DNA of 64,000 bases, from NCBI GenBank assembly GCA_022606425.2, contig JAHDVF020000240.1:1860001-1924000 (forward strand), given 5' to 3'. How positions within the stretch are numbered: the first letter of the stretch is position 1; every line of letters begins with the position of its first letter. Of the stretch, positions 1 through 64,000 are shown piece by piece. The notes under the pieces were generated by a model. That model had not been told where the DNA came from. It ran no database searches and saw only the letters and a list, made by a program, of their open reading frames with translations. The translations under genes were made by a program, and so were the position numbers. This DNA comes from Lepidostoma basale. Taxonomy: Eukaryota > Arthropoda > Insecta > Trichoptera > Lepidostomatidae.

Positions 1-1
1 A

Positions 2-70
2 GTGGCGCTGGACAGGGATACGTTCGCCGAGGTGATCGCCAACGTTGGGGGGATCCGGCAGGGCACTTGA
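2..70 (+). pseudogene. LINE family H, C-terminal tail fragment
   Basis: Frame 2 reads through a 22-residue tail containing DRDTFAEVIANVGG and ends at TGA 68-70. The same tail, DRERFAEVTANVGG followed by TRQGT and a stop, occurs in reverse at 42626-42905, and a decayed version lies at 7604-7690. Three copies with one shared stop position indicate the end of a non-LTR retrotransposon ORF2. Only the last codons fall inside the window; the rest lies to the left. Confidence 0.6.
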
Positions 71-87
71 AAAATAAGAATAAGTTT

Positions 88-140
88 ATTATTACTTTTT
101 TTAATCGTTCTTTACATCTCAGCGCGAGCCAAATCCGAAG
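88..140 (-). repeat. SINE S1, 3'-tail fragment
   Basis: In reverse this shows the S1 end: a GATGTAAAG arm with the AATAAT-rich tail. The forward string ctttacatctcagcgcgagccaaat matches the 3' stem-loop region of the fuller copies at 38409 and 47741. Head, A box and B box are missing. Confidence 0.55.
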
Positions 141-620
141 TTCCGTTTTCACATTAATAAGATATAATTTCAGTTTATATTGGAGATTGTATATTAATTT
201 CTTTTTAATTCAAAATATTTTCTTATAATATGAACAAGATTATTTTTGTATAGACATTCTACTTGAAAATCCCAGTCAGGGGATGGTGAAATCTAGAGTT
301 CCATTTGAAGTGTATCAAAATAAGACTTTCATATTGAGTTATGTAGCTATAATTTACACGGTATTTTCTGAAAGAAAACAAAAGAAAACACAAAGGTTTT
401 TATTTTATGAATTACAACACGTTCTTTTCCAATTTTAAATTTATTTTTCTTGAAATGTTAAGAAGTTTTTATACCTTCATCTTTAGGAGAACGAACGATT
501 TCCCAATTATTAACCTGTAAAAACTTTTAAACATGTCGAGAAGTAAGAACTCAAAAGTGTATAATTCATAAAACGAAAAAGCTTTAAATATGATAGCAGT
601 TTTAGTTTAAAAAAAACATT
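141..620. other. A+T-rich stretch with a decayed hammerhead family 4 trace
   Basis: No ORF or RNA gene is supported. Around 531-560 acatgtcgag followed by aactcaaaagtg matches the downstream half of hammerhead repeat family 4 (compare 16949-16977), but its core box and stem II are gone. Confidence 0.4.
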
Positions 621-624
621 TAAG

Positions 625-985
625 CTTTATAACATTGAATAGTCCATTGCTTTGGCCGAAACACTATGACACTTCAATATTATTAACCTTTAAAATGCGC
701 ACAGGATTCCGTAGAGTTGGACGTCCCCCTGCCCGCTGGACCGACGATCTGAAGAGGATTGCTGGACATGGATGGATGGGAGCGGCAATGGATAGAGGGC
801 GGTGGCGGGCTTTGGGAGAGGCCTACATTCAGCAGTGGATGACAGACGGCTGATGATGATGATGATGAACCTTTAAAATTTACAAGACTGTTATAATAAC
901 AAATTATTTATTACTCACTTTCTAAGAATGTCGCGGCAGCTGTTTCTCCAAACGATGTTAGCATAATCAGGTGTAAATAAAAATG
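625..985 (-). repeat. Hammerhead repeat family 1, interrupted by a LINE
   Basis: In reverse the repeat runs from the hammerhead-like core at 931-970 (CTGATTA box with one change at position 8, stem II GCTAAC/GTTTGG, GAAA, CAGCTG) through the tail that ends near 635 (tagtccattg). The same order is seen at 1563-1710. A LINE D tail at 697-867 interrupts it, flanked by a 12-bp duplication, so the hammerhead repeat is older than the LINE insertion. Confidence 0.75.
697..867 (+). mobile_element. LINE family D (RTE-like), 5'-truncated insertion with target-site duplication
   Basis: One open frame gives FRRVGRPPARWTDDL, then DRGRWRALGEAYIQQW and a stop at 851-853, followed by a (GAT)n tail. This is the C-terminal end of an RTE-type LINE ORF, a form common in Lepidoptera. 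The 12-bp string aacctttaaaat flanks both sides (685-696 and 868-879), the expected mark of target-primed reverse transcription. The reading frame is uninterrupted, so the insertion is relatively young. Only about 50 codons remain. Confidence 0.85.
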
Positions 986-1420
986 TGATATTGTAAGTGT
1001 TATAAATTTTAACACCTAATAATATTCATAAATGGGATATATGATATTTTTATTTCTAAATGAGAATATCATAAACTTCTTTTTTTCTTAGACATTGGAT
1101 TTAAAGAATTTTCATATTTACAATGTCCACTATGAACATTTCTCCCCATTTTGGCTTGCATTATTCATCCCACGACCGCTAGATGGCGGTGCTATGTGAA
1201 TTAACACGAGTGAAGGTTTTTCAATTTAAAAGTTTTCTCTATTACTAGAATCATTGACTGGAAATACAAGATCTACCAAGTATACCAAAATTTGACGCAA
1301 TAATTTGCAAAATACGTTACATATTGGTTATAAGCCAAATATAAAATCGAAATTTCTTGTTGTATAAATGCCATGACATACAAATACATTTTTGAAAAGT
1401 TGTTTTTTAAAACGTATATA
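986..1420. other. Unassigned A+T-rich sequence
   Basis: No coding frame, RNA motif or repeat shared with the rest of the window was recognised. A small GC-richer patch (gaccgctagatggcggtgct, 1166-1185) resembles TE termini but has no second end. Confidence 0.3.
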
Positions 1421-1476
1421 CTGTTAAAATTAAAAACACTGTTATAATATCACAATTTCTTTTTATTCACTGATTC

Positions 1477-1514
1477 GTGACAGCTGTTTCGCCAACCGAT
1501 GTTGGCATCATCAG
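1477..1514 (-). ncRNA. Hammerhead-like core, family 1 (left copy)
   Basis: On the minus strand: CTGATGA (complement of 1508-1514), stem II GCCAAC/GTTGGC closed by a 4-base loop, GAAA (1487-1490), palindromic stem III CAGCTG (1481-1486), then UC with the predicted cleavage between 1479 and 1478. All core residues are canonical. Stem I pairing is weak in this copy, so activity cannot be assumed. Type I hammerheads with tiny palindromic stem III are known from Penelope-like elements. Confidence 0.7.
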
Positions 1515-1562
1515 GTGTTAAAATAACTTGATGATGAGTGAACTGATAGTTTATTGTAAATC

Positions 1563-1603
1563 CTGATGATGCCAACATCGGTTGGCGAAACAGCTGTCGC
1601 GAC
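1563..1603 (+). ncRNA. Hammerhead-like core, family 1 (right copy)
   Basis: CTGATGA at 1563-1569, stem II gccaac 1571-1576 with gttggc 1581-1586 around loop atcg, GAAA 1587-1590, palindrome CAGCTG 1591-1596, UC 1597-1598 with predicted cleavage after 1598. The core is fully canonical and stem II is perfect. Only the first stem I pair (C-G) is clear. Confidence 0.72.
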
Positions 1604-1770
1604 ACTCTCAGTGAATAAAAATAAATTGTGATATTATAACAGTGTTTTTAATTTTAACAGTTATAGTGTTGAAGTTTCATAGTGTTTCGGCCAAAACAAT
1701 GGACTAAAATGTATAAATTTTTAAAGATGATTTAAATCCGCAGCATTCAAATTAAATGTACTATCTCCAA

Positions 1771-1866
1771 TATGAGCAATAAGGAAGGAAACGAGTCATG
1801 ACTAGGCTTGAACTCAAGTCCCCTGGATAAGGAGCCATACGTTTTGAACCTTAGACCACCACCCGT
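1771..1866 (-). repeat. SINE S2 (tRNA-like head)
   Basis: In reverse it reads a head gggtggtggtctaag, a B-box-like ttgagttcaagcc and a short tail. The same head and B box occur on the plus strand at 29554-29925. No acceptor-stem pairing is seen, so it is a tRNA-derived SINE rather than a tRNA gene. Confidence 0.6.
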
Positions 1867-1947
1867 TTTTACCTACCATATTTAATTTGAAAGAACTCCT
1901 CATATAATCATTTTATTTATTATAAAACAGTTTATTAGGAAGAAAAT

Positions 1948-2072
1948 TGTGACAGAGTCGCAAGAGCTATGACTGCCTAACGAAAGTCTCGGGTTGGATT
2001 TCCGGTGATGGCAGTGTTATTGTCACGCTGTATTCGTAAAATTACCTTTTGCATATCATGAGAATCAAATTC
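1948..2072 (+). repeat. SINE S1, decayed head copy
   Basis: Order matches S1: an A-box-like gagtcgcaagagc, the B-box remnant cgggttggatttcc (1991-2004), then atggcagtgttattgtcacgctg and catgagaatcaa. Many substitutions relative to the copy at 47741 show it is old. Confidence 0.6.
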
Positions 2073-2212
2073 TAAAAAAATTGCATACAGAGTAATTAAG
2101 TTATAATTACCTGCTGTATCTTTTACTTTTTGTCCTGTCATACCTCCAAGGTGAATAAAGCCTCAAGGAGCCTTCTCCACTTGGCTCTATCGTCGAACGC
2201 AATTGAAATAAA

Positions 2213-2330
2213 CTGTCGCGATAATCTCATAAAAATAAATTGTGATACGTATAATAACAGTGTTTCAAATTATAATGTTGTAAAATTACCGTATTCCGTA
2301 CAAAATAATGGATTATCAAATTATTCAAAA
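2213..2330 (+). repeat. Hammerhead repeat family 1, 5'-truncated copy
   Basis: Similarity to the right arm at 1594-1710 starts at ctgtcgcg and continues through aaataaattgtgata, ataacagtgttt and caaaataatgga. The catalytic box, stem II and GAAA are absent; the copy begins five bases upstream of the predicted hammerhead cleavage site. Confidence 0.65.
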
Positions 2331-3330
2331 TTTACCATCAATTGTACATACGTTGTAAGGAGGAATGAAACCGTCTACTTTGGGTTTCATTTCCCCATTT
2401 TGTCTTGTATGAGATGGCGATACTTTTCCAATATTATCAATATTAAAAAATCTACTCAAAATCATCACAGCAAATGCATGACTGCATTAAATGCGGTGAA
2501 TTGTTATAGCATCAGTTGCAGTAGTCCATTTCTATGTATACAGGGACGGGGTACACAGGATGACTATTTACCCAATGACGAAGCACGCAGCCGGAATATT
2601 GATGAGGGCCCTGGCGGTTAACTTGTGTACTAATTCGGTGAATATTTATTGAAATTGACAGTCGATGGATGCTGACAATACTGACATGTCAAACGTGAAC
2701 TAGCGCCACGGTGTACGCATTCCGTAACATAAGTGAGGCACGTATTGATGGTGCCACTTTTACGTTGCAATTGAAAAAAAAAAAAAAACCTATTTAATAT
2801 TTACTTTAGTGTGTGCTTCAGTAAAATAGTAAATCAAAAGTAGGTACTATTAGAATGAATTTAACTGTAATCAGTATTATAAAACTTTATTTTACTTATC
2901 AACGACATGTTTGAAATGTTTCCGTTATATCTCCCCTCTTATCAATCCTAATTATACCTCCTCCACCTTTATAAATAACTCTACCCTTTTTAGTAAATAA
3001 ATGATCACTCTGCATAATTTTTTAGTTAAAATTTGTACATTAAAAATATGATGTTATGTTAAGTGTAAGTTATATTTAAGGCGAATATAAAGATAATAAA
3101 CTAAAAGAAAAAAAATAGTGAATTTATTATAAATATTTTCATATACGAAATATTTTTATTATTATAACCGTTTGTATGTGAATGGTAAACGTTTCCATCA
3201 CAAATTATCTATCTTTATAGCATTATTATATTTGGCACTCATATAAATAATATTATGAACTTTTATGTATTCAAATTTTAACTCAAAGTCAAAAAATAAA
3301 TGTTATGAAAACGTATGTTTTCTATGATAG
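2331..3330. other. Unassigned sequence
   Basis: A chance 163-codon frame (2130-2621) overlaps a repeat and SINE flank and shows no domain. The remainder to 3330 is A+T-rich without recognised repeats, apart from a poly-A run near 2775. Confidence 0.3.
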
Positions 3331-3337
3331 GGTGATT

Positions 3338-3645
3338 TCTATGATAGAACGTCGAATGCAAATATAAGAAGTGAATGCGGTGCGAATGATGGTGTTATGA
3401 ACAAAATAATGAAAGGATCATTACGATGGTTTGGACATATGGAATGAATGAATGAAGAAAGATTGGTAAAAAATTATATGTTAACGATGTAAATGGAACC
3501 AGAAATAGAGTAAGACCGAACAAAACGTGGTACGATCAAATAAATCAAATATTGAATGTCGGCCACGTGAGGAGTCAGAGAAATCGACGCACGTGCATGA
3601 CACGATGTATGAGTGTTGAGGAATTGAGAGAAATATCGATCGATT
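3338..3645 (+). pseudogene. LINE family A, C-terminal fragment (plus half of an inverted pair)
   Basis: Reading frames give SECGANDGVMNKIMKGSLRW, then VNDVNGTRNRVRPNKTWYD, QINQILNVGHVRSQRNR and CMSVEEL. This is the region after the reverse transcriptase of a non-LTR ORF2. It has stops (for example at ggaatgaatga near 3441). It abuts a minus-strand copy of the same region, forming a long inverted repeat. Confidence 0.8.
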
Positions 3646-4215
3646 TCTCTGACTCCTCACATGGCCGATATTCAACATTTGATTTATTTGATCGTGCCAC
3701 GTTTTCCTCGGTCTTCCTCTATTTCTGGTACCATTTACATCATTAACATATAATTTTTTTACCATTCTTTCTTCATTCATTCTTTCCATATGTCCAAACC
3801 ATCTTAATGATCCTTTCATTATTTTGTTCATGACACCATCATTCGCACCGCATTCACTTCTTATATTTTCATTCGACACTCTATCATACACAGAATATCC
3901 ACAGATTCGTCTAAGAGATCTCATTTCTACTGCATTTATTCTACTTTCATCCTTCCTTTGCCAGTTGCATGCTTCGCTTCCATATATAAGGGTCGGTAGA
4001 AGAACACCATTGTGCACTGCCATTCTAGCTTTTTTGGATAGGTTTTTGTTTGCGATGACAACTTTAAGTGCACCATTCACTTTGTTGCCTGCCCCAACCC
4101 TTCTGTCAATATTCCTCTCCACTCTCCCATCTCTTGTAAACATACTACCTAAATACACAAACTCAACTACTTGCTCCAAATTTTCACCATTCACGCTAAT
4201 GTTCCGAATGGAATA
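3641..4215 (-). pseudogene. LINE family A, post-RT and C-terminal fragment (minus half)
   Basis: On the minus strand one long open frame reads NGENLEQVVEFVYLGSMF, RRVGAGNKVNGALKVVIANK, LIYGSEACNWQRKDESRINA, MRSLRRICGYSVYDRVS, SLRWFGHMERMNEERMVKK, GRPRKTWHDQINQ and NIGHVRSQRNR. The YLGS and YGSEAW landmarks are typical of the post-RT part of non-LTR ORF2. The frame is open for about 190 codons, so the copy is fairly recent. It is 5'-truncated near 4215 and lacks the RT catalytic core. Confidence 0.85.
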
Positions 4216-6120
4216 ATTGACTCGTTATCCCGCGATTACGATCCGCCGGATTTCGATATCGGTATTGTTATATTCATCGCGAATCATGGCAATGATGTGT
4301 GAAAAGTAGTTGAAACCTTTCGGAAACATTTCGTTGTTGAACAGATTGAAAATAAATTACTTTTGCTTTCCATCAACGGGAAATAATCGAAAAAAAATAT
4401 TGTTGATTTCTTGAAGAAAAAGCGTTTGGCGAATATCTCGGGGGATTTTTAAAGGGGCCAGGAAAATGTTAGCACATCTTTGTATCAAGAATGAAAGGTT
4501 TCTTTTTATATGTAGTCCAAAATAACTTATTCATTGAATACCTACAACTTGCGATACAATCAATCTGTCAATAAAAGTTTTCTTAGAATTACTTTAATAA
4601 AAAACACTTTGTACCGAAGCTATTAATCTTCAGTGAAATGAAAACTCCCTGGAGGAAATATGAAACGTTTTTCCTGACAATTTCGTTTCGTGCCTTTGTT
4701 CAAGTTTTAAGCAGTTTGTAAGACATTTTATTTTGATAAAACGGCATTCACTGCCGATCATCGCGGACTTTCCATGAAAACATGCATATTGTGTTGGAGA
4801 GAAAAGAAAAGTTGTCTTCCCAAGTTGATAAATCATTTTGAATCGAATCATATATTAATAATATATTTTGTAATCGCATTCATATAGTAAACTTTGAACG
4901 TTTTCCCCGAAAAATTCAATTACCTAAACATTAACTATCTTTACTTCTTCTCTTCTTCTTTTTTTCCAATGTTAATCTTAACTTGAAACTCCGACAAAGA
5001 ATGATTGAATGAAACATACGGTTTGTTCTACTATGTGTTTGAAAGTATTATATTTAATAGCTTGCCGCAAATCATGTAGAACTCAGATAATGTTCACATA
5101 TTCCGTAACCAATATGAATTTTCTTGTTGTTAAATGTCTTCTTTGTGTGTTTTGTGACTATTTGCTATTTTTAAAAATTTGTTTTCATTATAAATTTAAC
5201 TATTTTGTATTTAAAAATGTCAAATACTAGTTGTAAAAAACATGTAATTTTTCATAACTAAATAAAACAATATAAAAAAAGAAGAGGATTGGAGGTAACT
5301 GGGAAAACATGGATAATAAAGAGGAATGACCTGAAGAAGAAAATTTCACACAGGGATGTAGCGCTGAGAAGAGTGAGAGAAAGAAAAATAAGGATTGGCA
5401 CTAGAACACCGCTATGATGAACACCGCTATTTTATAGTTTGTTCTCGATGACAACAATATATTTTTAAAAATATATATAATAAGCTGAAATTTTAATTGG
5501 GGAATTTAATTAATTTTTTAATTAACCAATTCTAGCGTTATCGAAATGACAGACATAAAGAGTGACATTATTTTATTAACGAGGGATTTTCTTATGCAAA
5601 GTGCTCTCCCAGCAAATACCGCCAGAGTCTTAACGAAACTCGCAATCGGAGTTGATCGTATCTCAGTTCACCGCAGACCGTAAGATCGCTATTAAGAATT
5701 AAAGTATCACAGATCCATTTGCATCTCCCGGCCATACTGTTTCGAAGATTCAAGATAGAATTCAAGAATGGATTAACTACTTTAATTTGCATTTTATAAA
5801 ATGACTATAGTTATGGCTATATACATTAAGATAAAAGTATCTAAAACTATATCATTTAAATTATTTTGAACGAAATTTTGAATTTTTAAGGAGGGTAACA
5901 ACATTTTTCTTTGTCACATGGCACGGGGGAGAATGAGAAAAATGTATTGACCCACGAAACGTCGATTTAGAAGAAATACTTACATTCATGTATTAACCAA
6001 AAAAAACATGAAATTACAGTGTATTTTAAAATATTTTTAATAAGTAATATTTCTGAGTTGTAAAAAAATAAAAAAAGTATGGTGAGGTATATAATTCTAA
6101 AACTATATAACTCTTTGAAA
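4216..6120. other. Unassigned stretch, partly single-copy in appearance
   Basis: 4216-4460 is higher-complexity sequence without repeat match inside the window. 5278-5405 (aaacatggataataaagagg, gggatgtagcgctgagaag) resembles 19600-19790 and may be another old LINE tail. The rest is A+T-rich. The short frames here (4630-4851, 5009-5230, 5592-5792) carry no recognisable domain. Confidence 0.35.
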
Positions 6121-6129
6121 ACGAGCCAT

Positions 6130-6445
6130 GTTGGATATCTGCTTGCGGGAAAGAGTCAGTAATGACAAAGGTCTCTGACGTCATCAAGTTGGCCGCAACC
6201 CTTAAATGGCGATGGGCGGAACACGTCGCTCGTGATCAGATGAATAGTGAACAAGGCGACAGCCGTGCTTGTGCCCGAAGACGGCAAGGCGTGGAGTCGG
6301 GTGCTCACAGGTGCGATGGCGTGACGATATCAGGAAGAGTGGGGGGAGTGACTGGATGCGGATCGCTCAGGATAAAAGGGAGAGGGAGTGGAAAGCACGA
6401 GAGGAAGCCTACGTCTAGGGAGTGGACGGCCACGGTAGGCTGAAG
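6130..6445 (+). pseudogene. LINE family C (RTE-like), C-terminal fragment
   Basis: One frame reads KVSDVIKLAATLKWRWAEHVARD, matching the KVTDI...LKWQWAGHVAR block at 50440-50700 and 52050-52400. Further down, in another frame, EWKAREEAYV and EWTATVG close the element, like GEAYVQQW endings. At least one frameshift separates the two blocks. This is the tail of an RTE-type LINE of lepidopteran appearance. Confidence 0.75.
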
Positions 6446-6519
6446 AAAAATTCATATGAAATAAAAAATCACATCACTTTATTTGAATTTTGAGTACGAG
6501 TAACAAGAAATGACATTGT

Positions 6520-7412
6520 ATGAATTTAACAGTATTTCGTACAGGAGACAAAAAAATTCTGTTCAATTTGATAATGGACGAACTTATAGAGAGGACCCAA
6601 TCGCTACAACTGGTATATAGGATGGGAGAGCAATTTGTCAATGTGGTCTGTTATGCAGACGTTGCTATAATAAGCAATAATGAGTTACAAAAAATGCTAA
6701 AGAAAACAATAATGACTTACAAAAAATGCTAGACAGACTACATCACGCCTGCAAAAAATATAACATGACGATATCTCGCGAAAAAACAAAATGTATGACC
6801 TTTTTCAAAACACCCAAAACAAACTAAACTGGTTAAACACCAAAAGTAAACTGGTTATATAAAATCAACCCATACAACAGGTCAGGACCTTCAAGTATCT
6901 AGGCATAGACCTGGTGGAAGGAGCTGATCTGCGGGAAGAAATGTAAGCCCAAGTAAACAAGGCAGCTGCAATCTCTGGCGCTCTCAAATCCACAATATGG
7001 AAAAACAAAGACATGGCCATTAAGATTAAGATAAGAATCTATAAAGCATGCGTCAGACTATAATAACATCGGCGTCGAAGCAAGGGTAGACACAGTAAGG
7101 GCTAAACAAGTTTTGAAGACTTCTGAAATGAAGACACTGAGGACGATAGCACGCAAGGCACTTAGAGATCGCGTGAGGAACACCAGAATAAGAGAGATTT
7201 GTGATGTTGAGGATATTATAAGATGGAGCAGACAGCGAAAAAGGGACTGGTACGGTCATGTTCAAAGAATGGACACCACCAGACTCCCCTATATTGCATT
7301 GCATAATCAGCCTCATGGGAATCGTCCTCGTGGAAGACCTCCTAAAATATGGAAGGACAGCTTGGAATCTATCTCACAGGAGGAGCAACCCTCCGGAGAA
7401 CAGACCACATAG
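6520..7412 (+). pseudogene. LINE family B, RT palm plus C-terminal domain (longest B copy)
   Basis: The first frame (6520-6729) gives ELIERTQSLQLVYRMGEQ and VVCYADVAIISN: the RT palm motif with YADD changed to YADV, so the second catalytic aspartate is lost. After a frame break come YNMTISREKTKCMTF, FKYLGIDLVEGADLREEM, AAAISGALKSTIWKNKDMA and KIRIYKACVRL. A third open frame (7113-7412) gives KTSEMKTLRTIARKALRD, REICDVEDIIRWSRQRKRDW and PRGRPPKIWKDSLESISQEE. The order RT, YLG block, GRPP block is that of non-LTR ORF2. At least two frame breaks make it dead. Confidence 0.85.
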
Positions 7413-7603
7413 GTCTACAACAAGGACGAAGAAGAAGTATTTCGTATAAATACATTAATAATGATATCTGCGTTACTCCTGATGCTCGGCAAAAGACACA
7501 TCTTGTATGTATGCGTAATTGCCAAACCAATGCAGTAGCATTACTGTGTAATAGAACGAGTATTATACTACTTTTATTTAATTCATAATACAATATTGTT
7601 TTT

Positions 7604-7690
7604 TCGGGTGGCGCACGACAGAGAAGCTTTTACAGTTGTGATTGCCAACGTCGTGGAAACCTGATTATAGCACATGAAGAAGAAGAATTA
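7604..7690 (+). pseudogene. LINE family H, decayed C-terminal tail
   Basis: The frame reads VAHDREAFTVVIANV then stops, matching VALDRDTFAEVIANV at the window start. A gaagaagaag tail follows, as after the copy ending at 42626. Confidence 0.55.
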
Positions 7691-8425
7691 TTATATTGAA
7701 CTAGAAATATTATGATTATTTAATAAAATCAGTATGGACTATCATATATTGTGATCTTCGTAGTATTTATAGATGAGTTTTATTTAAAAAATAAACACTT
7801 TTGTTTTATTGTATTTTAAAAAATAATATATTGTTCAAACTATTAAATCTGTATATATCAAGTCAATCGATTGAAATTATATTTTTCGATTGTTGATTTA
7901 TTGCGTATTTTGCTTTAAAATACTGAATTGTGAATAAAACCGGTTAGCAAAGGCTAAAATTTAAAGATGTTTTTTTATTAACTACTTCCACATACAGAAC
8001 AGTCTGTTGATGGTAGCGAGCTTGGTTTTTTAATAAATTATTATTTGAAATGAAATTCCACCAAGAGATTTCAATAAAATCGTTAGATTGTATACCTTAC
8101 AAGGGGACATACATATATTTAGAGAAATCTCCCCCACTGAAAGAGTTACATCACTGCGTTTCTTTCTAACCCAAATCGCATTAGCATCAAAGAGCGAGAT
8201 AGGTGTAATTATTCCTCAGGTAAATACTTTCTATGGTAAGTGCTCGATTATTACTCTTCTTAAAAGCAGGAATATGGGAGAGAATGGGACAGACTCAGTC
8301 GGCATTACTCTTATCTATTATCTTAGATTTATAAGGGCGCCGAAAGTGGTGGGATTGTGAGGCGCGAGATCACTTCAGTATATTTAATGGCGTGTTCGAT
8401 TTACAAAATTTACATATCTTTTACT
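7691..8425. other. Unassigned, with a hammerhead family 8 remnant near 7965-8090
   Basis: ttattaactacttccac (7977) and the tail attccaccaagagatttcaataaaat (8053) match family 8 flanks at 27715-27925 and 48900-49060, but the catalytic box cannot be made out between them. The 90-codon frame at 8088-8360 has no recognisable domain. Confidence 0.4.
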
Positions 8426-8429
8426 TCTT

Positions 8430-8720
8430 ATATAAGAAGTGATTGCAGTGCAAATGACAGTGTTATGAACAAAATAATGAAATGATCATAAGTTGATTTG
8501 ACACAAAGTAAAAAAGAATGAAAAAAGAATGGTATATGTGTTAACGGGAGACCATACAATCAAATCGATCAAATAAGTCAAATATAAAATATTGCCCACG
8601 TGAGGAGTTAAAGAAATCGACGTGCGTTTGTCAGGAAAGAACAGTATGGTGGTGCATTCTTTATGCCTACCCTTTCGACGAGACGGCGTGATAAGACGTG
8701 TAAGTTAGTTATATATATTT
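8430..8720 (+). pseudogene. LINE family A, decayed C-terminal fragment with TTAG tail
   Basis: tataagaagtgattgcagtg through gttatgaacaaaataatgaaa, then aaatattgcccacgtgagg and ttcgacgagacggcgtgat, follow the order of family A (compare 62590-62940). Indels break every frame. The 3' end shows a short tgtaagttagtta tail. Confidence 0.7.
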
Positions 8721-8759
8721 TACAAAAAATACACGACATAATACTGGTAGTGTTCAGTG

Positions 8760-8900
8760 TCTTTTGTAATCTTGACGGAGCTTTGGCGGGAGCGAAACCG
8801 GTTGGCGTAAAAATTATATAAGTGTGTTAAAAAAAAATTATAATGCCACACCACACATTAAGTGCTTCGTACAAAAGTATAATATTTGGTGGATAATAAT
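8760..8900 (+). repeat. Hammerhead repeat family 2 copy
   Basis: Core-like region 8772-8810: TTGACGG in place of CTGACGA, stem II gcttt/ggagc around ggcg with wobble pairs, GAAA 8794-8797, CCGG 8798-8801, TT. Downstream comes the module atgccacaccacacattaagtgcttc (8843-8868), which also ends families 5 and 6. The catalytic box is mutated, so this copy is probably inactive. Confidence 0.6.
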
Positions 8901-9715
8901 AACGTTTGTCTATCGGAATATGGTTAACATCAAGTAAGTTAAATTAAATTAATTAGTTAATTGATTGTTAATTAACAAATAAATAACAATATATTATATG
9001 ATATGATAAGCATACATTAACTAAAATAAACGTACTCGTAATAAAAAAAATCTTTCTATTTATTTTAATGTCGTTTTTTTAAATTGATGATACGGACCAC
9101 ATTTGTATAAAAATAAATTACATAGTTCTGTTGATTCTTATTCTTTTTCCAATTTACCAATTCCTTTTTTGGTGAATAAAAATAGTTAATAATTGCACAC
9201 CGAAAAAACATGAAATCAGCGCACAGGTCGCACAACCACTACGAATGATATTTGCATACATTTCTAGATCCTACTAAGATTGTACATAGACTGAATCTTC
9301 TTCGCTCCTCCCCACTTCTCCCCAGATCCTTATAAACGCCTCGAATGTTCCAGAACCTTCACTAATGCGTTGTAATGGATTCCAGGGGGCCATTGTGATA
9401 AATCCGCGTAGGTGTACCACGAAATTTCAATATAATAATGTATTATATTGGCTGGTAATTCAAATACTCCCAGTCTAGACTGAGGGCTCGTAAATACGGA
9501 TTTATAATTGCACTTAAATGTTCCCATCTCGTACTCTTACCGATGAAGGATTGTGAAAGATCAGTAATTAATTAAACTACTCTGCTTTGGTAGAAACCCG
9601 ATTTATAATTCAAAATTGAATCTAAGTGAAGCAACCATCTTGTTTAATATAAAGATTGAAAAAAGAGTAATAGCCTATTTCTCATATTCTCACTGGTGTA
9701 AGAATTATGTGTCCG
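8901..9715. other. Unassigned sequence
   Basis: A+T-rich. No frame in 9330-9527 or nearby shows a domain. Nothing repeated elsewhere in the window was noticed. Confidence 0.3.
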
Positions 9716-9717
9716 GG

Positions 9718-10049
9718 AAACTAATCTTAATGGATGGCGCTAGTGTAGATTAAACTAAAAAAATGTGAAGTGTTCCTGAACATTGTAGCATATATGCATC
9801 TTCCAAAAAAAAATTGTCAGACGTGGTGGTCGTAAAAAGGGAGGAATGGGGAATGTTGTTAAACATAAAGTGATTGCTTAACCCAAACAAAGACAGGTCA
9901 TATGTCTTGTAAGCGCCTCGACCACCATATTCTGTTCCCAGAAAACAATTTACATCTTCGTTTCTATTGAGATACAATTAATCATTATAAAAAATAATTT
10001 ACCCGCAATGGGTCCAGTATTTGCCTACAATTATTTGTATATATTCAAA
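9718..10049 (+). repeat. M1 repeat (MITE-like, terminal inverted repeats)
   Basis: The order tggcgctagtgtagatt, tgtgaagtgttcctgaacattg, gtcagacgtggtggtcg, ggaatggggaatgttgtt, cgcctcgaccaccatattctg, attgagatacaattaat, gtatttgcctacaa recurs at 52735, 56222 and 61046. No ORF. The last ~90 bases appear inverted at the other end of the 61046 copy, so the element has long terminal inverted repeats. Confidence 0.7.
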
Positions 10050-10135
10050 ATGTTGTATAAAAACTAGTCCAAATTAATAGCATAAAAATTGGAGAGACAT
10101 CTCCAGGCGTTGTCTAGCACCATTAAAAAAAATAA
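10050..10135. repeat. Short repeat shared with 52615-52700
   Basis: tgttgtataaaaactagtcca, gcataaaaattggagagac and ccaggcgttgtctagca match 52621-52695 with few changes. It adjoins M1 in both places, on opposite sides, so it may be an M1 end module. Confidence 0.5.
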
Positions 10136-10149
10136 CATAAAAAATATTT

Positions 10150-10245
10150 GAAAAATACTTTTATACTTTTTTCCACCATTTAATTTTTGTTTTGTCAAAA
10201 TAACCGGTTTTGCTCCTTCCGGAGCTTCTACAGGGTTACAATACA
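10150..10245 (-). repeat. Hammerhead repeat family 2, decayed copy
   Basis: In reverse: gtaacc, CTGTAGA (two changes from CTGACGA), stem II GCTCC/GGAGC intact, AAAA for GAAA, CCGG and TT. The flanking gtaacc could still pair with the start of stem I, but two core changes argue against activity. Confidence 0.6.
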
Positions 10246-10875
10246 AATTAAAATAAATGTTTTTGTAAGTTTGTTTTGTATCTCAGACGAAACTCTAATG
10301 GAAACGATGCCGATTTTTTTAAGAAAACAAATTAAAGTGGTGAAAAAAATATTTTTAATAACACCACATCATAAATTAAGTAACAAATTGATCTTTCGAA
10401 TAAAAAATATCATTTTCGTTTTATTACAATTACTCTCGATGTATAGCAAAACACACAGCACGTATGTTGAATTTATTGTGTGTTAAAGGTACTTGGTAAA
10501 TAATCTGCATAGAATTTAATTTGAAAACGTCTGATAATCTCAACTTCAATTTATAAATCTAAATAAAATTAGTGGTCAATTTTGACTTTCGAAATTGAAT
10601 TAGCAGTTTCGCCAAATGTTACACACCTATGCAAGAAAATGATAGCTTCTCTTATCTCTTTATATATAATAATAGAACACATGCACATTATTTGACCACA
10701 AAACCAAAAATGACACAATCTCAGAGAAGAGAATTATTTTATTGTTTCTTGAGCAATGCTGTGAAATTCCACATCAAAAATTTGATTTGAATACAAACGT
10801 CTGTTTTTCTAGAAGTTCACATATGACAAGTCTAATAATTTTGCCATAATCTCTCGATGGAAGTCGATTTAAAAT
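10246..10875. other. Unassigned, with a family 3 tail trace
   Basis: 10739-10830 (attgtttcttgagcaatg, acaaacgtctgtttttctagaag) matches the outer tail of hammerhead family 3 (compare 13355-13435 and 45725-45810). The rest is A+T-rich without call. Confidence 0.4.
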
Positions 10876-10879
10876 ATAC

Positions 10880-11030
10880 AAAGTTGTTTTAAAAGCTACT
10901 TTCATTTTGTATTTATTTCGACAGCCACTGGTTTTGGCAAGCTAACTGGCATCGACTGACATCGATCACCAGTTAAAAGTTAAAGACAAAAGTGGATGTT
11001 GTTATTAATAAAACTTTGTTTTTGTTTTTA
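10880..11030. repeat. Hammerhead repeat family 8, inverted copy
   Basis: The left part is antisense (ggttttggcaagctaactggcatcgactga, 10931 onward) and the right part returns to the sense tail (aagacaaaagtgg, 10982-10994). In reverse the core reads CAGTCGA, a stem II GCCAG with CTTGC weakened by mismatches, and AAAA. Too decayed to propose activity. Confidence 0.55.
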
Positions 11031-11051
11031 AGGAGTTTTATTATAATATTT

Positions 11052-11088
11052 ATGTATGACATGTTTCGCCCTTCTAAGGCATTATCAA
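11052..11088 (-). ncRNA. Hammerhead-like core, family 3 (left)
   Basis: Minus strand: TTGATAA (complement of 11082-11088), stem II GCCTT with AAGGGC, GAAA (11064-11067), palindrome CATG (11060-11063), UC (11058-11059). Relative to CUGAUGA, positions 3 and 8 are both changed, to U and A. In the hammerhead fold 3 and 8 pair, so this double change is compensatory. Two stem I pairs (U-A, A-U) follow. Confidence 0.6.
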
Positions 11089-11108
11089 ATTTCGCCTTTC
11101 TAAGACAT

Positions 11109-11145
11109 TTGATAATGCCTTAGAAGGGCGAAACATGTCATACAT
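11109..11145 (+). ncRNA. Hammerhead-like core, family 3 (right)
   Basis: TTGATAA 11109-11115, stem II 11117-11129, GAAA 11130-11133, CATG 11134-11137, UC 11138-11139, predicted cleavage after 11139. Same U3-A8 compensated box as the left copy and as 63908-63914. Confidence 0.6.
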
Positions 11146-11245
11146 AAATATTATAATAAAACTCCTTGAAAACGATAGTTTTTTCATACATATTAATACT
11201 TTAATATGGAGTTTTACATCATTGTTCAAGAAACAATAAATAAAT

Positions 11246-13350
11246 ATTGTTTTATTTAAGATTAATAAATTATCAACGTCACATGTGAAAATAGACAAAT
11301 CATGATTTATTATTATTTTCTTTTCTAGTTGGTAACAGTATGGTTATGATTTGATTTCGAAACTAAGAATGCCATTTCCTCATAGTGCAGTGTTATGGCT
11401 TATGTAGTGATATCATTGAGCCCGCGACGTAAGAAATCTTATCATGAAACAAAAGTGTATCCATGGTCCTTTCAAGATTATTTATGGTTTATCTAAAATA
11501 AATTGACAAAGGCTCGAACGTTCGCCCGAAAGTCACTCGTAAAAATAGTTCAATATTAAATTTTTATGGGTCAAAAGGCATTACTCCTCCATTCAATTTA
11601 CCGCAATGCACTTGACAAAACCAAGAATGGCAATTTTAAATTGAAAAGGTCAGTCTATTCGGTTAGTCCGGACGGCGGGGGCGCGCTGGCTCGGGGCGAG
11701 CCGAGCTAGCTGTACCGGGTGGACCAAATTTGCTCTACGACAGTTTTTAACGTTTAACTGCGGCTATTTTTATCAAGTTTCGATAAAGTAAACGTTTTAT
11801 TTTGTATTTTACGATCTCCCCGAGACAATAAAACCGCGTTCTTGTATAAAGTTAAAACGAATATTTTAAGAAATAGAAAGTCTGCGGGAGAAAAAAATTT
11901 GAATTTAACATTAAATTTGATTTCTTAAGTATGTTAAAGTTTTTGTGTATATTCTTCATCACTTTTTTTCTGAATTCGCAAATCATCTTATTAAAAATGA
12001 TCATTCGTTTAATAAAGGTACAACGTTGACATTTTACACGTTAATAATAGAAATACAACTTTAGATAACATTTACATTTTAGAAATTAAAAATAAAGAAC
12101 ACATTACAAACAAGGAAATAAACCTAACTTCATATCCAATATTTGATTTGTTTCCACTCTCTCATAATTCTAACTAAATTAATTAATCTCATTTTTTTCT
12201 TGTAATTTTTTCAATTTTTTTTCTTGTATATTTTAATATGTAAGAAGCGTTTTAATTTAATTTTGGTGTTAACATTTTTACATTGAAGAAGGGCTTCTGT
12301 TTCCTGAAACAATGTGTAAAGTGTATAAAAGTGTTTTAAAAATACAATGTTTTCAAAAATCTGTTTATATTTTACGGATGTTTATTGATATTTCATATTA
12401 ATTAATATAAATAATGCATATTTTTTCACTTTAGCTCTTCGGTTCTGGGTGGACCTTGGCCTACTCCAAAAAATTTCTCTAGCTGACCCTATCTTGAGCC
12501 TTGGACTTCCTCTACTTAGGTCTGACTCACAATAATTGCAGGTCCTTCAAAACACCGTTCAACCAATGAAATCGTGGTATTCTCACGTTGGGTCTTCCCT
12601 TCGGTCATGTAATGAATAATGAATACTTGTACTTTTTTAAATATCTATTATATTTAATTTCATTTCACTTGTTCCTCTAAAATCTGTTGGAATCATCAAA
12701 TGTTAAACAAATTGAAATACTCGATGTTAACATGATAGAAATTGTATATATTTTCCTTAGATTCTTAGTCTTCTTGGTATCAATGGCGATCAAGTCTTGT
12801 AAAATAATCCCTATTATGGTGTCATCTTTCTTATTTCTCTTGCTATTGTAGTGGAAGGTTCGGCCGACTTTGTATCGTTTCCAGGGGCGTCGGGTGTTAT
12901 AGTTATAGTCACACGACATGTGGAAGCATATTCTTAACCCTTTTTTTTTAGTTTGATTATATATTAAAATAAAAGTAAAATTTTTAAACGAAGAATATAT
13001 TGAACATTTATACAGACTTTTAACCTACACTTAACACTGTAGTAACCACAATTAAGAAGCTTATAAAAGCAATTTTAAAATCGTAAGAGAGATCTTTAGA
13101 ATTGCAGCTAGGGAGGGTTAAGGGAGTAGGCAGAGGTAAGAACACCCTCCCAAGTAGGGGGAATATCCCGAAAGGAACGCAGAGAACTAGATAAAACCAG
13201 AGGGGAGTTGTGAACTCGTGTGTGAAGGGGCGTGATCTGCCTCAAGATTTCAAAAAAGTCTAGCCTTATGAACATCGGCGGGAATTTTTAAATGGAATGT
13301 GGTACTTACGTAATACCCATCAATGATTAAATCAATAAATTGATTGTATT
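11246..13350. other. Long unassigned stretch
   Basis: 11640-11720 is GC-rich (gtccggacggcgggggcgcg) and apparently single-copy. 12421-12610 (ttcggttctgggtggacc, cacgttgggtcttccctt) is higher-complexity and could be an antisense LINE tail, but no frame confirms this. 13085-13270 is another higher-complexity patch. The rest is A+T-rich. No gene is supported. Confidence 0.35.
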
Positions 13351-13354
13351 TAAT

Positions 13355-13625
13355 TTAATGCTTCTTGGACAATGATGTAAATCTCCATATTAAATAATTC
13401 ATACGAATGAAAACGTCTATTTTCTAGAAGTTTTATTGTAATTTATAGAAATGACATGTTTCGCCTCTTAAGGCATTATCGAATGTATTTTAAAACATTT
13501 ATTAATGCCTTAGAAAGGCGAAACAAGTAATTCCCGTAAAATGTATTAAAATTTTAGAAAACAGATGTTTTAATTCGTATAAAATCAGTTAAATTTTTTC
13601 TCTACTTTATTGTTACAGAACTATA
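13355..13625. repeat. Head-to-head pair of hammerhead repeat family 3 (decayed right copy)
   Basis: The left copy on the minus strand has TCGATAA (complement of 13476-13482), stem II GCCTT/GAGGC, GAAA, CATG and UC, with two stem I pairs. The right copy (13498-13533) has TTATTAA in the box and caag in place of CATG, so it is broken. The right half is duplicated at 14282-14405. Confidence 0.7.
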
Positions 13626-13654
13626 ATACTTATATTGTCACAATAATACACTTC

Positions 13655-14045
13655 ACGTTATTGGAAAACTCCAGGTGTTTATAAATAGGTGCCTTCGCTC
13701 AATATTCAAGATCTATTGGCCCCAAACAGTGTCAAAAGCCGTTCTCTGGACCATGGCAGGCGAAAAGCCAATTAGAGAACAAGTCGCTAGACGCAACTGG
13801 CAGTGGATCGGCCACACTCTGAGACGGAATCCAGCCTGCATCGCTCAGGGCGCACTGGACTGGTCCAGGGGAAGTAGGAAGCGAGGCAGACCTAGAGCCA
13901 CCTGGAGAAGAGCCCTGTAGGACGAGGTTAGGGCAGCAGGCTTTATTGGGATGATGTTAGGCATCAGGCATGCGATAGAGTCGGGTGGAGAAGGTTCCTT
14001 GAGGCCCTATGCACCATGGAGGTGTGACAGGACAAAACGAATAAG
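13655..14045 (+). pseudogene. LINE family E, C-terminal domain
   Basis: The open frame at 13675-13917 gives LQVFINRCLRSIFKIYWPQT, REQVARRNWQWIGHTLRR, QGALDWSRGSRKRGRPRATW and RRAL then a stop. A NWQWIGHTLRR ... GRPRATWRR layout is the standard C-terminal zone of several insect non-LTR retrotransposons. Downstream coding remnants (cggtggagaaggttccttgaggccctatgcacc) continue in another frame, so one indel is present. The copy is single in this window. Confidence 0.75.
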
Positions 14046-14114
14046 AAGAATGTTGAAACATTAGATAATTAACCAACTAATTAACCAATTCGCCATTTCT
14101 CCGAAGGGCATTAA

Positions 14115-14275
14115 GCAGACATTATAAGGAATGAAAGCAAAATAAATGAGATACCTTAGACGAATGAGTGTAAAGCGATGTACGACAGAATTTTAAATGC
14201 GGAATTCAGAATGAATCAACATAAACATCACTGAAATAGTTTGGCCACATGCACCACATGTTGGATTGTTGAAAA
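14115..14275 (+). pseudogene. LINE family A, decayed fragment
   Basis: agcaaaataaatgagat, ccttagacgaatgagtgtaa, gatgtacgacagaattt and tagtttggccacatgc follow the family A order around RINAVEMRSLRRM...YDRIS...WFGHM, with many indels and no open frame. Confidence 0.6.
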
Positions 14276-14281
14276 AAAGTG

Positions 14282-14405
14282 TACTTTATTAATGCCTTAG
14301 AAAGTCGAAACAAGTAATTCCCGTAAAATGTATTAAAGTTCTAGAAATCATACGTTTTCATTCGTATGAAATCAATAAAAAATTTTCTCCACTTTATTAT
14401 TACAG
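14282..14405 (+). repeat. Hammerhead repeat family 3, duplicated right half
   Basis: Matches 13501-13625 almost base for base in order (aatgccttagaaag, caagtaattcccgtaaaatg, cgtatgaaatca, tttctccactttatt). Two copies of the same truncated and mutated right half ~780 bases apart suggest a segmental duplication or sister insertion. Confidence 0.65.
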
Positions 14406-15170
14406 AACCAAAATAGTTGTTGGAAGTCCATCACTCCGGAGAAATGGCGTAATATTTTTTTATTTTGTTACGAAAAAGATAGAATATTCATTTATGAATG
14501 CAAGTTTAATCTGGGTTAACCTGGACAGATCATGGGCAAAGTGGAAAAAAATTTAATTTTCTCTGGCGACAGTTGGAATAATAAAGTTCTAAGTGTAAAT
14601 GAATCCTTCTTCAGTGAATCGTGTGTTTTGAATGATCAGATGGAACTTGATTTTTTTCGTAACATCAAAATGACAATACTATTAAATGTTTTATATAATT
14701 GTACGTATAGATAAGGTTAGCAAGAACCCTTATTCACGAAAAAAAGTCAAATGTGAAATTTTGTTAGTTGGAACCCTCTTACTCTCAGGTGACGAGTTCA
14801 TAAATTCGTAAAATAAAATGAAACTACGGCATCACCGTTGGTTTTTTTCATTCCAAGTTTGAATAGAATATTACTCGAATAGAAAACATTTGAAATAGTT
14901 TCAGTTTGGACGTCAACGCACCGGCCGAGAGTACAGAGCGAATTACAAAGGTGCGCTGACCATTGCAGTCCAATCAGTCACGGTACCTACCTGCCTGACG
15001 AATCGGGGGACCCTCTCTCTCTCATATTCTTTCCTCCCGCTTCTACCCTTCTGGTACTGCATTCCATGGATGGCACGTGAAAAATATGTGTATATTTTAA
15101 ATCAACATCTTCGCAATATCAAATATAATTGCCGATATTTGATAATCGACGTGAGTATATGACTCGCTGT
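14406..15170. other. Unassigned, partly GC-richer
   Basis: 14900-15060 (acgcaccggccgagagtac, ccaatcagtcacggtacc, a tctctct run) looks single-copy. No coding frame is supported; the 60-codon frame at 14532 shows no domain. Confidence 0.3.
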
Positions 15171-15174
15171 ATGA

Positions 15175-15515
15175 ATATTGAGGAAGATAGAGAGGTGTCT
15201 CAGAATTGAGTAGTGTGCTGGTAAATTCTCTCTGACTACCCTTTCGGTGAAATGGCTTGTTGAAACGGGAAATGTTTTGTTATTCTCGATAATCTACAAG
15301 TATGGTGAAACTCATCACTTCCATAAAATATAATATTTGACTTCCAGGAAATAAACGGGAGATGCCTATTGGTGGCGATGAGGTTCGCAACCCATCACAC
15401 CGCGTCTCCCGCAGGGGCGAAAATAGAAGGAAGGATGGCCGCATCTGTTAAAGTGTGGCAGTCCATTCTTTCTGTCTACCCCTTCGGGGAGACAGCGTGA
15501 TGGTCAGTTAGTTAG
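15175..15515 (+). pseudogene. Two LINE family A tail fragments
   Basis: 15175-15265 has MTRCMNIEEDREVSQN-like coding remnants then ctaccctttcggtgaaatggc. 15345-15515 starts with a different 5' part (gggagatgcctattggtgg) but ends in the same tail, tctaccccttcggggagac followed by gtcagttagttagtta. The 5' part recurs at 33255-33400, so it is a subfamily. Confidence 0.6.
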
Positions 15516-15529
15516 TTAATTTTAGTCCA

Positions 15530-15660
15530 GGAATCATGTGACAATAAAGTTGCGATAGATTGGCTACCTATCACATGTCACGAGAATCAATATAATAGCT
15601 AAAAAATAAATTGTTTGCAGTAATTGGGTTCAAACGACCTATTTTATACATAAAAAAAAA
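15530..15660 (+). repeat. SINE S1 subfamily, 3' part
   Basis: gtgacaataaagttgcgatag, ttggctacctatcacatgtcacg and agaatcaatataatagct match S1 copies; it continues into cagtaattgggttcaaacga, which resembles the sequence after the head copy at 35751. Head and B box are missing. Confidence 0.6.
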
Positions 15661-16445
15661 ATAATAATAAAAAATAATAATAAATGAAAACTTTTTTGCA
15701 ATGACCAGCTTTCATAGTGCTTTTATTTCTTCTCACAACATCTATCACGTTCTTCGATTATATTTTATTTGCCTTTTTATAAATACGCATTAAAATAAAA
15801 GGCACATTGAAATTTCTCTGTTTAGTTATTAAAAAAAAAACATCATAATAATTATCCCTTTGGGAATACTTGGTAAATATATTAAATAAATAAACTATTG
15901 TTATCATATATAAAATTCTGTATTACTCTCTTTGTCCGTAATTCGACCTACCCCTGTTTCACCATCCAAACCCACCCCATTTTGTTTCATCTAGTTGCCG
16001 TCCACCTCTCTAATCAAAAACACCCCTAAAAGTTCGGCCGCCATTTCACTAACGATGTTCGATGCTTCTCATCGATATTCTATAAAACGGGTTACTTTAA
16101 TAACTGATTTTATAAAAACTCTTAATCAATACGATTGTCTGATTAGATTGATAAGGGTTGATTTGATTTTCATTATGTTAATTATTTTTTTTAATCTAAG
16201 AAACTATTTTATTACGTTAACAGTTTTAGTTTGGTTGAATATATTATTAAATTTAGCATTGTATGAAATAAATATTTGGTATTCAAAATTAAATAAAATC
16301 CTGTGTTCATTTATGAAATGTAAATGTAAATGAAAATAAAAACATAGCTATTTTATTAAAAATCTACGTTGATGCTGAATTGAGATAGTAAAAGTTGCTT
16401 GGAAAAAAAAATTCCAGTAATTTTTTTATTTGTTTTTTAAGTACG
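15661..16445. other. Unassigned; single-copy-looking patch 15940-16085
   Basis: 15940-16085 has pyrimidine-rich, higher-complexity sequence (acctacccctgtttcacc, gttcggccgccatttcac). The overlapping 112-codon frame (15995-16333) becomes hydrophobic only because of A+T-rich codons and has no domain. Confidence 0.3.
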
Positions 16446-16447
16446 AC

Positions 16448-16575
16448 GACCTTCGTGGCAGAGTGGTAAGAGCTCTGACTTCCATACCGAAGGTCCCGGG
16501 TTCGATTCCCAGCGTAGCAGTGTGATTGTCACACTGTCATTGGTCTGGTGTAGAATTCACGTGACAATAATATAA
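16448..16575 (+). repeat. SINE S1, head copy
   Basis: gaccttcgtggcagagtgg (A-box region), cccgggttcgattccc (B box), tgtgattgtcacactg and gtagaattcacgtgacaata in S1 order. It is truncated after about 128 bases and lacks the 3' stem-loop. Pol III internal promoter boxes are recognisable. Confidence 0.8.
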
Positions 16576-16904
16576 AAAAAAATACATAATGCATTTATTA
16601 AAAAGGCAATCTTACGACGATTTCGAGGGTGTAAAGAAAATCCCAATCGTCAAGGTATTCAAGGATTCGGGTATGCTTGTCGAGTGATTTTAGAATGCAT
16701 AAAACATTTTTGTATCGTGAAACTTGCAGTTTGTCAGCATATACGGATTATCTGGTATTGTTACATGCTCATATTTCAAATGCATTTTTAACTCTAAAGT
16801 TCACTCAGATAAACTCGCACCGGGATAAACATACATGCATAATGTTAGTCGAGGGATTAGATATCTAGACGACTTAAAGACCAAAATTTATTACGAAATT
16901 TAAC
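16576..16904. other. Unassigned sequence
   Basis: No repeat match or coding domain; the 63-codon frame at 16677 has no homology I recognise. Confidence 0.3.
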
Positions 16905-16990
16905 ATTATATCAACATGAACCGATGATGAAGGTGTAAGCCTTCGAAACATGTCGAGAAAAATAAACTCAAAAGTGGAAAAAACAGTTTT
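16905..16990 (+). ncRNA. Hammerhead-like repeat, family 4
   Basis: CCGATGA 16921-16927 (U4 to C), stem II gaagg 16929-16933 with ccttc 16940-16944 and a six-base loop, GAAA 16945-16948, palindrome CATG 16949-16952, UC 16953-16954, then gagaaaaataaactcaaaagtgg. The same layout recurs twice at 23545-23740. Position 4 deviates in every family 4 copy, so activity is uncertain even though the fold is conserved. Confidence 0.6.
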
Positions 16991-17164
16991 GTAAAATGAT
17001 CTTTAATAAAAAAATTAAATACAAAAGCTATTTTGAATTCATAATTTAAATTTTTTTTTAAATAGAATTAATGATGACGGAATACACTCTTTGAAATTTA
17101 ACCGAACCTTTTAAATTATATATTTACGAACCATATGTTTATTTTTAACTCTTTAATCTCTTTT

Positions 17165-17600
17165 ACAGTCATTTCAGGATTCTTCAAAAATTCAATTTGG
17201 AAAAACCCTGACATGAAGATCAACAGCAAAGTGAGAATCTATAAGCATTGTGTGCGACCTATCATGACAAATGGAATCGAGTGCAAGGCGGACACCACAA
17301 TCACATAAAACGCGCCCAGAGTGTCAGAAATGAAGACGCTCAGATATACACTGCAAGAGAGGATAATGAATACGCGGATAAGGGAGATATGCGAGATCGA
17401 GGATTTCGTTAGGTGGGGAAGGCAAAGGAGAAGATACTGGTATGCATACGTGAGAAGAATGGATCTATCCAGAATCCCCTTCATTGTGTTGCACGGCCAG
17501 TTCCAAGGTCGACGACTCCCGGGCAGACCACCAAAGAAATGGATCGACAGCTGGGAGTCGATTTCGCAGGAGGCCAATCCCTTTTAAGAAGCAGGTCACA
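17165..17600 (+). pseudogene. LINE family B, C-terminal fragment
   Basis: Frames give KSTIWKNPDMKI-like then KVRIYKHCVRP, SEMKTLRYTLQERIMNTRIR, EICEIEDFVRWGRQRRRYW, MDLSRIPFIVLHGQF and GRPPKKWIDSWESISQEANP. It aligns with 6985-7412. At least one stop or frameshift near 17309 separates the two parts. Confidence 0.8.
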
Positions 17601-17689
17601 GACCTACACTAAGAATAAGAAGAAGAGAAGAAGTTTATTTTAAGAACAGACTAATTAACTTGAGGGACACTGAGTCTGAGGGACTCTGT

Positions 17690-18110
17690 TTGGGACATTT
17701 AAAGCATATGCTAGTGGATAGCAAAGTTAGGATTTATAAAACATGCATCAGGTCCATTTATAATACATGCATCAGGTTCATTCATTAAACAAGCATCAGG
17801 ACCCTGCGGAATTGAAGCAAGAGCAGACACTGTCAGAAGAAAACATTGTTAGTAGCAGAACTTAAAACAATGAGACCTATTGTTGGTATAAGTCGACCTC
17901 CCTAAGAGATATGATACCCAAATAATAAATTCGCAGATCTTGCAAAATTTATGACATTGTGAGATGGAGTAGGCAGAGAAGATGTTTCTGGAGGGACCAC
18001 ATCGAAAAAATAGATTTCTATGATCGTGATGCACGAGACTCGTGCAAGAGGGCCGTCAACCACCAGGACGACCACCGAAGAGATGGAGAGAACCTTGGAT
18101 ATCTTCAACG
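17690..18110 (+). pseudogene. LINE family B, strongly decayed fragment
   Basis: agcaaagttaggatttataaaac, gcatcagg (triplicated around 17745-17800), cttaaaacaatgagacc and RWSRQRRCFWRDHIEKID followed by RGPSTTRTTTEEMERTL-like coding. The local triplication of tacatgcatcagg is a small tandem expansion in the element. Confidence 0.65.
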
Positions 18111-18142
18111 CAGAAATAAATTTGATAGCTTTGACAGCGTCA

Positions 18143-18458
18143 ACACAAACTGTTTTATCACCCAACATGCAGAACCAACCTGCCTTTGGTGATGCCGGTG
18201 GGGAGAGCAATAAAACTTCGCAGATCGACGTCTTTTATATTAGTGATTGTACGTTCAGGATACCAATTCAACTTTAGAGATATCTTGTATTCCTAAAGTC
18301 GAACCATCTCTTATGGGTTCCTGGTATTATATAATTATGTTTCACCTCTTATTTTAACATTATTATATTATATTTTACTAGTTCTCAATAGATGCCTTAA
18401 ACATTAATATTAATTTGTGATATCTTTGAGAAATAAACTGATTTCATTTTATTTGATT
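18143..18458 (+). pseudogene. LINE family G, 3' end fragment
   Basis: Coding remnants FYHPTCRTNLPLVMPVGRA then a 3' UTR: ccatctcttatgggttcctgg, ctcaatagatgcctta, gaaataaactgatttcat, matching 18950-19208 and 30840-31125. Directly abuts a family B fragment on its left. Confidence 0.7.
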
Positions 18459-18910
18459 AATGCAATAATTACATTCAGTTTAGATTTTTAAAGTTAAAAG
18501 ATTTATTTTTATTTTATTTCATGATTGAACTGAAAAAATAAAATGGTCTTTACAGCACTCAAGACTCCACTAAAAATATCAGTTTATGTTAATAAATGGC
18601 AGGGGTGATAATCCTCTTTACTGCCATCTATTGTTGCAGCCCTTGAACTAGCCGGGGTAGATGGCAGTGAATACTGAACTCGGTCATATGGATTATTAAT
18701 TAAGGGTTGTGTAAATGCTTTGTGTGAAATGCCGGCGCGGATTTTAAGCCATGAGAGCCTGCCGAGTGCTCATTCTTAAGTGGGTAGTTTTGGTTTCGGG
18801 GGAGCGTTGTAATTAAAGCAGAATTAAGATTTGCAAGTACACAACATTTATACTTACAAATACTCTAGTATTGTTCCATTAACAATTAGAAAGAACAAAC
18901 AATGAAATAT
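18459..18910. other. Unassigned; small inverted repeat at 18620-18670
   Basis: tactgccatcta (18620) and tagatggcagtg (18659) form a 12-base inverted repeat around ~27 bases. 18680-18800 is GC-richer and apparently single-copy. Confidence 0.35.
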
Positions 18911-18914
18911 TTTT

Positions 18915-19208
18915 TCGTGGGGAAGCTCAAATCCTTAAATCTGGTGATGCCGGTGGGGAGAGTAATCAAACTGCTGAACATGATCGCTTCGGAGATCGAC
19001 GTCTTTCATATTCGTGAAAGTACGTTCAGAAAACAAATACTTTTGACTTTGGAGAATCTTGTATTCCTAATCTCAAACCATCTCTCATGCGTTCCTGGTA
19101 TTATATATTTTTATGTTTTACCTGTTCTCAATAGATGTCTTAAACTAAAATTGTTGTTTGTAATATCTTTTGAGAAAATAAATTGATTTGATTTGATTTG
19201 ATTTGATC
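18915..19208 (+). pseudogene. LINE family G, 3' end with TTTGA tail
   Basis: The frame gives LNLVMPVGRVIKLLNMIASE, IDVFHIRESTFRKQILLTLE then the 3' UTR and a tandem atttg tail (19183-19207). Highly similar to the minus-strand copy at 45027-45489. Truncated at the 5' end. Confidence 0.8.
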
Positions 19209-19410
19209 ATTTTGTGGACATGTATTGATTGAAAGCGTCCTGTATTGAAAGCGATTCGTCTCTTAAATGAGGTTGCAGAAGAGATAGACCTCTTTGGATG
19301 CAATTATGGCGAATTCGTAAATACCCTTATGATAAAGGCAGCAAGCAAATAACTGACTTTTCCTTTTCATAAGGTTCTATGTATATTTCCTTTGATATTC
19401 TTTTTTTTCA

Positions 19411-19484
19411 CCCTTTACATCGATTTGGCTTGCGTTGTAATGATGTAAGGAGTTTTTTCAACAAAATAATAATAATAATAATAA
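19411..19484 (+). repeat. SINE S1, 3'-end fragment
   Basis: ctttacatcgatttggcttg, gatgtaagg and an (AAT)n tail: only the 3' stem-loop and tail of S1 remain. Confidence 0.65.
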
Positions 19485-19830
19485 TATCGTCGAACAAGAA
19501 GGGTAGCATATTATAACATCGAACTATTCTCTATTTACCATGCGGGCTAATGACCCTGCATGGTAAAATAAAACATGATTACGAAAACTAACACAATCGC
19601 GTCGGAACTGGACTCCCTAATGAACAACGACCTAGGAAAAACATATGCACGAAAGTGGAAATCCTGGAGGAAGATGACCAGGGACAAGAGTTAGTAGAGG
19701 ACTTATGTGGAGGAGTCTTGTGTCCAAATCCCCACAGCGGGATGTAGCGCTTAGAAGAATAATTAGAAGTAAAATAAATTCGGTAATAAACACTAAGGAA
19801 ATTCTAAATCATATATTTTTTTTCATATGT
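19485..19830. repeat. Hairpin and possible old LINE tail
   Basis: ttaccatgc (19536) and gcatggtaa (19558) form a short hairpin. 19600-19790 (gacctaggaaaaacatatgc, gggatgtagcgcttagaag) resembles 5278-5405 and may be a LINE remnant, without a confirmable frame. Confidence 0.35.
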
Positions 19831-19950
19831 AGCACTTAATTTGTGGTTAGACATTTAAAAAATATAAAATAAATAAAAAAACTTTGTATTAAACCACGAT
19901 ATGGTTATTATATTTGATGCCAACTAGTTTCGCTTGGACCCAAGCTTCAT

Positions 19951-20330
19951 GGACGAACTTCGTGGCTAAGTGGATAGTGCATTGACTGCAACCCCGAAGG
20001 TTCCGGGTTCGATTCCCGGCGAGAGCAGTGTGATTGTCACAATGTCTTTGGTCTGGTGTGGAATTCACGTGACTATAAAATGGCGATAGATTAGCTACCT
20101 ATCACATCTCACCAAAATCACTTCTTCGCGAGTTTCAATCCAATGGATTGGTTTGCAGCAAAGTGTAATATTTATTTTGCTGGTTCTTGGGATGCCACAT
20201 GGGCCTTTAATGTGGTGGTTTCCCGTTGCTTTTCACATTGAGAATCACTATGATAGGTATAATACGCTTTACATCGATTTGGCTCATGCTGTCATGATGT
20301 AAAGAGCGATTCAACAAAAAAAAAAAATAA
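19951..20330 (+). repeat. SINE S1, long form
   Basis: Head gaacttcgtggctaagtgg, B box ccgggttcgattcccgg, gtgattgtcacaatg, acctatcacatctca, then a ~125-base block (20108-20232, including gggatgccacatgggcc) absent from shorter copies, then agaatcactatgatag and the 3' stem-loop ctttacatc (20267-20275) / gatgtaaag (20296-20304), ending in an A-rich tail. Confidence 0.8.
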
Positions 20331-20361
20331 TCAGGGAAGTATAACAACTTAAAGTTGTTAT

Positions 20362-20403
20362 ACTAACCTGATGAAGCTTGGGTCCAAGTGAAACTAGTTG
20401 GCA
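20362..20403 (+). ncRNA. Hammerhead-like core, family 5
   Basis: CTGATGA 20368-20374 (canonical), stem II gcttg 20376-20380 with caagt 20385-20389 around a four-base loop, GAAA 20390-20393, palindrome CTAG 20394-20397, then UU with predicted cleavage after 20399. Stem I is weak (one C-G pair next to the core), so cleavage is not assured. Confidence 0.65.
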
Positions 20404-20449
20404 TCAAATATAATAACCATATTGTGGTTAAATACAATGGAGTTCTGGT

Positions 20450-20915
20450 CCCATCACTAATGTATGAAAGCGAAGCATGGAACTGGCAGAAGAAGGATGA
20501 AAGCAGAATAAATGCGGTAGAGATGAGTCCCTAAGACGTATGTGTGTAGAACGACATACGACAGAATATCAAATGCTGATATAAGAAAGGAATGTAGAGC
20601 AGAAAAAGGTTTTATGAACAAAATTATGAAAGGATCGCTGCGTTGGAACGCATGGATGGATAAAGAATGGTTAAGAAAGTATACGATAATGATGTATATG
20701 GGGTACGGAGTCGAGGCAGATCAAGGAAAACATGGCATGACCAAATTAATCAAATTTTAAAGGTTGGTCATGTTAGAAGTCGGAGGAATCAACGTGCGTG
20801 TATGACTCGTTGTATGAATGTGGAGGAATCTAGAGAAGTTTACCAGGATAGAGTAGTGTGGCGGTCCATTCTCTCTGCCTACCCCTGCGGTGAAACTGCA
20901 TGATGGTTTGTTAGT
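20450..20915 (+). pseudogene. LINE family A, C-terminal domain and tail
   Basis: Frames give LMYESEAWNWQKKDESRINA, RTTYDRISNADIRKECRA, MNKIMKGSLRW, MVKKVYDNDVYGVRSRGRS, RKTWHDQINQILKVGHVRS and MTRCMNVEESREVYQDRV then AYPCGETA and a stop, followed by gatggtttgttagtttg. Two indels break the frame. Confidence 0.8.
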
Positions 20916-22024
20916 TTGTTTTTTGTGGTTAAATAGAAAGTTTTTTATTTATTTTATATTCATAAATATTAATAGATTATATATCTTCGTCATTGGGAGA
21001 ATAATTTAAACATCTTCTGATCATCTCCAAACTTGTTTAATAAATAAACTTAAAGCGTTAAAAACGTAGTCTATTTATTTATAATTCAACACAAAGTCAA
21101 GTTAATACTTATTCAGACAAGAACATACCAGGCCCATATAATACTTTTCGCGTATTTTTAAGTATAAAAAATAAATTCTGCTGCGCCCTTAGTTGGGGCT
21201 AACAATACGCGACGAGGAGAGATTTTCCATCCTCCGCCTCTCCAATTGTTTATGTATGGATGTATTCAGGCTTAAGGTTGACACTTGATGGGAACACAGA
21301 CACGTGTTTTGTACAGAACGACTGTTCCTAAATCTCAATGTTCACATCACGAAATTAATGATGTAAAGGTACAAAATACCTTATAGCGCCTACGAAATAA
21401 GAAGATTAAAAAACATACGTAAATATATAAGGCTGCCAACTGCTTCCAGTCTATTTGTCTGTCTACAATCACAAAGGTGACATAAGTTGTTGCAGGCGAG
21501 GGCTGATGGAGCGCCAAGGTTCTCTATGAACTGTGGACCCATCAAAAAAGAAGAAGACTTTTTTATTATACATATTATAGATAAAAACAGAAAAGCTTTT
21601 TTTCCAAACGATAATCAACTTTATAGATACTAGAAGAAAAATATTTATGGCGTCATGTTAATAATTATTAATTTAATGTCATATTGTTTAACAAATTGAA
21701 CCTCCGTCATTTGGGAAAACGGAAAAAGCATTTATTTATAACATTCTTACTACGAAAAAATTTAAATATATTTGAAACAAGTTTCATAATTACACTTACA
21801 ATGGTAGCAATATTTAAGTTCATAATAATTGGTTGCCCTGTTAATGAGAATCATCCAAATCATGAATGTGAAAAGTGTAATAAAGTGTTAAAATCATCAT
21901 CATCATCAGCTTGTATACGTCAACTGTTGGATGAAGACCTCCATCTGTTTCCAAATCTGTCGATCCTGGGCTATATGCATTCATGTCTTACCGACGGCGA
22001 CGGCCTCTTCGTCATAATTTTTTT
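20916..22024. other. Unassigned stretch
   Basis: 21170-21260 is GC-richer (gcgcccttagttggggc). 21470-21560 (gttgcaggcgagggctg, catcaaaaaagaagaaga) looks like a LINE 3' end but has no confirmable frame. The 116-codon frame at 21684 has no domain and ends in the family A tail. Confidence 0.3.
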
Positions 22025-22235
22025 AACTTGCTAACTAACTAACTAACCATCACGCTTTCTCTCCAAAGGAGTAGGCAGAAATAATGAACCACCATACATT
22101 TCTTTCCTGACATACTTCTCTTACTTCCTTAACATTCATACATCGTGCATGAGCACGCACGTCGAAATATCCAACTCTTCACGTTGCCGACTTTCAATAT
22201 TTGATTTATTTGATCTTTCAAATAAAAGTTGAGAA
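22025..22235 (-). pseudogene. LINE family A, tail fragment
   Basis: Starts with the inverted tail taactaactaactaaccatcac, then the complement of the AYSFGEKA, MNVKEVREVC and NIESRQREELDI coding remnants, ending near gatttatttgatctt. Confidence 0.7.
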
Positions 22236-22689
22236 ATACAATGTTTTTAAATACCCTTAAAAAATTACACAAGTTTGGTAACATATCACTTCATTCTCAA
22301 AGAGATGTACTGATTTTTCTCAATCTGGGTGAAATGAAACGATGATCTGCAGCATTGGAAAAAAAAACAAAAAAAAAACAAAATGTTTTTCTTCAATTTG
22401 TATCTTGACCAAAGGTACAAGACTTCATATAAAATAATTAATACGATAACAGATGCCTGTTTTTTAGAATAATTATTTTATCTTAAGGGAATGACACATA
22501 TCGATTTGCAGAGGCATTATAAAGATAGTATCGGATAATACCTCAGTAGAAATACTTTTAAAAAATATACCTTTTTATTCGTATTAATACAACAAACATG
22601 TTCAACCCACACAATATACAGAGCAACAGCGAAACAAATGTCGAATGAAAAGTTGTATAATAAAATGTATATTACACTCTATTGATCCA
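22236..22689. other. Unassigned A+T-rich sequence
   Basis: A possible very old family 3 trace lies at 22480-22530 (gacacatatcgatttgcagaggcattat). Nothing else recognised. Confidence 0.3.
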
Positions 22690-23075
22690 ACAAGTATGTA
22701 AGCACAATGTGTAAAATGATGTACGTGCACGAAAGAGTCTCAGTCAATTTGCATACACAATTCCGTTTACAAATGGACCTATGGAAAAAATGCAAAATGG
22801 AAAAGTTAGCGTCGGGAGCGACAATAAAATTGACAAATTCGCAGTTGATTGTTCCTTTCACAACAAATTGGCGGCCGTCGCGGGGGAAATCGGCCCGGTC
22901 CAAAATGTCGCAAAATACTCTATCAAATGTTTTCGAATAATCCCCCAGCGCTTGACTGGCTCGTGTCACGGTTTAGCCCCCCACGTTTTGGATTTGATTT
23001 TTCTCGCCGTTGAATATTTTAAATACCTCCGAGACGTCGCTTTCGGTAATAAAGGTCCCTAAAAGTTATTGCCTA
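22690..23075. other. Single-copy-looking, higher-complexity block
   Basis: About 380 bases of balanced composition (gttagcgtcgggagcgac, attggcggccgtcgcggggg, gctcgtgtcacggtttagc) with no repeat partner in the window and only short overlapping frames on both strands. Candidate conserved non-coding DNA; no function is assigned. Confidence 0.35.
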
Positions 23076-23329
23076 ATAAAATGTGTGTATGATAAAAAAA
23101 AATATAAAAAAAAGTAAATAAAATGTTCTGACGCTTAATATCAATACAAATACAAAAATAATAAATAAATTAATTGTTTCGTATGATGCACTTAATTTAT
23201 GGTGTGACATTATTAAATAAAATAATATATTTTTTAGATAAACTTAAGGCGTTAAATAATTGCGTAGATTTTCACGGTTGGTACCAATATGTTTGGTGTA
23301 TTTTTGGGTAACACCGTGTGATATCTCCT

Positions 23330-23376
23330 TCTCAACCGACGTTTCGGAGATCGTTGCAGTCTCCATCTTCAGGGTA
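23330..23376 (-). ncRNA. Hammerhead-like core, family 6 (left)
   Basis: Minus strand: CTGAAGA (complement of 23366-23372), stem II GGAGA/TCTCC around a nine-base loop, GAAA (23342-23345), minimal stem III CG, UC, then GGTT. ACC before the box pairs with GGU after the cleavage site (three stem I pairs). All core positions are canonical. Confidence 0.72.
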
Positions 23377-23404
23377 AAATAATATATTAAGGTATAAACT
23401 TGAA

Positions 23405-23446
23405 CTGAAGATGGAGACTGCAACGATCTCCGAAACGTCGGTCGAG
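23405..23446 (+). ncRNA. Hammerhead-like core, family 6 (right)
   Basis: CTGAAGA 23405-23411, stem II ggaga 23413-23417 with tctcc 23427-23431, GAAA 23432-23435, CG, UC 23438-23439. Core canonical; stem I is not supported on this side because the 5' flank differs from the left copy. Confidence 0.65.
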
Positions 23447-23539
23447 CAGGAGATATCACACGGTGTTACCCAAAAACACACCAAACATATTAAGGCGTTA
23501 ACACTGTGGAATTCCATAATGACGAATTTTTATAAATTA

Positions 23540-23740
23540 AAACACTGTTTTTTCCACTTTTGAGTTTATTTTACTCGACACGTTTCGAAGTCTTACACCT
23601 ACATCATCGGGAGAACGAAATAAACTTATTTATCGTAAACAGTTCATATCGGTCTCTCGATGATGAAGATGTAAAACGTCGAAACATGTCGAGAAAAAAA
23701 TTAATAAGTGGAAAAAACAGTGTATTAATTCATAAAAATA
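23540..23740. repeat. Head-to-head pair of hammerhead repeat family 4
   Basis: Minus copy 23540-23616 and plus copy 23650-23735 mirror each other (aacactgttttttccacttttgag... and ...gtggaaaaaacagtg). In the minus core: CCGATGA, GAAA, CGTG, UC, with CUC/GAG as stem I. In the plus core: TCGATGA, GAAA, CATG, UC, again with CUC/GAG. Stem II of the plus copy is eroded. Confidence 0.7.
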
Positions 23741-23744
23741 ATAA

Positions 23745-23850
23745 TAAACATTTAGTAATTTATATAACCACTACTTTATTTGGTAACATCGACCGGTTTT
23801 GCTCCCGCCGGAGCTTCGTCAGGGTGAGAGAGTAAACTAAAAGTGTAAAC
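23745..23850 (-). ncRNA. Hammerhead-like repeat, family 2
   Basis: Minus strand: CTGACGA (complement of 23816-23822, canonical), stem II GCTCC/GGAGC around ggcg, AAAA in place of GAAA (23797-23800), CCGG (23793-23796), UC. The first A for G is the only core deviation. Stem I has scattered pairs. Lies between a family 4 pair and a LINE A tail. Confidence 0.65.
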
Positions 23851-23854
23851 TAAC

Positions 23855-24215
23855 CAACTAACTAACTAACCAACCAAGGGGTAGGCAGAAAGAATTGACT
23901 GCCACACCTTCTTTCCTGGCATATTCTCTCGATTCCTTAACATTCATACATCGTGAATTGCACGCGCTTCGATTTCTCGGACTCCTCACATGGCCGAAAT
24001 TCAATATTTGATTTATTTGAATTACCAAATTAAACTATAATTGGCACTAGCCATGTTTCCCTAGGTCTTTCTCTATTTCTGGTTCCATTTACATCGTTAA
24101 CATATAATTTTTTTGCTATTCTTTCTTTATTCATTCTTTCCATATGTCCAAACCATCTTAAAGATCCTTTCATTATTCTGTTCATAATACCATCATTCGC
24201 ACCGCATTCACCATA
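23855..24215 (-). pseudogene. LINE family A, C-terminal fragment
   Basis: Inverted tail aactaactaactaaccaacc, then the complement of SFCLPL, MNVKESREYARK, RASNFGHVRSPRNR, a short insertion near 24020 splitting the KTWxDQINQ block, NGTRNRERPR and WFGHMERMNKERIAKK, ending at the ECGANDGI block. No frame is open throughout. Confidence 0.7.
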
Positions 24216-24269
24216 AGTGTATTATTATTTTATTTAATAAATTGTATTGGTATATTTAGGTTTCAAACT

Positions 24270-24445
24270 GTTAAATTAAATAACTTTGTTTTATGTATCA
24301 CAATTGTATTTTATTTTACGCGACAGCTGTTTCGTCAACCTAAATGTCAAATTTTTGTGATTTTTTTAACCTTTATGTGTATTTGTTCCTATGTCAATTT
24401 GAATAATTGTGATACCTAAAACAAAGTTATTTAATTTAACAGTTA
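24270..24445 (-). repeat. Hammerhead repeat family 1, internally deleted
   Basis: In reverse, cagctgtcgcg and GAAA with half of stem II (GGTTGAC) are present, but the CTGATGA box and the other half of stem II are lost by a deletion that joins caacc to taaatgtcaaattt. The outer sequence matches 36590-36780. Confidence 0.65.
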
Positions 24446-25665
24446 ATTATAAAATTGTTCACATGATCTGACAGATGTTATATGTAATTGAATTTATTTT
24501 AATGTCAGTGTTGTATATACAAAGTATATAAAAAAGAAAAAGAGAAATAATAAATAAATTGTTGAAGTGAACTAGGCAAAAAGTACAAAAAAAAGTTTAT
24601 ATGCAGTTTCGTTCTATATCACATATAACATGCAATAGAACGAAACTGCCTCCTTTAGCTTTACTACTTAGTGCTTAGTACCTACCTATTTTACTTCAAC
24701 CATTTAAATAAATATTTTTAAACACGTTTACCGAATTCGTGCAGATCCTTGTGGTCATGGTATGTAAATCATTCGTGAATAAAAATGTCCTGAATCTAAT
24801 CCTCTTCTAATTGGCCCAAGTCTTTATGCAGGTGTGGGACAGGGGCGGCGGCAGGTCCGGCGGCCCGGGCACCCTAGAGGCCCTCCAGAGCCGCTTCGGC
24901 CCCGCGGGCCGGACAGATTTATACGCCCCTGAATCCTGATTTACGACCCTCCCCGTCCAATACCAACATGACTAATTTTAAATTGTACACGTATCGCCTC
25001 CCACCCCGCCAGCGGATTCGGTGTCCGCAAACAAAACTGCTCTATTCGCATGTATATCAGGGCTGCTTGATGGAAACTGAATTATTCAGATATGGCAACA
25101 TAGTTATCTAGGTGCCAACCCTTGAGATGATCCGAGTATTTTCATAGTAGATTCGATCATCAAACATCAGAGCATTGTAATTTTTTTTATTTTTATATTT
25201 TATATTGAGTAAAGTTTATATATTTTTTGGCCAAAACGCTAAGGATACTTCTACATTTATAACTATTTTATTTTTGAAACACTGATATAATTCGTATCAA
25301 AATTCATTTTTTATTTTTATTAGATAATTATTATTTACAGTTCTACATATGTTGGTATGCATGTAAAAGGTTTTACTTTATTTTATATTAATGAAATATT
25401 TTGCCATCAAACAAACATGTTATTTCCTTAAAATAAATAAGACTCACGTTGACCACATTCTGTAATATCGAAGATGTAAAAATGAATATTTAGTTATTTT
25501 CTTAATAGTTATCTCTTGATGTTTATTTACTAAATAGATACATTACCATAGAATAAAAGTGATATCTTTTCGATTCAATGATTTGAAAATAAAATATCAT
25601 TGGTCAGTGAAATTTAAATAAAAATATAATACGGATCATTTCAAGGACAAATGAATTAATAAAAT
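24446..25665. other. Unassigned; GC-rich patch 24840-24931 with hAT-like ends
   Basis: 24840-24931 starts caggggcg and ends cgcccctg, an 8-base terminal inverted repeat of hAT style, with a very GC-rich interior. The flanking eight bases do not match, so it is only a possible decayed hAT fragment. The rest is A+T-rich. Confidence 0.3.
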
Positions 25666-25669
25666 ATAT

Positions 25670-25860
25670 CTTAAATGGCTATGGACAAGTCATATTGCCA
25701 GAGATAAAACTAAATAAACACCATAGATAAGATGGAAAGAAGGTATTCGTCAACACGCCAGAAAATAACCAAATACAGATTGCCCATGACAGAATGACAT
25801 GGGAATAAACGGAGAAGACCTTTGTTCAAGAGTGGACGTCTACGAACAAAAGAAGAATAT
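25670..25860 (+). pseudogene. LINE family C, decayed C-terminal fragment
   Basis: LKWLWTSHIARDKTK-like coding, then caacacgccagaaaataacc, gaatgacatgggaataaac and gaagacctttgttcaagagtggacg, matching the EEAFVQEWTG end at 50820-50870. Confidence 0.65.
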
Positions 25861-25974
25861 GAAAAAGGTTACGAATAAAACAATATTGGTGCAGAGTCGT
25901 CTATTGTTTGAATCTATTATTTTTAAATATATACTTTAAGTCTTTCGTATTTATGTATGATTTTATTTATTCGT

Positions 25975-26400
25975 TATGTATGGAAGCGAAGCATGGAACT
26001 GACCGAAGAAGGATGAGAGCAGAATAAATGCGGTATAGATGAGGTCCCTTAGACGTATGTATGATAGAACGATGTTCGACAGAATTTCAAACGCTGATAT
26101 CCAAACGGAAGAAGGTATTATGAATAAAATTATGAAAGGATGGATGCGTTGGTTCAGACATATGAAGCGCATGGATGGAGAATGAATAGTTAAGAAAGAA
26201 TATTTAACGATGTAAATGGAGTACGGAGACGAGGTTGACCGAGGAAAACATGGCATGACCAAATCAATCAAATTTTAAAGGTTGGTCATGTAAGATGTCG
26301 GAAGAATCGACGTGCGTGTATGACTCGTGGTATGAATGTGGAGGGACCTAAAGAGGTGTGTCAGGATAGAGAAATGTATCGGTCCATGGCGTGATGGTTT
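25975..26400 (+). pseudogene. LINE family A, C-terminal fragment
   Basis: CMEAKHGTDRRRMRAE-like and RSLRRMYDRTMFDRISNADI remnants, IMKGWMRWFRHMKRMDGE, NGVRRRGxPRKTWHDQINQ, KVGHVRCRKNRRACMTRGMN, then gcgtgatggtttgttgttg. Several indels. Confidence 0.75.
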
Positions 26401-26984
26401 GTTGTTGTTGTTTTTCTTTTTTATTTCGCATGGCCATTTGCCCCTATTTGAGGTCGGCTCTTCTTATACGGCTCCGTCATCTGGCTGTCCAGTTCCAGCG
26501 CCCTCAGGTCTTTTCTAACTGTGAACATTCACGTTGCAGGAGACCGATCTGATCCCCTCCTTCCATCTTTCAGTTGCAGGGCCTTGTGGACGATGTATTT
26601 ATCGTCCCTCCTGCTCACGTGGTCGTGGTATTAGCCTTTTCCATTGTTGAATATACACATATTATTGAAAAAATTAAGATTATTTACGCGAGCAAGATGA
26701 CACTTAACCTACGAGTTTTGTTCATAAGCTTCATAAAAGTGAATAAACATTATATGTAATATTTATTCCCAGCCCTCATTATGTGCGAGCAGTGGCGTGT
26801 AACGGCCGCTGCAGTCAGCCGCGGGACATTATTTTTGGCAAGCCAATTTATACGGCGGCGCAGGGCGAAAAACCACGTAACGCTACTGAAAATATTGGCT
26901 ACCAGTGTTGGATCACGATTTTTTTCATTTTTCATTTAAAAAAGGCATATAAATATAATACTTCCTTCCGCTCTAACTTATTTT
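26401..26984. other. Unassigned; possible short hAT-like fragment 26790-26888
   Basis: 26790-26888 starts cagtggcgt and ends acgctactg (8 of 9 inverted), with GC-rich interior. The 8-bp flanks do not match. 26400-26660 resembles an antisense LINE tail but no frame confirms it. Confidence 0.3.
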
Positions 26985-27478
26985 CAGTTCTTCAGTTTAA
27001 TCAGTTTATTTACTCAACAAAATATTTATAGTTTAAGGCATCAATTTGAGAATAGTACCAGGAACGCAGGAGACATGGTTCTACTTTAGTAAGTCAAGAT
27101 ACTCTTTATGAAAGCCGCCGATCTCCGGGGTAATCATGTTCAAGAGACTGATTGCTCTTTCTACCGGCTTCACTAGATAGTGGTTGGTTCTTATGGTTGG
27201 CAGAAAGAACAATCTATGCTACTGCTGTCGGAGACATCTGTCGGGAACAAAAAATCTCACACCATCCAACATGGCTGAGTTCTCGAAATATCATATTTTT
27301 AATCTACTGTGCTATGAGAAAGATGTAGAGAGTTAAACAGTACATTCCTAAAAGAAACGCCGTGGAATAGAGCCATGGATAGCTATCATACACCCTCATA
27401 AAAAGATACCTCAGATTTTTTTATTTCTGAACCCTATCCAGCATAAGAACATATCTAATCTTGTGTGGAATCCATATC
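26985..27478 (-). pseudogene. LINE family G, C-terminal domain and 3' UTR
   Basis: On the minus strand: RYLFMRVYDSYPWLYSTAF LLGM, a break, FRELSHVGWCEIFCSRQMS, and further decayed coding, then ctatt-less UTR ctcaaattgatgccttaaac and aataaactga. It follows the layout of 30593-31125 but has several stops. Confidence 0.7.
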
Positions 27479-27564
27479 ACAGAAACACTTTCGAGTCTGC
27501 ACCGAACCAATAAATTGTATAGAGCTCTGAGCATATTGGGATATCTGAAAACTCTTCCGGTCCG

Positions 27565-27662
27565 AATGACCTGATATGAGCATTTGAAATGCTATTATAC
27601 GTCGTTTTACCACACATACATCTAAATGATCTCATCTCTACCACATTGATTCTGCTCTCCAA
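27565..27662 (-). pseudogene. LINE family A, small fragment
   Basis: Minus strand ESRINVVEMRSFRCMCGKTT and YNSISNAHIRS match the RINAVEMRSLRRMCGxxxYDRIS block. No tail. Confidence 0.65.
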
Positions 27663-27689
27663 GATAAAAAGTTATTTTTAATAATTACA

Positions 27690-27930
27690 ATTATGGTTAA
27701 TAATTAAATAAAACGATGTTTTTTTAATTACTTCCACTTTTGTCTTTATTTTGATGGCGACGGATTTTGCCAGGCACGCTGGCATTAAAATATTGATGAT
27801 CGAAACCGGTCACTGTTGAAATAAAGACAAAAGTTGAAGTAGTTAAAAAAACATCGTTTTCTTGAATTATTTTTTAAATTGAACTTCCATCAAGAGATTT
27901 CAGTTAAATCATTTGATTATCTTAAAAACA
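27690..27930. repeat. Head-to-head hammerhead repeat family 8
   Basis: ttacttccacttttgtcttta (27719) mirrors taaagacaaaagttgaagta (27821). The left arm has the antisense stem II gccaggcacgctggc. The right arm reads TTGATGA directly followed by TC, GAAA, CCGG and UC (27794-27815), so its stem II has been deleted. Outer tail aacttccatcaagagatttca at 27882. Confidence 0.7.
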
Positions 27931-28590
27931 ATTATCGTTAGTAAGTTGTATTTAAATTAATTTGGAACATACCGTATTTTGTCCACCTTAGCCAACGTGC
28001 TGTTGATTGTCCGACGTTCATTTCAATTTTTGATCACTTTGAAGGGTAGATAATTTTGCGCGCGACATGCAGGCAAAATTAACGCCGCCTGGGTACGAAT
28101 GGGGTGGGAAGTAGGCAAAATAAGCGCAGTTTGTCATGTTAACCGTTCGGGTGTATACACTTGTACAGCCAATTACTGTCAATTAAGGGTGACTGTGTGT
28201 AAACACAATACCAAATTTTCGATCATTTTAAACAGTGTTCGATTGATAATAAAGGTGGTTAATAATACATAAAAAATGGTTGCCATTCAAACTTTCAATA
28301 AAACTTAGAATTCAAACATTTTACAAACAGATCTAAAGAAACGATTTTTTCTCGTTATTTCTGTTGAAAGAAATAATAAAAAAGAAAAGGTAAAGATAGT
28401 TAGTTAGATAAAGATCGAGGAATCTTCAAGATCAAATCAATCAAATACGAGAATTATATAGTATGTCAGGTCGAAGTACTTAATTGGATGTTTACAAAGG
28501 ATGACATAGGAAGTTGAAGGTGAAAGTTTATGGAGGCCAATGCTCGAATAAAAATAAAAATTATACCATATTTATTGTAACTATCCGTTT
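27931..28590. other. Single-copy-looking block 27955-28210, then A+T-rich
   Basis: 27955-28210 (ccaccttagccaacgtgctg, ttgcgcgcgacatgcagg, aattaacgccgcctgggt, cagccaattactgtcaatt) is higher-complexity and unmatched in the window. Candidate non-coding conserved element, no proof. Confidence 0.35.
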
Positions 28591-28592
28591 TA

Positions 28593-28843
28593 ACGACCTT
28601 CGTGGCCAAGCGAATTGACTACCATCCCGAAGGTTCCGGGTTCGATTCCCAGCGAGGGCAGTGTGATTGTCAAACTCTCTTTGGTCTGGTGTAAAATTCA
28701 CCTGACAATAAAATTACGATACATTAGCTACCTATCACATGTAACGAGAATCACTATGATAGCTACAATACCCTTTTATTTGGCTCATGCTGTCATGATG
28801 TAAAGAACGATTCAACAAAGTAATAATAATAATAATAATAATA
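28593..28843 (+). repeat. SINE S1, near-full-length
   Basis: acgaccttcgtggccaagcg, B box ttccgggttcgattccc, gtgattgtcaaactc, ttggtctggtgtaaaattc, cctatcacatgtaacgag, ggctcatgctgtcatgatg and (AAT)n to 28843. Lacks the long-form block. Confidence 0.85.
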
Positions 28844-29095
28844 TTTTACATATGAAATCAAGTTTTTGTGTACCTATTGCATAGAATCATATTTTTAATT
28901 TGATTCAATATGAGAGTGTCGTGAGAGGTCTCTCATTATTAATACCCCACTGTTTATGACATAATTTTAAACATTAGAGTCAGTAACGTAGACTAACTTT
29001 ACGCATAAAAGAGTTAAGAGTTTTTTTTTTAATTAGTGAAAATTTAAACAAAAACTTACTTAACTTACTTAGTAATTATATATTTCATAGCTAAT
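28844..29095. other. Unassigned A+T-rich sequence
   Basis: No feature recognised between the SINE tail and the LINE fragment. Confidence 0.3.
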
Positions 29096-29099
29096 ATAT

Positions 29100-29385
29100 T
29101 ATAATGGAAATGGAAAGAATGGTTAAAAAAGTATGTATTACGATGTTAATTGAACTACAAATAGAGGAAGACCGAGCAAAACGTGGAACGATCAAATAAA
29201 TCAAATATTGAATATCGGCCACGCGAGGAGTCTGAGAAATCGACGTGCGTGCATGACACGATGTATGAATGTTGAGGAATCTAAAGAAGTATGTCATGAA
29301 TGAAAAGTGTGGCAATCCATTTTTTCTGCCTACTCCTTCGGAGAGACGGCCTAATGGTTAGTTAGCTGGTTAGTTTTTAGCATAT
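29100..29385 (+). pseudogene. LINE family A, C-terminal fragment with tail
   Basis: gaaagaatggttaaaaaagta, NRGRPSKTWNDQINQILNI, GHARSLRNRRACMTRCMN, VEESKEVCHE remnants, then ctactccttcggagagacgg and gttagttagctggttag. One or more frameshifts. Confidence 0.75.
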
Positions 29386-29414
29386 TATATATCTGATTGC
29401 TAGTGTCCGATGCA

Positions 29415-29512
29415 GCTCTCATAACTAAAACATTGTCAAAGCGCCCTTGAGGTGAGCTATTCACGAAAAAGGCGCTATAAAAAATAGCCGCATTATTATT
29501 ATTATTATTTTA
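29415..29512 (+). repeat. Short repeat with ATT tail
   Basis: agcgcccttgaggtgagct, ggcgctataaaaaatagc then (ATT)n. The same order occurs right after a SINE at 47995-48070 (gcgcccttggtgtgatt, ggcgctataaaagttagc). Probably a short SINE-like 3' end. Confidence 0.5.
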
Positions 29513-29553
29513 TATCAAATGAAAAAAAATATGTTTTGTTTGTAATATACAAG

Positions 29554-29925
29554 TGATCGGGTGGTGGTCTAGGGCAGTGTTCCGCAAACGGTGTGCCGTG
29601 AGCCGGATAAGGTGTGCCGTGGCCAATGACATTGAGAAAAATAATATTAAGCTATATATCTATATAACATATCTTTTTTTTTATTGTTTTTTTAGGCTAT
29701 TTAGCTTTTTCATGAAAAAGGTTCGCAGATTTCTACTGGCCGTCCAGATCGAATTTTAGCTTTTGGTGTGCCGCGGAATTCTAGGAAGAACTTAGGTGTG
29801 GCGTAGGTGAGAAAACTTTGCGGAATACTGGTCTAAGGGATAGAACGCTTGGTTTCGGATCAAGGGGACATGGGTTCGAGCCTGGACACGACCAGATTCC
29901 TTCTTCATAATAATGAGTTATTTTC
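29554..29925 (+). repeat. SINE S2 interrupted by a hAT MITE
   Basis: Head gggtggtggtctaggg, interrupted at 29575-29830, resumes with gtctaagggatagaacgc, B box catgggttcgagcctgg and a short tail. Matches the minus-strand copy at 1771-1866, which is uninterrupted. Confidence 0.7.
29575..29830. mobile_element. 256-bp hAT-type MITE
   Basis: Begins cagtgttccgcaaa and ends tttgcggaatactg: a 14-base terminal inverted repeat with one mismatch, of the CAGTG form typical of hAT elements. The flanks gtctaggg (29567-29574) and gtctaagg (29831-29838) match in 7 of 8 bases, the hAT target-site length. The interior repeats gtgtgccg near both ends and holds no transposase frame, so it is non-autonomous. It lies inside the A-box region of SINE S2. 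Confidence 0.88.
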
Positions 29926-30570
29926 TGCTCACATTGAATATTGTAAAAAAAATTCTCACATTATTGATTTAAATCTTTGGTGTTAGTCTTTTAAAAAAAA
30001 AAAGAGATTTTAAATGTAAAAAAACATTTTTTTTATAATTTACGTTCAGCGTGAGTATGAAGTACGACAAAACCTTTTTTTGCCTTAGATATACACCCTC
30101 CAATATATTTTTTGATTGTATGTGTGTACTGTAATGTTTTTCCCTATTACATATGCCGTTTTGTTAATTGAATTAAAATCCGAAATGTAAACAATAAACT
30201 TCCCTTTTAGAATCAGAGTGTTCAAACATCGCAATCCGCCGAGTCAAACATCCCGGTCAAACACTGGCCAGTGGCGGAGCGAGGTGTCTGGGCGCCCCCA
30301 TGCTCGGGCCGTAATCAATTTAACTCAATACAATATTGTCCAGGAGCAGTAATAGGATGATCCGACGGCAGCTTTGTCCGCTAAATGCAGGCCATAATCG
30401 AACACGTTTTATCTAAAGGGAATAATCAAATGAATTCGTATTTGCTGATTCGTTTGCCAAATGTGATGGGGCTGTGTGTTTGGTTACTGCTGGAATAATA
30501 ACTATATGTTATGTACTTTTATACTGCACATGTGTGCATTTGTAACGCATGCGGAATACATAGAAATTTC
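29926..30570. other. Unassigned; GC-richer part 30220-30400
   Basis: 30275 onward (cagtggcggagcgaggtg, ggcgcccccatgctcg) looks like one end of a hAT element, but no matching second end was found within a few hundred bases. Confidence 0.35.
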
Positions 30571-30574
30571 TTTT

Positions 30575-31125
30575 TTATTCTTTCTCTAACACATGTTATT
30601 TAGGTATCTCTACATGAGAGAGTATGGTAGCTATCCGTGGCTCTATCCCACGGCATTTCTTTTGGGAATGCTCGGAACCAATTCTCTACAGCATCAAAGA
30701 GATGGACATCTAATTACCCATTTCTTTAGATTAATTAGGGGATACTTCGAGAACTCGGCCGTACTGGAGGGTGTTCGGCTTTTTGTCCCCGATAGATATC
30801 TCCGACAGCGACAGCACATATTGTTTTACCTACCAGCCGCCAGAACCAATCTGCCTCTGGTGACACCGGTGGGTAGAGCAATTAGTCTGCTGAACGCGGT
30901 CTCCTCGGAGATCGACGTCTTTCATGTTACTGAAAGTACGTTCAGAAGGCAAATACTCTTAATTCTGGAGAGTATCCTGCCTTCCTAATGTTGAACCATC
31001 TCTCATGCGTTTCTGGTAGTATACCGTACACAATATATTATTTTACCTGTTGTCAATAGATGCCTTAAAAATAAATTTTGTAATGTCTGTTGATGAAATA
31101 AACTGATTTAATTTGATTTGATCAA
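30575..31125 (+). pseudogene. LINE family G, C-terminal domain and 3' UTR (best copy)
   Basis: The frame at 30593-30985 is open for 131 codons: LFRYLYMREYGSYPWLYPTA, FLLGMLGTNSLQHQRDG, FFRLIRGYFENSAVLEGVRL, FVPDRYLRQRQHILFYLPAA, RTNLPLVTPVGRAISLLN and EIDVFHVTESTFRRQILLIL then a stop. This is the conserved C-terminal block (PWLYPTAFLLGMLG, FxPD, C/ARTN) of a non-LTR ORF2. A ~135-base UTR with gaaataaactga and an atttg tail follows. 5'-truncated; no RT core. Confidence 0.85.
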
Positions 31126-31425
31126 TTGTGTATCGAGGAAGAGTAACTTAGCTTAAATGTGGTCTGGGTCCCCCTTGGTTGCAAATATACATATATTATT
31201 ATTATTATTAATTTTTAACGTAAGTCCCGCATGGACGGGGGATGGGTCTAGGGAGTGCACGAGTGAAGCTGACGAAAGGCGCCGCTGCGTCTATAACAGC
31301 TTCGGGTAAGCGGAGGGAGCCCTCAATGGCTCGGCCATTACATAGTAATGTTTGCACCTAATAAATGATATACTCGCACGCTTAGAATTTTATTATTGTA
31401 TTAATTATAAGAAAAAAGTTTAACT
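31126..31425. other. Unassigned; GC-richer 31205-31345
   Basis: aagtcccgcatggacggggg and gcttcgggtaagcggaggg lie in a patch without a repeat partner here. Could be a TE untranslated region; not identifiable. Confidence 0.3.
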
Positions 31426-31828
31426 AACTAACCATTACGCTGTTTTTACTGAAGGGTTAGGCCGCGAGGCTGGACCTCCATACTAATTGGTGACCTTCGT
31501 GGCCAAATGGAAAGTGCTTGGAATGCCATACAGAAGGTCCCGGGTTCGATTCCTGGCGATGGCAGTGTAATTGTCACACTGTCTTTGGTCTGGTGTAGAA
31601 TTCACGTGACAACAACAAAATGGCGACAGATTAGCTACCTATCACATGTCACGGTAATCAATATGATAGCTTTAATCTTTACATCGATTTGGCTTGCGAT
31701 GTAATAATGTAAACAAAATAAACATTATAATAATAATAATAATAATAATAATCTGTCCTGACATACGAGATTATATTTACACTGGAAAATCCTCTACATT
31801 CATATATCGTACCACGCAAGCACGTCGA
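31426..31828 (-). pseudogene. LINE family A tail, split by a SINE
   Basis: taactaactaaccattacgc and the decayed block to 31490, then (after the SINE) ctgtcctgacatacgag through ctacattcatatatcgtac and aagcacgtcgatttt. Joined, these give the usual tail order, so the SINE landed in the LINE. Confidence 0.65.
31491..31752 (+). repeat. SINE S1, near-full-length, nested in LINE A
   Basis: gaccttcgtggccaaatgg, B box cccgggttcgattcctgg, gtaattgtcacactg, cctatcacatgtcacgg, the 3' arm ctttacatcgatttgg and a long (AAT)n tail. Orientation is opposite to the LINE fragment that hosts it. Confidence 0.85.
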
Positions 31829-31832
31829 TTTT

Positions 31833-31977
31833 GGACACATGAAAGGAATAAATGAAGACAGAATGGTGAAGACAGTATATGTAAAAGACATAAACGGAAT
31901 CATAAATAGAGGAAGGTCGAGGAAAACGTGGAATGATCAAATGAATAAAATATTAAATTTCGGTCATGTGAGGAGAG
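31833..31977 (+). pseudogene. LINE family A, plus-strand fragment
   Basis: The frame at 31839 onward reads GHMKGINEDRMVKTVYVKD, INGIINRGRSRKTWNDQMN and KILNFGHVRR. Flanked on both sides by minus-strand family A pieces, forming an inverted arrangement like 3338-4215. Confidence 0.75.
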
Positions 31978-31982
31978 TAATA

Positions 31983-32255
31983 TTATATTTTCATTCGACA
32001 TTCTATCATACACAGAGTATCCACACATTCATTCAAGAGATCGCATTTCTACTGCATTTATTCTAATTTCATCCTTCTTTTGCCAGTTCCATGCTTCACT
32101 TCCATACATAAGGGTCGATACAAGAACACCATTGTGCACAGCTTTTTGGATAGGTTTTTGTTTGCGGTAACAACATTAAGTGTACCATTCACTTTGTTGC
32201 CTGCCCCAACCCTTCTTTCAATATCCACTCCACTCCACTCGCCCATATCTTTTTC
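31983..32255 (-). pseudogene. LINE family A, minus-strand fragment
   Basis: Minus strand: ERRVGAGNKVNGTLNVVTAN KNLSK, LVSTLMYGSEAWNWQKKDE, IRINAVEMRSLE and YSVYDRMSNEN. Open over much of its length; includes a small deletion before KKLCTMV. Confidence 0.75.
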
Positions 32256-33230
32256 GTATAAACTGCTTTAATAGAAATTTTCAACCATTCTTCCTTCGAA
32301 CATTCGTTGAGTATTTTTAATTTTTATTTATTTAGGTTGCATTCTGAAAAAAGATTTAAACTTGACTTAAAGTGGATTGATCTGAAGAAGCTTATTTTTA
32401 TTTTTTTGAAGATTTCATTTTAAACTAATTGTGTTAGAAATGTTATATATTCAGTAAAACTAAAAACTACAAATGATTTCAAATCACAGAACTATAAATA
32501 TATTATACAAACTAAACATATTTTTGCACTTCATTCCGGGACAGCCGGTATCATGTTCGTTATGAAATTAAACACATTGCCATAGCTAAATGAATTCATT
32601 TAAACATCTACACACGACTTGGAATGCATTTACATTACTAACTAACTAGCCGCATATATGTTTCGCCATTGGGATTAGCAAAGAGAACGGGTTATCATCA
32701 CGGATTACCAGTGTTTCACCATTATCTACTAAAAAATTACCAAATAATATATTTTTAATAACTTCACTTAAATATCAATATTTATATTCACATTTTTATA
32801 GACAATATAAAAATAAACATCATAAGAACATTTCTTCTAAGCGATGCAATTTAATCTAAGCGATGGAGATGAAAATATTCCAAGTGTTATAAATATCATA
32901 CAATGCATCTTTTTTGGTTCTAATTTTGAAAATTTGGTTTGGTTCATCTGGTGCTCCTGTAAATTTGGAGATATTTCGTGTATAAGTGAATTGTTTTGGT
33001 CAGTTTGATTGTTGCCGCACTTTATAATAGTTAGTTGTGACACGAAATACGTTGTGACTGTTTTGATGTTAAAATTATATAAGTTTTTTTCGTTTACATA
33101 AAGAATTTTGACAGGTGTAAAAATAAATTTTTCGTATGTTCCAATGACAATTTGAATAAATTATTTAATAATATTTTAATGTTCTTGCTAGTGTTGGATT
33201 GATTTTAATGCCTAATTACAGTTAATAAAA
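32256..33230. other. Unassigned A+T-rich sequence
   Basis: No repeat partner, RNA motif or coding domain found. The 68-codon frame at 32837-33043 (minus) is not recognisable. Confidence 0.3.
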
Positions 33231-33234
33231 AATA

Positions 33235-33400
33235 TTGTGGACGTTGGACGATTGAAGTGTGCGCGGGAGATGCCTATTGGTGGGGATGAGGTTCGCAACC
33301 CATCACACCGCGTCTCTGGGCGAAAAGAGAAGGGTGGTGTGCCGCATCGGTTAAAGCGTGGCAGTTCATTCTTTCGGGGAGAAGGCGTGATGGTAGAAGA
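33235..33400 (+). repeat. LINE A-like subfamily tail
   Basis: gggagatgcctattggtgggg, gaggttcgcaacccatcac, gttaaagcgtggcagttcat and ggagaaggcgtgatgg parallel 15358-15500. Coding sense is not clear. Confidence 0.5.
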
Positions 33401-33760
33401 AAGAGATGATTCTTTATTTCAAAAACGGAATTATAAATATTTGATATTCATATAAAAATTTGGTATTAATAAAAAAGGAATATTTCACCGAGATATTTTA
33501 CTTTCTCCATAATTTTAGGTGAAAAGCCTGCACTGCATTTAATAAATAGAAAACGCAATGCATAGTAGCCAATCTAAAATAATGTATCAAATAATTATTT
33601 TATTACATTGCCTTGTATAAATTCAAAGTGGTCAATCCTTACTTTCTCTATGTATAATATATAAAACATCACCCCCCACCACTTACTTCATATATGAACA
33701 TAAAAAAATAGTTACTAACCCGTTGATTTATGTGGTATTTACAATACTTACTTATACAGC
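33401..33760. other. Unassigned A+T-rich sequence
   Basis: Nothing recognised. Confidence 0.3.
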
Positions 33761-33764
33761 CGAT

Positions 33765-33960
33765 ATGGTCCATTGATAAACATAGACCTCCCCTATACAT
33801 CTCTACATATTCCTATCGTGTGCCCTCCACATTCAGTCACCAATAATTTTTCAGACCATAGTGTGGGGAGTCTCCTTCTGCTTCATCTTTCTATCTAGGT
33901 CTCCACTCCACCACCCTTCTGGTCTATCAAACGGTTATTACCCCGGCTGTACCCAACTGA
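33765..33960 (-). pseudogene. LINE family C, decayed C-terminal tail
   Basis: In reverse: gaccagaagggtggtggagtgg, agcagaaggagactccccac and GEVYVYQWTISAV-like coding. The same blocks, better preserved, lie at 52050-52260. Confidence 0.55.
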
Positions 33961-34039
33961 TTTCTCGCTGGGTATACTGGACTGCCAATCATTGGAAATT
34001 AGACAAACTATCCATTTTTTTTTCAACTGATTCGTAGTC

Positions 34040-34440
34040 GAATACATAACTATGATATTTTGAATGACTTGACATTGTTTATCCCTGACAATTATCTGCG
34101 ACAAAGGCAACATGGATTATTTCACCTGCCACTGTGTAGAATAAATCTACCTAAGGTAATGCCCGTGGGCAGGGCAATAATCCTTCTAAACCGTATCTCT
34201 TCGGATGTGGACATCTTCCACGATAGTGAGGCTACCCTCAGAACCAATCTCTTATATAATGTATAAAATTGATATTTGCTTCTCTTGTTCTTTTTACTTA
34301 ATTGTTCTTAATTTTTTAATTATCTTGTGTTTTTTTGTGTTCATGTCTATTGTTTATATTGTATTTTTTTATTTTTTAAATTTCACAATTGTATCTTGTG
34401 TTTAAAATAGTTTTTTTGTGTTCTATAGTTCTATAAAACA
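34040..34440 (+). pseudogene. LINE family G-like, 3' end
   Basis: The frame at 34060-34263 reads LTLFIPDNYLRQRQHGLFHL, CRINLPKVMPVGRAIILLN and SDVDIFHDSEATLRTNLLYN then a stop, clearly parallel to FVPDRYLRQRQH...MPVGRAI of family G but diverged, so a sister family. A T-rich UTR follows. Confidence 0.7.
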
Positions 34441-34449
34441 ATTAATGAT

Positions 34450-34990
34450 ATGATGTTGCTTCACAAAATCATTCACTTCAAAATAGACAACTCCGAACTT
34501 CTTAGTAAATTATTACTGAATACCCCTATGCTTCGCACAAGACACACTGCGAACCAAATATTCCACATTCCTGCTTATCGGACTAACTACGCTCAGAGTG
34601 CGGGGGTGTACCGGACGTGCGACACGTACAATAAGTGCTTTAGTAACATCAATGTGTTCCATCTTAAGGAAAGTGATTTTAAAAAAATGGTTGGAGCAAC
34701 CCTTCGGGGCGAATGAAATTAGTTACTCTATTTTTTTCCTTTTCTTGTCTTTTTCTTTTTTGTACATTTTAAAATTATATTTTATTTTTAATTCATTATT
34801 ACTAATAGTTTTCTCTTTATCTTATCAAAGTGTTACTTTATTATTCTTATATATTTAACCTTATGTCAGTTGTTATATAATATTTGTGGTAGCATGTAAT
34901 TGGCCTTGTTTTGTTGTTTCTATGTGTTTATACTCATATACTGTAATTGCTGTTTGTTACCCTCGATAATAAAAAAATAAAAAAAAATAA
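34450..34990 (+). pseudogene. LINE, related C-terminal end with poly-A-like tail
   Basis: The frame at 34450-34713 reads LHKIIHFKIDNSELLSKLLL, TPMLRTRHTANQIFHIPAY RTNYAQS and INVFHLKESDFKKMV then stops. It shares the RTN...VFH.KES layout of other LINE C-termini. A T-rich 3' UTR ends in an A-rich (ataaaaa)n tail near 34965-35000. Confidence 0.65.
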
Positions 34991-35000
34991 AAATAAGCGA

Positions 35001-35675
35001 TTTGGTAATATACTGTGATGTTTATGATTTAAAAAAAATTAATTGAAATTGAAATTAAATAAGAAAACTATCATATGTCTAGGTGCTTAGTAATGTAAAT
35101 GCATTAGGTGCTGACCATACCGGTGATAATATAATAGTTATAAAAAATGTGGGAGAAAATGAACAGTATATAAACATTACATATGGTAAACTCGTATGTA
35201 ATTTAAGGATTTGAACTACGAAATTTTACGTTTGAAAAATATGAAAAATATATGAATATATTTTGCTAATAGATTTGTCAAGATTCTTTTATTCACTATG
35301 TTTTGAAGTAAAATTAACTGCGTATGTACGATATACTCGTAGATTGTGTTAAATAGTTTTTAGGGTACTGCGCAAACGCAAAAGGATTCTTTCGACTCCT
35401 TGTAAGAATAGGTGTTTGAAGTATTTTATGAGGCGTTAATAAATTGCAAAATGAAATTCTCCCTACTCACAACTCCGTATACTATCGAAAATGAATTTAA
35501 TTGTGAAATTCCAACGGAACTCCTTCCACTTTACACCTGAGTTTTTTCGCATTCTTTTGACTACTTCACCTTTCAGCTCACCTTTAATCTCTTATATAAA
35601 ATATATTTTTTCGCGAGATAAGTGATTTTGTCTCTTTTCTGGAATATTATTTTATATAAAAACTTATTGTACATA
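35001..35675. other. Unassigned A+T-rich sequence
   Basis: No repeat partner or coding domain recognised. Confidence 0.3.
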
Positions 35676-35679
35676 AATA

Positions 35680-36300
35680 ATGATATATTTATTGTTTCTT
35701 GAACAATAATATGAAACTCCAAATTAAGTATTTGAAATTGATGAAAACGACGACCTTAGTGATAGAGTGGCAACAGCTATTTCTACCACATCGAAAGTCC
35801 CGGGTTCGATTCACGGCGATGACAGTGTGAAAAAAAAATCCAACGCTGTTAGAATTCACGTGACAATAAAAAAGGATATTGACTAATTACCTATCACATG
35901 TCATGAGAATCAATAAATAAAAAAATTATACGGTAATTGGGTTAAAAGAACACGTTGTTTAGAAAAATGTGGAAAGCAACAGAAATCTACCACATTAAAG
36001 ACCTAAATGGCATCCTAAGAACCAGCAAAGATATTAGATATTTTTGCCAACCAATTCCTAGGATTGAAATTAAATAAAAATGACGAAAACGTCCGTTTAG
36101 TGAAAGTTACATATTATACTTATTTTTTTAAGTTACAGTAGAGTTTATATGGAACGACAAGTTCAACATCAAATATTGAAACTATTTGATAATGTCAAAG
36201 CAACCCGCAACATGTCACTTTATTAAAATATACTTTAAAACATATTTCAGAAGACAGATATTTCCATAAATATGTAATTAAATACACAATATAAATGATA
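35680..36300. repeat. Hammerhead family 3 repeat split by a SINE
   Basis: Outer tail attgtttcttgaacaataat (35692) to gatgaaaacg (35749), then a SINE insertion, then cgaaaacgtccgtttagtg (36084) and finally a decayed core at 36190-36225 (TTGATAA, gtcaaagcaacccgcaa in place of stem II and GAAA, CATG, UC). The core is no longer foldable. Confidence 0.65.
35750..36079 (+). repeat. SINE S1 insertion with internal inversion
   Basis: Head cgaccttagtgatagagtgg, B box cccgggttcgattcacgg and acctatcacatgtcatgag are in plus orientation. 35960-36070, however, is the reverse complement of the long-form block (rejoined: tttgctggttctt, ggatgcca, tctttaatgtggt). Flanks atgaaaacg (35741-35749) and atgacgaaaacg (36080-36091) look like the target duplication, so this is one insertion with an inverted part. 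Confidence 0.65.
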
Positions 36301-36469
36301 AAATAAGATATTCACACTTTAAAAATAATTGAAAATGTTAAAAAAATTTCATACAACATAAAATAGTTTTTGATGGTTTATACAAATGTTCGGATTTCCC
36401 CTGAACTGTTCAGATTACTATCATTTAGTGATTAATTTTTGTATAGTCCATTGTTTTTGCCGAAACACT

Positions 36470-36785
36470 ATGATACGAGTACCTTAACAAAATGAAATAA
36501 CTTTGTTTTTTGTATCACAATTGTATTTTATTTTACGCGACAGCTGTTTCATCAACATATGTTGACATCATCGAGTGTTACAATAATATATCAAATGTCA
36601 AATTTTCGTGATTTTTCGAATCTTTGTGTATTTGTTCCTATGTCAATTTGAATTATTTAGGAACAAATATATTATTACAACACCTGATGATGTTAACATA
36701 GGTAAATGAAACATCTGCCGCGGAAAATAAAATACAATCGTGATACAAAAAACAAAGTTATTTAATTTAACAGCTTAATTATTGT
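36470..36785. repeat. Head-to-head pair of hammerhead repeat family 1
   Basis: Left core on the minus strand at 36536-36574: TCGATGA box, stem II GTCAAC/GTTGAT, GAAA, CAGCTG, UC, GCG. Right core on the plus strand at 36684-36721: CTGATGA, a broken stem II, GAAA 36708-36711, CATCTG in place of the palindrome, CC. Outer arms ctttgttttttgtatcacaa and ttgtgatacaaaaaacaaag match perfectly. Confidence 0.8.
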
Positions 36786-36924
36786 ATAAAAGCCCCAAAT
36801 ATTTTACCACTATAATATTAACTAAATTATGACTAAAGGTAGAAATATACACGATTTATCCAACTTCCGATAGGAGAGGAATAATAAAAATAAGAAAAGG
36901 TTATTTTTATTGTTCTGTACATGA

Positions 36925-37550
36925 TCCAGAGAGTTCACTTATCTCGGTACGGTCATGACGGTAGCCAACGATATGCACGCGGAGTTGGAACACAGAGTTC
37001 AAAAAGGCCTGCGAGCTGCAGCCTCCTTGTGAACGTTCCGAAAGTCCAAGCTACGTATTTATAACACCATCATTAAGCCAGTGGTGACATATGGTTCTGA
37101 GTCATGGACAATTACTCTAAAAGAACAACAAATAATCTACTTGTTTGTGAATAGAATACTTAGAATTATCCTGAGACCAAGACCCGGTGTTGCAGGGGGA
37201 ACTTGGAGCCATAGGACCAACCAAGAGATCCGTACGATGACTCAGCAGCCCCTTATTACGAGCACCGTGAGAGCCGGTCGCCTAGCATGGATTGGGCACG
37301 TATGCCGAGCCGAAGAGACCCAGACCAATCAAGACCATGTACGCGTCTATACCGACTGGAATAAGACCTTTAGGAAGGCTTAGACAGCGCTTAATGGCTT
37401 AATGGCGCTTCTGGCTGACTTGGCTAGGTTGGGCGAATCGGACTGCTGGAAGCAAAAGGCGCAGATCGAGGAGCTTGGCGAAAAATCATCAAGGAGGCTA
37501 AAACTCTTCAAGAGTTGTATGGCCACAGGAAGTCAAAAGTAAATACATGA
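36925..37550 (+). pseudogene. LINE family F, post-RT to C-terminus
   Basis: Frames give EFTYLGTVMTVANDMHAELE, HRVQKGLRAAASL, KLRIYNTIIKPVVTYGSESW, TITLKEQQIIYLFVNRILR and AGRLAWIGHVCRAEETQT; another frame continues with LLADLARLGESDCW-like coding. YLG, YGSE.W and GH.CR are standard non-LTR ORF2 landmarks. The frame 37081-37383 is open for 100 codons; breaks lie on both sides. Single copy here. Confidence 0.8.
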
Positions 37551-37985
37551 TCCAGTAAAGTTTAAAAACATTTTTCATATTTCATAAATAAATATTTAAA
37601 CTAGTGTAAGTAGATTTGTGAAACATGGTTAAAGTACACCACAACTGAACACAATAAGCTTCCCGCTCACATTGCGAACACGTGTTATTCAAGCAGATTA
37701 ATATAAAAGCTCACATGAAATAACGAATTGCATGAACGTTACGAATGGCCGTGATAATTCACAAAAATACGGTAGGTCATTTTGGGCTGGAGGCGCTTAG
37801 TCAGATACTCCGTAAGCAGTGGTAGGCTGTGAACATTATTTTTTAAATAGAAAATAAAAATATTCAAATAAAAAAAAAATACTTTGTGGGGATACGGACG
37901 TTGTGCTAGGAAAAAACGAGAATCGAGTAGTTCGCGGAATGACGAGAACACTGGCCTCAGGCGCGTCCCAATGCACGGAGTGAAT
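37551..37985. other. Unassigned sequence
   Basis: 37870-37985 is slightly GC-richer (gggatacggacgttgtgc). Nothing recognised. Confidence 0.3.
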
Positions 37986-37989
37986 TATG

Positions 37990-38310
37990 TGAATTAAGTA
38001 TGGTGTTATGAACAAAATAATGAAAGGATCATTAAGATGGGTTGGACACATGGAAATAATGAATGAATAAATAATGTTAAAAAAATATATGTTAATGATG
38101 TAAATTGAACTAGAAATAGAGGAAGACGATCAAATAAATCAAATATTGAATGTCGGCCACGTGGGAGGAGACAGAGAAATCGACGCGCGTACATGACACG
38201 ATGTATGAATGTTGAGGAAGCGAGAGAAATATGTCAGGAAAGAAAAGTGTGGCCGTCCATTCCTTCTGCCTACCCCTTCGGAGAGACGGCGTGACAGTTA
38301 GTTAGTTAGC
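37990..38310 (+). pseudogene. LINE family A, C-terminal fragment with TTAG tail
   Basis: gttatgaacaaaataatgaaag, WVGHMEIMNE, a deletion over the GRPRKTWHD block, DQINQILNVGHVGGDREID, MTRCMNVEEAREICQERKV, PSIPSAYPFGETA then a stop and gttagttagttagctagttag. Confidence 0.8.
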
Positions 38311-38408
38311 TAGTTAGTTATTTCACCTATGGCTTGTGTCTGTCGAAATAAATAAGTAGGTACTTATTTAAACCTACTAAATTGTATTGTAAATTTCATT
38401 TATTTATT

Positions 38409-38667
38409 ATAATAATAATTATTATTATTTTGTTGAATCGCTCTTTACACCATTACAGCGCGAGCCAAATTGATGTAAAGGACGCAGCTATCATATTGAT
38501 TCTCGTGACATGTTAAAGGTAGCTAATCTGTAGCTATTTTATTGTCATGTGAATTCTACACCAGACCCAAAGACAGTGTGACAATCACACTGCCATTGCC
38601 TGAAATCGAACCCGGGACCTTCGGGGTGGCAGTCAAAGTTCTTATCACTCGGCCACTAAGGTCGTCG
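38409..38667 (-). repeat. SINE S1, near-full-length
   Basis: Minus-strand copy with (AAT)n tail at 38409-38430, 3' arms, acatgagaatc zone, gtgattgtcacactg, B box cccgggttcgatttc and head gaccttagtggccgagtg ending at 38667. Confidence 0.85.
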
Positions 38668-39535
38668 AAGATATTTGTACATAAATTTCGAATGCTAAAA
38701 ATTAAAATCTAACATTAAGTAAATTTGAAATTTGAAAAATAATAAAAGACATTTGGTTAACATAACGGAAATGTCAGGTCTTCCGCAATTTCGTTTAACA
38801 TTTACATTATTTTGTTTGCTTTCTTCGCCATTCATTTAATTTAATTATCATAATTTCTATTAGTCTATTTAATCTTTTGATGTTTTAGGTCTTAAGAGTT
38901 ATGCAGCTGTTGTTAAATCATCTCTCTAAATATTATAAAATATTTTTGGGTCGAGAATACAAAACTTCCACCGGCCGCCCCTGCTGTGAACAGTAGAACC
39001 TCTCGATATATTGCAGTGTGTTTAAGCTCCCTGAATATGTCCCGGCGAGCTGTTACCTGAAAAATATTAGCGATTCATTCTCTGAATCACATGAGTTTTT
39101 TTGCGAATATTTTTAAACGCATGTGAAACTTGCATTTACCAATATCTGCACTCTCTTTTTTTGCATATTTTTGTATTGATTTTTTACAAAAGGCGATACA
39201 AATTAATTTTATATTATTTGGATATTTGACTTAATTTTTCTTCCTGTCCATATCGCACGCTTAATAGTAAACTGACCGAATATGGTTTAGGTCATAATTG
39301 AGTTAACATTAGACAGAGGCTTGTTTTAACGCTATCCATCTATTTTTCACAATGTTAACGCTATCTATTTGTAGTATAATAATCGTTCAAAATGTAACCG
39401 CTATCCATTTGTACGTGTTTTTCGATTGTTTTTGTTAAAACACCGACTCATGTCAGATTGAGCAAAACTTGTTTTCTTGAGTTAAGCCAGTGTTCTATTC
39501 AGCGTACGATATATCGACGGGTTCTGGAGTGGAGA
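38668..39535. other. Unassigned stretch
   Basis: 39300-39440 contains three imperfect repeats of cgctatccat(c)tatttt / gctatctatttgta / cgctatccatttgtacg, a small local repetition. 38965-39060 is GC-richer. No gene. Confidence 0.35.
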
Positions 39536-39538
39536 CAG

Positions 39539-39702
39539 CGTACAGGATTCCGCAGAGTTGGAAGTCCTTCTGCCCGCTAGACCGGCGATCTGAAGAGGAT
39601 TGGTGGACATAGATAGATGAGAGCGGCAATGACAAGGGGCGGTGGCATGCTTTGGGAAAGGCCTACATTCAGCAGTGGAAGACAGACGGCTGATGACGAT
39701 GA
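39539..39702 (+). pseudogene. LINE family D (RTE-like), tail copy
   Basis: tacaggattccgcagagttgg, cttctgcccgctagaccgg, gatctgaagaggattggtgg and ggcctacattcagcagtggaag, then tgatgacgatgatg. Aligns end to end with 697-867 but with several changes (for example cgctgg to cgctag makes a stop). No clear target duplication. Confidence 0.75.
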
Positions 39703-39794
39703 TGTCCATATCACGATTCCCCGAAGACGACTAATCGAATGATCAGGAATCATAAGGAATTAAGGAAGAAAATATATTGTAATGTTTAAAAAAA

Positions 39795-40055
39795 AAACTA
39801 ATCATCGTACCTTTTCTCTGAAAGGGTAGGCAGAAACGACGGCAAAATTTCTTTCGCTTCCTCAACATTCATATATCATGCAGGCACGTCGATTTGATAT
39901 ATACGATCGTGCTGTCTTAATGATCCTTTCATAATTTTGTTCAGAACGTGATCATTTGCACCGCATTCACTTCTTATATTTTCATTCGACACTTTATCAT
40001 ATACGAGTACAAACTTTCCTTACATTCGTCTTAGGGATCTCATTTCTACTTTACT
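39795..40055 (-). pseudogene. LINE family A, decayed fragment
   Basis: taatcatcgtaccttttctctg, aacattcatatatcatgcagg, gatcctttcataattttgttca, gcaccgcattcacttcttatat and ttcgacactttatcata follow family A in reverse, with the GRPRK region deleted. Confidence 0.65.
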
Positions 40056-40960
40056 TTCACATGTAATGTTGTAATAATTCAGAAAACATACAGAAACCAT
40101 CAAATAAGCAGATTTTTTAATAATATATTATATTTTAAAATGAAGAGAATTGTACTAAAGCCCAAAAATGCTTTAAATAAAACAACGAAACATTATTGCT
40201 ATTTAATTGCAATTTACGACATTGTTTCAGCAAAAACTTTGTATTTCGGGCCCAAATAACGAAAAAACTTTTAATAATCCCACTCCAACCTTTAACTTCT
40301 TCGTGCCTATTCAGAGTCGTATCATTATCTGAACATATTTTTAGATGGACAATGAGAAAAAAACTTTTCTCACATTTTCTGCTGTCTTATTTGATAAGTG
40401 TATCATTAAAACCTTGTTTGGTGTTGTTAAAACTTTCCCATTTTCTCCTAATCGCTCTTTCCGATTCCTCCTCTGCCACCCTTCTTCCTTTCCTCGTTTC
40501 TTATCTCAGCTTGCGCCAGTAATCGAGAGTAAATTGGATAATCACCTCAGTCTGATAGAAAATAGAGAAACGACCGACCTAAAACAAGGTCTGCTTTATG
40601 GCCTACGTGAATGCGCCGGTATCGGAAAATAGCTGCCAAATGATAATGCGGTATTACGGAAAAATACGATTGGCGCTTCGTTAAACCCTCGGGAATTATA
40701 GGATAATATTAACAAAGCTTTGTGGTAGTATCGTCATAAATATATTCGATTATAAAAATGACTTCTCAGCTTTTGACGTTTTCAATAATAAACTAAATAG
40801 AGTGGTTCCTAACGCGCCACAAATTAATGATTCTTAATTACCAAATAATTAATTATTACAACATCTTTTTATTATTGTCTTTAATTGAAATTTCTTGGTA
40901 GGATTTCATTTTAATTAATGAAAACAAAAAAAAAATGTTACAAAATTTATTTATTTTTAT
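40056..40960. other. Single-copy-looking block 40180-40700
   Basis: cgacattgtttcagcaaaaac, gtatttcgggcccaaataac, cagcttgcgccagtaatcgag, ggcctacgtgaatgcgccgg: about 500 bases of balanced sequence without repeat match. The 108- and 95-codon frames overlap in different frames and show no domain, so coding is not favoured. Candidate conserved non-coding DNA. Confidence 0.35.
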
Positions 40961-40964
40961 GTAC

Positions 40965-41090
40965 GAGTATTTAGTGTGCTTCCACTTGTGTTTATGTTCG
41001 ACCAGTTTCAGAAGATGGCAGCACGCTGCCGAAACCGGTTGAACATAAACACAAGTAGAAGCACACTAAATACATAATAATAATGTGAAT
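40965..41090 (+). ncRNA. Hammerhead-like repeat, family 9 (inverted)
   Basis: CAGAAGA 41009-41015 (U4 to A), stem II ggcag 41017-41021 with ctgcc 41026-41030 around cacg, GAAA 41031-41034, CCGG 41035-41038, UU, then gaac 41041-41044 pairing with gttt 41005-41008. The outer arms (gtgcttccacttgtgtttatgttc and gaacataaacacaagtagaagcac) mirror each other, so the left edge of the box may have been made by the head-to-head junction. Confidence 0.6.
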
Positions 41091-41329
41091 TATTATGTAT
41101 TTGTGCTATAAAAAACAATGCTAATTTCAAATTCTAATCAGAATGGTTCGAACTTCGAATTCTCATAATTTGTTTCCAAACAAGAATGGCATGTTTAAGA
41201 TAAAGAGTATCCAAATCATATCTTTGGTATATTTTGATAACTTTAGATACATTAATACAAATGAAAACTTCTGTTTTCTAAAAGTTTTATTATATTTTAT
41301 ATGAATGACGAGAGCTGATACCATCAGAA
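41091..41329. other. A+T-rich, family 3 tail trace at 41250-41310
   Basis: aatgaaaacttctgttttctaaaagttttattat resembles the family 3 outer tail; the core is not present. Confidence 0.35.
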
Positions 41330-41630
41330 CAAAAAGTCTCCTATGAACCACATAAATGAGGACTCTTCGATCCGTTGAGAGGACGACACTCCGAGAAAGA
41401 GTAAGAAATTACGAAATAAGAATGATCTGCAATGTGGAAGATGTCGTGCGATGAGGAAGACTAAAAAGACGCTATTAGAGAGATCATGTAGAGATACTAT
41501 GTTCTGAAAGAGTGATAAGTTAAGCGGCAAATAAAGTACTAACAAGAAATTAACCTCCAGGAAGACCACCCAAAAGATACCGAGAAAGTTGGACACCTTT
41601 ATCCCTGTAACAGGCTCCGGGAAATAACAA
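41330..41630 (+). pseudogene. LINE family B, decayed fragment
   Basis: aatgaggactcttcgatccgt, ctccgagaaagagtaagaaat, aaataagaatgatctgcaatgtgg and ctccaggaagaccacccaaaag follow MKTLR..., RERVRN, IRMICNVEDV and PPGRPPKRY of family B, with many indels. Confidence 0.6.
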
Positions 41631-42620
41631 GACATAATTTTAAATAAAGCAGAATAAGAAAAAGAAGACGAGTGACATTTTGTGCCTTGTTAAGACAATA
41701 TCAAATGTAAACAATAAAGATATGAAACGATAAATTCCTTAAATAATATAATACAATCAAACAATAAAAACCTCATATGTTTAGTTGAAGCAGTCTGCAG
41801 AAAATCAAGCGAAGTAGAAGACGTGATTAAAGACTTTGCTGCAAACCAATCCCTAGGATTTAAACTGCAAAGAAGAAGAAACATCATTAACATTTTGAAA
41901 GAAATATATTAAGAAGAATTTACAAAATTATCATTATTATCGCTAATGAGCGAAACGAGTTTCTGTAGCAAAGTTAACACATTTAAAACATAATTTAAAA
42001 AAAAATCAACCCTTTTATTAGATCTTTATCAATAAAAAAATATTCAGATTTTTGAGATATATTTCCAATTTATATTTTAGATTCAACTCCCCCTATTTAT
42101 GACCACCCTATAGTCCAACAAGGATTACCCTCCCCCGTAGTTTACCCCACCGCCGTCTCTAGCCTCCGTATCTATTGGCAGGGGGTTTATTGTGTTTTAT
42201 ACCTTTTTATATTCTATTTCTTATGTTATTGGCTTTTCGTTTCAAGTGGCATACAAAAAAGGGTTCTCGACTTTTATTAAGTGTTCTTATGTTTCTTCAA
42301 AAATATCAGATCTTACTAAAGCCGTTTATATACGAAATTAAAGTGGATATTTGTTCTCTTGCGAAAGATAGCATTTAAGCAAGTATTTTCAATATACAGA
42401 TGTGATTATTAATATTTGATTAACTTTTTTGGGATATTTGATAATTAAAAAAAAAGATAACTATAAACAAACAAACACAAAGAGAACATGTGTTTTGTTT
42501 TTACACCCATTTATTCTGTTTTTAAAACTACTAAACTTTACGAGTATATAGTAAGGCAACCTTTATTTTTAAATACATATGTGCTTTACTGAAGATGCAA
42601 CGGTACAATTTTTTGCATTT
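41631..42620. other. Unassigned, with a SINE long-block trace
   Basis: 41815-41870 (gactttgctgcaaaccaatcc, taggatttaaactgc) is the reverse complement of part of the S1 long-form block. The remainder to 42620 is A+T-rich, with a pyrimidine-rich patch at 42085-42180. Confidence 0.4.
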
Positions 42621-42625
42621 CTTCT

Positions 42626-42905
42626 TCAAGTGCCCTGTCGGGTCCCCCCAACGTTGGCGGTCACCTCGGCGAACCTCTCCCTGTCCTGCGCCACTCGGAA
42701 CAGCTCCTCCACACTTCGGATGCCGGTACACTCCCTTAAGTTTCGCAGTCAGGACATTTGTCTCCTACCGGGCCTTCGGCGTCCTTCAAATTTCCCCTCT
42801 TGGTACTTTTCCCCACGCAGAATATGACCCAGATGTGAAATTTTCCGAACCTTGATAGTTGATAACAGTTTCTTGTCAACTCTAGCTTGCCTCAGGACTT
42901 CAGTA
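42626..42905 (-). pseudogene. LINE family H, C-terminal domain
   Basis: Minus strand: EVLRQARVDKKLLSTIKVRK, ISHLGHILRGEKYQEGKF, EGRRRPGRRQMS, an in-frame stop (TGA, probably a former Trp), LRNLRECTGIRSVEELFRVA and QDRERFAEVTANVGGTRQGT then the true stop. A single stop interrupts about 90 codons. The layout HLGHILRG...EGRRRPGRR is the C-terminal zone of non-LTR ORF2; the terminal block matches 2-70. Confidence 0.8.
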
Positions 42906-43730
42906 TTATAGTAAAATATATTATAGTAACCATTTCTATTCAGGGAATTCTGAGCATTCGACGATGGAGCAGTTTTGCATTTGTACAGATATGACTCTTT
43001 TTTACGATCGTATAAGTATGGTCAATGATGTAAGGTAACAAAAATAAAATACGATATGTAATAGTTACGGTGAATTATACTAATTTTTATAAAAGAGAAT
43101 TTTCGTAAAGGTTGGGTAAAAGCAGGATTAAGTAGAGAATGTTTTTAGTATGAATTTACTAGACGGGTTGTGCGCTGTACGTGACTTGGAGTGCACGCAA
43201 GTTGACATAGCATTATGCATTGTGCAGCCCTTGCGACTTGTAGGTAAGTCCGAGAATTCTTTCATATGTCACTTACGCCCCTCTACCCTTTGCGGCAAAA
43301 TCCTCGCCCAAATGGACTGCAGTTCAGCCCAATCTTCTCTATACCAAGCTTCTCAAAGTTTTTCGTTTGTGTAACCTTTATTAGTGCAGTTTATCAAGGT
43401 TTTAAACTTAATTATATAATTGTTAAATTATATAATATATTGTGCCTTTGTATTGTATCGTTGTGTTTTTTCTATCTGAAGATATCGTGTTTTTTTTTAT
43501 AAATATTTTGTGGATTATAAACAAATTAATTTTCAATTTCCTAAGTGTATTACTATGGAGTTCCACAATGTTAATGCCTTAGCTCTCATTAGGTTGATTA
43601 TATAAATATTAGAACAAATTTTATTGTTTATTTAAATTTAATTTAAAATACAACCATATCTAATTTTTTTAAATATCTGCCAAATCTGACCACATTCATG
43701 GAAAAATTGTTAAATTTTTTTTTTGTATTT
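42906..43730. other. Unassigned sequence
   Basis: 42940-43000 may continue the LINE H copy (antisense). 43150-43380 is a little GC-richer but has only short, domain-free frames. Confidence 0.3.
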
Positions 43731-43734
43731 ACAA

Positions 43735-43930
43735 ACAAGAGAAGACGATTCTGGAGGGACCACATCGAAAGAATGCACGAGACTCTAGAGGGCCGTCGAC
43801 CACCAGGACGACAACCAGAGAGATGGAGAGAAGGCTTGTCGTCTTCGTCACAGGAAGAAAGTTTATATCCTGCATAAACAGATCGCAAGATCTACAAATA
43901 GAAGAAAAAGAAGAAGAGGAAGAAGAAGGT
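43735..43930 (+). pseudogene. LINE family B, C-terminal fragment
   Basis: RRRFWRDHIERMHETLEG, RRPPGRQPERWREGLSSSSQ and EESLYPA then an A/G-rich tail (gaagaaaaagaagaagagg). Nearly identical block at 58845-59045. Confidence 0.7.
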
Positions 43931-44029
43931 ATAAAAATACTCACAAAACACTAATAACAGTGTTCCAAATTAAATAGTTAGGCGGATGGCGGAGGCCAAA
44001 TTAAATTAGTAAGGCGGATGAAATAAAAT

Positions 44030-44330
44030 TAAGATGGTTCACTAAGATGGTTTCGACATATGAAACGATTGGATGAGGGATTGATTCCATTCATACATGT
44101 AGTATGAATGAAAAAAATAAATCGAGGAAGGCCAAAGAAAACATGGAATGACTCTATTAATCAATTACTTAAACGCGGCCATGTTTTAAGTCGGAATAGT
44201 CGACGAACGTGTGTGTCACGGGGTACGAATGTAGACGAGGCGAGAGAGTTATGTCAGGTTAGAACAGTTTGGTGGTCTCTCCTCCAAGCAATCCCTTTCT
44301 TGGAATAGGGCGTGATGGTTAGTTAGTTAG
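44030..44330 (+). pseudogene. LINE family A, diverged C-terminal fragment with tail
   Basis: The frame at 44108-44305 reads KKINRGRPKKTWNDSINQLL, KRGHVLSRNSRRTCVSRGTN and VDEARELCQVRTVWWSLLQA, preceded by WFRHMKRLDEGLIPF remnants and followed by gatggttagttagttagg. Diverged enough to be a separate subfamily. Confidence 0.75.
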
Positions 44331-45020
44331 GTGAACTTATTCAGTTGAAAGGTATAAAACGACCGCAGCCCCCATGTTTAGCAACCGCGGCCCAGACGTT
44401 TGCGCGGGGATGTTTTTTACGATACGCGTCCCCTGTCCGCCGCATTAATATTTGTCTTTTTCTTCCTGTGCACCGTCAATAAATAATCGAAAGAAATTGT
44501 TTCTGAACGAGACTAAAAACGGACGTGGGGCTTGGCCGGTCCGCCGTTTATTTGCGATAGCCTTTTTAACTTTATGGCGGATAAGCGATTCGTGTAGGCG
44601 ATATATTTTATGGCGTATTCCGTATTCTGCCGTGCGTATCCATGCGTGGCGGGCCTCTCTATAGGGCATAGATTCTAGAAGTATCTTTGGATTTTCCAAG
44701 TTTATGGATCGACAAAAAACGTAATCCCCGAGAAGCAATAGCTGATGTATGGGCGATTATTGTATTGAAAGCGTAAGACGGTTTAATGTAAGAGACCATA
44801 ATGTGCAAAGATCAGCACAAATCTTGAGTACACAGTAGGGTCTCTTTTATAACCTTCCTAAGAATCGTATATAGTTTAGATATTCATTTTAGAAAGCTGA
44901 AAATCCATCAAACTAATCTATAAAAAATATATGTTCGTGTTTCAGCAACTGAAGTCATTATTTATTTAATTTGTAATATCACGATTGGTGCAACAAACCT
45001 ATATTGAAGCAGCAAATTAA
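44331..45020. other. Single-copy-looking block 44331-44750
   Basis: ggtataaaacgaccgcagcc, gttttttacgatacgcgtcc, aactttatggcggataagcg and tattttatggcgtattcc: about 400 bases of balanced sequence with several TTTATGGC/TTTACGAT-type words, the kind bound by posterior Hox/Cdx-class homeodomains in other insects. Overlapping frames on both strands show no domain. A conserved regulatory element is a guess only. Confidence 0.35.
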
Positions 45021-45026
45021 TGTAAT

Positions 45027-45489
45027 CAAATCAAATCAAATCAAATCAGTTTATTTTCTCAAAAGAAATTACAAATATTTTTTATAGTTTAAGGCATCTA
45101 TTGAGAACAGGTAAAACATAATAAATATATAATACCAGGAACGCATGAGAGATGGTTTGACATTAGGAATACGAGATACTCTCCAATGTCAAGAGTAATT
45201 GTCTTCTGAACGTACTTTCACGAATATGAAAGACGTCGATCTCCGAAGCGATCATGTTCAGCAGTTTGATTGCTCTCCCCACCGGCATCACCAGAGGCAG
45301 GTTGGTTCTGCATGCTGGGAGATAAAACAGTCTGTGCTGATGCTGTCGAAGATAACCATCCGGAACATAAAGATGGATAGCCTCCAAGATGACGGAATTC
45401 TCAAAGAATCCCCTGATAAGTTTGAAGAAATGGGTAAGTGTGCACCCATCCCTTCTTATCTGTAAACTATTAGTCCCCAGCATGCCCAA
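45027..45489 (-). pseudogene. LINE family G, C-terminal domain, UTR and tail
   Basis: Minus strand frame (45163-45489): GMLGTNSLQIRRDGCTLTHF, FKLIRGFFENSVILEAIHLY, VPDGYLRQHQHRLFYLPACR, TNLPLVMPVGRAIKLLNMIA and SEIDVFHIRESTFRRQLLLT then a stop; UTR to 45055; tail (AAATC)n at 45027-45050 in plus sense. Open for 108 codons and very close to 18915-19208. Confidence 0.85.
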
Positions 45490-45712
45490 GAGGAATGCAG
45501 AATGGAGTCGTTGGGCCGGAGAAGTGTCAGGAGACAGCCAACCAGGTGGAGCGATGATAATGTGCGGACGGCGGGAAGGACCTGGAGAACACTGGCGAGA
45601 GACCGAGAGAGACGGCGTGGGGCTGGAGAGACTTACGTCCAGCGTTGGATGGAGATAAGCTGACGAAGAGAGAATGGATTCCTATCGAAACCGCTAGGAA
45701 CAAAACGATAAA
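45490..45712 (+). pseudogene. LINE family C, C-terminal end
   Basis: One frame gives RQPTRWSDDNVRTAGRTWRT, LARDRERRRGAGETYVQRW, MEIS and a stop, then a purine-rich tail. This is the RTE-type ending. The upstream block WSRWAGEV fits the KWxWAGHVAR motif. Confidence 0.75.
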
Positions 45713-46680
45713 AGGATTACAAAGATATTTATTGTTTCTTGAACAATGATATAAAACTCAATAATACGAAACTAATACGAATAAAAACGTCCCTTTTCTA
45801 GAAGTTTTATTTATTTGACTACCTCAAAGATTTAATTTTTTTTCTCATATAATTGAGACAATTTAGTTTTGAATATATTTAAATTTATAATTAAGGATTT
45901 CCTTGGTGTTAGATACGTAACGTCGGAGTTTCAAGTTAAGATTATCGTTGCAAAATAATGTTCTCATTTTATTAAATGCAGCTCGTGCAACTTCAATTTT
46001 GCATTTTATTTCAATGTCTGGGTCAAGCGCTTTAGTGATAATGCTGCCAAGGTATTTAACTATTATTATTTTATTTACCATTATTAATAAATCTTTTATC
46101 AAAAAATGCGTAGCCCTAAATTATTGAACATTTTTAGGAGACAAAAATAAATTCAATAAGAAATTGGAAAAAATTGATTTTCGTTTCCTATTTTTTTTGT
46201 CGTGTCTTAAAATAGGTACTAAATCCTGATGAGATATTGTACACATTTTAGTTTGCACTGTATAAAAATCTCATACCACTTTTACATCCCTTTAAAAGTT
46301 GGTTATTTAAAACTGAGAAAGGGAGCGCGGCCCCCTCGTTAGGATCTCCAACAAAGGAATTAGGTTTTAGATTGGCAACAAAAAATGATCCCCTCGAAAT
46401 ACATGATAAATACTTACAATTACACTTTGGGACAACCGAAATTACACATCCACATATAAACATATTACAGTCAGCTGTTCAGTAGATGTGAACAAAAAAA
46501 AACTGCTATAAAAAGAAAAAAATTGTTTTTAGTTTATCAATGGCAATAAAAAGAATAGTATTATATTCGAATAACTTTTAGGTTTATTCATCAACATCTT
46601 TTGTATTCATATTATGCTGATGAGTAATTAAGAAAATAAGCTTAACTTTATTTAAAAAAAAATCGTTCTGTTGTTAATTC
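45713..46680. other. Unassigned; family 3 tail trace 45725-45810; possible LINE trace 45860-46080
   Basis: 45725-45810 matches the family 3 outer tail (attgtttcttgaacaatga, cgtcccttttctagaagtttt). The minus-strand frame at 45863-46102 reads VKYLGSIITKALDPDIEIKC and KIEVARAAFNKMRTLFCN, a YLGS block like that after the RT in LINEs, so it is probably another ORF2 remnant. Confidence 0.5.
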
Positions 46681-46689
46681 CTAACTAAC

Positions 46690-47506
46690 TAACTAACCAT
46701 CACGCCGTCTCCCCGAAGGTGTAGGCAGAAATAATGGACTGCCACACTTTTCTTTCCTGACATATTTCTCTCGATTTCTGAACATTCATACATCGAGTCA
46801 TGACGCGCGTCGATTTCTCTGACTCCTCACGTGGCCGACATTGAATTTTTGATTTATTTCTCGGTCTTCCTCTATTTATAGTTCCATTTACATCGTCAAC
46901 TTTTTTAAACATTCTTTCTTCATTAATTTTTTCCATGTGTCCAAACCATTTAAATGATCATTTCATTATTTTGTTCAAAACACCATCATTTGCACCACAT
47001 TCACTTCTTATATTTTTATTCGATACTATCATACACACAGAGTATCCACACATTCGCCTAAGAAATCTCATTTCTACTGCATTTATTCTACTCTCATCCT
47101 TCTTTTGCCAGTTTCATGCTTTCCTTCCATATATAAGGGTCGACACAAGAACACTATTGTGCACTGCCATCCTAGCTTTTTTGGATAGGTTTTTGTTTGC
47201 GATGACAACTTTAAGTGCACCATTCACTTTGTTGCCTGCCCCAACCCTTCTTTGCAGACTGTCATTAATTTTTCTTTTTCAAACCTTGGACTTATTAACA
47301 TTCATAATCAGATCATTTCGCATGCATATCTCATACATACTATACACCAGGACTTGTAGTTCATGCTTGTTACCTGCAAGTAGGATAGCGTCATCCGCAC
47401 ACAAGAGACAGCTTACTGACACTCCGCTCATTTTGGTAGCTACATCCAACCCTTTCAGCTCTTTCACATTATAAAAATTCGGTATAGGAAAAAACGATTT
47501 CGTCAA
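46690..47506 (-). pseudogene. LINE family A, RT palm to 3' tail (longest A copy)
   Basis: Minus strand begins in the RT domain: KGLDVATKMSGVSVSCLLC, then ADDAILLAGNKHELQVLV with the catalytic Asp pair intact (residues 38-39 of the 75-codon frame), MRNDLIMNVNKSKV, an in-frame stop, KRKINDSLQRRVGAGNKVNG, LKVVIANKNLSKKARMAVHN, WFGHMEKINEERM, NGTINRGRPRN, MTRCMNVQKSREICQERKV and AYTFGETA. Relative to 3641-4215, about 60 codons around the YLGSM block are deleted. The tail is the inverted taactaactaac at 46683. Confidence 0.85.
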
Positions 47507-47735
47507 CTAAAATTGGAATTATCAGATTTAAATATTATATTAACTGAAATCCATTACAAATCGAAGTGTTGCAACTGATTATCCTTAGTAAAATTAATGG
47601 AAAACGATGTGTCGGGAGAAGAAAAAAATCCTACCTAAAACCTTAAAAATAGTTCAGTAGCAGCACAACGTCCCTGTTAAGAGCTGCTGTATTGGTGGAT
47701 ATATCCTTGATCCTGTCCAACCTCCGATATGACAC
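47507..47735. other. Unassigned sequence
   Basis: No feature between the LINE and the SINE. Confidence 0.3.
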
Positions 47736-47740
47736 AAACA

Positions 47741-47992
47741 ACGACCTTCGTGGCCGAGTGGTAAGTGCATTGACTGCCACCCCGAAGATTCCGGGTTCTA
47801 TTCCCGGCGAGGGCAGTGTGATTGTCACACTTTCTTTGGTCTGGTGTAGAATTCACGTAACAATAAAATGGCGATAGATTAGCTACCAATTACATGTCAT
47901 GAGAATCACTATGTTAGCTATAATACCCGTTACATTAATTTGACTCATGCTGTCATGATGTAAAGAGCGATTCAACAAAAATAATGATATTA
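47741..47992 (+). repeat. SINE S1, near-full-length
   Basis: acgaccttcgtggccgagtgg, gtaagtgcattgactgccac, B box gattccgggttctattcccgg, gtgattgtcacact, ggctcatgctgtcatgatg and a short ATAAT tail. A cccgttacattaatttg change weakens the 3' stem-loop. It is followed at 47995-48070 by the short gcgctataaaa repeat. Confidence 0.85.
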
Positions 47993-47994
47993 AT

Positions 47995-48070
47995 GGACCG
48001 CGCCCTTGGTGTGATTACATCACAAAAAACGGCGCTATAAAAGTTAGCATATTATTATTAATAATAATAA
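47995..48070 (+). repeat. Short repeat with ATT tail
   Basis: gcgcccttggtgtgattac and ggcgctataaaagttagc then (ATT/AAT)n; second copy of the element at 29415-29512. Confidence 0.5.
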
Positions 48071-48885
48071 TAAAAAAAATAAGATCAGCTTTTAATATAT
48101 TTCTGAGCATACTGGAGTTTATACAATAAATTATTATACCACTGATTCAAATCCTTTGTGAAAATGTTTTTTTACATTAGAAAGTAGACTGTTTTTTTTT
48201 TAACAATTCATTGTGATTGCCTAGTTCGGAATTAACAATAGGATATTTTTAAATTATACAGAAATTCTAGAACATATTTTTTTTATATAAAAAAAATCTT
48301 TCTAGTCGTGTTCACGACTCACAATTGTTTATTTAGGAGTCGAATATTTTGTCCTCTAGACAACCATTCGCATTGTAAATTTATCTTTCATGGACTTGTT
48401 ACCCCAGTGACAAAATAATCACAAAATTGTTATACGTTCATCTTTAAATAAGTACTTGCAATGTATGTATGTACACGTATCTACATTGAATTCGAATGCT
48501 CTAATATAAATAGCACAAATGTACATCTGTGAGTTTCACTTTTCAAAGGGTGGGTCGAATGATGTGTTACTCTTTGTTGCGAATTAAATGAGCCATATTG
48601 CATTTCGAGTGCATTGTTATTTTTTGTGAAAGAACTTTTGTAAAATGAAACCATTGTTGGCGGCGAATTGAAAGGCAATGAGACCAATCATCGAAATTTT
48701 AATATTCGACTAATTATATTTTTTGCATTTGTTTTCTATTTGAAACTTGGCTATTTAGTTGTTAGATTTATATTGCCATATTTCACTACTTAAAATAGTC
48801 ATTATCGAATTAGAATTTTGAAAAAAATAAACTAAGTCAAATAAAATAACGACGAAGTGTAAGCAGTTGAAAAATATCATTTATT
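48071..48885. other. Unassigned A+T-rich sequence
   Basis: No repeat partner or coding domain recognised. Confidence 0.3.
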
Positions 48886-48889
48886 TAAT

Positions 48890-49115
48890 TAATAATTAAA
48901 TAAAACGATGTTTTTTAACTACTTCCACTTTTGTCTTTATTTAGACAGCGACCGGTTTCGCCAGGCTCGCTGGCATCGACAGACTGGTCGATGATTAATT
49001 ATTATTTAAAATGAACTTCCATCAAGAGATTTCAGTATAATCATTTGATTTATTTAATTATTATTTCAAATAAACTTCCATCAAGAGATTTCAGTAAAAT
49101 TTTTCGATTAGTCTT
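48890..49115. repeat. Hammerhead repeat family 8, minus-oriented core with duplicated tail
   Basis: Minus-strand core at 48944-48986, tail in reverse up to 48890, and on the other side two tandem copies of aacttccatcaagagatttcag (49013 and 49073). Confidence 0.7.
48944..48986 (-). ncRNA. Hammerhead-like core, family 8
   Basis: Minus strand: CTGTCGA (complement of 48976-48982; A6 changed to U), stem II GCCAG/CTGGC around a five-base loop, GAAA (48956-48959), CCGG (48952-48955), UC. Stem I is clear: CAGU before the box (48983-48986) pairs with GCUG after the cleavage site (48946-48949). Complete architecture, one adverse core change. Confidence 0.65.
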
Positions 49116-49432
49116 TATTTATGGTTTCAGTTATAAGTATTTATAGTTTCTTGAATTATGATTTCTTGAACGTGGTAAAACTGCATAATAAATAATCAAT
49201 ACGATTGAAAACGTTTGATTACAAGAATATTCATTTTGTTTTATAAGAAAGATTATAAAATATACAATGATAATTAAAACATCTATAAAACGTATGTTTT
49301 CATTCGTATTAATGTGTAAAATGTGATAAATGGAATTTTCACATTCACAACGATACATGGTATTGAACCATTTAACTAGCAAAAGAAGGATCAAAATCGG
49401 TTTAATGTAGTAGTAATACAATAAATAAATGT
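49116..49432. other. A+T-rich, family 3-like tail traces
   Basis: 49140-49230 (tttcttgaattatgat, cgattgaaaacgtttgatt) and 49280-49345 resemble the family 3 outer tail in two orientations. No core. Confidence 0.35.
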
Positions 49433-49436
49433 TAAA

Positions 49437-49600
49437 ACTAACTAACTAACCATCACACCGTCTTTCCGAGGGGGTAGGCAGAAATAATGGACTGCTACAC
49501 TGTTCTTTTCCGTCTTATTTCTCTCGTTTTCTCAACATACATGCATCGTGTTATGCGCGAACGACTATTTATCCGACTCATTACATGAATTAAATGTATA
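49437..49600 (-). pseudogene. LINE family A, tail fragment
   Basis: taactaactaaccatcacac, gaaataatggactgctac, ctcaacatacatgcatcgtg in reverse order of the A tail. Opposes 49715-49890. Confidence 0.65.
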
Positions 49601-49714
49601 TGATATAGTGTCAAATACCGAAACAATAAGAGACTATATGGCAGATGGTCGCGTATTAAAAACATAAATGTAAGGAGTACTACGATAGTTTGTATCACGC
49701 GGTAACAATACACT

Positions 49715-49890
49715 TCGTTGGATTGGTCACATTAAGCGCATGGATGAAGCAAGAATGGATAGAAAGTATACGTCAACGATGTGAATGGAGAACGGAGTAG
49801 ATGAAATCCGAGGAAAACGTGGCACGATCAAATAAATCAAATATCGAATGTCGTCCACGTGAGGAGTCAGAGAAATTAGTTAGTTAGTTA
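49715..49890 (+). pseudogene. LINE family A, fragment ending abruptly in TTAG tail
   Basis: LRWIGHIKRMDEARMDRKY, VNDVNGERSR, KPRKTWHDQINQISNVVHV, RSQRN then directly attagttagttagttag. The last ~130 bases of the usual 3' end are missing, so the tail follows an internal deletion or internal initiation. Confidence 0.7.
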
Positions 49891-50385
49891 GATCATATAA
49901 TGAGATAAATGTATAATATTATCATTGAAATATAAATCTGTTCAGAATATTATCCACAAAAGTAAACATCGAATCCTGAAATCGTACCCCTGCTTTTTTA
50001 ACAGGGATCTAGATTTAATCCTCGATCCATTCAACCATAAAATAATTTTTAGGTGACAATAACGGTTGTCAAAATAAACAAATTCAGGGAACATTAAATA
50101 TAATACATTTTTTGTAAACCAATTTTTTATGCACGTTAATATATATATTTTTTTCATCATAGTTGTTATTTGGTGCTGCCCAAAGAATATCTCATTTGTA
50201 TTTTTATGTCTTATAGCTATAAAAGTCATTAACGATATTAAATAATGTATTTAGATATAAAAATGGTAAAATAATATGTTTAAAAAACTTAAAAAAAAAA
50301 ATTATAAATGTTTATTTATTGATCATATATGTATTCACTGATTATATTGATCATATGTATTCACTTAAAAAGAAGAATCGGACTA
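49891..50385. other. Unassigned A+T-rich sequence
   Basis: Nothing recognised. Confidence 0.3.
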
Positions 50386-50389
50386 AGCT

Positions 50390-50895
50390 TTCGAAAACAT
50401 AAGTTACATCCTTAAAAACCGGAAAATACCAATCAACCTGAAACGAAAAGTTTATAAACCCTGCTTTCTGCCGGTTGGTACTTATGGTCTTGAAACTGTT
50501 ACATTGCCCAAACAAAATGCCGAGAAACTACGAGTGACCCAAAGAGCCGTGTTAGGAATAAGCCTAAGAGACAGAGTCAGAAACGATACGGTGAGAGAAA
50601 AAACGAAGGTCACTGACATCATCCACCGGGTGGCGACTCTAAAATGGCAATGGGCAGGTCACGTAGCCAGAAGCTCAGATGAAAAGAGGACAAGAAGACT
50701 AGGTACTGACTTGGAGACCGTGGACGGTGAAGAGAAGTGCAGGGCGACCGCAACTACGGTTGAAGCATGATCTAATCAGACACGTCGGAATAACCTGAAT
50801 GCAGTCTGCACAGGACAGAATGACATGGAAGCAAATGGAGGAGGCCTTTGTCCAGGAGTGGACGGGAATAGGCTGAGGATGAAGAAGAAGAAGAT
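50390..50895 (+). pseudogene. LINE family C (RTE-like), best copy
   Basis: cctgctttctgccggttgg through YGLETVTLPKQNAEKLRVTQ, RAVLGISLRDRVRNDTVREK, TKVTDIIHRVATLKWQWAGH, VARSSDEKRTRRLGTDLE, then in another frame a region ending EAFVQEWTGIG and a stop, with gaagaagaagaag tail. Open for 88 codons (50504-50767). The motif set LRVTQRAMLG, SLRDRIRN, LKWQWAGHVAR is diagnostic of RTE-type LINEs abundant in Lepidoptera. Confidence 0.85.
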
Positions 50896-51059
50896 GTATT
50901 CACTTTAAAAAAATGTATATTAAATAAATATATGTAATATTTTTGAAAACATTTGTTTCCTAGAAGACCTATTTTATTTTATGTGACCGACTATCGATAT
51001 TTTTTCTCTGACAAGTGTCGATTGTTTTTGAGAAATGTATGTTCGCGTTTATGCGTAAC

Positions 51060-51375
51060 ACACTAACGAACTAATTTTTCACACTGTTCTTTCCTGGCAT
51101 ACTTCTCTCATTTATTTAACATTCATACATCATGTCTTGCACAAATCAAATTTTTTATTTGATACATTTGATCGTGCCACGTTTTCCTCGGTCTTCCTCT
51201 ATTTGATTTTGGTTCCGTTAAGGTCGTTAATATATACTTTCATTATCACTCTTTCTTCATTCTTTCTTTTTACATATCCAAACCGTCTTAATGATCCTTT
51301 CAATATTTTGTTCATTACACTTTCATTCGCACTGCATTTATTTCTTATATTAACGTTCGACATTCTTAGACGAAT
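51060..51375 (-). pseudogene. LINE family A, C-terminal fragment
   Basis: Reverse order ttcacactgttctttcctggca, ttcatacatcatgtcttgcac, gatcgtgccacgttttcctc, ggtcttcctctatttgattt, atatccaaaccgtcttaatga, ttcgcactgcatttatttc, giving RLGRNVARS, NGTKIKxRK and RFGYVKRKNEERVI remnants. Confidence 0.7.
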
Positions 51376-51820
51376 GTGTCGAAAATATGTAGATGTATGT
51401 GTATGTGGGCCTATTTCTACTATTTTTTTCTTTTTACATACGTATCATATGACAAAATATGTCCGGTGCGCATGCGCGAGTTGTCCCTCTGTAATTCGTG
51501 ATGCGCGTGCTCCATAAAAGTGCGCGCGCTTCGTTGGCCGTAATGCGCAAATCTAATTTGACACTGTGTCACCCGAAATTGGCTGCTGGGATTAGCCCGC
51601 TCGGGCGATTTCCTATTATGTCGCCGAACTAGTTAAATACGTACTGCCACTGCTAACCGGTGATTATGATCCACCCCATGGGAAAAATAGTGTACAAAAA
51701 ATAAAAAAATCTTTAACCCACAAGTAAGGGACTGTTATAAACTTTTTTTTTTAAGTTCTGGTTCAAAAGTAAAAAAAACCCACTTATTAATCTTCTTTTT
51801 TCTCTCATATCTTACTTACA
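51376..51820. other. Single-copy-looking block 51440-51670
   Basis: gtccggtgcgcatgcgcgag, cataaaagtgcgcgcgcttc, ggctgctgggattagcccgc and tattatgtcgccgaactag: CpG-rich relative to surroundings, with a GGATTA word of the Bicoid/Otx type. No frame with a domain. Regulatory role is only a suggestion. Confidence 0.35.
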
Positions 51821-51824
51821 AAAA

Positions 51825-52025
51825 AACGTGGCACGATCAAATAAATCAAATATTGAATGTCGGCCATGTGAGGAGTCAGAGAAATCGACGCGCGTGCATG
51901 ACACGATGTATGAATGTTGAGGAAGCGAGAGAAATATGTCAGGAAAGAAAAGTGTGGCAGTCCATTCTTTCTGCCCATCCCTTCGGGGGGATGGCGTGAT
52001 GGTTAGTTACTTAGTTAGTTAGTTT
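51825..52025 (+). pseudogene. LINE family A, 3' end with complete tail
   Basis: KTWHDQINQILNVGHVRSQ, RNRRACMTRCMNVEEAREIC and QERKVWQSILSAHPFGGMA, stop at 51995-51997, then ggttagttacttagttagttag. Uninterrupted in frame for its ~55 codons. 5'-truncated at 51825. Confidence 0.8.
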
Positions 52026-52049
52026 ATCTTACTTACGTTAACAGCCGTT

Positions 52050-52400
52050 GTCTTACACTGCTGGACATAGTCCTTCCCCATACTTCTCTGCGTATTCCTG
52101 TATTGTGTCTTTCGCATCTAATCGCCAGCAAATCTCCGAATGTCATTGGACCATCGTGTGGCGGGACTCCCTCTGTTTCTTTTATCTTCGCAGATTCTCC
52201 ACTCAACCACCCTTCTGGTCAATCTATCGTTTTGCCAATCTGGCAACATGTCCCGCAAATGACTATTTAATCTTAGCTACCCTTTTGACGACATCTGTTA
52301 CTCCCAACCTTCTACGTATTTCAGTATTTCGTATCCGGTCTGAGAGTTTTACGTGTAGCATGGCTTTTTTATCAGGTTGGACAATATCATGGTTATTTCT
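52050..52400 (-). pseudogene. LINE family C, C-terminal domain
   Basis: Minus strand: AMLHVKLSDRIRNTEIRRR, LGVTDVVKRVAKIK, a stop where KW is expected, SFAGHVARLAKR, RLTRRVVEWRICEDKRNRG, SPATRWSNDIRRFAGD, a stop, then GKDYVQQC. The tgg-to-tag and tgg-to-tag-like changes at Trp codons are typical decay. The plus-strand 189-codon frame across it is a shadow. Confidence 0.8.
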
Positions 52401-52614
52401 ACCCTTGATGCGTATACATCAGCACTACACTGTGCTGCAACTGAACCATTCTCGAAGATTTTCTAGACCGGATTTTATTCTCCTGACATGTAGTTTTCTG
52501 TTAATTTTTCCTTGGATAATCAGAAGCAGCACTTTGTATTTATCGTTTCGTACATTTGATGAACATGATAATTTATTTTCTTCTATATACGCCATATATT
52601 TAACGCCATTTGTA
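52401..52614. other. Possible further LINE C sequence, unresolved
   Basis: The antisense order seen at 52050-52400 probably continues (agcacagtgtagtgctgatg, cacgtgtcaggag) but no frame is readable. Confidence 0.3.
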
Positions 52615-52700
52615 TAAAAAATGTTGTATAAAAAAACTGGTCCAAGTTAAAGCATAAAAAATGGAGAGCCATCTTCAGGCGTTATCTAGCAATGTAAGAT
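52615..52700. repeat. Short repeat shared with 10050-10135
   Basis: tgttgtataaaaaaactggtcc and catcttcaggcgttatctagca; adjoins the next M1 copy. Confidence 0.5.
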
Positions 52701-52724
52701 AATTGCGTAGCCTTTCACATTGCA

Positions 52725-53030
52725 TTAATAAAGATTTTTGCTTAATGCTTACACCTTATCTTAATGGATGGCGCTAGTGTAGATTGAACTAAAAAATTTG
52801 AAGTGTTTCTCAACATGGTGGCATATATACATCTTCCAAAAAATTTGTCAGACGTGGTGGTCATAAGAAGGGCGGAATGGGGAATGTTGTTAACATAAAG
52901 CGATCGCTTAACCCAACCAATGACAGGTCATAAGTCCTGTAAACGCCTCGACTACCATACTCTGTTTCCAAAAAAAAAACTATTTACATCTTCGTCTCTA
53001 TTGAGATACAGTTAATCCTTAAAAATAAAA
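52725..53030 (+). repeat. M1 repeat
   Basis: tgcttacaccttatcttaatgg, ggcgctagtgtagattgaac, gtcagacgtggtggtcat, gcgatcgcttaacccaacc, cgcctcgactaccatactctg and attgagatacagttaatcc in M1 order. No ORF. Confidence 0.7.
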
Positions 53031-53229
53031 ATATTTTGCCTTGTGAAGATATTAAAATGAAATTTTAAACACCAGAATCACGTGTAAAGAAAACGCAAAT
53101 AGTATTCTTTCCTTATTAATATTTTACATTACTTTAACAGAAATATAATAGATAATGATGAAATTGAAATTATTACTATTATTTAAAAACGAAGCATTAA
53201 TTTCAATGTACTCGTAGAATAAAAATACA

Positions 53230-53345
53230 AATATATTCCATTGTTTTGGGCGAAACACTATGATACTAATATGATGATGTCAACATAGGTTGACGAAACA
53301 GCTGTCGCGAAAAATAAAACTAAAAACTAAACTGTGAAATATAAA
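53230..53345 (+). repeat. Hammerhead repeat family 1 copy
   Basis: Starts with an inverted tail piece (ccattgttttgggcgaaacactatgatac), then the core at 53271-53309: ATGATGA (C3 to A), stem II gtcaac 53279-53284 with gttgac 53289-53294, GAAA 53295-53298, CAGCTG 53299-53304, UC 53305-53306, GCG. Stem II is perfect but C3 is lost. Much of the left arm is deleted. Confidence 0.7.
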
Positions 53346-54280
53346 AACAGAGATCTATCGTTTATAAGTTTATAAATATAGGTACATATATCAATAAAAA
53401 AACAAGTAATTCGTATTTCAGATATGGCAAATAAATGCTTAAAATATAATTTTTACTTAAATTTACAGTAACGTATTTTTATTGTTAACATATTTTATTT
53501 TAAGAGCATTAGAAAATTTTGAATGCATGACAAAATAATTTTATTTATTTTTTATATCGTATGGTCTAAAAAAATTGTCAGCTTCTCGTAAAAGTTTTAA
53601 ATTTTACGCCATCCCCGACGTACAAAATAACGGTCGCCGTTGACGCAATGTGGGCGAACAGTAATTTAGGGGTGACCCACCCCTAAGGATTAGAGAGTTA
53701 CAATAACAGTCAGGGCTACAATAAATAAACATACATTGTTAACCTGAACCCTAAAATAGGGTCCTAGACAAAAAAAAACCTATTTCCAATTATTATTTTC
53801 AATTTAGGTTTGGAAAGTAAATATTCTGTGGATATTTTTAAAATTTACCATTCTTCTATGGATGATATATAATCCGTGTTTGTTTTGCAAGAGCTAGTTT
53901 CGTATAAAATTAATAAAGTTGTAGTGTAAACAAAAATATAAATTTTAAAACAATATTCATAAATAAAATAGAGCCCTATCCAATTTGGATTTCACAAGAA
54001 TTATAGAGATGGAATATAAACGAAGCAGATTATTGAAATAATTGAAACAACGAAACAGAAAAAAATGTTTTGTGATGTTAAGTTTTCTTTATACTGTAAA
54101 ATACTGATTGTTTAATTCTTTTTTTAAATAACCGCCTTTACTTTGCAAAACTTTTCCACAGTTTTTATTATTCTATGATTAAATCAAAATTAATGTAACA
54201 AACTACGTTTTTATTTGTAATAAATCCCGCATTATGGATTTCTGTACATTAAAAACCATTTTTTTTAATACAAACAACAA
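53346..54280. other. Unassigned; GC-richer 53605-53700
   Basis: 53605-53700 (ttacgccatccccgacgtac, cggtcgccgttgacgcaatg, aggggtgacccacccct) is apparently single-copy; aggggtgacccaccccta holds a short palindrome. The rest is A+T-rich. Confidence 0.3.
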
Positions 54281-54284
54281 CAAC

Positions 54285-54560
54285 AAACCATCACGCCGTT
54301 TCCCCGAAAGGGTAGGCAGAGAGTATGTTTAATCCTGACACATTTCTTAGCTTCCTTCATGTTTATACATGCACGCACGTTGATTCTTTAGACTTCTATC
54401 ATGGCCGACCTTTAAAATTTGATTTATTTGGTAATGCCAAGTTTCCTCGAACTCTCACGACTCAATTCACACCATTAAACTATACTTTCTTTACTATTCT
54501 TCCTTCTTCATTTGTCCATGTTTTCCGTATGTCCAATGTATATACATTGATAACAAATAA
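54285..54560 (-). pseudogene. LINE family A, diverged C-terminal fragment
   Basis: aaccatcacgccgtttccccg, gtaggcagagagtatg, atgcacgcacgttgattc, tggccgacctttaaaatttg, attcacaccattaaactatac and ttcttcatttgtccatgtttt follow the A tail in reverse, with substitutions. Confidence 0.65.
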
Positions 54561-54574
54561 AGAGAGAGATAGGT

Positions 54575-54588
54575 GGGGGGGGGGGGGG
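54575..54588. repeat. G homopolymer, 14 bases
   Basis: An uninterrupted run of 14 G after agagagagatagg. Run length may be an assembly or sequencing artefact. Confidence 0.8.
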
Positions 54589-54824
54589 ATTGTTATTTCC
54601 ATTAACAAGAATTAGAAGTATTTATTTATTTTAAACATATCTAAAGCATTACAGAATTTTTTTTCCAATACACTAAAGATACAAGTAATAAAGATAGTAC
54701 TTCCTTCAGATGAGCCAAATTATCACAAAATATGTCAAACTCCGAGGTGATAGGTGGTAAAATATTTACTGAACAAATGATAAACATTTCTTCTATATTC
54801 GCCATGACTGTGTTGTGTATTCAC

Positions 54825-54934
54825 ATTAGAACAACTTGTTGATATCCTTGTATTATCACAACACTTATTTAATTAAACTTTGTATTATAAATAAGTGTTG
54901 TGATAATACAAAGTTATCAACAAGTTGTTCTAAT
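54825..54934. repeat. Long near-perfect palindrome (46-bp arms)
   Basis: attagaacaacttgttgat... (54825-54870) and ...atcaacaagttgttctaat (54889-54934) are inverted with very few mismatches around an 18-base A/T loop. No ORF and no flanking duplication. The arm does not match any other repeat here. It may be a foldback element or a hairpin MITE core. Confidence 0.8.
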
Positions 54935-55544
54935 ATGATAAACACACTACTTTATTGAGACAGTTGATTGTTTTAATCCTAAAAGGCACAAGGTTGATAA
55001 TATAACACTCACTAGTAGGTAAAAATATGGCATACACTAGTTCCCATTTATAAATCTTTTTTATGTGTGAAGCGGTTAAAAATCTAATATTAATATTTCC
55101 AAAGAAACATGATTGTTCATGTAATCAAAATATATTTATTGCCATACCGCTCCGCTTCAAAGACAGTTAAATAAGTAAAGGATGAATCCGGTTAAGTAGA
55201 TAAGTTCTTCTCAGATCCCAAAATTTAAAATGAACGTAAGTGGCTTCCTACCGAAGGATAATTATAATAGGAGAAATCGGAAGCCTATTGTAAGGATTTG
55301 ATGATCGCGAACGTTAATTTGGTTCGTATAATTCCGCCAAGTAGGATGACGAATGGTTACAAAGTAATTTTAAAAGGAATGTTTTTAGGAAGGAGCATCT
55401 ATCAAAATGGAAAAGAAATATATATATTTATAATATTAATTAAAAATATATTTAATAAGGAAATTATTGCCTTTCATAACAAAAAAAATATATATTTATA
55501 TTGCAATAGTAAACACGATTGTTTAGTGGTTTTACTTGGATATT
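54935..55544. other. Unassigned A+T-rich sequence
   Basis: The 86-codon frame 55298-55555 is open (MIANVNLVRIIPPSRMTN) but K/I/N-rich later and matches nothing I recognise. No gene called. Confidence 0.3.
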
Positions 55545-55690
55545 ATTTATGTAAATAGTGACAAATTTGTTTCCCCTTGCGAGGGCATTCTCAAACTGAA
55601 CCTAATCGCCAAACAGTGTGTCCTTATATTGATAAGGTTAAGTTGAGAATGCCCTCATAAGGGAAAACGAATTTGCCACTATTTATATAA
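55545..55690. repeat. Head-to-head pair of hammerhead repeat family 7
   Basis: Left copy (minus, 55557-55597) and right copy (plus, 55640-55680) mirror each other: aaatagtgacaaatttg...gagggcattctcaa versus ttgagaatgccctc...gaatttgccactattt. The right copy has AAAA for GAAA and CC for UC. Confidence 0.8.
55557..55597 (-). ncRNA. Hammerhead-like core, family 7
   Basis: Minus strand: TTGAGAA (complement of 55588-55594; U3 and A8, compensatory), stem II CCCT/AGGG around cgca, one extra G, GAAA (55570-55573), eight-base palindrome CAAATTTG (55562-55569), UC (55560-55561). AGU before the box pairs with ACU after the cleavage site (three stem I pairs). Confidence 0.65.
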
Positions 55691-56221
55691 TTTATATAAA
55701 TTAAATCAAAGTAAAACTACTTAACAATCATGTTCACTATTACAAATTATTAATAGAGTTTTACAAACTTGTACCTCAACCATCAATAATATTATAATTT
55801 TGAATTTTCCATAGCTATTGATCAAAAACATGTTCCCGAAAACAGTTATAAGATGTTTATCTCATAATTGGAGGAAGAGTATATTTGTTCTTCAAAAATA
55901 TTTTTTCAGTACCAATACTTGCAAAATGATTAAATGAAATAAAAAAATATTTCGTTATGTAATGCATTTGTTTGAATGTTAAAATGTCTTTCCAAGCTTT
56001 CCTGTTGAAATCATAACTATGAAGTTATTAAGTGTTCAGTACAGAACATGGCTTAACATTGATATGAAGATCAAATCAGGGTCAAAGCTATTTATTATAT
56101 TTAAAAATAAATATACCGTCAAATGAAGCACCAAGTTTGTGGTGTGGCATATATATGTATAAACAATTAATTATTATATCTGTATAAACAATTAATTATT
56201 ATGTATAAACAATTATTATAA
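55691..56221. other. Unassigned; shared terminal module at 56120-56155
   Basis: gaagcaccaagtttgtggtgtggcat (56124-56149) is the module found at the outer end of hammerhead families 2, 5 and 6, here without a core. A small taaacaattaattatta tandem repeat follows (56159-56215). Confidence 0.4.
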
Positions 56222-56556
56222 ATTAATTGTATCACAATAGAGACGAATATGTAAATTGTTATTTTGGAAACAGAATACGGTAGTCGAGGCGTTGACAGGA
56301 CTTATGACCTGTCATTTCAAAAATTTGTCAGACGTGGTGATCGTAAGAAGGGTGGAATAGGGAATGTTGTTAACATAAAGCGATCGCTTAACCCAACCAA
56401 TGGCAGGTCATAAGTCCTGTAAACGTCTCGACTACCATATTCTGTTTCCAAAAAAACAATTTACATTTCGTCTCTATTGAGATACAATTAATCATTAAAA
56501 ATGATTAACCCATAATGGGTAAAATCCAGTATTTGTCTACAAGTATTTGTATATAT
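56222..56556. repeat. M1 repeat, foldback form
   Basis: Left arm 56222-56314 (attaattgtatcacaatagag ... tatgacctgtcat) is the reverse complement of the right arm 56402-56492 (ggcaggtcataag ... attgagatacaattaat), about 91 bases. The centre holds gtcagacgtggtgatcg and cgatcgcttaaccc. In other M1 copies the left side is different (tggcgctagtgtag), so this copy is rearranged. Confidence 0.75.
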
Positions 56557-57465
56557 TAAAAAAAACAAACAATTATACTTGTTTTTACGCCACATTATTT
56601 TTGTCAAGATGAACAAATAATATTTGAACGATTTTTTGGAAACATTGTATTTTCACAAAACATTTTTTTACACGTTTCATAAACATGTTTTGAATTTGAA
56701 AATTCATTAATTCATACACTGAATAAGGGAAGTCTGTGTCCCGGAACATGTTTGTGAAAGGTGTTTAAAAAATGTTTTGTGAAAGGACAATGTTTCCAAA
56801 AAGTTATGTAAATGTGAATCCACAACACAAAGCGATGTGATGGCGAATATTGAATATTTTTTTAAATAAATATATATGGTATATGGAATTAGACTGCCTG
56901 GTATCTCTTGTACCTCCCTTATAAGGTTTCCATCGCAGACTACAACCCTAATAGGCTTAAAATGGGATTGACAACTTTACTTGGATGTTGTTACTTAAAT
57001 AATTTTCGAGTTAAATTTTGTGGTACAACTTTATATCAGAACCGAAAATTTAATTACTGCATAGTTATGATTTCACCAGGAAAGCCTGGAAAGTTCTTTT
57101 TATATTAACACAAATGCATTATATGATACAATGAAATATTTTTATTTATATTAATTATTATACTTTCGCAAGTAATTGGCTTTGAAGTCAGTTTTTTTGG
57201 AAGAGCAAACATCTTCATCTCTTCCTCCAATGGATTAAAAAAAATCTACAAGAAAATGTATATTATATATTGGTTATATGTATTTTATAAACTATGGTAG
57301 GGATCCATTAACATTATTTGAGTGAACGTGTGCAAATTAGCCGTTTAAATATAGCCTAAGAAACTCTGTATTAAGAATGGAGAATAATATAGAGTAACAA
57401 TCATGTTTCTCCATGTTACTTTTTTTTGACAAATATTATTATATATAATTGATTTCATAGGTCAA
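56557..57465. other. Unassigned; small local repeat 56640-56800
   Basis: ggaaacattgtattttcacaaaacattttttt (56639) is mirrored by aaaaaatgttttgtgaaaggacaatgtttcc (56767): an inverted repeat with ~30-base arms around ~95 bases, a possible small MITE. The rest is A+T-rich. Confidence 0.45.
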
Positions 57466-57469
57466 TTTT

Positions 57470-57870
57470 TTAAAACTAACTAAGCATCACGCTGTCTCCC
57501 CGAAGGGGTAGGCAGAAATAATGGACTGCCACACTTTACTTTTCTGACGTATTTCTCTCGCTTCCTCAACATTCATACATCGTGTCATGCACGTGCGTCG
57601 ATTTCTCTGACTCTTCACATGGCCGACATTTAATATTTGATTTATTTGATTGTGCCACGTTTTCCTCGGTCTTCCCCTATTTCTGGTTCCATTTACATCG
57701 TTAATATATCATTTTTTACCATTCTTTCTTCATTCATACTTTCCATATGTCCAAACCATCTTAATGATCCTTTCATTATTTTGTTCATAACACCATCATC
57801 CGCACCGCATCCACTTCTTATATTTTCATTCGACACTCTATCATACACAGAGTAATCTCACATTTGTCTA
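57470..57870 (-). pseudogene. LINE family A, C-terminal domain and tail
   Basis: Minus strand: YSVYDRVSNENIRSGCGADD, GVMNKIMKGSLRWFGHMESM, NEERMVKN, INDVNGTRNRGRPRKTWHN, QINQILNVGHVKSQRNRRA, MTRCMNVEEAREIRQKSKV and tail gatgcttagttag. Close to the consensus, with few breaks. Confidence 0.8.
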
Positions 57871-58715
57871 AGATACTATACAAAGTATATAAAAAAGAGA
57901 AAGAAAATAAAACACCTACAACAGAAAGTATGGCAAACATAGAATATATATTAATCAATAAATAAATATACCTCTTACTCTTCTTTTTATATAATATTTA
58001 CATGGTTAAAAAAGTAAAATTCTAAGGTCAACTTAAAAAAACATAGAATAGCATCTCTTAAAAAATAGTGCAGAAATTAAAATAAACTATATCGTGAAAA
58101 AATCCCCTTTATGAATGCGTGTTTATTTTGAACAGGGTGCAAGCAGCGTGCCGGTCACGTGACCTATCGATACTTCATTTTCACTTCATAATAGAAAGCT
58201 AATACGATTAGCAACGGCTTTATTTGGGCGAAGTCTAACAACAAGAATGTTTTATTCCTGGCTTACACACAAGAGGACAATTCATCAGATAGTAGAGATT
58301 TCCTTCTATTTTTGTTATTTATGACGCGTGTGGGTATTTGATTAAGGAAGTCCTATATTCCAATAAGAGATGCGAAAATTCGATATCTCAATCAGACATA
58401 AAAAAATATGATTCTGTTTATTTCCCCCTGGAGTGTTGTTTTAACGTTTTATGGCAAAATTATGGGAGAACGTGTGAATATTATAAAATAATATGGGGTG
58501 TTACTCGATCAGAAATATGATACGTTTTTAACAAACCCATTTTTTATGTGAAAACAATGTATTATAGAATAGCAGTTCTTATATCATTAACACGTTGACT
58601 GCGGAACACTGACCGGGACAGTGGTAGGGAGAGGACTCAAACTGCTGACTCTTGTCTAGGTCAGGCCATATACCGTTCGGTTATAAGTTTGTAGTAACTC
58701 ATGAACCTTTTTACA
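57871..58715. other. Unassigned; higher-complexity 58085-58260
   Basis: 58120-58260 (gggtgcaagcagcgtgccgg, cacgtgacctatcgatac, ttagcaacggctttatttgg) appears single-copy. The rest is A+T-rich. Confidence 0.3.
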
Positions 58716-58719
58716 AAAA

Positions 58720-59298
58720 GTATTTTGATATAAAATGGTAAACAAATGAAAAAGTATTTTAATACAATATGATAAAGTAATATTATAATACAATTCGCAA
58801 ATCCTGCAAAATTGAAGGCATAGCGAGATGGAGTAGGCAGAGAAGACGATTCTGGAGGGACCACATCGAGAGAATGGATCCAGCAAAAATTTCTAAGATC
58901 GTGATGCACGAGACTCCAGAGGGCCGTCGACCACCAGGACGACCAGCAAAGAGATGGAAAGAAGGTTGATCGTCTTCATCGCAGGAAGAAAGTTGATATC
59001 CTGCATAAAACATATCGCAAGATCTACAATCAGAAAAAGAAGATGAAAAATATGATAAAGTTAACAAATGACACAAGTATTTTAATACAATTTACTGAGG
59101 TAAACAATGAAACAAGTATTTTAATTTAATATCATATGATAAAATAAACAAATGAAAAAATATTTCAATACAATATGATAAAGTAAACAAATGAAACAAG
59201 TATTTAAAACAATATGATGAAGTAAACAACTATAACTATAATTATATTTTAATATCATATGATAAAGCAAACAAATGAAAAAATATTTTAATACAATA
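58720..59298. repeat. Minisatellite-like array, about 38-45 bp unit
   Basis: The unit tgataaagtaaacaaatgaaacaagtattttaatacaat recurs with variation at about 58727, 58765 (partial), 59050, 59085, 59137, 59178, 59217 and 59262, plus 59668 after a LINE fragment. LINE B pieces at 58795-59045 and 59298-59665 break up the array. Confidence 0.65.
58795..59045 (+). pseudogene. LINE family B, C-terminal fragment inside the minisatellite
   Basis: RKSCKIEGIARWSRQRRRFW, RDHIERMDPAKISKIVMHET, PEGRRPPGRPAKRWKEG, a stop, SSSSQEES and LISCIKHIARSTIRKRR. Nearly open; unit-like sequence flanks both sides. Confidence 0.8.
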
Positions 59299-59665
59299 TG
59301 GCATTGAATCGAGGGCAGACACTGTGGAGACAAAGAGCATGTTAAGGACAACCGAGATGAACACTCCGCGCTATAGCTCGCAAAACCCTACGTGATCGAA
59401 TTAGGAATACAGCAATCTGAGAAATCTGCGAGGTCGAAGATGTGGTCAGATGGGGACGTTAAAGACGGCGATACTGGCATCAACATGTAGAAAGAATGAG
59501 CTCAAATAGGATACCATACATAGCTCTCCATGGAACGCCAAACGGACAACGCCGACCAGGAAGACCCCCGAAACGGTGGAGAGAAAGCTGGAGTTCAGCG
59601 TCTCAAGAGGACCCGCCTGAAATAACAGACTTCTGAGTCTACCAAAAGTGAAGAAGAAGAAGAAT
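59298..59665 (+). pseudogene. LINE family B, second fragment inside the minisatellite
   Basis: ggcattgaatcgagggcagacac, KSMLRTTEMN, ctatagctcgcaaaaccctacg, EICEVEDVVRWGR, RRRYWHQHVERMSSNRIPY, IALHGTPNGQRRPGRPPKRW, RESWSSASQEDPPEIT then a stop and a gaagaagaagaa tail. It includes GIESRADT, the block before the KTLR motif. Two indels. Confidence 0.8.
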
Positions 59666-61040
59666 AATATGATAAAATAAACAAATGAAACTAGTATATT
59701 GCCCCTATCTATTTCTAAAATACTCGTACAATAATATTTACCACGAACCTACTCTATGTCTATATCTTGATTGTAATACATTTGGGGACAATTCCGAGGG
59801 ACCAAATCTAATGTTTGCTAATCTGGTAGCTTTTTAGGGAATTCTTTAAAATCATTTGACTTCCAGAATCAAATGCTGAAACTATATTGAGAAATATTTT
59901 CACATCACATTAATCAACTGTAATTGATTTGTTTGGCTGTATCAGCGAACAAATCAAACATGGTTAACTGCACATCTATAATTATACTGAGATGTCTAGA
60001 CTAGATTGATTTTCATATCTAATTTCAATTAATATCATTGTTAAGATAATCAAAAATTTCCATTAATATAAGATGTTCATAACGGTGTTCATTGACATCA
60101 TGTGACATTGTTATATTACTCGTATATTAATATTAAATGCAGTAAATTGATTATCGTAATTTGGAAGTTGGGGGAAATGTATCCTTAACCGTCGCGTTGC
60201 CATGTGGTAAATTGAGTTTCCACTGCCAATTTAAAGTTGATTTTCTTAAAACCTATGGACCCTAATATTATAAAAAAAATTGTAATCCTCCATTGAAGTG
60301 TTTTCAATATTTCGTAATAAAAAAAAAAGCAAAAAATTACTTCCTTCATCCCAAAAAAAAATATTTTCTAAGACTGCCCTCACCTTCATTCGTGTTAAGG
60401 TAGAATTTGTTTTGCTAATATTTACAACTTTATCAAAAGTGACAAATACTTACTCGCTGTTTTGAAGTATTATAAATTATATCTTTGGCTTTTTCAATAT
60501 GTACGTAATAATACCGACTGTAGACGGAAACGCAGGACGCAACTTAATAATATCAGAACTGTGAAAATATTAACACTTTACCAAAAGGGACAAATATTAA
60601 TACGTACTCGTTGTCTTGAACGTACTATACATTTTGCCTAGGTGCCTTTATCATACGTAAAATCTCGTAAAGTCTAGCCGCGCCGGCCGCCGCGCGGCGC
60701 TTGTCTTTACCTGCGTGTCCAGTCATTCTTATGCTATGACGCATTACATATCAGAAATCGCATGGTTCCAGAAAAAAATTAATAATGATATGTTTTTCAA
60801 ATAATCCATGTATGTTATAGATATCGATCTATTCCTAATGAAATTCCCTACAAGATGACATAAATTAAATTTTGATTAATCTAGTCATATGCTTGATATT
60901 TAGATAAAGTTAGCGGTAAACTGAACTTACCACATGGGAGCAAGCGTTTTGTTTTGAACACGGTACGTTAAGGGTTAAAACATGCGTATTAAAAAAATGA
61001 ACTCACTAACGATTTTAAAATCTAACAAATAGTGAACAAT
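59666..61040. other. Unassigned stretch with a GC palindrome
   Basis: 60679-60703 (gccgcgccggccgccgcgcggcgc) is an isolated GC-only patch capable of hairpins. The remainder is A+T-rich and unmatched; 60170-60280 and 60900-60975 share the idea of cgttgccatgtggtaa / accacatgggagcaagcg, a possible short inverted repeat. Confidence 0.35.
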
Positions 61041-61045
61041 ATTTT

Positions 61046-61480
61046 GAATGTTTACAAATACTTGTAGACAAATACTGGATTTTACCCATTGCAGGTTAAT
61101 CATTTTTAAGGATTAATTGTATCTCAATAGAGACAAAGATGTATATGTTTTTTTTTTTTTTTGCATTATTAACACATTGCGTTATTAAAGATTTTGTGCT
61201 TAATGCTTACACCTAATATTAAGAGATGGCGCTAGTGTAGATTGAACTAAAAAATGTGAAGTATTTCTCAATATTGTAGCATACATACATCTTTCAAAAA
61301 TTTGTCAGACGTGGTGGTCGTAAGAAGGGGGGAATGGGGAATGTTGTTCACATAAAGCGATCGCTTAACCTAACCAATGACAGGTCACAAGTCCTGTAAA
61401 CGATTCGACCACCATATTCTGTTTAAAAAAAAAAAACAATTTACATCTTCGTCTTTATCGAGATACAATTAATCCTTAAA
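61046..61480. repeat. M1 repeat with visible terminal inverted repeats
   Basis: Left end caaatacttgtagacaaatactgg ... attgtatctcaatagagac (61046-61137) is the reverse complement of the right ends of the copies at 9718 and 56222 and partly of its own right end (acatcttcgtctttatcgagatacaattaat). Internal order as in other M1 copies. A poly-T run of 16 lies at 61149. Confidence 0.75.
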
Positions 61481-61514
61481 AATATAACAGTTTTTGTTCA
61501 TATTTGAGAATTAA

Positions 61515-61850
61515 TAATACGTTAAACTAACTAACCATCATACCGTCTTCTCAATCGGAGTCGTGGAAATAATGAACGGTCACACTGTTCTTTCCTCATA
61601 AATATCTCTTGGTTCCTCAACGCATTCACAGGTCAATTTCTCCGACATCTCACGTGGCCGACATATATTTGATTGTTCTAGGTTTTCCTAAGACTTTCTC
61701 TACATCTTGTACCATTTACACTGTTTACATATTGATTCATTATCATTATTTTTTTCCATATTTCAAAACCATCTTAATGTCCCTTTGATGTTTGTTTGTT
61801 CATAACACATTCATTTGCATTACATTCATTTCTTATATTTGCTTTCGTAT
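61515..61850 (-). pseudogene. LINE family A, old C-terminal fragment
   Basis: aactaactaaccatcatacc, gtcacactgttctttcctca, ctcacgtggccgacatatat, ggttttcctaagactttctc, aaaccatcttaatgtcc and cattacattcatttcttat follow A in reverse with many changes. Confidence 0.6.
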
Positions 61851-61930
61851 GAAGTACTTAATTTGTGGTGTTGGATTATTAAATAGAATATTAAAACACT
61901 TTTAATTTGTTTTACACCACTTTATTCTTA

Positions 61931-61975
61931 AACAACTAACCGGTTTCGCCCCCGCCGGATCTTCGTCAGGGTTAC
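61931..61975 (-). ncRNA. Hammerhead-like core, family 2 (left)
   Basis: Minus strand: GTAACC, CTGACGA (complement of 61963-61969), stem II 5' side GATCC with 3' side GGGGC around ggcg (partly eroded), GAAA (61944-61947), CCGG (61940-61943), UU. GTAACC before the box pairs with the AGTTGT after it in five of six positions (two of them G-U wobbles). Core canonical. Confidence 0.75.
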
Positions 61976-62016
61976 AAAAGACACTACTACAAAAGACAAA
62001 ATACACTGTGATTTTT

Positions 62017-62060
62017 GTAACCCCTACGAAGCTCCAGCGGGAACGAAACCGGTTGGTTGT
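62017..62060 (+). ncRNA. Hammerhead-like core, family 2 (right)
   Basis: gtaacc 62017-62022 pairs fully with ggttgt 62055-62060 as stem I (two G-U wobbles at the outer end). Stem II gctcc/ggaac around agcg has one mismatch. GAAA 62045-62048, CCGG 62049-62052, UU 62053-62054. The box is CCTACGA instead of CTGACGA, so this copy is probably dead, while its stem I confirms the fold. Confidence 0.65.
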
Positions 62061-62139
62061 TAAAAAATAAAGTGGCAGAAAAAATAATATAAGTCTATTA
62101 TTATCATATTTTTTATATTTGAATTTGTCTCTTTCAGAT

Positions 62140-62200
62140 GTACTGCATTTATTCTACTTTCATCCTTATTTTGCCAGTTTCATGTTTCACTTACTAGTGA
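62140..62200 (-). pseudogene. LINE family A, small fragment
   Basis: tactgcatttattctactttc, atccttattttgccagtttc, atgtttcact: complement of the ETWNWQNKDESRINAVH block. Confidence 0.55.
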
Positions 62201-62435
62201 TAACAATAATAGCCAGAAATGTATGCTTTAGATCTATTTTGAAATCAGAATTACACATAAAATGAAAAGGTTTAATAATAATATCAAAGAAGATACCTTT
62301 CAAGAAAAAAACTGACAGGATTTGGAAGGAGGGAGTGTGTAGAAACACATTGGAAAAGTTTATCAGAAAATGGCAGACGTAACAGGGTGTGACAAAGGCT
62401 CAGCAGAGGTTGTAAGGAATAACATATTAATTTAA
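62201..62435. other. Unassigned sequence
   Basis: ggatttggaaggagggagtg and tggcagacgtaacagggtg near 62315-62390 are purine-rich and unmatched. Confidence 0.3.
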
Positions 62436-62439
62436 AAAC

Positions 62440-62530
62440 ACTTTTATACTTTATATTATATATTTTTTTACATCACTTTATTTGTTTTAACAAACCAACC
62501 GGTTTCGCTTACACCAGAAATTCACCAAAA
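62440..62530 (-). repeat. Hammerhead repeat family 2, decayed
   Basis: In reverse GAAA, CCGG, UU and GGTTTGTTAAAACAAATAAAGTG-like tail are present (62466-62508), but the box reads CTGGTGT and stem II is lost. Confidence 0.6.
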
Positions 62531-62559
62531 TTGCAGAAACCAAAAAGTGGACATTTTGG

Positions 62560-62955
62560 AAGTTGTAAAAAGTGAGGGAGGGGATAAGAAGTGAGGAGGG
62601 TATAAGAAGTGAATGTGGTGCGAATGAAAGTGTTATGAACAAAATAAGGAAAGGGTCATTAAGATGGTTTGGACACATGGAAAGAATGAGTGAAGACAGA
62701 ATGGTAAAGAAGGTATATGTAAACGGCGTGAACGGAGCTAGAAATAGAGGAAGGCCGAGGAAAACGTGGCACGATCAAATCAATCAAATATTGAATGTCG
62801 GTCACGTGAGGAGTCGGAAAATCGACGTGCGTGCATGACAAGATGTATGAATGTAGAGGAAGCGAGAGGCGTATGTCAGGACAGAACAGTGTGGCGTTCC
62901 ATTCTTTCTGCCTACCCCTCCGGGGAGACGGCGTGATGGTAAGTTAGTTAGTTAG
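62560..62955 (+). pseudogene. LINE family A, C-terminal domain with TTAG tail (good copy)
   Basis: The frame at 62572-62835 is open for 88 codons: a duplicated REGIRSEEGIRSECGANES (small tandem duplication of the GIRSE unit), VMNKIRKGSLRWFGHMERMS, EDRMVKKVYVNGVNGARN, RGRPRKTWHDQINQILNVGH and VRSRKIDVRA. One missing base near 62818 shifts the frame; the other frame continues with MTRCMNVEEARGVCQDRTV, RSILSAYPSGETA, a stop and gatggtaagttagttagttag. A single frameshift makes this one of the youngest A copies. Confidence 0.85.
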
Positions 62956-63900
62956 TTTTAGTAAAAAGTGAGCGAAACTAGTTGATTCGTTAAAATAAAT
63001 ATAGTGTTGTCAAAACATAATTTGAACGCATTTTAAATTTATTTTTTATTAAAAATAATTGCTACACCAAAATTTAATTGTGTCATACGAAAGTAAAATT
63101 TATAATCAAATTCTTAGTTAACTTGGGAAAAAATCTTACAACAATACATTTTATGTCTCTCATTAATAATATTGTTCTATTATTTGTATCAATATTCATC
63201 AATAGTACAATATTTCAATATGTATCTGTAATTTTTTTTAATTCTTCGATAGAAACATATTTAAATCAATTTCTTCATTTTTAAACTTAATGTAATACTT
63301 CACTATAAATACATTTTTTTTTATCTAAAAGTAGAGAAACTTTATTTCAAAACCACAAACTCATAGAATTCAAAATGCAGATTTACTTCCAATCATTTTC
63401 GTCCATCTATAAAATTTTGAGTGCGGCTATTTCCCTGTGAAAGCGTCCAAAGTGTTCCATTATTTGAATTTATCTCCATTTTGTAAAAGTCCACAAAACG
63501 TTTCTAAATTATCCAGATTTTCGCATGAATTCTCCGCAGGACCGGTTACTCATCAATGGCAGTAGCTTCGCAGCCAATTGACAGGTCCAGCGCTCCGGAA
63601 GCCCCCTTTCCACCCCTCTCCGGCGCTCAAACCGCCCCCGAACCGCCCGGCCCAACCCCCTGGTAGCACCGTCTGGTTCACGATCTGCGACCTTCCCCTA
63701 ACAATTCTCAACCCATCTTATTTGAATAGACAAATGTAGCTGCATGTAGAATTATATCTATGAATATATCCTACCTACATAAATATATGAAACACATACA
63801 TATAAACGTAGGAATTAATATTTATCGTAGGTATTATTTACTGAAAAACACTGTAAAACATTTCTTTATAAGAAATATCTAAATAAATTCTTAGATTCTC
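62956..63900. other. Unassigned; GC-rich single-copy-looking block 63520-63720
   Basis: 63520-63720 (gcaggaccggttactcatc, ggtccagcgctccggaagcc, aaccgcccccgaaccgccc) is GC-rich against A+T-rich surroundings and has no repeat partner here. The rest to 63900 is A+T-rich. Confidence 0.35.
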
Positions 63901-63904
63901 TTTC

Positions 63905-64000
63905 CATTTGATAATGCATTAGAAAGGCGAAACATTTGTTAAATAAATAGAGTATAATTTTTTTTTTAGAAACCAGTATTTTTAATTCATTTTTAGTATA
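63905..64000 (+). repeat. Hammerhead repeat family 3, running off the window
   Basis: TTGATAA 63908-63914, stem II gcatt/aaaggc (weakened), GAAA 63929-63932, catttg in place of CATG, UU, then gttaaataaatag and the tail to the window end. Third independent example of the U3/A8 box. Confidence 0.6.

What the first reader, a model, noticed from the sequence alone, without database searches (positions are those of the whole stretch)
1421..63960. About nine families of hammerhead-ribozyme-like repeats with palindromic stem III
Across unrelated primary sequences the same layout recurs: a CUGANGA-like box, a hairpin of 4-6 perfect pairs, GAAA, a short self-complementary word (CG, CATG, CTAG, CCGG, CAGCTG, CAAATTTG), then UC or UU. 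Canonical boxes occur at 1508-1514(-), 1563-1569, 20368-20374, 23366-23372(-), 23405-23411, 23816-23822(-), 36684-36690 and 61963-61969(-). Different stem sequences with the same fold are the signature of structural conservation. Type I hammerheads with minimal stem III that act as dimers are established for Penelope-like elements; placing these repeats there is inference.
Basis: partly seen in the sequence, partly recalled or inferred. Interest (0 to 1): 0.93.

Follow-up and report, generated by a model that had tools for sequence, protein, structure and literature searches.

The report
Hammerhead motifs in Penelope-type jumping elements
The scattered repeats look like fragments of Penelope-like jumping genes that carry a small RNA shape known for cutting itself, and their mirror-image pairs look like scars of a two-ended copying reaction that starts at a different point on each side.

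Summary
All eight canonical boxes are at the stated coordinates. Box, stem II, GAAA and a self-complementary word occur together far above chance (6 palindromic hits; shuffle mean 0.08). I count nine families and 22 instances in the window, 12 of them in six head-to-head pairs. Stem I, not used in selection, is complementary across families. Rfam reports no hammerhead even at E<=10.

The Penelope-like (PLE) placing is supported: window families 48982(-) and 55594(-) match motifs beside long RT/GIY-YIG frames in the same genome. For the other seven the link is indirect.

The new part is the pairs. In family A each looks like one insertion (target duplication of 8 bp or more in 26 of 28). One arm ends at an inner site, the other at an outer site some 30-50 nt further: 46 of 46 scored pairs in five families. 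This matches the two reverse-transcription start sites of an Anolis PLE and favours two-ended target-primed copying over self-priming. Only 1 of 72 family A arms starts within 1 nt of the predicted cleavage site. Cleavage and dimer action are untested.

The parts
1474..1519 (-). hammerhead-like motif, CAGCTG family, left arm of a head-to-head pair
   Evidence: left arm matches to the inner end (query 116)
1558..1603 (+). hammerhead-like motif, CAGCTG family, right arm; extends to the outer end
8767..8808 (+). motif, CCGG family a (GCTCC/GGAGC), decayed box TTGACGG
10197..10238 (-). motif, CCGG family a, decayed (CTGTAGA, AAAA)
11053..11093 (-). motif, CATG family b (GCCTT/GGGC), box TTGATAA (U3-A8), pair with 11109
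11104..11144 (+). motif, CATG family b, right arm of the pair
13448..13487 (-). motif, CATG family b, box TCGATAA
16916..16959 (+). motif, CATG family a (GAAGG/CCTTC)
20363..20404 (+). motif, CTAG family
23333..23377 (-). motif, CG family (family A), left arm, outer end
23400..23444 (+). motif, CG family (family A), right arm, inner end; decayed stem I
23572..23615 (-). motif, CATG family a, decayed, pair with 23657
   Evidence: read
23652..23695 (+). motif, CATG family a, box TCGATGA at 23657 by my reading (the scan chose register 23660)
23786..23827 (-). motif, CCGG family a, AAAA for GAAA
36534..36579 (-). motif, CAGCTG family, pair with 36684
36679..36724 (+). motif, CAGCTG family, word decayed to CATCTG
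41004..41045 (+). motif, CCGG family c (GGCAG/CTGCC), box CAGAAGA
48945..48987 (-). motif, CCGG family b (GCCAG/CTGGC), box CTGTCGA; same family as the motif 3' of the open PLE frame in L071
53266..53311 (+). motif, CAGCTG family
55555..55599 (-). motif, CAAATTTG family, box TTGAGAA (U3-A8); same family as the tandem PLE spacer L079
61933..61974 (-). motif, CCGG family a, left arm of a pair, stem II with a mismatch
62018..62059 (+). motif, CCGG family a, right arm, decayed box CCTACGA
   Evidence: read

Best explanation
These are short ends (pLTR fragments) of about nine families of Penelope-like retrotransposons in an insect-like genome of 769 Mb. Each carries a minimal type I hammerhead fold: a short stem I (1-6 bp in cluster consensus, 3 or more in 7 of 10), CUGANGA box, one extra U/A, stem II, GAAA, palindromic stem III word, then UH. 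SHOWN: complementarity of stems across families, linkage to RT/GIY-YIG frames for two window families, head-to-head pairs, target duplications in family A, and the inner/outer rule. INFERRED: each pair is one insertion made by two-ended target-primed reverse transcription. The GIY-YIG endonuclease makes a cut staggered by about 12 bp. Each 3' end primes copying of an element RNA, one from the inner start site and one from the outer. The two cDNAs run 5' through the mostly uncleaved hammerhead and are joined head-to-head. In family A most cDNAs stop 0-12 nt upstream of the box, probably the RNA's 5' end. The hammerhead probably acts on tandem transcripts, or as an RNA dimerisation and recognition structure, rather than making the 5' end of these templates.
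For: Excess over shuffles and stem I complementarity not used in selection. CAGCTG stem II 93.1% paired, CG to UA at one pair in 9 of 24 sequences; cells changed on both sides 15 against a shuffle mean of 6.8, none of 500 as high. Box changes that keep a 3-8 pair (C3-G8 to U3-A8) in two families. PLE frames: RVT_1 E 1.4e-13 and GIY-YIG 6.6e-5; motif 3' of GIY-YIG in 17 + 3 of 28 loci; tandem PLE spacer with the motif and a 5-bp stem I. Inner/outer rule: family A 28 of 28 (27 inside preset bounds; the outer arm of L036 ends at 105), CCGG-b 8 of 8, GGAGG 7 of 7, CAAATTTG 2 of 2 simple pairs, window CAGCTG pair 1 of 1. Target duplication of 8 bp or more in 26 of 28 family A pairs against 0.66% of mismatched flanks; arms of a pair share the subfamily base at 26 of 28 and 25 of 28 (permutation means 15.0 and 11.7). 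cDNA 5' ends 0-12 nt upstream of the box in 55 of 67 arms, none at 13-30, 12 at 31 or more. PMC11167929 (main text read): an Anolis PLE cleaves and extends both strands, starts at two adjacent sites, most often 111-118 nt into the ORF, and its hammerhead mutants insert normally.
Against: No Rfam hammerhead match. Stem I weak in the CAGCTG family; its number of pairs with double changes (198 of 500 shuffles as high) and of pair types (400 of 500) is not unusual. Co-folding gives full trans pairing of the word in 3 of 9 sequences, partial in 4, none in 2. The C308 array ends at the outer site on both sides; its two end stretches are identical when inverted over the 181 nt compared, so it lies in a larger palindrome and was left out; C502, similar, was left out unchecked. 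One 27-nt tail-to-tail match at C1009. One arm (L007) starts 1 nt from the predicted cleavage site. Family A has no PLE gene assigned to it, and 7 of 28 GIY-YIG loci show no motif downstream.
Confidence: 0.85

Rival explanations
1. Self-priming: a single cDNA (from an antisense template) folds back on itself, giving palindromic head-to-head arms, as proposed for Adineta PLEs in PMC3846280.
For: Palindrome-like spacers at some junctions, e.g. L009 and L024; both arms share a subfamily.
Against: A fold-back copy should end where its template ends, but the two arms end at different sites in 46 of 46 scored pairs. Arms of 25 of 28 family A pairs also differ by at least one base in the first 80 positions, though later mutation and truncated arms add to this count.
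Confidence: 0.1
2. The fold is kept as a protein-recognition or RT-start structure that only resembles a hammerhead; cleavage is irrelevant.
For: Few arms start at the predicted cleavage site: 1 of 72 family A arms within 1 nt (L007), none of 41 rows, none of 91 rows (starts read from the tables). These loci were found with queries that include the motif, so cleaved-template copies could be missed, except as partner arms. Hammerhead mutants insert normally in the Anolis system (PMC11167929).
Against: The catalytic core recurs across families with unrelated stems, with a 3-8 covariation in two; tandem copies exist in which cleavage could matter.
Confidence: 0.3
3. The repeats are unrelated chance hairpins or a MITE-like DNA transposon with inverted ends.
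For: Inverted arms and target duplications are also seen in DNA transposons; Rfam scores some of the pairs as miRNA-like hairpins below the cut-off.
Against: Shuffle controls; the arms point outward from a variable centre and end at two sites instead of fixed terminal repeats; the same motifs lie beside PLE frames.
Confidence: 0.03

Closest known systems
Minimal type I hammerheads of Penelope-like elements (Cervera and de la Pena 2014; Lunse et al. 2017; neither held; known here through passages of PMC7761336 and PMC6466107)
   Same: Weak or missing helix III, tandem or dispersed, some in PLE pseudo-LTRs, palindromic stem III fit for dimers
   Different: Copies here carry an extra U/A between box and stem II and two families have U3-A8; whether the published variants share this could not be checked
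Poseidon of Anolis carolinensis, PAc (PMC11167929, main text read)
   Same: Hammerhead at the ORF start, two adjacent RT start sites with a tail between them, AC-rich start region, both strands cleaved and extended
   Different: There the start site showed no apparent difference between top and bottom strands in sequenced products; here each scored genomic insertion uses one of each
Adineta vaga Penelope families (PMC3846280, passages and Discussion read)
   Same: Inverted pLTRs, short target duplications (8-10 bp in the cases seen), 31-bp tail optionally on one of the inverted pLTRs
   Different: Tail called optional and inversion explained by self-priming; here the longer end is on exactly one arm of every scored pair
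Metazoan non-LTR retrozymes (PMC7229834, passages)
   Same: Short tandem repeats with type I hammerheads, RNAs of about 170-400 nt; the C1521 array here has a ~208-bp unit
   Different: The unit here is mostly 96-97% identical to a PLE spacer and ORF start

Membership tests
Hammerhead ribozyme, type I | Conserved core C3UGANGA9 and G12A13A14 between the stems | tested here: met
   some families carry core changes (CTGTCGA, CAGAAGA, CCGATGA) and there is an extra nt before stem II
Hammerhead ribozyme, type I | Stem I closes the motif | tested here: met
   31 of 40 pairs against a permutation mean of 16.7; weak in the CAGCTG family
Hammerhead ribozyme, type I | Match to a curated covariance model | tested here: not met
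   no hammerhead family even at E<=10
Hammerhead ribozyme, type I | Self-cleavage at the predicted site | not testable with these tools
   no RNA data; genomic arms give little sign of cleaved templates
Dimeric (palindromic stem III) hammerhead | Self-complementary stem III word that leaves little or no hairpin loop | tested here: met
   10 of 12 hits with 0-1 box mismatches are palindromic; co-folding mixed; no trans activity tested
Penelope-like element | RT plus GIY-YIG in one ORF linked to the repeat | tested here: met
   for window families 48982(-) and 55594(-); not shown for the other seven
Penelope-like element | Direct or inverted pLTRs, tail on one, short target duplication | tested here: met
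   target duplications measured for family A only

The most novel reading that the evidence does not exclude
PLE insertion is obligately two-ended and asymmetric: in every event one DNA end starts reverse transcription at the inner site and the other at the outer site. The palindromic hammerhead would serve mainly as a dimerisation device that loads two template RNAs onto a two-fold endonuclease/RT dimer, with self-cleavage secondary. The inner/outer rule itself I hold at about 0.85; the dimer-loading role is the bold part.
Probability: 0.25. Interest if true: 0.85.

Novelty: new member of a known kind. Interest (0 to 1): 0.6.

Why it matters
[quoted passage not shown] A genome with many short two-armed insertions makes each a record of one reaction. 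The one-inner, one-outer rule is a per-event constraint that strand-by-strand biochemistry could miss and that the existing Anolis assay could test. The 208-bp hammerhead satellite, mostly 96-97% identical to a PLE spacer and ORF start, is a concrete link between PLEs and retrozyme-like arrays.

Tried and rejected
Rfam at gathering and E<=10 gave no hammerhead; the matches were tRNA-like, miRNA-like (some of them at the inverted pairs) and a few other unrelated RNAs. ARAGORN found no tRNA gene. An open stretch of 35 codons from the CTGAAG-ATG of family A was noticed, but the CAGCTG family reaches a stop early, so I do not claim a coding N-terminus in general. RNAalifold on the CAGCTG alignment did not return the hammerhead. 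The C308 array ends were set aside because both end stretches are the same sequence; C502 was set aside without a check. Pairs not in the 46: L003 and L017 and L007 and L033 (truncated partner arms) fit the rule but lay outside the pattern; L074 looks the same but was not scored; L075 and L078 have shortened or compound left arms; C1112 is compound and C908 runs past the query. Palindromic hits 4711(-) and 12429(-) were dropped as likely chance. MITE or chance-hairpin readings were rejected. Linking the other seven window families to PLE genes failed for lack of letters and one unanswered search; one search gave only pair geometry.
Full report
OBSERVATION. The window lies in a 769-Mb assembly (G000:C825:1860001-1924000). 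A scan for box, 0 or 1 extra nt, stem II and GAAA/AAAA found 8 hits, 6 with a palindromic A-word-T, against a mean of 0.08 and maximum of 2 palindromic hits in 100 dinucleotide shuffles. With a relaxed box (one extra nt required) the palindromic hits were 5, 5 and 6 at 0, 1 and 2 mismatches, against 0, 0.28 and 1.93 in 60 shuffles; I dropped two of the 2-mismatch hits as chance. When 0, 1 or 2 extra nt were allowed between box and stem II, 42 of 43 perfect-box palindromic hits had one and 1 had two (mostly family A). Rfam gave no hammerhead at gathering or at E<=10.

FOLD. A scan of 79 records (360,772 nt, window included) gave further families with the same layout. I grouped 115 instances, overlapping loci L001 and L073 left out, into 26 clusters. 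The second box pattern (TTGANAA) was added for. Stem I was not used in the search. In the 10 clusters with at least two instances, 31 of 40 pairs at positions 1-4 are complementary (permutation mean 16.7, maximum 28 of 5000); over all 26 clusters, 57 of 104 (mean 38.8, maximum 53). Unbroken stem I runs are 3 bp or more in 7 of the 10 and 1 bp in 3. In 24 CAGCTG copies aligned without gaps, stem II is 93.1% paired with CG to UA exchanges; 82.9% of cells pair (shuffles 79.2%) and 15 cells are changed on both sides (shuffles 6.8), neither reached in 500 shuffles. But the number of pairs with double changes (198 of 500 as high) and of further pair types (400 of 500) is ordinary, and stem I is 62.5% paired with one pair broken in 19 of 24. 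RNAalifold did not return stem I. Two families have U3-A8 in place of C3-G8; a C3-G8 double mutant partly restores cleavage in the Anolis PLE (PMC11167929). Co-folding put the whole palindrome in trans in 3 of 9 sequences, part of it in 4, none in 2.

LINK TO PENELOPE-LIKE ELEMENTS. A GIY-YIG search of the genome gave 62 matches (150 of 541 candidates scored; 30 loci cut out). Locus L071 has an open 758-aa frame with RVT_1 and GIY-YIG; the frame opens inside the inverted arm, so its true start is unknown. About 390 nt after its stop lies the motif family of window 48982(-), followed by AATAAA. Of 28 GIY-YIG loci (two bacterial-looking ones left out), 17 have that motif 414-471 nt downstream on the same strand, 3 have the GGAGG family motif at 375-407 nt (one, L056, with a decayed word), 1 (L055) has a doubtful hit and 7 have none. 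L046/L069 and L062/L066 are the two arms of single inverted elements. A protein search found further PLE families at 38-46% identity, some in tandem with open frames of about 830 aa (59 of 3702 candidates scored). The spacer between tandem frames on C308 (L079) holds TCAGT-TTGAAAA-T-GCC..GGC-GAAA-CAAATTTG-TA-ACTGA: a 5-bp stem I and a 3-bp stem II, read by eye because it falls below the scan's stem II limit. Window 55594(-) is the same family. Among named protein relatives the best is Phthorimaea, an insect (most of the 120 listed are unnamed).

PAIRS. Copies lie as head-to-head inverted arms: 20 of 20 partner rows, 15 of 15, 7 of 7, 8, where one 27-nt match at C1009 is tail-to-tail. The window has six such pairs: 1514/1563, 11088/11109, 23372/23405, 23610/23657, 36574/36684 and 61969/62023. 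In family A, 68 arms in 40 loci end in two groups, 82-90 (33 arms) and 105-118 (35 arms) of a 118-nt arm. All 28 pairs have one of each (27 inside the preset bounds; the outer arm of L036 ends at 105). The same holds for 8 of 8 pairs of the CCGG-b family (122-136 against 151, the query's end), 7 of 7 of the GGAGG family (118-127 against 163-187), 2 of 2 simple pairs of the CAAATTTG family (C887, C528; 139 and 133 against 180) and the window CAGCTG pair: 46 of 46. score only the best 40 candidates (of 58, 1906 and 2727), so outer arms are over-represented as first hits; the partner arm is freer of that choice. C308 ends at the outer site on both sides, but its two 181-nt end stretches are identical when inverted, so it was left out, and C502 with it, unchecked.

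Target duplications of at least 8 bp flank 26 of 28 family A pairs, 12 bp being commonest, against 0.66% of mismatched flanks. The two arms share the diagnostic base at 26 of 28 and 25 of 28 pairs (permutation means 15.0 and 11.7), so both come from the same kind of source RNA. Family A cDNAs end 0-12 nt upstream of the box in 55 of 67 arms, none at 13-30, 12 at 31 or more; I read this as the usual RNA 5' end. With a pattern that does not need the motif, 72 arms were found in the 40 loci; 67 start at 0-3 of the arm, and the rest at 17, 26, 30, 36 and 41; the one at 36 (L007) is 1 nt past the predicted cleavage site. No row starts at the site (41 rows) or (91 rows). The loci were found with queries holding the motif, so this count is fair only for partner arms.

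MECHANISM. The Anolis PLE cleaves and extends both strands, starts at two adjacent internal sites that bound the genomic tail, is predicted to be a dimer, and inserts without hammerhead activity (PMC11167929). In family A the sites fall about 77-82 and 108-112 nt after the ATG of CTGAAG-ATG; the commonest Anolis start is 111-118 nt into the ORF. The genomic rule adds that one insertion uses both sites, one at each end. Self-priming, proposed for Adineta (PMC3846280, Discussion), does not predict different outer ends. That paper calls the tail optional on one of the inverted pLTRs. My searches and the passages I read showed no statement of a per-insertion rule, but the key subscription papers are not held.

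LIMITS. One genome; 2 of 9 window families tied directly to a PLE gene; no RNA data; copy counts are lower bounds; the extra U/A could not be compared with the published PLE hammerheads.

Noticed in passing
L082 (G000:C1521:1000-1500); array C1521:1-11830: Tandem array of about 208-bp units carrying the CAAATTTG hammerhead, mostly 96-97% identical to a PLE spacer and ORF start, at a contig end: a retrozyme-like satellite.
   Followed up: partly
G000:C308:2095592-2108538 (L080, L081): Head-to-head array of tandem PLE frames inside a larger inverted duplication: the two end stretches are identical when inverted over the 181 nt compared; real palindrome or assembly fold-back.
   Followed up: partly
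L041 (C102), L043 (C729): GIY-YIG hits in what look like bacterial UvrC genes with other bacterial-looking neighbours: symbiont or contaminant contigs in the assembly (identity by my reading).
   Followed up: no
window 16443-16514, 19950-20021, 28583-28654, 31487-31558, 35747-35818, 47738-47809: Six copies of a tRNA-like repeat, one over the Rfam tRNA cut-off: probably a tRNA-derived SINE.
   Followed up: no
family A arms, e.g. L014: Open frame METATISETSVEKELSHGVTQKHIKHIAANRENLRN starting inside the hammerhead; possible PLE N-terminus as in the Anolis element (read).
   Followed up: no
window 23349-23429, 61942-62050 and others: Inverted motif pairs score as miRNA precursor families in Rfam below the gathering cut-off: likely false miRNA calls in annotations.
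   Followed up: no
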